IMG/VR virus record: IMGVR_UViG_3300034198_005353
Coordinates: 1-23,525 of that record
Origin: a virus
DNA: 23,525 nucleotides
Reading direction: 5' to 3' (one strand)
In this document: positions 1 through 23,525 of the stretch, one piece after another
Position numbering within the stretch: position 1 is the stretch's first letter
Layout: the number at the start of each line of letters is the position of its first letter
Made by a program: the position numbers and the translations under genes
Notes under the pieces: generated by a model
What the model was told of the DNA's origin: nothing
Seen by the model: the letters and a program-made list of their open reading frames with translations, nothing else
Databases searched by the model: none

Positions 1-1
1 C

Positions 2-337
2 CCCCAGAAACGAAAGGGGGATGCAGCTGAGCGAGAGGGGGCCGAGCTCCTGACCCGGCTGCTTGGCCGCCCTGTCCGCCGCCAGCTGGGCGCCGGCCGT
101 CAGGACGACACCGGCGACCTAGACGGCATCCCCGAGACCGCCGTGCAGGTGGCTCACTGGGCCGACGTGAACCGGGCCATCCGGGTGAAGCCCGAGGACG
201 CCGAGCTGCAGGCCATCGCCCGCGGCTGCCGCTTCTCGGCTGCGTTGATCCGCCTGCCCCGGCGCACCTGGCGGGTGGTGCTCACGCCCAGGGCATGGGC
301 TGAGCTGGTGCTGGCTGCCACCGGGGGGAGGCCATGA
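2..337 (+). CDS. Partial PDDEXK-like nuclease (Holliday-junction-resolvase type)
   Basis: The frame is open from the first bases of the window, so the N-terminus is missing and only about 111 residues are seen. The order of conserved blocks fits small phage PDDEXK nucleases: a basic KRKG stretch, an EREGAELL helix, a RRQLGAG segment, GDLDGIP with the acidic Asp at base 116, then a beta strand (VQVAHWADV) and a C-terminal strand pattern RTWRVVLTP. In T7 the matching position is held by gene 3 endonuclease I, which resolves branched DNA. The usual E-x-K of the active site reads Q-V-A here (codons from base 146). The protein is therefore either inactive, a divergent subfamily, or uses another Lys such as the one in RVKP. 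It overlaps the next gene by four bases (ATGA). Fold assignment is by eye. Confidence 0.5.
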   Translation, partial: PQKRKGDAAEREGAELLTRLLGRPVRRQLGAGRQDDTGDLDGIPETAVQVAHWADVNRAIRVKPEDAELQAIARGCRFSAALIRLPRRTWRVVLTPRAWAELVLAATGGRP

Positions 338-873
338 CCCAATCCCCAGGGATCCGCTGCCCCCAGTGCGGCGACGGCAACAGCAGGGTGATCGACACCA
401 AGCACCGGGCCCACTCGATCGACCGCTACCGGGTGTGCGAGGGCTGCGGCCACAGGTTCGCCACCATGGAAACCTGCAAGGGTGCGCCGGTGAAGGCGGG
501 GGAGGCCAAGGCCTACCGGCCGATCTCCCAGGCCGAGGTGGCCCCGATGCTGGGCGACCTGCCCCAGCCGGTCATTGATGACCTGCTGGCCTGGTGGAAC
601 ACCGCCCGATGGAACAAGTGGAAAGGCAAAGCGGTCTGGACCGCCCGAGCTTTCCAGACATCGGTGCAGCGGGTGCTCGATCTGCACCAGTCCCACCCCC
701 AGCTGGCGGCCGAGCTGGTGCGCGAGGCGGCCGACACCGGCGGCTGGCAGGCGCTCAAGGCTGAGTATCTCGGCAAACGGGTTGAGGTGGAGCGGCTACG
801 TGCCGTGTCTGCCCCAGGCCCACGCGACCCCGCCCTGCAGCGGGCTGCGGAGAGATGGCGCAACGCCAGCTGA
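334..873 (+). CDS. NrdR-like zinc-ribbon protein with replication-protein-like C-terminus
   Basis: The protein has 179 residues. Residues 9-46 form a four-cysteine zinc ribbon (Cys9, Cys12, Cys35, Cys38) with the RVCEGCGHRFATME pattern typical of the N-terminal ribbon of the repressor NrdR. The ATP-cone that should follow in NrdR is absent. Instead, residues about 76-145 are helical and end in GGWQAL (136-141), preceded by WTARAF and QLAAELVREA. That pattern resembles the C-terminal segment of phage replication initiators or loaders, where a Gly-Trp-Gln motif closes a helical domain. A DNA-binding protein acting in phage replication is the most likely role, but this is inference. The start is set by GGGAGG just upstream and the ATGA overlap with the preceding gene. 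The 3' end overlaps the next gene by 19 bases. Confidence 0.6.
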   Translation: MTQSPGIRCPQCGDGNSRVIDTKHRAHSIDRYRVCEGCGHRFATMETCKGAPVKAGEAKAYRPISQAEVAPMLGDLPQPVIDDLLAWWNTARWNKWKGKAVWTARAFQTSVQRVLDLHQSHPQLAAELVREAADTGGWQALKAEYLGKRVEVERLRAVSAPGPRDPALQRAAERWRNAS

Positions 874-1400
874 CGATCGATGACTTCTGCATCGTGGTGG
901 AGATGCTGTTCTCCCACCTGCGGATGAAGGAGGCGGATCGGTGGGGCGAGGACGTGGCCCTGCTCAAGTTCCAGAGCTTGGCAGGGGGCTGGCCTGAGCT
1001 CTCCAGCCAGCAGCTGATGTGGTCCGCCGAGATGTGGATCCAATCCACCGCCGGTAAGGACTTCCTCAAGTTCCCGCCCTGGGCTGAGCTGCTGGCCCCG
1101 CTCTACCGCTGCGACCACCAGGGCCTGGCTGTGCGAGCTGCAGGGTTCCGCCCTGACCTGCCCGCTGGCCTGGCCCCGACGCACCAGCAGCTGGCCCTGC
1201 TGGCGGGGGCGCCCGACCCCCGGCGGCTGCCACCACCAGGCGCCGACCCAGCGGCCTACGAGGTGTTCCAAGCACCACGGCCAGCGTTGCCCCCAGCTGC
1301 AGCTCCAGCTGCTCCCACGGGGCTGACGCCTGAGCTGTGGGCCGAGCACCTGCAGCGGTGCAAGCAACAGCAGCAGGCCTACATGCAGGGGGTCCGATGA
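855..1400 (+). CDS. Hypothetical protein, possibly helicase-loader-like
   Basis: The protein has 181 residues. The first 90 look like one compact helical domain containing W-x-x-x-V, a Leu-Ser-x-x-Gln helix and the segment FLKFPPWAELLAPLY. Small phage helicase loaders (SPP1 G39P type) often show helix-W-helix followed by an F-P-P turn and another helix, so a partner of the replicative helicase is possible. The similarity is a pattern read by eye and is weak. Residues about 100-155 are Pro/Ala-rich and probably unstructured. The C-terminus has a short Gln-rich helix (CKQQQQAYM). GGAGAG sits directly upstream of the ATG. The gene begins inside the end of the zinc-ribbon gene and its stop overlaps the next start, so it belongs to the same translationally coupled run. 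Confidence 0.7.
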   Translation: MAQRQLTIDDFCIVVEMLFSHLRMKEADRWGEDVALLKFQSLAGGWPELSSQQLMWSAEMWIQSTAGKDFLKFPPWAELLAPLYRCDHQGLAVRAAGFRPDLPAGLAPTHQQLALLAGAPDPRRLPPPGADPAAYEVFQAPRPALPPAAAPAAPTGLTPELWAEHLQRCKQQQQAYMQGVR

Positions 1401-1648
1401 CAGAGGCAGTCTTCCTGGCCGCCGCCCGTCTATCCGCCCAGCGGATCCTGCAGCGTGGCCTGCTGACTGGGAAGTGGTCGGTCGCCAGCTTCAACGGCAG
1501 GCGAGCACGCACCGATCTGGTGCTACCCACTTGGGATTTTCTACAGGCAAATCCTCAATTCGAGGATCCGAATTACAGGGACGAAGCAGCATACCGAGCT
1601 GCGCACTGGCCCTATGTCGAAGGCAAACCCGCAATGGATTCATTCTGA
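1397..1648 (+). CDS. Small hypothetical protein (83 aa)
   Basis: The family is not recognised. The ATG at 1397 overlaps the preceding stop (ATGA) and has AGGGGG five bases upstream. The reading frame stays open further upstream, but that part runs inside the previous gene. The protein begins with an Ala-rich helix (VFLAAARLSAQRIL), continues with basic residues (GKWSVASFNGRRAR) and ends in an acidic, aromatic-rich tail. No zinc, Walker or nuclease motif is visible. From about base 1530 the DNA is visibly less GC-rich than the flanking genes, which could reflect a more recent insertion. It lies in a run of small genes between the replication genes and the exonuclease, where T7-like phages keep variable host-takeover or accessory genes. 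Confidence 0.65.
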   Translation: MTEAVFLAAARLSAQRILQRGLLTGKWSVASFNGRRARTDLVLPTWDFLQANPQFEDPNYRDEAAYRAAHWPYVEGKPAMDSF

Positions 1649-1827
1649 TGTACGAAGAAGTCTTGAACCTGCTCCAGAACACTGACACCAGCAAGAGGCA
1701 AGTGTTGGCAAAGGCGATCATCGAGCGGACCTGGCACTTAACCGTCCCCCAGGCCGCCGATCTCATCGTGGCCGAGGGTCTTCACCCGGCTATCAAGATC
1801 GACTGGGCCCAGGTGGAGGTGCAGTGA
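1648..1827 (+). CDS. Small hypothetical protein (59 aa)
   Basis: The family is not recognised. The ATG at 1648 overlaps the preceding TGA by one base, and the stop overlaps the next start in the same way. The frame is open upstream of 1648, but that part lies within the previous gene. The product looks all-helical. A first amphipathic helix (YEEVLNLLQNT) is followed by SKRQVLAKAIIERTW and a segment VPQAADLIVAEGL that could be a helix-turn-helix-like or simple two-helix unit. No catalytic motif can be seen. No clear Shine-Dalgarno sequence precedes it, so translation is probably coupled to the upstream gene. Confidence 0.6.
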   Translation: MYEEVLNLLQNTDTSKRQVLAKAIIERTWHLTVPQAADLIVAEGLHPAIKIDWAQVEVQ

Positions 1828-2123
1828 TGGTTGTCACCACCAACCCCGAGGGCTGGGCCTATCGCCGGCACCTGCAGAAAAACCCGCACTGCATCACGCC
1901 CGAGGAGCTGCGCCGCCGCCTGGCGGTGATCGAGGTGATGGTCGAGCAGCTGGCCGTCGAAACGCTGTGGGTGCCGGGGCTGAATGTCCCCTGCCAGTCG
2001 ATCCGCAGCGCCCTCATTCACCTGCAGGCTGCCGCTGACCAGTCGCATCGTGTGGGGCCCACGATTGTGCCGGTGCTGCCCCGGCTCCCTGAGAACACCA
2101 GCAACACTGAGGAGCAGCCATGA
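1827..2123 (+). CDS. Hypothetical protein (98 aa)
   Basis: The family is not recognised. The ATG at 1827 is preferred because GGAGG lies seven bases upstream. A GTG directly before it (1824) is the alternative and would add one residue. The sequence has a basic N-terminus (GWAYRRHLQKNP), a long amphipathic helix (TPEELRRRLAVIEVMVEQL) and a polar C-terminal tail rich in Pro, Glu and Asn. It is placed one gene before a 71-residue protein and two genes before the exonuclease. The stop overlaps the next ATG by four bases. Confidence 0.65.
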   Translation: MVVTTNPEGWAYRRHLQKNPHCITPEELRRRLAVIEVMVEQLAVETLWVPGLNVPCQSIRSALIHLQAAADQSHRVGPTIVPVLPRLPENTSNTEEQP

Positions 2124-2335
2124 GCACACCCGGAAAAGCCGTCGCCCGCCTTATGCACTGGAACGGCAAAGGGGGCCGGCTCGGTGTTGTCACCCCCATA
2201 GCTCGCACATACACGGAGATGCCGCAGGGAGAGGCGCCGTACTGGGACGAAGGGGAGCCTTTGTACATGCCAGCACAGGCCATATCTGCGGCGATCCCGC
2301 CACCGCCAGGCCCCAGCATCGAGGCACAGCCATGA
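2120..2335 (+). CDS. Small hypothetical protein (71 aa)
   Basis: The family is not recognised. The ATG at 2120 overlaps the preceding TGA (ATGA) and has GAGGAG six bases upstream, so expression is well supported. The protein has a short basic N-terminal half (KAVARLMHWNGKGGR), an acidic centre (YWDEGEPLY) and a Pro-rich end (AIPPPPGPSI). No signal peptide, membrane segment or catalytic motif is visible. Its stop overlaps the start of the exonuclease gene by four bases, so the two genes are translationally coupled. Confidence 0.6.
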   Translation: MSTPGKAVARLMHWNGKGGRLGVVTPIARTYTEMPQGEAPYWDEGEPLYMPAQAISAAIPPPPGPSIEAQP

Positions 2336-3081
2336 GTGAAGCACTCGCACTGATCGACGCTGAACTGTTCCTCTACCGGGCGGCAGCTGCTGCCCAGTAC
2401 GAGGAGGAGTGGGCCCCCGACGAATGGACCTACGTGTGCCGCCACGGCGAGGCGCGTGCCACCTTCCAGGACCATCTCGCCATGGTCCGCGACGAGCTCC
2501 CCGACCACCAGATTTGTCTCTGTTTCGGCGATCGGGTCAGCTTCCGCTATTCCCTGTGGCCCTCCTACAAGGCGAACCGGAAGACCAACCGCAAGCCGGC
2601 CGGCTATGGGGCGCTGGTGGAGTGGGCCAAGGATGCAGCGAGTGGGCGCGGCTGGCAGGTTGAGACCTTCCCCGAGGTGGAGGGCGATGACGTTCTGGGC
2701 CTGCTCTACGGGCCAGGCGATGTGATCGTGTCCGATGACAAGGACATGCTTACCCTGCCCGGCCGCCACCTACGGGCAGGCCTGCTGGTGGACGTGTCAC
2801 CCGTGGAGGCAGATCAAGCCTTCTTCACCCAGGTGCTCACCGGCGACAGCAGCGACAACTACCCCGGCTGCCAAGGCGTGGGCCCTGTCGGCGCCGCCAA
2901 GCTGCTGAAAGGAGTCACCGACCCTGCAGAGATGTGGGCCAGGGTGCTGGCCGCCTTCCACAAGGCTGGTCATTCCACCCAGTTCGCTATCACTCAGGCC
3001 CGCTGCGCCCGCATCCTCAGGGCTGGCGAATACGCAGGGAACGGGCCAATTCTCTGGACGCCACCAGGCGGGGAGGCCTAG
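2332..3081 (+). CDS. gp6: T7 gp6-like 5'-3' exonuclease (FEN/PIN family)
   Basis: The protein has 249 residues. It degrades DNA from 5' ends, removing RNA primers and recycling host DNA, and in T7-like phages it also helps recombination of concatemers. The family motifs appear in order: the first metal-binding Asp in LIDAEL (Asp9), the basic arch segment SLWPSYKANRK (75-84), EGDDVLG (Glu117, Asp119, Asp120), VSDDKDM (Asp135, Asp136, Asp138), TGDSSDN (Asp172, Asp175), and the helix-3-turn-helix loop PGCQGVGPVGAAKLL. All expected acidic ligands are present, so it should be active. The ATG at 2332 has GAGG upstream and gives the normal N-terminus. A longer frame starting at 1984 runs through the previous gene and was not used. 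The gene ends at TAG 3081, followed by a 44-base gap that holds the first putative late promoter. Confidence 0.92.
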   Translation: MSEALALIDAELFLYRAAAAAQYEEEWAPDEWTYVCRHGEARATFQDHLAMVRDELPDHQICLCFGDRVSFRYSLWPSYKANRKTNRKPAGYGALVEWAKDAASGRGWQVETFPEVEGDDVLGLLYGPGDVIVSDDKDMLTLPGRHLRAGLLVDVSPVEADQAFFTQVLTGDSSDNYPGCQGVGPVGAAKLLKGVTDPAEMWARVLAAFHKAGHSTQFAITQARCARILRAGEYAGNGPILWTPPGGEA

Positions 3082-3105
3082 CACTTCCACCCCCGCCTAT
3101 CCTGC

Positions 3106-3126
3106 GGTTGTTCTGCACAGCTGCAG
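3106..3126 (+). promoter_or_regulatory. Putative phage late promoter, copy 1 (T7 phi6.5 position)
   Basis: This is the first of four copies of a 21-base element: two purines, T, W, G, K, any base, then CTGCAC, three free bases, then TGYAG. Here it reads GGTTGTT, CTGCAC, AGC, TGCAG. It lies in the gap after the exonuclease stop, where T7 has promoter phi6.5. The last base is the G of the GTG start proposed for the next small gene, so either that start is wrong or the mRNA is nearly leaderless. Function is inferred from repetition and position. Confidence 0.6.
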
Positions 3127-3317
3127 TGGAAGAAGATCCGATCATCACTCAGCGGCTAGTTGAATGGCTGGAGGGGATCTTCCCCGACCGTGTGCCCGAT
3201 GCCACCGCCACCGACCAGCAGGTTCGAGTGGCGATGGGTCGGGCTGAGGTCGTGCGGTTCATCCGCCAGAAGCACGAACAGCAGCAGGAAGAAGGCAAGA
3301 CATTCGAGGAGCTCTGA
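3126..3317 (+). CDS. Small acidic hypothetical protein in gp6.5 position (63 aa)
   Basis: The product is a small two-helix protein: ITQRLVEWLEGIFPD, a short linker, then AMGRAEVVRFIRQKHEQQQEE. Short proteins with a VEWLE helix and a VVRFLR-type helix are common just before the portal genes of T7-like phages. Their function is unknown, and I cannot name a family. The start is uncertain. GTG 3126 is the nearest start that keeps the whole first helix, but it overlaps the putative promoter and has no Shine-Dalgarno sequence. TTG 3108 is an alternative. An internal ATG at 3234 would leave only the second helix. The stop overlaps the next ATG (TGATG). Confidence 0.6.
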   Translation: MEEDPIITQRLVEWLEGIFPDRVPDATATDQQVRVAMGRAEVVRFIRQKHEQQQEEGKTFEEL

Positions 3318-3712
3318 TGTGCACCGGCGGCGGTGGAGGCGGTGGCGTTATCACCACACCCGACACCAGGGCTTACGACCGACTGGCTGACGCCCAGATC
3401 CGCGCCATGGAATCGGCGCGAGACGGTGCGCTGTCGCTCAAGCAGCAGGAGCTGCAGGCCACGCTCGCCACCCAGCAGCAGACCCTGGAGAAGCTGAACA
3501 CCGCCAGGACTGCCCGGGCCAACGAGACCGCCGCCAACGCTGCCCGCATGGCGGCGCTGATCGGCCCACCCTTGCCTGAGAAATCAGCCAAGCCGCCGGT
3601 GATCGGCAGCGATCGGGCATCGGCGCCGAAGGCCCGCAGCCGCAGCACGCTGCGGATTGACCGGCAGACCGCCACCAGCACCGGCCAGGGCTCTGGCCTC
3701 AACATCTCCTAA
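3317..3712 (+). CDS. Minor virion protein, T7 gp6.7/gp7.3-like (copy A)
   Basis: The protein has 131 residues. It starts MCTGGGGGGG, continues with a long helical, Gln/Ala-rich coiled-coil-like region (about 20-85) and ends in a basic segment RSRSTLRIDR followed by STGQGSGLNIS. T7 gp7.3, a virion protein needed for tail assembly and adsorption, ends in a very similar way (a basic KSLSV-type segment, then a Gly-rich GGINI end), and T7 gp6.7 begins with Met-Cys. Position between exonuclease and portal also matches. GAGGAG lies five bases before the ATG. The next gene looks like a paralogue with the same ends. The assignment rests on the ends and position, because the middle is low-complexity. 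Confidence 0.6.
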   Translation: MCTGGGGGGGVITTPDTRAYDRLADAQIRAMESARDGALSLKQQELQATLATQQQTLEKLNTARTARANETAANAARMAALIGPPLPEKSAKPPVIGSDRASAPKARSRSTLRIDRQTATSTGQGSGLNIS

Positions 3713-3714
3713 CC

Positions 3715-4134
3715 ATGTGCACCGCACCCCCACGCCCCCCGAAGATCGTCACGAAGGGGCCAAGCAAGTCAGAGGTCCGAGCCCAGGAGCGGCAGCTGGC
3801 CAGCTACCAGGAGCAGATCCGGGTGCAGCAGGAGAGTGCGGCCGCACAGCTGCAGGCCCAGATCGAGGCGGCGGCTGCCGAGACCAGGCGGCGCGAGGAG
3901 GAGATGGCTGCCCTCCAGCAGCAGCAGCAGCAGCAGCAACAGGCGATGGCGCAGCAGCAGACCGCCCAGCAGGCGGCGGCCTTCACGGTCACGACCGCCG
4001 CGGCGCCGGCCGACATGACCGGCACCGAGACCACCGTGGCGACGACACCGAAGCGCAAGCGGACCGACTCGCTCAAGGTGGGGGCGCCAGCGGTTGCCAC
4101 CGATGCAGGCACCGGCCTGAACGTCGGAGTGTGA
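3715..4134 (+). CDS. Minor virion protein, T7 gp6.7/gp7.3-like (copy B)
   Basis: The protein has 139 residues and begins two bases after copy A. It starts MCTAPPRPPKIVTKG, close in style to T7 gp6.7, which also begins Met-Cys and has early Pro/Lys residues. A long charged coiled-coil follows (EVRAQERQLASYQEQI to RRREEEMAALQ) and leads into a run of nine Gln encoded almost only by CAG (from base 3916). The tail is Ala/Thr-rich, then basic (KRKRTDSLKVG), and ends ATDAGTGLNVGV, matching the end of copy A. The same kind of virion role is likely. There is no Shine-Dalgarno sequence before the ATG, so translation probably depends on re-initiation after copy A. One base separates its stop from the portal start. 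Confidence 0.6.
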   Translation: MCTAPPRPPKIVTKGPSKSEVRAQERQLASYQEQIRVQQESAAAQLQAQIEAAAAETRRREEEMAALQQQQQQQQQAMAQQQTAQQAAAFTVTTAAAPADMTGTETTVATTPKRKRTDSLKVGAPAVATDAGTGLNVGV

Positions 4135-4135
4135 G

Positions 4136-5803
4136 ATGACAGCCGAGCACATCTACAACCAGCTCAGCAGCATCCGCGAGCAGTACATCACCCGGGCGAG
4201 GGAGTCGGCGAGCTACACCATCCCCTACGTGGTGCCGCTGGCCGACTACGTGAACGGCCCGACGAACGAGGCCTACGACCAACCGTGGTCTGGCATCGGC
4301 GCCAGGGGAGTCAACAACCTGTCAAGCCGGCTGATGCTGGCGGTTCTGCCCGCGACCGAAGCGTTCTACCGGTTCACCATCGACGAGGCAGAGCGGGCAG
4401 CGCAGCGCAGGATCGTGGAGCAGCAGCTGACGGACGAGGGGCTCAGCCCTGAGGAGGTGGCAGCGGAGGTGGCGCGGCAGGAGACCGAGTACGACCTGGC
4501 CCTGTCGAACCTGGAGCAGGCGGTGCTGCGCGAGATCGAGGCGACGAACGACCGGGTGGCGGTGTTCCAGTCGCTGATCCAGCTGCTGATCGTCGGCAAC
4601 GTGATCATGCACCTGGGCGAGGAGGGCCTGCGCTACCACCCCCTCCAGCGGTACGTGCTGCGCCGGCACCCGCATGGCCCGCCGGCCGAGGCAGTGATCT
4701 GCGAGATGGTCAGCGAGGCATCGCTACCGGAGGAGGCCCGGGCCCTGCTGACGCGGGAGATCAGCCCCGGCGACGAGGCCGCGCCCAGCCTGGACAACCG
4801 GCACAAGGTCTTCACCCACGTGAAGTGGGGCGAGGACCGGGTGGAGTGGCACCAGGAGATCAACGGCAAGGAGATCGAGGGCACCAGCGACAGTGCCCGG
4901 CGGGATGAATCGCCGTGGATCCCGCTCCGCATGTATGCGATCGACGGGCAGGACTACTCCCCCGGCTACGTGGAGAGCAAGTGTCTGGCGGATCTGCACA
5001 CTGCCAACGCCCTGACCCAGGCCCTGATGGAGGGGGCGCTGGTGGCGGCTCGCACCGTGTTCGGGCGGAAGCCCGGGGCGCTGGTGCGCAACAAGCAGTT
5101 TGCGGAGGCGAAAAACGGCGACGTGCTGACCATGAACGAGGGAGATGTGTTCCCCGTTCAGGCCAACAAGCAGAACGATCTGGCCACCGCCCAGCAGGCC
5201 CTGGCTCAGGTGACGGCCTCGCTGTCCGCCAGCTTCATGCTGAGCTCCGTCCGCGATTCAGAGCGCACCACCGCGGAGGAGGTGCGGCTACAGGCGCTGG
5301 AGATCGAGAACAGCCTGGGCGCCGTCTACGCCATCCTCACCAGCGAGATGCAGGCGCCGTTCATCAGCTGCAAGCTGGCCCAGCTCACGAAGAAGAAGCG
5401 CATCCCCTCGATGCCGGAAGGACTGGTCAGGCCGGTGGTGAGCGTGGGCCTGGCGGCTGTCGGCCGCAACAACGATCTGGAGAAGGTGGCTCGCTTCATG
5501 CAGCTGGGCCAGCAGTTCGGTGGGCCTGAGTTCATGGCCCGGGTGAATCAGGAGGTGCTCTACAAGGAGCTGGCCTCGAAGATCGGCATGACGGCCGCCG
5601 GCCTCATCAAGAGCGAGGGCCAGGTGCAGCAGGAGATGGCCGCAGCACAGCAGGCAGCGCAGCAGGCCGAGATGGCCAAGCAGGCCATGACCGCACCGGC
5701 GGCAGATCCGCAGCGCCTGGCCAGCGCCGCTCAGACCCTGCAGGAGATGGGCGGCCAGCCGCCGCCTGATGCGACCACCCAACCAATGGAGACCCCAGCG
5801 TGA
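4136..5803 (+). CDS. gp8: Portal (head-tail connector) protein
   Basis: The protein has 555 residues, close to T7 gp8 (536). It forms the dodecameric ring at one capsid vertex, through which DNA is packaged and ejected and onto which the tail is built. The N-terminus IYNQLSSIREQYITRARESASYTIPYVVP and the following GARGVNNLSSRLMLAVLP are classic for the Head-tail connector family (T7 gp8). Later hallmarks include SPGYVESKCLADLHTANALTQA and the region ERTTAEEVRLQALEIENSLGAVYAIL. The C-terminus is Gln/Ala-rich and probably flexible. GGAG lies seven bases before the ATG. The stop overlaps the GTG of the scaffold gene by four bases, which would couple portal and scaffold synthesis. Confidence 0.95.
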   Translation: MTAEHIYNQLSSIREQYITRARESASYTIPYVVPLADYVNGPTNEAYDQPWSGIGARGVNNLSSRLMLAVLPATEAFYRFTIDEAERAAQRRIVEQQLTDEGLSPEEVAAEVARQETEYDLALSNLEQAVLREIEATNDRVAVFQSLIQLLIVGNVIMHLGEEGLRYHPLQRYVLRRHPHGPPAEAVICEMVSEASLPEEARALLTREISPGDEAAPSLDNRHKVFTHVKWGEDRVEWHQEINGKEIEGTSDSARRDESPWIPLRMYAIDGQDYSPGYVESKCLADLHTANALTQALMEGALVAARTVFGRKPGALVRNKQFAEAKNGDVLTMNEGDVFPVQANKQNDLATAQQALAQVTASLSASFMLSSVRDSERTTAEEVRLQALEIENSLGAVYAILTSEMQAPFISCKLAQLTKKKRIPSMPEGLVRPVVSVGLAAVGRNNDLEKVARFMQLGQQFGGPEFMARVNQEVLYKELASKIGMTAAGLIKSEGQVQQEMAAAQQAAQQAEMAKQAMTAPAADPQRLASAAQTLQEMGGQPPPDATTQPMETPA

Positions 5804-6693
5804 GCGCCAACACCGTAGACATCAGCCAGATGGTGGGCCCCGGGCAGGAGGAAGTCCTGGCCGAGTTCCTCGCTGGCGACACCACCCCCGGCGGTGCACC
5901 TGCCCCCGCCACCGAGGGCGACGCCCTCGACCAGTTCCTCGCCGCCCAGGAGCAGAACGAGCAGAGCCAGCAGCCGCCAGAGGATGACGGACTGCCCGAG
6001 AAATACCGGGGCAAGTCGCCGGCCGAGGTCTACCGGCTCACCCTGCAGGAGGCCGAGTACCGGGCGAAGCAGGGCCAGCAGCCACCCGAGCCGGCCCCCG
6101 AGACCTACACCCCCGAGCTGGGGAAACAGCTCTATGGCGAGACGGTGGCCGGCGCCATCGCCGCTGCCGAGATCAACCCGCTGGAGATGGCGGCCAAGCT
6201 CAAGGCCGGCGAGGACGTGAGCGACTACACCAAGGCGCTGGTGGAGAAGGGCGGCATCCCCGAGGCGGTGCTGACTGCCTACCTCGCTGGCCTGGCCCCG
6301 GCCCCGGCCACGCAGCAGAGCGGCGGCCTGAGCGAGGCGGACCAGGCCGAGATCAAGGCGGTGGTGGGCGGCGATGCCGAGTTCGCCCAGCTGGCCCAGT
6401 GGATGCAGGGCAACCTCAGCGCCGAGGAGCTCGCCGACTACAACGCTGTGGTCGATGCCGGCGACAAGCGGGCCATCCGCCTGACGCTGCGCTCCCTGAG
6501 CGCCAGGGCCAAGGGCGCCACTGCTCCCCCGCCCACGCCGAGGCTGATCGGTGGCACCGACCCCGGCCCCGCTGGCCTGGACTTCCCCACCAGAGGCGAC
6601 TGGGAGAAGGCCAGATTCAGCCGTCGGTATGAGGGAGACGCCAAATACAGGGCGCAAGTTGACGCTGGACTCGTCAGATCGAGCTGGGCCTGA
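5800..6693 (+). CDS. gp9: Capsid assembly scaffolding protein
   Basis: The protein has 297 residues (T7 gp9 has 307). It is acidic and rich in Glu, Gln, Pro and Ala, as expected for the internal scaffold that shapes the prohead and leaves before or during packaging. Recognisable parts are the acidic N-terminal half, the segment DDGLPEKYRGKSPAEVYRLT (a motif seen in podovirus scaffolds), a central helical region (GGDAEFAQLAQWMQGNLSAEELADYNAVVDAGD) and the basic C-terminal end RGDWEKARFSRRYEGDAKYRAQVDAGL, which should bind capsid protein. It starts with GTG inside the portal stop (GTGA), with GGAG upstream. It sits directly between portal and capsid as in T7. Confidence 0.93.
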   Translation: MSANTVDISQMVGPGQEEVLAEFLAGDTTPGGAPAPATEGDALDQFLAAQEQNEQSQQPPEDDGLPEKYRGKSPAEVYRLTLQEAEYRAKQGQQPPEPAPETYTPELGKQLYGETVAGAIAAAEINPLEMAAKLKAGEDVSDYTKALVEKGGIPEAVLTAYLAGLAPAPATQQSGGLSEADQAEIKAVVGGDAEFAQLAQWMQGNLSAEELADYNAVVDAGDKRAIRLTLRSLSARAKGATAPPPTPRLIGGTDPGPAGLDFPTRGDWEKARFSRRYEGDAKYRAQVDAGLVRSSWA

Positions 6694-6708
6694 TAGCTTC
6701 GGGGCATG

Positions 6709-6729
6709 AGTTGTGCTGCACACCTGTAG
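6709..6729 (+). promoter_or_regulatory. Putative phage late promoter, copy 2 (before the capsid gene)
   Basis: The second copy of the 21-base element reads AGTTGTG, CTGCAC, ACC, TGTAG. It lies in the 108-base gap between scaffold stop (6693) and capsid start (6802), 72 bases before the GTG. In T7 this gap holds promoter phi10, the strongest late promoter. All 12 invariant positions of the element are kept. The right arm has T where the other copies have C. The rest of the gap holds no terminator that I can see. Confidence 0.65.
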
Positions 6730-6801
6730 AGATCGAGCCCGCTGAGGCGGATAACTCGCTGATCGAACGGCTGAGACAGGCGCTCGCAAACCTTAGCCCC
6801 C

Positions 6802-7806
6802 GTGGCAGACGCCTTTCTTTCCCGTCAGGGTCAGATCGCCGGAACTGGTGATCCGACCGCTCTTTTTCTCAAGCTCGGTTTCAACGAAGTCATCGCCGCC
6901 TTTGAGCGGGATTGCATCTTCAAGAACTGGGTCCGTACACGCAACATCACCAAAGGGAAGTCCGCAGCCTTCCCTGTCACCGGCCGGCGCACGGCTCGCT
7001 ACCACGTCCCTGGCACCCCGATCCTGGGGGAGACCAACGCCCCCAGCGCGAACAACGAGGAGGTTGTCAACCTTGACGCCCTCATCATCGCCGATGAGGT
7101 CGTCTACGACCTTGACGAAGCGATGTCGTACTACGAGGTTCGCCAGGACATCACCAGGGAGCTGGGCTCTGCCCTAGCCCGCGACTGGGACGCCCGGGCT
7201 GCCCGGGTGATCCATGCCTGCGCCAAAAGGGTCACGCCCCAGCTGGCCAAAGCGATCAACGCTGACCGGATCGGCCAAACTCAAGTGCTCACGGCCGGCT
7301 ATGCCGCTGCCAACAAGCAGGCGAAGGGCGACGAGCTGGTTTCGGCGATCGGCAACCTGAAGGTGGCGATGAAGAAGAAGGATGTCCCCACGGACAACCT
7401 TGTTCTTGTGGTTCCCCCCGATGAATACGACTTCCTGAACGAGTCGTCCAAGGCGACCAACCGCGATTTCACCAGCGGAAACAATGGTGGTCTCGATGAC
7501 GGTCGCGTTCTTCGGGTCAAAGGGATCCCGGTCTACGAGTCGAACCACGTCACGCAACCCGCGTACACCAACGTGGCCAACTCGGACCGGAACATCGACT
7601 ACCAGCAGAACCTGACTCGCTGCCGGGGCCTGCTGTTCCACCGCGATGCGATCGGCGTGCTCACGCTGAAAGCGCCGCAGATGGAGATGACCGCTCCCAA
7701 TGGCGACTTCTTCAAGATGTATCAGGCGACCCTGATGCTGGCGAAGATGGCCATTGGCATGAAGTCGCTCCGTCCTGAGTGCGCTGCTGTCATCGAAGTG
7801 CCCTAA
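6802..7806 (+). CDS. gp10: Major capsid protein
   Basis: The protein has 334 residues (T7 gp10A has 344) and an HK97-like fold by family. Matching landmarks are DPTALFLKLGFNEVIAAFER at the N-terminus, GKSAAFPVTGRRTARYHVPG, the central ALIIADEVVYDLDEAMSYYEVR, the VPPDEYDFL region, and the C-terminal FHRDAIGVLTLKAPQMEM followed by GMKSLRPECAAVIEV. It forms the hexamers and pentamers of the shell. The start is GTG at 6802, the only start that gives the normal N-terminus. It has a C-rich leader and no Shine-Dalgarno sequence, which is surprising for the most abundant virion protein. Codon use is somewhat less GC-biased than in neighbours, as is common for highly expressed genes. It is preceded by putative promoter copy 2 and followed by a strong terminator. 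Confidence 0.96.
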   Translation: MADAFLSRQGQIAGTGDPTALFLKLGFNEVIAAFERDCIFKNWVRTRNITKGKSAAFPVTGRRTARYHVPGTPILGETNAPSANNEEVVNLDALIIADEVVYDLDEAMSYYEVRQDITRELGSALARDWDARAARVIHACAKRVTPQLAKAINADRIGQTQVLTAGYAAANKQAKGDELVSAIGNLKVAMKKKDVPTDNLVLVVPPDEYDFLNESSKATNRDFTSGNNGGLDDGRVLRVKGIPVYESNHVTQPAYTNVANSDRNIDYQQNLTRCRGLLFHRDAIGVLTLKAPQMEMTAPNGDFFKMYQATLMLAKMAIGMKSLRPECAAVIEVP

Positions 7807-7833
7807 GCTCCACCTGGAACGAGTGGAGGCCTG

Positions 7834-7864
7834 AGGCTCCCGGCTCACGCTGGGGGCCTTTTTT
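7834..7864 (+). terminator. Intrinsic terminator after the capsid gene (T-phi position)
   Basis: An 11-bp stem (7834-7844 with 7849-7859, two G-U pairs) closes on the four-base loop TCAC and runs directly into six T residues (7859-7864). It starts 27 bases after the capsid stop. T7 has its main phage-polymerase terminator T-phi in exactly this place, where it boosts capsid mRNA relative to tail mRNA. It is the only convincing hairpin plus T-tract seen on the coding strand of the window. Confidence 0.88.
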
Positions 7865-7878
7865 GTGCCCGCCGATAG

Positions 7879-7899
7879 GATTGGCCTGCACCCCTGCAG
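7879..7899 (+). promoter_or_regulatory. Putative phage late promoter, copy 3 (before gp11)
   Basis: The third copy of the 21-base element reads GATTGGC, CTGCAC, CCC, TGCAG. It starts 15 bases after the terminator T-tract and ends seven bases before the gp11 ATG. Part of it (ATTGG, then GCACCC) resembles the published promoter of cyanophage Syn5 RNA polymerase as I recall it (ATTGGGCACCCGTAA). This copy also forms a perfect seven-bp dyad (GCCTGCA with TGCAGGC around CCCC), so a hairpin or protein-binding operator is an alternative reading. Confidence 0.65.
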
Positions 7900-7906
7900 G
7901 CGTCCA

Positions 7907-8569
7907 ATGGGCCTGGCCAATGAAGCGGTCACACCCGGCAGGACCAGCCTGCTGGAGGCGGTGAACATCTGCCTGTCCAACATCGGCGAGGCGCCGATGG
8001 CCACGCTGGAGGACACCCAGAACCTGGAGGCCGCCACAGCCGAGCGCACCATCCTGGAGTTCCACAAGGAGGGGCAGAGCAGGGGCTGGAGCTGGAACAA
8101 CGAAACCGCCTATCGCTTCGAGCGCGACTCGGGCACGCTGGAGATCGTGCTGCCCTCGAACGTGGTGCGGTTCGTGCCCGACCGCTACCAATGGGCCGGC
8201 CGCTTCCAGCTGCGCGGGCAACGGGTCTACGACCTGCACGCCCGTAGCTTCCGCATCGAGGACGTGGAGTTCATCGAGGCGGACATCACCAGCCTGCTGC
8301 CGTGGAACGAGTGCCCTGAGGCCTTCAACCGCTGGACGCTGATCCGAGCGGCGCGGGTGTTCTCTGGCCGGGTGCTCACCAGTGACTCCGTGTTCCAGTA
8401 CACCCTGCAGGACGAGCAGGCGGCACTGGTGGAGCTGGAGCGGATCGAGAGCGATCAGGCCCAGGCCAACGTGCTGACCGACGGCTACGGCTCCCGGCCG
8501 TTCGGCACCTTCAACCCCGCCACCGGCCTGATGGGGCGCCGGTCCACCAGCGTGCTTCCCCGTGGCTGA
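7907..8569 (+). CDS. gp11: Tail tubular protein A
   Basis: The protein has 220 residues (T7 gp11 has 196). It forms the ring that joins the portal to the nozzle. The hallmark N-terminal block is LLEAVNICLSNIGEAPMATLE, followed by an ERTILEFHKEGQSRGWSWNNE block equivalent to the T7 segment ending SRGWTFN. The C-terminus is a long helix with QDEQAALVELERIES. The start is ATG 7907. A longer frame beginning at GTG 7865 would translate the end of the terminator region and the repeated promoter-like element, so it was rejected. The start lies only seven bases after that element, with CAGG as a weak ribosome-binding site. Its end overlaps gp12 by eight bases. Confidence 0.93.
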   Translation: MGLANEAVTPGRTSLLEAVNICLSNIGEAPMATLEDTQNLEAATAERTILEFHKEGQSRGWSWNNETAYRFERDSGTLEIVLPSNVVRFVPDRYQWAGRFQLRGQRVYDLHARSFRIEDVEFIEADITSLLPWNECPEAFNRWTLIRAARVFSGRVLTSDSVFQYTLQDEQAALVELERIESDQAQANVLTDGYGSRPFGTFNPATGLMGRRSTSVLPRG

Positions 8570-11006
8570 TCTCCGCTCTTACCTGATCCCCAACCTTGTC
8601 CAAGGGGTAAGCCAGCAGCCAGACGGACAGAAGGATCCGAGCCAGGCAGAGATCCAGATCAACGCCGTCAGCTCAATCACCGATGGCGTGCGGAAGCGAG
8701 CCGGCACCAGGGCCCTGGCCCGGGTCAGCACGACCCCGTTCGGCGATGCCTTCACCCACTCGATCCTGCGCGACGACACCGAGAAGTACATCGCCGTCAT
8801 CACCAACAGCACCATCAAGGTGTTCGATCTGGAGGGCGCCGAGATCCCGGTGAACGCCCCAGGCGGCTACGGCTATCTGGCCAGCGTGGTGGAGGCGAAG
8901 GCGGACATCAGGGCGGCCACGATTGCCGATTTCACCTTCATCAGCAACACCCGGACCTCCACCGCGATGCTCAGCACGCTGGCGCCGGCGGTGCCACGAC
9001 CCACGACCCACGAAGCACTGGTCTGGATCAGGGCGGCCAACTACGGGCAGACCTACCGGGTGCGGGTGAACGCCCTCACGGCCACGGTCCAGACGGCAGT
9101 GGCGCCGGTCATCATCACCGGCGGCGTCACCACCGAGTACCGGATCAGCAGCGCCGACATCGCCCAGTCCGTGGCCACGGCGGTGGCGGCGGCCGGCATC
9201 ACCATCACCCGGCAGGGATCGGTGCTGCACATCACCAGCAACTCGCCCATCACGGTGGATGCCACCGATGCCCGGGCGAACGCCGACGTGGTGGCGATCA
9301 CCAACAACGTGCAGACCTTCAGCGATCTGCCCACCATCGCCCCGCAGGGGTATCAGGTGGAGGTGGTCGGCGACCCAAACAACCAGTTCGACGGCTACTA
9401 CGTGGAGTTCGTGCCAGCCGTGGGGCAGGGCACCTTCGGCGAGGGCACCTGGCAGGAGTGCGCCGCGCCTGGCGTGCAGTTCAGGATCAACCCGGCGACG
9501 ATGCCCCACGCCCTGATCCGCCGGCCGGATGGTCAGTTCCACTTCGGCCCGCTGAATGGTGCGACCGCCGCAGCGGTTGGCGTCGATGTGCCGCTGTGGG
9601 GCGAGCGGGTGGCGGGCGATCTCGACACCGCCCCAGACCCTGGCTTCATCGGCGTGCCCATCAATGACCTGTTCATCCACAAGAACAGGCTGGGGATCCT
9701 GGCCGACGAGCGGGTGATCCTGAGCCGATCGGCCGACCTGTTCGCGTTCTTCCCCGAGACCGTCACAGCGGTGCTGGACACCGACCCGATCGAGATCACC
9801 GCCAGCAGCAACAGGGTGAGCGTGCTGCGCTACGCCATCTCCTACCAGGACGAGCTGATCCTGTTCAGCGACCAGCTGCAGTTCCGGTTCAGCAGCGGCA
9901 GCGACGTGGGCCTCACGCCGCAGAGCGCCCAGCTGTCGGTGCTGACCCAGTACGAAATGGACCGCCGGGCCAAGCCCCTGCAGGTGGGGCCGGCCATCGT
10001 GTTCGGCCAGAAAAACGGCGAATGGATGCAGTTCCGTGAGTTCTCTATTCGCGGCGCCGGCACTGCGCTGATCGCTGATGCTCAGAGCCTGACGGAGTAT
10101 GTCTCCACTTATGTCCCCGGCGGCGTCTTCCGCCTGGCATCTAACGACACCGGCAACACTTGGTTTGCCATCAGCGATAAAACAGGCTTCGCCGATCGTG
10201 TCTACGTCTACAAATACTTCTTCCGCAACAGTGGCAGCGGCACGGAGAAGGCGCAGTCCAGCTGGTCGTATTGGCAGCTGAACGGCGCCACAAAGGTGCT
10301 GCAGATTCTGGTGCAGGAGGAGGTGCTGTTCCTGCTGGTGGAGTATCCAGACGGCTCGGTGTGGCTGGAGAGCATGAACGTGGGCGACAAGCAGGAGGAT
10401 GAGGCCTCCCCCACGCCGGTCCTGCTCGATCGCCGGGTGGGCACCACCACCGCCACGCCTGCCCCCCTGCGGATGGCGCGAGGTGTCTTCAACCCGCTAC
10501 TGCAGCAGACCACCTGGACGCTGCCCTACACCGTGGCGGCCCTGAGCGAGGTCTGGACGACATGGGGCGGGGCCTGGCCGGGCGGCGTGAAGCTCGGCAG
10601 CAGCAACACCAACACGGTGGTCGGCCTGGGCGACTGGTCTGGCGTGGACGTGTGGGCCGGCGAGCGGTTCGAGTTCCGCTACCGCTTCAGCCGGTTCAAG
10701 TACATGAGGGACGTGGGCGGCGGCCGGGTGGCCGCCAACGTGCTGCGGACGCAGGTGCGCCGGGCGAAGCTCCGTTACCACGGCACCGGCTGGTTCCGCG
10801 CTGTCGTGGCCCCCACCTACCGGCCCGAGGCGGTCTACAGGTTCGACGGTGTGGCGGACGGCCAGGGCCTGAAAGATGGCGTGTTCACCATCCCGATCAT
10901 GGGCAAGGGCGAGGAGACGGTGGTGGAGATCCTGAACGACACCCCCCACCCCTGCCAGTTCCTGACGCTGGAGTGGGAGGGCCTGATCACGGGCAAGAGC
11001 CGATGA
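8562..11006 (+). CDS. gp12: Tail tubular protein B (nozzle)
   Basis: The protein has 814 residues (T7 gp12 has 794). It forms the hexameric tail nozzle to which the fibres attach. The start block RSYLIPNLVQGVSQQPDGQKDPSQAE and the NAVSSITDGVRKRAGTR segment are diagnostic of the family. Further landmarks are PINDLFIHKNRLGILADERVILSRSADLF and the QDELILFSDQLQFRFSSG block in the middle. The start is GTG 8562 inside the end of gp11, with a C-rich leader and no Shine-Dalgarno sequence, so translation is probably coupled. A stretch near 10030-10230 is less GC-rich than the rest and may mark a recombination patch. The last codons overlap the next gene by four bases. Confidence 0.95.
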   Translation: MADLRSYLIPNLVQGVSQQPDGQKDPSQAEIQINAVSSITDGVRKRAGTRALARVSTTPFGDAFTHSILRDDTEKYIAVITNSTIKVFDLEGAEIPVNAPGGYGYLASVVEAKADIRAATIADFTFISNTRTSTAMLSTLAPAVPRPTTHEALVWIRAANYGQTYRVRVNALTATVQTAVAPVIITGGVTTEYRISSADIAQSVATAVAAAGITITRQGSVLHITSNSPITVDATDARANADVVAITNNVQTFSDLPTIAPQGYQVEVVGDPNNQFDGYYVEFVPAVGQGTFGEGTWQECAAPGVQFRINPATMPHALIRRPDGQFHFGPLNGATAAAVGVDVPLWGERVAGDLDTAPDPGFIGVPINDLFIHKNRLGILADERVILSRSADLFAFFPETVTAVLDTDPIEITASSNRVSVLRYAISYQDELILFSDQLQFRFSSGSDVGLTPQSAQLSVLTQYEMDRRAKPLQVGPAIVFGQKNGEWMQFREFSIRGAGTALIADAQSLTEYVSTYVPGGVFRLASNDTGNTWFAISDKTGFADRVYVYKYFFRNSGSGTEKAQSSWSYWQLNGATKVLQILVQEEVLFLLVEYPDGSVWLESMNVGDKQEDEASPTPVLLDRRVGTTTATPAPLRMARGVFNPLLQQTTWTLPYTVAALSEVWTTWGGAWPGGVKLGSSNTNTVVGLGDWSGVDVWAGERFEFRYRFSRFKYMRDVGGGRVAANVLRTQVRRAKLRYHGTGWFRAVVAPTYRPEAVYRFDGVADGQGLKDGVFTIPIMGKGEETVVEILNDTPHPCQFLTLEWEGLITGKSR

Positions 11007-11449
11007 GGTGGGCCCACCCAACCCCCGGCCGGCTGGAGCGGCTGGCGGCGAACCTCAGGGAGCAGGACCGGATCGAGGTGATGGCCAGCGATGGGCTCAC
11101 CCCCGCCGAGGCCGTCTACAGCAGCTGGCGGGGCTCACACATCTGCCGCTGCATCCTTGGCGATGACGGCCAGGAGGTGGGGATCTGCGGCGTCAATGGC
11201 GAGGTCATCTGGCTGCTGGGAACTGCAGAGCTGACGAGCACTCGAAGCCACCGGCTGCAGTTGGCCCGACGTGGGCGTGAATGGGTGGACGAGTTGATGG
11301 AAACCCACAAGCGTCTGCACAATCTGGTCTTTGCAGCGAACGTAGAATCGGTGCGCTGGTTGCAATCGCTGGGCTTCACCGTGTACCCGCCCGTCCCCCA
11401 CGGCCCCAGCGCACAGCTGTTCAGCTACTTCGAGAGGGTGGCGCCGTGA
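11003..11449 (+). CDS. gp13: gp13-like internal virion protein (GNAT-like fold)
   Basis: The protein has 148 residues (T7 gp13 has 138). The pattern of an N-terminal region with AVYSSWRGSHICRCILGDDGQEVGICGV, a strand GEVIWLLGTAEL, then a long helix (REWVDELMETHKRLHNLVFA) and NVESVRWLQSLGFTVY is that of the T7 gp13 family, which resembles N-acetyltransferases. In T7 the protein is needed for correct virion assembly and infectivity, and no acetyltransferase activity is established. ATG 11003 lies in the overlap with gp12 (ATGA). The frame is open far upstream, but only inside gp12. Base composition in the 3' half is less GC-rich than in gp12. Confidence 0.82.
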   Translation: MRWAHPTPGRLERLAANLREQDRIEVMASDGLTPAEAVYSSWRGSHICRCILGDDGQEVGICGVNGEVIWLLGTAELTSTRSHRLQLARRGREWVDELMETHKRLHNLVFAANVESVRWLQSLGFTVYPPVPHGPSAQLFSYFERVAP

Positions 11450-12276
11450 TTGTGATTTCGCCCCTTGTTGGGGGCCTCGCTGTCGGCGGGCTGAACGCAA
11501 TCCTGGGCGGCTTCGGCGCGAGTGCGAACGCTGCTGCAGCTCAGCAGGACTACCTGGACCAGCGGGCATTTCAGGGCGCCAATGCCAGGTTCGCCAAGTG
11601 GCAGGCCGGGTTCAACAAGCGGCTCACCGATGCCAACCAGCAGCAGAACTACTGGCAGGAGACGGTCAACTACAACCAGAACCTGGCCTACACCAAGAGC
11701 CTGCGGAATTACGAGCTGATCCGCTCAATCAACCAGGCCAAGGTGGTGGAGGACACCCGCACGGCGGCGGGCGCCAACTTCATCCGTGGCAGCGAGGCGA
11801 TCACTCAGGCGATGGCCGAGCGGTCGATGCAGGACGCTGTGGCCTTGCAGCAGTACACCGTTGCAGCGGTGAAAGCGAGGGCATCGGTGCGTGCGCGGGG
11901 GCAGGAGGGCGCCACCATCGACCGGCTGGTGAATGACTTTGCCCGCCAGGTGGGCGACTACGAGACCATCACCCAGATCAACCGCCGCTTCCAGGAGCGG
12001 CAGTTCACCCGCGAGCAGGCCGGCATGGTGGCCCAGTTCCTGAGCCAGTACAACAGCCAGCCGTTCTACGAGGCGCAGCCGTACATGGACCCCATCGCAC
12101 CGTTCGCGCCGCTGCCCAGCCTGCTGGAGGCCCCAGCCCCGACCTTCACCGGCGCCGCTCCATCTGGTGCCGCCGCCGGGCTGAACGTGGCCACCGGGCT
12201 GCTGGGCGCTGCTCAGACCGGCCTGAATGTCTACAGCGGCCTCAACAGCTGGGCCAATTCCGGCAGGAGGGACTGA
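11446..12276 (+). CDS. gp14: gp14-like internal virion protein
   Basis: The protein has 276 residues (T7 gp14 has 196). A short hydrophobic, Gly-rich N-terminal segment (VIVISPLVGGLAVGGLNAILGGFGASA) is followed by a long helical, Gln/Asn/Ala-rich body. In T7, gp14 is ejected first and inserts in the outer membrane as the start of the DNA channel. The hydrophobic N-terminus and the position between gp13 and the giant core proteins fit that role. The end is also Gly/Ala-rich (GAAAGLNVATGLLGAAQTGLNVYSG). It starts with GTG 11446 overlapping the gp13 stop (GTGA), with GAGAGGG upstream. GTG 11452 is an alternative two codons in. Confidence 0.82.
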   Translation: MIVISPLVGGLAVGGLNAILGGFGASANAAAAQQDYLDQRAFQGANARFAKWQAGFNKRLTDANQQQNYWQETVNYNQNLAYTKSLRNYELIRSINQAKVVEDTRTAAGANFIRGSEAITQAMAERSMQDAVALQQYTVAAVKARASVRARGQEGATIDRLVNDFARQVGDYETITQINRRFQERQFTREQAGMVAQFLSQYNSQPFYEAQPYMDPIAPFAPLPSLLEAPAPTFTGAAPSGAAAGLNVATGLLGAAQTGLNVYSGLNSWANSGRRD

Positions 12277-15200
12277 TGGCTGAGCTCCCCAACAACCAGA
12301 TCCAGCCGGTTGCTCGCCCGGTTGACAGCTTCATCCAGCCCGAGCGGATCCAGACCGCAGCGCCGGCCCCCGTGGTGCTGATGCCCAACCCGGGCGGCAT
12401 CCGCACGATCGGGCAGGGGAGTGGCGGGAGCGTTGATGGGGCCAACCAGTTCCAGCAGCTGGCCCAGGCGCTCGCCCCGTTCAACCAGCGGCTCTCTGAG
12501 TTCGCTGGCGCCGGCCTGCAGCTCTACGCCAGCAGCGAGTACCAGAAGGGCCAGCAGGAGGCGGCGCTGGCCCAGGCCAGGGCAGAGCAGCAGATCAGGG
12601 CATCGGGCGAGCAGTTCGCCGCCGAGACCCGCCGGCTGGAGAACGCCGACCCGGAAGCGGCCCGGATGCTCGATCGGGTGAACCCCTACCGGGAAGCCGG
12701 CCGGGTGAACCAGCTCAGCCGGATGGCGGGCGCCGAGATTGAAACGGCGCTGATGAACGAGTACCGCAACACCCCGGACGTGGTGCTGTGGAAGGACGGC
12801 GACCCGCGGCTGACGGAGCTGCGAGCCACGGCGGTGAATCGCGTTCTCGATAAGTACCGGCTGAACCCCAACACGCCGGGCTTCCTCGATTACGTGCTGC
12901 CCCAGATCGGGCAGGGCATGGACAAGGTGGTGAGCCGCCAGCAGCAGGACCGCAGCCAGTACCTCAAGGCCACGCTGGGGCCTGCAGCGGCTGCAGAGGC
13001 CGTCAATGAGTTTGCAGCGGCCAGGGAGGCTGGCCGGGTTGAGTGGGTGGAGTTCGACCTGGCGACTGGGACGCAGACCCGGCGCAGCGCCGAGCTGGCC
13101 ACCGACCCGGAGGGCTTCCGCGAGGGCATGCGCGTGCGCTTCACGGTGATTGCCGACCGGATTGCGCGGGAGTCGGGCCTGCAGGGGGAGTCCACCCAGA
13201 TCATCGGCGAGATGTTCCAGCGGCTCGCTGGCCTGGCAGCTGCGAACGGTGGCGACCCGCTGCTGCTGCAGATCGCCGCCAGGACGGGCGTGGGGCCGAT
13301 CCTCAGCGACCGCACCCGAATGATGGCCGGCGAGCTCTATGGCCTGGAGATGCTGGAGTCCGCCGACAAGTTCGGCGCCATGGCGGCCCGCCAGCAGGAG
13401 CGCAAGCTGGAGCAGGGCCTGGCCGCCTTCGAGGAGGAGCTGCTGCAGATCACGGCCGCCACGCCTGAGGACGGGCCAGAGCGCGGGCAGGCGATCGCTG
13501 CAGCCATCAGCAAGGCGCAGGAGCAGGGCCTGCCGATCGGGAAGCTGAACGAGCGGGCCGAGGCGGCGCTGGCTGTGACCGACAAGCTCTACGCCCGGGG
13601 CTTCAGCTCCGAGCCGGCCGCCGAGTTCCTCGACCGGGTGCAGGGCATGCCGATCGGCCAGTGGAACCCGCAGGAGTTCGATCGCGCTGTGATCGCCGCA
13701 CTCAAGAGCGTGGCGCCAGAGGACCGCGACAAGCTCCGCGCCAGGGCCAACGCGATCAGGGCTGAGAAGGAGGGCAAGCGGGGCAAGCTCGATCCCCTCG
13801 CCCAGCCGGTCATCACCGGCGCCGTCAAGGACACGCTGGCCCGCTTTTACCCCAAGGGCGTGACAGCGGCGGCCCTGCGCGGTGCCGACGTGACGGGCCT
13901 GCTGTCGTGGGGCGACGCCAATGTGGCGGCAGCGTCTGGCCGGCTGCTACCTGCCTTCCAGGCCGTGGCGTCCGATGCGCTCGATGCTGCTGCTGTGAAG
14001 AAAGGCGGCGCCCTGACCCCGGCCGAAACCACCACGGTGGTGCGGCAGGCCCTGCAGAAGGCCATGCAGGACGAAGGCTTCATGCGGTCGCTGCTCCCTG
14101 GCAGCAGCACCGGCGAGCCTTCCGTGGGCGGGGCCCCGGCTCAGCCGCCAGCGCCTGGCACGACCCGCCGGCTGCCGCCGCCCCCCGGCAAGAAGGAGAG
14201 CGCCCTGCCCACTGTCACCAGGGCCAACCTGGACAACATCAACACCGATCGACTGAGGCGGCCTGAGCCGGTGCTGGGCTTCAACGATGCCGCCGAGGAA
14301 GCGGCCAGGATCGCCAACGGTGGGCGGCCGTCTGCCTCAGTGATCCGAGCAGCGAGGCGGGCAGGCATGAGCCCCGGCCAGTTCATCCTGCGCCAGCTCG
14401 ATGCCTACCCGCAGGCGCCAACCCCTCCCGATCTGCGGAAGCGGTTGCTGATGAGCTCCGCAGGGCCCCAGGCCGTGGCCAACAACCTGAGCGGCTGGGC
14501 GGCGGCCTCCGCGCCGGTGCAGGCGGCCGGCAACTGGTTCCTGAACGCACTGATGCCACCAGCGACCGCCGCCACCATCGCCCCAGGGATGCGTTTCTAC
14601 GGAGGTGGGCGAGACGCCGAAGGCCCTTTTACGGGTGACGGCTACAGCCCCCTGCAGGGTGTGCAGATCACCAGCGCCGTGGATGCCAGCGGCGAACCGG
14701 GCTTCGACATGGTGATCGAGGGCGGCCGGCGTGGCGCACGCCTGGCCTGGCCCACCAGCTTCGAGGTGCTGCGCGTGGTGCGTGGCAGCCGGGCAGAGTT
14801 CCGCCGCGACAAGGGCGACCCCAGGCGGGGCTACGGGAATCTGGTGGAGATCCGCTTCACCGACCCGACCACCGGCCGGAAGGTGGACGTGCTCAGCGCC
14901 CACCATGACGAGATCAACCCGGCGCTGCAGCCGGGCCGGCGCTTTGGCCCCGGCACCTGGCTGGGCACTCAGGGGCGCACTGGCAGCACCACCGGCGCCC
15001 ATGTGTCGCTGGACTTCTTCGACCCCGGCGCCAAGACCGCCAGCGGCGCCACCTTGCAGATCCGCAACAGGTTCCGCGATGGCTTCGCCCGTGGTGATCG
15101 CTTCGGGGCGCCACGGGCCCAGCAGCGGGGCACGGGCTTCATGTCCCGGGATCGGCGTGGGCAGGCGGTGATTGCAAGCGCCAGGCGGATGGGCGTGAAC

Positions 15201-15584
15201 CCCCTCGACCTGGCGGCCATCTTCAGCTTCGAGACCGGCGGCACGCTCAACCCCAACGAGCCAGGGCGCGGCGCTGCTGCTGGTCGGGTGGGGCTGATCC
15301 AGGCGGGGCCGAACGAGATGCGGGCCTACGGCATCCGGCCGGGCCAGACCTTCGAGCAACAGATGAAGGGGGTGGAGAGGTACTTCATTTCGCGTGGCGT
15401 CCGCCCTGGCATGGGGCTGGAGGATCTCTACGCGATCGTCAACGGCGGGAATCCACGGGCAGGTTTCACGCCTGACGGAAACGGTGTGGTGGCCCGCTCG
15501 CCAGAAACCCTGCAACGGCTCAGAATCCATAGAGAACAGGCGCGTCGGCGTCTTGGCCTGATGCCGTCCCGAGGTGGTTCCTGA
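12276..15584 (+). CDS. gp15-like internal core protein with degenerate M23 and lysozyme-like domains
   Basis: The protein has 1102 residues (T7 gp15 has 747). Residues 1-650 are mostly helical, as in gp15-type ejection proteins. Residues 650-690 form a Pro-rich linker. Residues about 785-925 match the M23 peptidase pattern: EPGFD (807-811) where H-x-x-x-D is expected, GYGNLVEIRF, SAHHDEI (His876), GTWLGTQGRTGSTTG, and AHVSLDF (His909), where H-x-H is expected. Two of the three zinc ligands are thus changed. Residues about 956-1095 look like a lysozyme/lytic-transglycosylase domain with a likely catalytic Glu986 in SFETGG, GRVGLIQAGPNEMRAYG, and IVNGGNP near 1056. T7 keeps its transglycosylase domain at the N-terminus of gp16, so the module is placed differently here. 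AGGAGG precedes the ATG, which overlaps the gp14 stop. Confidence 0.8.
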   Translation: MAELPNNQIQPVARPVDSFIQPERIQTAAPAPVVLMPNPGGIRTIGQGSGGSVDGANQFQQLAQALAPFNQRLSEFAGAGLQLYASSEYQKGQQEAALAQARAEQQIRASGEQFAAETRRLENADPEAARMLDRVNPYREAGRVNQLSRMAGAEIETALMNEYRNTPDVVLWKDGDPRLTELRATAVNRVLDKYRLNPNTPGFLDYVLPQIGQGMDKVVSRQQQDRSQYLKATLGPAAAAEAVNEFAAAREAGRVEWVEFDLATGTQTRRSAELATDPEGFREGMRVRFTVIADRIARESGLQGESTQIIGEMFQRLAGLAAANGGDPLLLQIAARTGVGPILSDRTRMMAGELYGLEMLESADKFGAMAARQQERKLEQGLAAFEEELLQITAATPEDGPERGQAIAAAISKAQEQGLPIGKLNERAEAALAVTDKLYARGFSSEPAAEFLDRVQGMPIGQWNPQEFDRAVIAALKSVAPEDRDKLRARANAIRAEKEGKRGKLDPLAQPVITGAVKDTLARFYPKGVTAAALRGADVTGLLSWGDANVAAASGRLLPAFQAVASDALDAAAVKKGGALTPAETTTVVRQALQKAMQDEGFMRSLLPGSSTGEPSVGGAPAQPPAPGTTRRLPPPPGKKESALPTVTRANLDNINTDRLRRPEPVLGFNDAAEEAARIANGGRPSASVIRAARRAGMSPGQFILRQLDAYPQAPTPPDLRKRLLMSSAGPQAVANNLSGWAAASAPVQAAGNWFLNALMPPATAATIAPGMRFYGGGRDAEGPFTGDGYSPLQGVQITSAVDASGEPGFDMVIEGGRRGARLAWPTSFEVLRVVRGSRAEFRRDKGDPRRGYGNLVEIRFTDPTTGRKVDVLSAHHDEINPALQPGRRFGPGTWLGTQGRTGSTTGAHVSLDFFDPGAKTASGATLQIRNRFRDGFARGDRFGAPRAQQRGTGFMSRDRRGQAVIASARRMGVNPLDLAAIFSFETGGTLNPNEPGRGAAAGRVGLIQAGPNEMRAYGIRPGQTFEQQMKGVERYFISRGVRPGMGLEDLYAIVNGGNPRAGFTPDGNGVVARSPETLQRLRIHREQARRRLGLMPSRGGS

Positions 15585-18500
15585 TGCCCCAAGAATGGAA
15601 ACAAGTCAACGGCCGCTGGCAGTTGACCGGGGGGCAGTCTTCCGACGACCTGATCCCTTACATCCCTGCAGGCCAGCCGCAGCAGGCGGCGGCCAAGCCC
15701 AAGCCGAAACCCAAGCCGAAGCCACGCCCGAAGCCGCAGGGCTTCATGCAGCAGCTGTGGAACCAGACCGGCGGGAAGCTGGTCAACGATGCCACCTACG
15801 AGCTGCGCCAGCTCCGCACCGATCCGCTGCGATCGGCGCAGCGCCTGGCCGGCAATGCCGTCCCCCTGCTGGTGCGTGCCGCCACCGGCCAGGCCTGGGC
15901 CAACCCGAACCTGCTCGCCCCCCTGGGCGCGGGCGCGGGCGACAACGTGCTGCGGATGAGCTACTCGCTGTTCCAGCGGCACGTCCAGAAGCGTGACAAG
16001 GCCGACCCATCGGCAGGGCCCATCGGCCAGTTCCTCGACGCGAACGTGGACAGGACGTACCGGCTGCTGGGGGCGAAGCCGCCGTCAGAGATGAGCCAGC
16101 CAGAGCGTGACTTCGACTCCGCTGTGCGCTCGGTGGGCCTGAACATCGCCCTGGGCTTCATCCCCGGCGCGGGCCTGGGCGCTGCTGGCGCTCGCACGGC
16201 GGCCGGTGCCGTCACCCGCGGCGCGGGGGCCGTGGGGCTGAACGAGTTTCTGAGCACCTTCCTCGACGACAACACCGGCGGGAACATCGTCAACCTCGTC
16301 AACGACCTGGGCGGCCTCAAGCTGCCCGGCGGCGTGAATGTGGGCCACGACGACATGGTGACGGCGGCCACGAAGTCGCTGGTGCCCAACGCCGTCCCCG
16401 GCGCCCTGCTGGGATCCGTGGCTGGCTTCGCCAATCTGGTGCGCCGCCAGCGGGCAGGCCGGCTGGTGGAGGAGGTGCGGACCTCCCGCAACCGGCTGGA
16501 GCGTGCCGGCGTGCAGGAGCCAGCCGAGGACGGCACCGCCAGGTTCACCCCAGAGGCGACCGACCCCGGCAATGCGGCGACGTTTGCCGAGGCGAACGCG
16601 ATGCGCGAGCAGCAGCTGGGCGGCCAGCCGGCCCCGGCCCCCTCGCCGGCTGCGGTGGGCCCCGAGGAGCAGATCGCCCGCAACAACGAGGAGATCGAGC
16701 GGCTCAGGGCTGAGCTGGGCGAGGAGGAGGTGCCGCCCCCGAACCCCGATGCCCCCGAGGCGGACGGGCTGCTGCGGATGACCGACGAGCTGGACGACCA
16801 GGAGCTGCAGGCGGTGGCTGCCACGCCTGGCCCCGTGGTGGACACCGTGAACCAGACGCTGCAGGCCCGGCCTGGCTTCGAGCCCAACCCGGCGATCCGG
16901 CCTGATCTGGTGGCGGCGCCCACCGACCGGCTCAGCCAGCTGTATCTGGACGGTTCCGGGGCGATGGAGCCGTGGGAGAAGCAGATCGAGGCCATCCCCG
17001 TGGATCAGCTGCGCTCGCTGGTGTTCCCCGGCAACAACCCGCAGATGGCGGCGCGGATCCTGGCCCGCACCGGCAAGCAGTTCAACGAGCTCACCCGCGA
17101 CGACATTCTGGGGCTGGTGCGCGAGATGGGCCTGGACGGGCAGACCGTCCTGCCCAACCGGATGCAGTCGGGCCAGTCGGTCGTTCGCACGGAGGACATT
17201 GACGCAGAGCCCGCCGCCTTCCAGTTCAAGGAGGGTGTGAACGCCCAAGGCGAACAGGCGGGCAACTCGCTGGGTGGCGTGAACCTCTGGGATCCCACCG
17301 CCGAGGGGATCATTCAGGTGTGGCGGGCCCCAGACGGCCGGCTCAAGGTGGTGAACGGCCACAACCGGCTGGCCCTGGCCAAGCGGCTGGGCATCCCCAG
17401 CCTCCGGGTGGAGGAGCTGGTGGCCACCACCCCGCAGGCGGCCCGGTCGCAGGGCGCGGTGGCGAACATCAGCGCCGGCAACGGCACCCCCTTCGACGCC
17501 GCGAAGTTCCTCAGGGAGACCGGCATCACGGACGAGGCGCAGCTGCGAGCCGCTGGCATCCCGATGGATTCCGGCTGGGGGCAGCAGGGCCTGGCCCTGT
17601 CGAAGCTGCCGGATGACCTGTTCCAGCAAGCGATCAACGAGCAGCTGCCGCTGCGGCGTGCCGTGCTGATCGGACAGAGCGGCCTTGATCCCGAGTCGAT
17701 GCGCTCGGCCTGGCGGATGGCCCTGGACAAGCCGGGGATGACCGAGGGCGTGCTGCGCGAGGTGATGGCCTACAACCGGGCCAACCCTGCAGGCGCCGCA
17801 GCTGCTGCCGCCGACCAGGGCGACCTGCTGGCCGGCACCGCCTGGGACATGAGCGAGAACCCGGCGATGGCCGCCAGGGCTGAGCTGGCCGCTGCTGTGC
17901 GGCAGATGCTCTCCAGCGACCGCAAGCTGTTCGGCACCGTGGGACGCCAAGCCGGCCGGCTGGAGGGGGCCGGCAACACGATCGACCGCACCGGCGCCAA
18001 GGCGATCAGCACCGAGGCCACGCAGGCGCTGGCCATGTTCGACCAGCTCAAGTACGTCTCGGGCCCCGTGGCCGACCTGCTGAACCGTGGCGTGGACGAG
18101 GTGCTGGCCGGCGGCAAGCCTGGCGCCGTGGCCCAGATCATCAAGGCCGATCTGGCGACCGCCATCGAAAACACGATGACCCGGCAGGCGGATGAGGCCG
18201 CCGAGGCCCCCATCGCCGCAGCACCGGCGGAAGCCCCCGGGCAAACGGGCCTGTTCGGCGATGCCGCAGCGCCCGAGATGGCCCCGGCCCGCCCGCTCAC
18301 CGCTGACGAACGCGAGGCGCTCAAGATCCAGGTGGTGAAACGGGCGGCCGCACAGGGCGAGATCCGGCCCAGCGCCACCCCTGAGCCTGAGCTGCCCGCC
18401 CCCGGCCGGGTGGGGCTAGAGGAGGCGATCGCCGACATCGAGGCCCGTGGCGGGATCGAGCCGGGGAGCCCCGGCGCCCAGGCGCTGGCTGATGAGGTTC

Positions 18501-18946
18501 GGCTGGCCCAGGAGTTCCAGGTGCAGGACGCCGCCATGCGGCAGGACCAGGAGGATGCGCTGCGCGATGCGTTCGGCTACGAGGCCAAGACCTTCGAGGA
18601 GAAGAAGGAGCTGGGGATGATCGACGGCTGGGATCCGGCCGATTCGATCGAAGACATGCCGAAGGTGGCCGACATGCTGGACGCTGCCAACGACCTGGCC
18701 GCCGGGATCGACAGCAGGGCCGCCACCAGAAACGCTGCCAGGGTGCAGAGGGCCAAAGAGTTGGCCGATGAACTGGCCCCTCGCCCGACCCTCCCCGAAC
18801 CGCTGCGGATCAGCGACACTTCACCAGAGGCGGCCCCTCCCAGGCCCTTGGCGCGGCGGATCGACAACGAGAACCGCGCCAAGATCCTGGCCAACAACCA
18901 GGAGATGGACGATCTCCGACAACAGGCCATGAAGGAGGGCTGCTGA
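15584..18946 (+). CDS. Giant ejection-module protein with ParB-like domain
   Basis: The protein has 1120 residues. Residues 38-51 are Lys-Pro repeats like a periplasm-spanning TonB spacer. Residues about 185-300 include Gly/Ala-rich, weakly hydrophobic segments (GLNIALGFIPGAGLGAAGARTAAGAV). Residues about 537-640 contain a ParB-like core: IQVWRAPDGRLKVVNGHNRLALAKRLGIP, with NGHNR at 591-595, followed by ISAGNGTPFDAAKFLRETG and a helical segment to about 720. The rest is Ala/Glu-rich and helical. ParB-like domains are known from phage polyvalent proteins that enter the cell with the genome, such as P1 DarB. It could be an ejected effector, part of a split gp16-like core, or both. GAGGTGG precedes the ATG, which overlaps the previous stop. 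Confidence 0.75.
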   Translation: MPQEWKQVNGRWQLTGGQSSDDLIPYIPAGQPQQAAAKPKPKPKPKPRPKPQGFMQQLWNQTGGKLVNDATYELRQLRTDPLRSAQRLAGNAVPLLVRAATGQAWANPNLLAPLGAGAGDNVLRMSYSLFQRHVQKRDKADPSAGPIGQFLDANVDRTYRLLGAKPPSEMSQPERDFDSAVRSVGLNIALGFIPGAGLGAAGARTAAGAVTRGAGAVGLNEFLSTFLDDNTGGNIVNLVNDLGGLKLPGGVNVGHDDMVTAATKSLVPNAVPGALLGSVAGFANLVRRQRAGRLVEEVRTSRNRLERAGVQEPAEDGTARFTPEATDPGNAATFAEANAMREQQLGGQPAPAPSPAAVGPEEQIARNNEEIERLRAELGEEEVPPPNPDAPEADGLLRMTDELDDQELQAVAATPGPVVDTVNQTLQARPGFEPNPAIRPDLVAAPTDRLSQLYLDGSGAMEPWEKQIEAIPVDQLRSLVFPGNNPQMAARILARTGKQFNELTRDDILGLVREMGLDGQTVLPNRMQSGQSVVRTEDIDAEPAAFQFKEGVNAQGEQAGNSLGGVNLWDPTAEGIIQVWRAPDGRLKVVNGHNRLALAKRLGIPSLRVEELVATTPQAARSQGAVANISAGNGTPFDAAKFLRETGITDEAQLRAAGIPMDSGWGQQGLALSKLPDDLFQQAINEQLPLRRAVLIGQSGLDPESMRSAWRMALDKPGMTEGVLREVMAYNRANPAGAAAAAADQGDLLAGTAWDMSENPAMAARAELAAAVRQMLSSDRKLFGTVGRQAGRLEGAGNTIDRTGAKAISTEATQALAMFDQLKYVSGPVADLLNRGVDEVLAGGKPGAVAQIIKADLATAIENTMTRQADEAAEAPIAAAPAEAPGQTGLFGDAAAPEMAPARPLTADEREALKIQVVKRAAAQGEIRPSATPEPELPAPGRVGLEEAIADIEARGGIEPGSPGAQALADEVRLAQEFQVQDAAMRQDQEDALRDAFGYEAKTFEEKKELGMIDGWDPADSIEDMPKVADMLDAANDLAAGIDSRAATRNAARVQRAKELADELAPRPTLPEPLRISDTSPEAAPPRPLARRIDNENRAKILANNQEMDDLRQQAMKEGC

Positions 18947-18947
18947 A

Positions 18948-21900
18948 ATGTTCAGTTGCGATGACACCCAGCGCCGGATTCTGGAGCTGCAGGAGGAGAA
19001 CCGCCGCCTGGCGGCCGAGAGCGAAGCCAACGCACGGCTGCGGCGGGCAGGGGAGACCTTCGCCAAGGCCGAGGTGGGGGAGCAGATCCTGCTGCCAGGG
19101 CCTGGCGGGCGAGTGCGGACGATCGACACCGCCGACGTGAATCGAGGCCTGCAGCAGGTTGCCACCCTGATGGGCAGCGAGGACGTGCAGCGGTTCGTGG
19201 ACCGGGGCCTGGGCGAGAGTGCCCGCCCGGTCGGCGCCGATGCCGAGTGGCAGAACTTCGACCGGATCCTGAGGGAGACCGACGTTCAGGACGCCCGCGA
19301 CTATGCCCTGCTGGCCAGGGCGCTGGGCATCCAGTGGGGCGACATGAACCCCCGGGATCATGCGTTCGTCACGGAGGTGTACGACAAGACCCGGATGGCT
19401 GAGGTGGTGGCCAGGGCCTACAGCGATCTGGGCGTCACCATGAACGATGTGATGGCCCGCATGGCGAACGATGCCGCAGGCTTCACCGGGCTGGTGGAGC
19501 GGATGGCGCGAATCCGGCTGCTGGCCGATCGCTCGAAGAAGGGCTATCTGGATGCGGTCGGGCAGATCGACGCCTTTATGGACAAGCTGCCCGGTGCCGT
19601 GGTGCCGGATTCGCTGAAACAGGAGGCCTTCCGGTCCTACAAGCTGGCGCTGCTCTCAGAGCGGCACTACGCCTTTGCCCGCCGCCGCACCGGCCAGACG
19701 CTGCGAAGCCTGCAGGACGGACTGGACGAGCTGGGCGCCAATGATCTGCGGCTCGACTTCACGGACACCGACGAGGTGGAGGGCACCCTGGCGCTCACCC
19801 CCAAGGACGTGAGCAACAACAGCCATATCGGCAAGGTGATCGAGGCGGTGGACAACGGCGCCGCGGGCCAGCTGGAGCTCAAGGGGCTCATCACCGCCGC
19901 GAAGGTCGATGCACTGGACCCCAGAAGCCGGCTCGATACGGACTGGTTCAACACGCAGATGCGAAAGGCCAATGCCTGGGCGAAGGACTCGCAGCTGACG
20001 AACCTCAACACCCAGCTGAAGGTCAACATCGCCAGCAACTTGGCCATGGCCGTGTTCGGCCCCCTGCAGGTGATGCTCGAAAACGGGCTGACCAGCTACC
20101 GGGTCGGCACCAAGACCACCCGGCTGGGCCTGATCGAGAGCGCCAAGATCCACAGCATGGCGGCCCAGCAGGCGCTGGCGATGACCAGGGCCACGCTCAA
20201 GCAGGACATGCTCGACGTGTTCTACGAGGGCAAGGCCAAGTACACCACCAACGTGGACCTCTGGGGCGCCAAGCTCCCCAGCAACGAGCAGGAGATGGCC
20301 GAGGCCGACGCCATCCTGTCGATGAAGTACGAGCAGAAGGGCGGCCCGCTCAACCCCATCAACGTGGCGATCTGGGGCAAGAAATTGCAGGTGGCGACCC
20401 GGCAGGTGCTGGGCAAGGCGGTCCCCGGCGTGCGGCTGCCCTGGCGCCCGGGCCTGCGCGGCCTGGCGGCGACTGACGAGCCCTTCGCCAAGTACCACTT
20501 CCTGTTCCACCTGCGGGCCAACCTCGAAGTGAAGGCGCGGATGGAAGGCGCCCAGCTGGGCCTGCTGGACGAGACCAGCCGCAGCAAGTGGGTAGAGACG
20601 CGGATGCAGGAGGCGATCTACCAGACCACCCCCACCGAGGCGAACGTCAAGGCGCTGCGGCGGCAGCTGGGCATCAAGGGGTCGGACATGACCGACGACC
20701 AGATCGTGGACATGATCTCCGAGCGGGATCTGATTGGCTCGCCCACCCTCTCCACGCCCGAGTCGCGGGCGGCGATGGAATACAGCCAGTGGGCCAGGTT
20801 CCAGAACAAGCCCAAGAGCAGCGAAATCACCTGGGGCGGCGGCATCGTCCAGAAGGTGGACGAGGGCGTGCAGTCGGTCCGCTCCAGCTGGGTGATGGAC
20901 ACCCTGATCCCCTACTGGCGCTCCCCCATCAATGCCCTACTACTCGACCACCGGCTGAGCAGCTTCGCGCTGCTCGACACCGTAAAGGTGCTGACGGCCA
21001 AGGATCGGAGCCCGCAGATGGTGGCCAAGGTCAGGAGCAGCTGGATCATATCGTCCGCGCTGCTGAGCCTGTTCGCCGTGCTCGATGCCACCGGCAACAT
21101 CGACGGGGGCACCGCCAGCGACCCGACCAAGCGAAACCGGGTCTTTGGCATCCCCTACCTGGGCGGCATCCCGATCCTGAACACCCTCTTTCTCTGGAAG
21201 GACATCAAGGACGCCGCCGGCGCGGCGCGGGCCAGCAAGTTCGACGGAGACGAAATGATGGCCGGCGTCATGCAGGTGCTCACCAGCCAGATCATGCGCC
21301 AGACCGGCATCGGCACCCTGCAGGGCCTGATCCAGGCGCTGACCGATGCGAACAAAGGCGGGTGGGAGAAGTTCCAGCGGACGGTGGCCTTTGTCGGCAG
21401 CGGCCAGATCCCGCTGATCGGCCCGGTGCGGCAGGTGCAGCGGATGACCGGCACCGAGGACCGCGACCACTTCACCGATGGCGCCGACACCCCGAACCAG
21501 CGGTACATGGCGGACGAGGACGACCCGATCCAGGGCGTGCTCGATGGCCTGCGGAAGCTCGCCTATCAGACCCTGCCGATCATCGCCCAGCCCACTGGGG
21601 CCCCCCGGAAGATGACCGACTGGCTGGGCAGCCCAGTGGGCCACATCGCTGGCGTGGACCTGGCCAGGGCCATCCCCTTCTACCCGTGGGGCGCCTGGCC
21701 GAACGACAAGGTGTACGACGAGCTGGACGCCCAGGACATGCTCGATCCGCCCCGCCCGCTGCTGCAGAAGGTGCTCCGTGGCGTCGGCATGAGCGACCAG
21801 CTGCAGGCTGAGTTCAATGACATCTATGGCACGGTCAAGGGGGAGAGCATCGTGGGCCGGTTCGCCATGGCCGGCAAGAAGGTCAATGTCCGCTTCCCCA

Positions 21901-22343
21901 TGCCGGTGGAGGTGGTGGCCTCGAACGGCGTGCGGATCCGCAAGGACGGGGGCGTCACGATCCCGCTGGATCCGTTCCTTGAGAAGCACGTCAAGGGCAA
22001 GACCTTGATCGAGGCGCTGCGATCGCTGTTCAACGACCCGATCTACCAGGCGATGGAGGCCGACCCGCTCCAGTCGGCAGACCTGAGCGTGCAGGATCAG
22101 CCACGGGTGAAGCGGCGCCAGCGGCCGGCGCAGCAGATAATCCAGGCCATGAAGGACTACTACCAGCTGCTCACCGAGGACGAGCTGGAGCGGCGCGCCG
22201 CCAGCGGCAGGAGCCCCGAGGCGAAGCTGTGGAGCGACACGCTCACCAAGCAGGCGGACGACACCCGCCGCCGGTCGCAAGAGGAGCTCGACCCTGGCCG
22301 CCGGCAGAGCTGGCTGAGGCAGCTGATCGACGCTGTGAACTGA
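18948..22343 (+). CDS. gp16-like giant internal virion protein
   Basis: The protein has 1131 residues. It is largely alpha-helical with charged coiled-coil stretches, starting with DTQRRILELQEENRRLAAESEA. The central and C-terminal parts contain moderately hydrophobic helices (VNIASNLAMAVFGPLQVML; SSWIISSALLSLFAVLDATG), and the position directly before the tail fibre is that of T7 gp16. T7 gp16 spans the cell envelope during ejection and drives the first DNA entry. No transglycosylase motif is present at its N-terminus, in contrast to T7 gp16. That domain seems to sit at the end of the first giant protein of this module. AAGGAGG lies seven bases before the ATG. The stop is followed by a 48-base gap with promoter copy 4. 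Confidence 0.75.
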   Translation: MFSCDDTQRRILELQEENRRLAAESEANARLRRAGETFAKAEVGEQILLPGPGGRVRTIDTADVNRGLQQVATLMGSEDVQRFVDRGLGESARPVGADAEWQNFDRILRETDVQDARDYALLARALGIQWGDMNPRDHAFVTEVYDKTRMAEVVARAYSDLGVTMNDVMARMANDAAGFTGLVERMARIRLLADRSKKGYLDAVGQIDAFMDKLPGAVVPDSLKQEAFRSYKLALLSERHYAFARRRTGQTLRSLQDGLDELGANDLRLDFTDTDEVEGTLALTPKDVSNNSHIGKVIEAVDNGAAGQLELKGLITAAKVDALDPRSRLDTDWFNTQMRKANAWAKDSQLTNLNTQLKVNIASNLAMAVFGPLQVMLENGLTSYRVGTKTTRLGLIESAKIHSMAAQQALAMTRATLKQDMLDVFYEGKAKYTTNVDLWGAKLPSNEQEMAEADAILSMKYEQKGGPLNPINVAIWGKKLQVATRQVLGKAVPGVRLPWRPGLRGLAATDEPFAKYHFLFHLRANLEVKARMEGAQLGLLDETSRSKWVETRMQEAIYQTTPTEANVKALRRQLGIKGSDMTDDQIVDMISERDLIGSPTLSTPESRAAMEYSQWARFQNKPKSSEITWGGGIVQKVDEGVQSVRSSWVMDTLIPYWRSPINALLLDHRLSSFALLDTVKVLTAKDRSPQMVAKVRSSWIISSALLSLFAVLDATGNIDGGTASDPTKRNRVFGIPYLGGIPILNTLFLWKDIKDAAGAARASKFDGDEMMAGVMQVLTSQIMRQTGIGTLQGLIQALTDANKGGWEKFQRTVAFVGSGQIPLIGPVRQVQRMTGTEDRDHFTDGADTPNQRYMADEDDPIQGVLDGLRKLAYQTLPIIAQPTGAPRKMTDWLGSPVGHIAGVDLARAIPFYPWGAWPNDKVYDELDAQDMLDPPRPLLQKVLRGVGMSDQLQAEFNDIYGTVKGESIVGRFAMAGKKVNVRFPMPVEVVASNGVRIRKDGGVTIPLDPFLEKHVKGKTLIEALRSLFNDPIYQAMEADPLQSADLSVQDQPRVKRRQRPAQQIIQAMKDYYQLLTEDELERRAASGRSPEAKLWSDTLTKQADDTRRRSQEELDPGRRQSWLRQLIDAVN

Positions 22344-22363
22344 GCAGTGGCGCCGGGGGCCAG

Positions 22364-22384
22364 AATAGGCCTGCACTGATGCAG
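22364..22384 (+). promoter_or_regulatory. Putative phage late promoter, copy 4 (T7 phi17 position)
   Basis: The fourth copy of the 21-base element reads AATAGGC, CTGCAC, TGA, TGCAG. It lies in the only gap between the ejection genes and the tail fibre, where T7 has phi17, and ends seven bases before the GTG start, the same distance as copy 3 from gp11. All 12 invariant positions are kept. Confidence 0.65.
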
Positions 22385-22391
22385 AGCTGCG

Positions 22392-23525
22392 GTGAGCCCG
22401 ACGCCATTCGCCTATCGCGCCTATGCGGGCGACGGGACCAACCGCGATTTCAGCGTGCCCTTCCCCTACATCGTGCAGGCGCACGTTGTGGTCGGACTGG
22501 GCTACGACCAGATCACGGGCGAGTTCAGCACCGTGCTGGCGCCGGGTGTTGGCTTCACCTGGCTGAGCAGCAACCTCATCAGAACGACCGTGGCGCCGGC
22601 CGTGGGCCAGACGCTCTCGATCCTGCGCGTTACCCCGATCGCCAGCCAACTGGTCGATTGGCAGGAAGGATCGCCGCCGACCCCGTTCGAGCTCGACACC
22701 GCCGACCGGCAGGTGCTCTATGTGGTGCAGGAGGAGCTGGACCGCTCCGAAGCGAACACAACCGAGCTGCTCAGGATCGCCACGGAGGCCGAGACCTCCG
22801 CAGACTCCGCCCTGGCGGCAGTGGCCGGGGTGCTGGATTACACCCCAGTGGCGAACCTGGCCGCCCTGGCGCTGGTGACGCCGGCCAACCTGCAATTTTT
22901 CGAGCTGAGGAACAGTACCGGCGCACAGACAAGCCCGCTGATCCAGAACGTCCCGGGCGGCTTCATCGGCTCCAATGCCCTGGCCATGAGGCTGCAGTAT
23001 CTGAGTGGTCCGGCTCGATATAACTACCTCTCCTATTCTGCGCTGGACCCAGAGAACCAGTACGCACCCAGGGCGGCAACTACCACCGCTATCAACAACG
23101 CGCAGACATCAGCGAATGACGCGAATACTGCCATCGGCGTCACCAACAGCACCGTTTCCAGCCTGTCGGCCGCTGTTGCCAACCAGGATGCGAGTTTCGT
23201 CAACCGCATTATCAATGGCGAGATGAATGTCAGCCAGCGGTTCGGGGTTGCCGTCGACACCCCGAGCCTGAGCGGCACCTATGGGCTGGATCGGTGGAGG
23301 TTCGACTGCTCGATTGTGAGCCGGGTGAGCCTGCAGCAATCTCAGGCCGCCCCACCGCCTGGCTTCACCCACTTCCAACGGGCCACAGTGGTGACGGGCA
23401 CAGCGGTGGCGGCCGGTGATTTCTTTTGCCTCGCCCAACCGATTGAGGCCAGTAACTGTGACGATCTGCAGTTCGGGCTGGCCACGGCTCAGTCGGTGAA
23501 CCTTCGGATGCAGGTTCGTTCCTCC
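22392..23525 (+). CDS. gp17: Tail fibre protein, N-terminal part (T7 gp17-like)
   Basis: The frame is open from GTG 22392 to the window end (378 codons), so the C-terminal receptor-binding part is missing. Residues about 5-130 match the T7 tail-fibre attachment domain: FAYRAYAGDGTNRDFSVPFPYI, VVVGLGYDQITGEF, LRVTPIASQLVDWQEGSPPTPFELDTADRQVLYVVQEELD. This part binds the gp11/gp12 nozzle. A helical linker rich in Ala, Asn and Thr follows (AATTTAINNAQTSANDANTAIG). After it, INGEMNVSQRFG and YGLDRWRFDCSIVSRVSLQQSQ begin a beta domain common in phage fibres (a NGxMxVxQRG...DRW pattern). GTG 22392 is the only possible start, because an in-frame TGA lies at 22377-22379. The fibre part from about 22900 is less GC-rich, suggesting exchange between phages. 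Confidence 0.93.
   Translation, partial: MSPTPFAYRAYAGDGTNRDFSVPFPYIVQAHVVVGLGYDQITGEFSTVLAPGVGFTWLSSNLIRTTVAPAVGQTLSILRVTPIASQLVDWQEGSPPTPFELDTADRQVLYVVQEELDRSEANTTELLRIATEAETSADSALAAVAGVLDYTPVANLAALALVTPANLQFFELRNSTGAQTSPLIQNVPGGFIGSNALAMRLQYLSGPARYNYLSYSALDPENQYAPRAATTTAINNAQTSANDANTAIGVTNSTVSSLSAAVANQDASFVNRIINGEMNVSQRFGVAVDTPSLSGTYGLDRWRFDCSIVSRVSLQQSQAAPPPGFTHFQRATVVTGTAVAAGDFFCLAQPIEASNCDDLQFGLATAQSVNLRMQVRSS

Follow-up and report, generated by a model that had tools for sequence, protein, structure and literature searches.

A putative phage RNA polymerase promoter at the late-gene junctions of a T7-like podovirus fragment and its S-SRP02-like relatives

The window, by which we mean the whole 23,525-base stretch analysed (IMG/VR record IMGVR_UViG_3300034198_005353), is a fragment of a T7-like podovirus whose plus strand encodes RusA-like, exonuclease, portal, scaffold, major capsid (MCP), tail tubular A and B, internal virion and tail fibre proteins (Table 1). 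Among named phages, Synechococcus phage S-SRP02 is the nearest to it (portal, 51%), and the marine fosmid phages S38-C3, S37-C6 and S31-C1 come next. Another record in IMG/VR, of 30,711 bases (G001, the twin), encodes portal and capsid proteins identical to those of the window, and extends 221 bases beyond it on the left, apparently (by eye) into the end of the SSB gene, and ~7 kb beyond it on the right. A search for a contig with the missing left end of the window phage returned the twin only. The start codon assigned to the gp11-like gene follows from its phrog_446 match, which begins at residue 22 of a longer GTG-initiated frame.

The first-pass annotation had described four copies of an asymmetric 21-base element, RRTWGKN-CTGCAC-N3-TGYAG, with 12 columns invariant across the copies, each copy at a gene junction and with no further full match. 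All of this was borne out exactly: the copies follow the exonuclease gene, precede the MCP gene, lie between a rho-independent terminator and gp11, and precede the tail fibre gene (Table 1), and the pattern has four exact matches in the window, every one on the plus strand. When up to three mismatches were allowed, the window yielded seven matches versus 0.86 expected, with none of 100 shuffles reaching seven, and the pattern read backwards gave zero matches in the window. Copy 1 ends on the G of the GTG start codon that opens the next gene, a 63-aa one conserved in S-SRP02, and relatives show the T-run and stem of the terminator before copy 3 at the corresponding position. Used by itself, the 14-base core is less specific, since its eight window sites with at most one mismatch comprise the four copies and four sites within ORFs (1350, 3842, 8234 and 18735). 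The twin has the same four copies and two more, all six in one orientation. The first of the additional copies, CTGCACCCCTGTAG at 24365, precedes an ORF (24403) that is holin-like by position and by resemblance to an S-SRP02 ORF (by eye); the sole Pfam match of this ORF falls below cut-off and is irrelevant. The second, CTGCACTCCTGCAA at 26977, precedes a TerS-like ORF (26993) that shares 31% identity with the S-SRP02 DNA-packaging protein PF11123 and has no Pfam match of its own.

Table 1. Features of the window discussed in the text (all start sites are proposed)
Feature	Coordinates	Strand	Details
Exonuclease (gp6-like), upstream of copy 1	1984..3081	+	phrog_107; PF02739
Element copy 1	3106..3126 (core 3113-3126)	+	Proposed start A3125, 1 nt before GTG of 63-aa gene
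Element copy 2	6709..6729 (core 6716-6729)	+	Proposed start A6728, 74 nt before MCP start 6802
RNA hairpin (25 nt), MCP leader	6734..6758	+	Covariation in both stems, 27 distinct sequences
Major capsid protein MCP (gp10-like)	6802..7806	+	phrog_267
Rho-independent terminator following MCP, shortly before copy 3	7833..7860	+	
Element copy 3	7879..7899 (core 7886-7899)	+	Proposed start A7898, 9 nt before gp11 ATG 7907
Tail tubular protein A (gp11-like)	7907..8569	+	phrog_446; ATG picked by homology
Element copy 4	22364..22384 (core 22371-22384)	+	Proposed start A22383, 9 nt before tail-fibre GTG 22392
Tail fibre (gp17-like), runs off window	22392..23525	+	phrog_13481

Comparison with relatives yielded a general core, CTGCANNNNTGNAR (CTGCA-N4-TGNAR, with C favoured after CTGCA). 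Thus the 21-base formula, exact in the window, is only partly general: the core shared with relatives is shorter, and the prefix varies there by junction, being GAGTTGNT before MCP and CATGAGGN before gp11. S-SRP02-like phages carry the core at homologous junctions, those that recur being exonuclease-6.5, scaffold-MCP, MCP-gp11, pre-fibre and pre-TerS. Of seven 36-44 kb records, all seven had a core match before TerS, six at scaffold-MCP and six before the fibre, and five each at exonuclease-6.5 and MCP-gp11, as read from the listed site contexts and, outside S-SRP02, with the downstream gene assigned by flanking-base similarity. These records have 10, 8, 10, 8, 7, 7 and 8 distinct sites, versus third-order Markov means of 0.30-0.60 and a largest single-shuffle count of 4; 49 of their 58 sites point in the late-gene direction, with both-strand matches counted there. 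Across 19 related records the core pattern gave 148 matches and its reversed form 13, the former count covering both strands, so that palindromic sites count twice.

For S-SRP02, 7/8 core matches are intergenic, compared to 11% of the genome, and the intergenic sites lie 4-188 nt upstream of a same-strand start. Because the core used, CT[CG]CAC...TG.A[AG], had been shaped partly by looking at S-SRP02, a second core was frozen on the window sequence only. Of its 10 S-SRP02 sites with no more than one mismatch, seven overlap intergenic DNA (binomial 7e-5), each of them on the plus strand, and 2/3 of the exact sites are intergenic (binomial 0.05). The same frozen core has 14 sites in S38-C3, five in S37-C6, three in Syn5 and two in S31-C1, which indicates that the element is not common to all T7-like cyanophages. 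The expected concentration at junctions is evident in S-SRP02 but incomplete at one mismatch, where 4/8 window sites fall within genes. Two further findings count against a promoter: in the more distant S38-C3, 4/7 matches are within annotated genes, and the spacing to a conserved upstream CATGAG/TANNAT varies between junctions. A 19-base form matching copy 3 was found in four contigs of the viral collection, always at the MCP-gp11 junction. One contig with this form, G021, is the nearest to the window in element type; in this contig an exact CTGCACTGATGCAG directly follows the polymerase gene, the exonuclease-6.5, MCP and gp11 junctions carry forms with one mismatch (SSB and 6.5 being assigned by gene order and by eye), and 4/8 of its one-mismatch sites are off-junction, three within the polymerase gene and one without assignment.

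Two other recurrences were observed. An exact core lies near the start of an acetyltransferase-annotated gene in five of seven genomes (S-SRP02, L007, at 31627; G002, G003, G004 and G005), where it may be an internal promoter or encode a conserved peptide; its place inside a coding gene counts against a promoter. The MCP-gp11 junctions of more distant relatives (e.g. L014, L048, L054, L086 and L090) have TANNAT and, after it, sequences that end in CCTGTAG or CCCGTAG; these resemble promoters of other polymerase specificity in the equivalent position.

A T7-like RNA polymerase gene was expected upstream of the element copies. S-SRP02 and relatives whose records reach the region have one, whereas no polymerase match was found in the twin or in the window genes scanned. 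Both fragments begin downstream of its expected place, in RusA or SSB; S-SRP02 has the order polymerase, SSB, RusA, and from its spacing, with the window beginning in RusA, the polymerase gene would end about 0.8 kb leftward. The enzymes of S-SRP02 and G021 have both T7-like families (PF00940 and PF14700), and the former matches T7 RNA polymerase structures by sequence (2e-52). The T7 catalytic residues D537, K631, Y639 and D812 are kept in S-SRP02 and six close relatives, with F at the Y639 position in the more distant G022 and G023. A match to the S-SRP02 polymerase occurs in 11/20 related records, and the G021 contig carries polymerase and elements together. One of the 11, the 60,395-base G013, has a polymerase only 28% identical to that of S-SRP02 and an MCP 63% identical to that of the window, a discrepancy suggesting that the contig may be a chimera or recombinant.

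A variant, TTCCACMCCTGCAG, was seen upstream of the polymerase gene at -134 to -146 in 6/6 genomes (S-SRP02 and G002-G006; e.g. ~16390 in L007), followed ~55 nt later in three of the six by a second, roughly inverted form (CTGCACAGGTGGGG twice, CTCCACATGTGGGG once), and variant sites also lie between polymerase and SSB in 4/6 genomes checked. Given that MarR-like and integrase genes precede the polymerase in S-SRP02, the upstream variants may be a promoter plus an operator.

The most serious rival to a promoter is that the element itself is a palindromic operator, its CTGCAC/GTGCAG half-sites being recognised by a dimeric regulator of the phage (in S-SRP02, for instance, the MarR-like or the KilA-N protein). 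The core is indeed near-palindromic, a feature unusual for phage polymerase promoters of this class and one that counts against our preferred reading; several sites have a perfect CTGCACNNGTGCAG, both the CTGCA and TGCAG arms are mostly kept in the subgroup nearest the window (the base after CTGCA varies), where the two-fold symmetry may thus be real, and MarR-like genes are present in S-SRP02, S38-C3, S37-C6 and S31-C1. On the other hand, C-7 is kept more than its mirror base (1.24 versus 0.94 bits before MCP; 1.34 versus 0.57 before gp11), the copies have no accompanying sigma-70 pair, and three of the four window copies end at most 9 nt from a start codon. Late genes of T7-like phages are, moreover, expected to be transcribed by the phage polymerase. 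We consider such an operator unlikely.

Paired arms could also act in RNA, as a hairpin that controls the stability or translation of late mRNAs from their 5' end or ribosome-binding region: the copies are foldable, and the stem of copy 3 can be extended (by eye) to the gp11 start codon. Arm covariation was assessed on 50 distinct cores, derived from 82 well-anchored rows among 105 distinct junction rows. The 23 weakly anchored rows (17/54 MCP, 6/51 gp11) were dropped; manual curation retained four low-scoring gp11 rows and re-anchored one MCP row. Over these cores, pairing was close to shuffled. At the gp11 junction, pairs 3-12 (reached by 97/2000 shuffles, with seven two-sided changes) and 6-9 (70/2000) were weakly above it, but 70/2000 is the lowest shuffle count at either junction, hardly varying pairs being uninformative, and all five outer pairs can form in 15/50 distinct cores only. 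The right-arm forms TGCAA, TGGAA, TGTAA and TGGAG occur against an unchanged CTGCAC, and C-9, A-8, T-3, G-2 and A+1 are nearly invariant, a combination that fits an asymmetric signal read by a protein. A hairpin or RNA operator is thus disfavoured by the absence of a clear pairing excess over shuffles in the 50 distinct cores, and we regard RNA-level action as very unlikely, the more so as a neighbouring hairpin in the MCP leader covaries strongly in the same kind of test.

That 25-nt hairpin consists of a stem of four, an unpaired C, a second stem of four, a tetraloop and an AYAM bulge, and begins 6 nt after A6728, the start proposed for copy 2, a position we count in favour of a promoter there. 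When all eight pairs were demanded in a scan of six genomes, the window, S-SRP02, S37-C6 and S31-C1 each had a single match, and S38-C3 and Syn5 had none. Lowering the demand to seven of the eight pairs gave a match in 37/60 distinct MCP leaders versus 11/1800 random windows. Four pairs exceed all 2000 shuffles. Since the search required pairing, the pairing percentages are biased in its favour, but that requirement alone does not account for the variety of pair types. A stricter search for a related form found it in 15/60 leaders, 14 of them outside the 37, and 9/60 had neither form. Automatic consensus folding of the MCP leader gave three pairs only, probably because the alignment is loose, and Rfam at gathering threshold returned nothing in the window or S-SRP02. 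The hairpin may stabilise or regulate the capsid mRNA.

Host transcription offers a further alternative, in which TANNAT before the gp11 and fibre copies is the -10 box of a sigma-factor promoter and the element is the initial transcribed sequence. TANNAT before gp11 is kept across a broad clade. Yet it is missing at that spacing before MCP and shifts by one base between subgroups (both by eye), and no -35/-10 pair was found near any copy: sigma-70 hexamers spaced by 16-18 nt number zero in 2800-8200 and zero in 21800-22700. We judge this reading highly improbable.

The proposal of a promoter set with a new specificity for a phage single-subunit RNA polymerase is thus supported as far as sequence goes: the element is probably the promoter of the phage's own T7-family enzyme. 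Early RNAs, including the polymerase message, would be made by the host RNA polymerase; the phage enzyme would bind CTGCAC (about -12 to -7), melt the adjacent TGN, and initiate at the invariant A or the following purine. The units so driven would be the gp6.5-like, MCP, gp11 and tail fibre genes and, in the twin, also the holin-like and TerS-like genes, with copy 3 restarting transcription right behind the capsid terminator. We infer the start base from register: S-SRP02 polymerase R671 and Q673 align with T7 R756 and Q758, which read promoter bases -9 and -8 in T7, and placing CAC at -9 to -7, as in Syn5, makes the invariant A of TGNAR the start (Table 1), the neighbouring purine being the alternative. 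As alignment of the specificity loop is uncertain, no base-by-base recognition is drawn beyond this register argument. Leaders would be 1, 74, 9 and 9 nt; starts 1-9 nt before three of the four genes would be unusually close, and this counts against a promoter. A bolder version, in which this polymerase clade enters its near-palindromic promoter in both directions or reads it as an extruded hairpin, launching almost leaderless late mRNAs, strikes us as distinctly unlikely, and would to our knowledge be unlike known T7-family enzymes.

The word promoter does not occur in the main text of the S-SRP02 paper (PMC8790148) or in that of the paper on its marine relatives (PMC3861242). Going by these two papers, we provisionally regard the proposed polymerase-promoter pair as new for the clade. 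If our preferred reading is true, a clade that includes a freshwater Synechococcus phage, S-SRP02, gains a new polymerase-promoter pair, the transcription map of S-SRP02-like phages becomes predictable from sequence, late messages with 1-9 nt leaders are predicted, and an enzyme is added that may be of use in RNA synthesis and cyanobacterial engineering.

Seven known phage promoters were compared, and none is close to any window site. T7 has phi6.5, phi10 and phi17 at matching gene junctions. The element resembles T7 late promoters in its several copies, single strand and matching junctions and in the Pfam families of the relatives' polymerase, but differs in having no TATA or GGG start, a near-palindromic core and much shorter leaders; the best window match to the T7 consensus TAATACGACTCACTATAG has 6/18 mismatches, and promoters of T7, T3, SP6 and K11 type all have at least 6/18 in the window. 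The Syn5 RNA polymerase promoter is ATTGGGCACCCGTAA (PMC3950665). The likeness noted earlier between it and copy 3 holds over GCACCC...T plus the upstream ATTGG, and Syn5 likewise has a cyanophage enzyme whose promoter aligns gaplessly (GCAC at -10 to -7, T at -3) provided that transcription begins at the A of TGNA. In contrast, the 15-bp Syn5 promoter is absent from the window (best match, start base included, 5/16 mismatches, at 16390 on the minus strand), Syn5 has just two promoters, at 4929 and 44797, instead of one per late unit, and the two polymerases share 23%. Identity of the two motifs was accordingly rejected (at least 5/16 mismatches), while the gapless core alignment still suggests the register. 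LUZ100 is a T7-like phage with an integrase and a MarR-like gene, with several polymerase-specific promoters, among them one for MCP and one before the polymerase (PMC10134795). Its promoter motif spans 17 bp and its polymerase has a 25% match to that of S-SRP02; the likeness drawn here covers gene content and promoter placement. Lastly, the best window matches to the CD23823 and KP34 promoters have 8/21 and 5/17 mismatches respectively, but both (PMC12272871, PMC6834552) are single-subunit polymerase promoters outside the T7 consensus, like the one proposed here, and that of CD23823 also starts with A.
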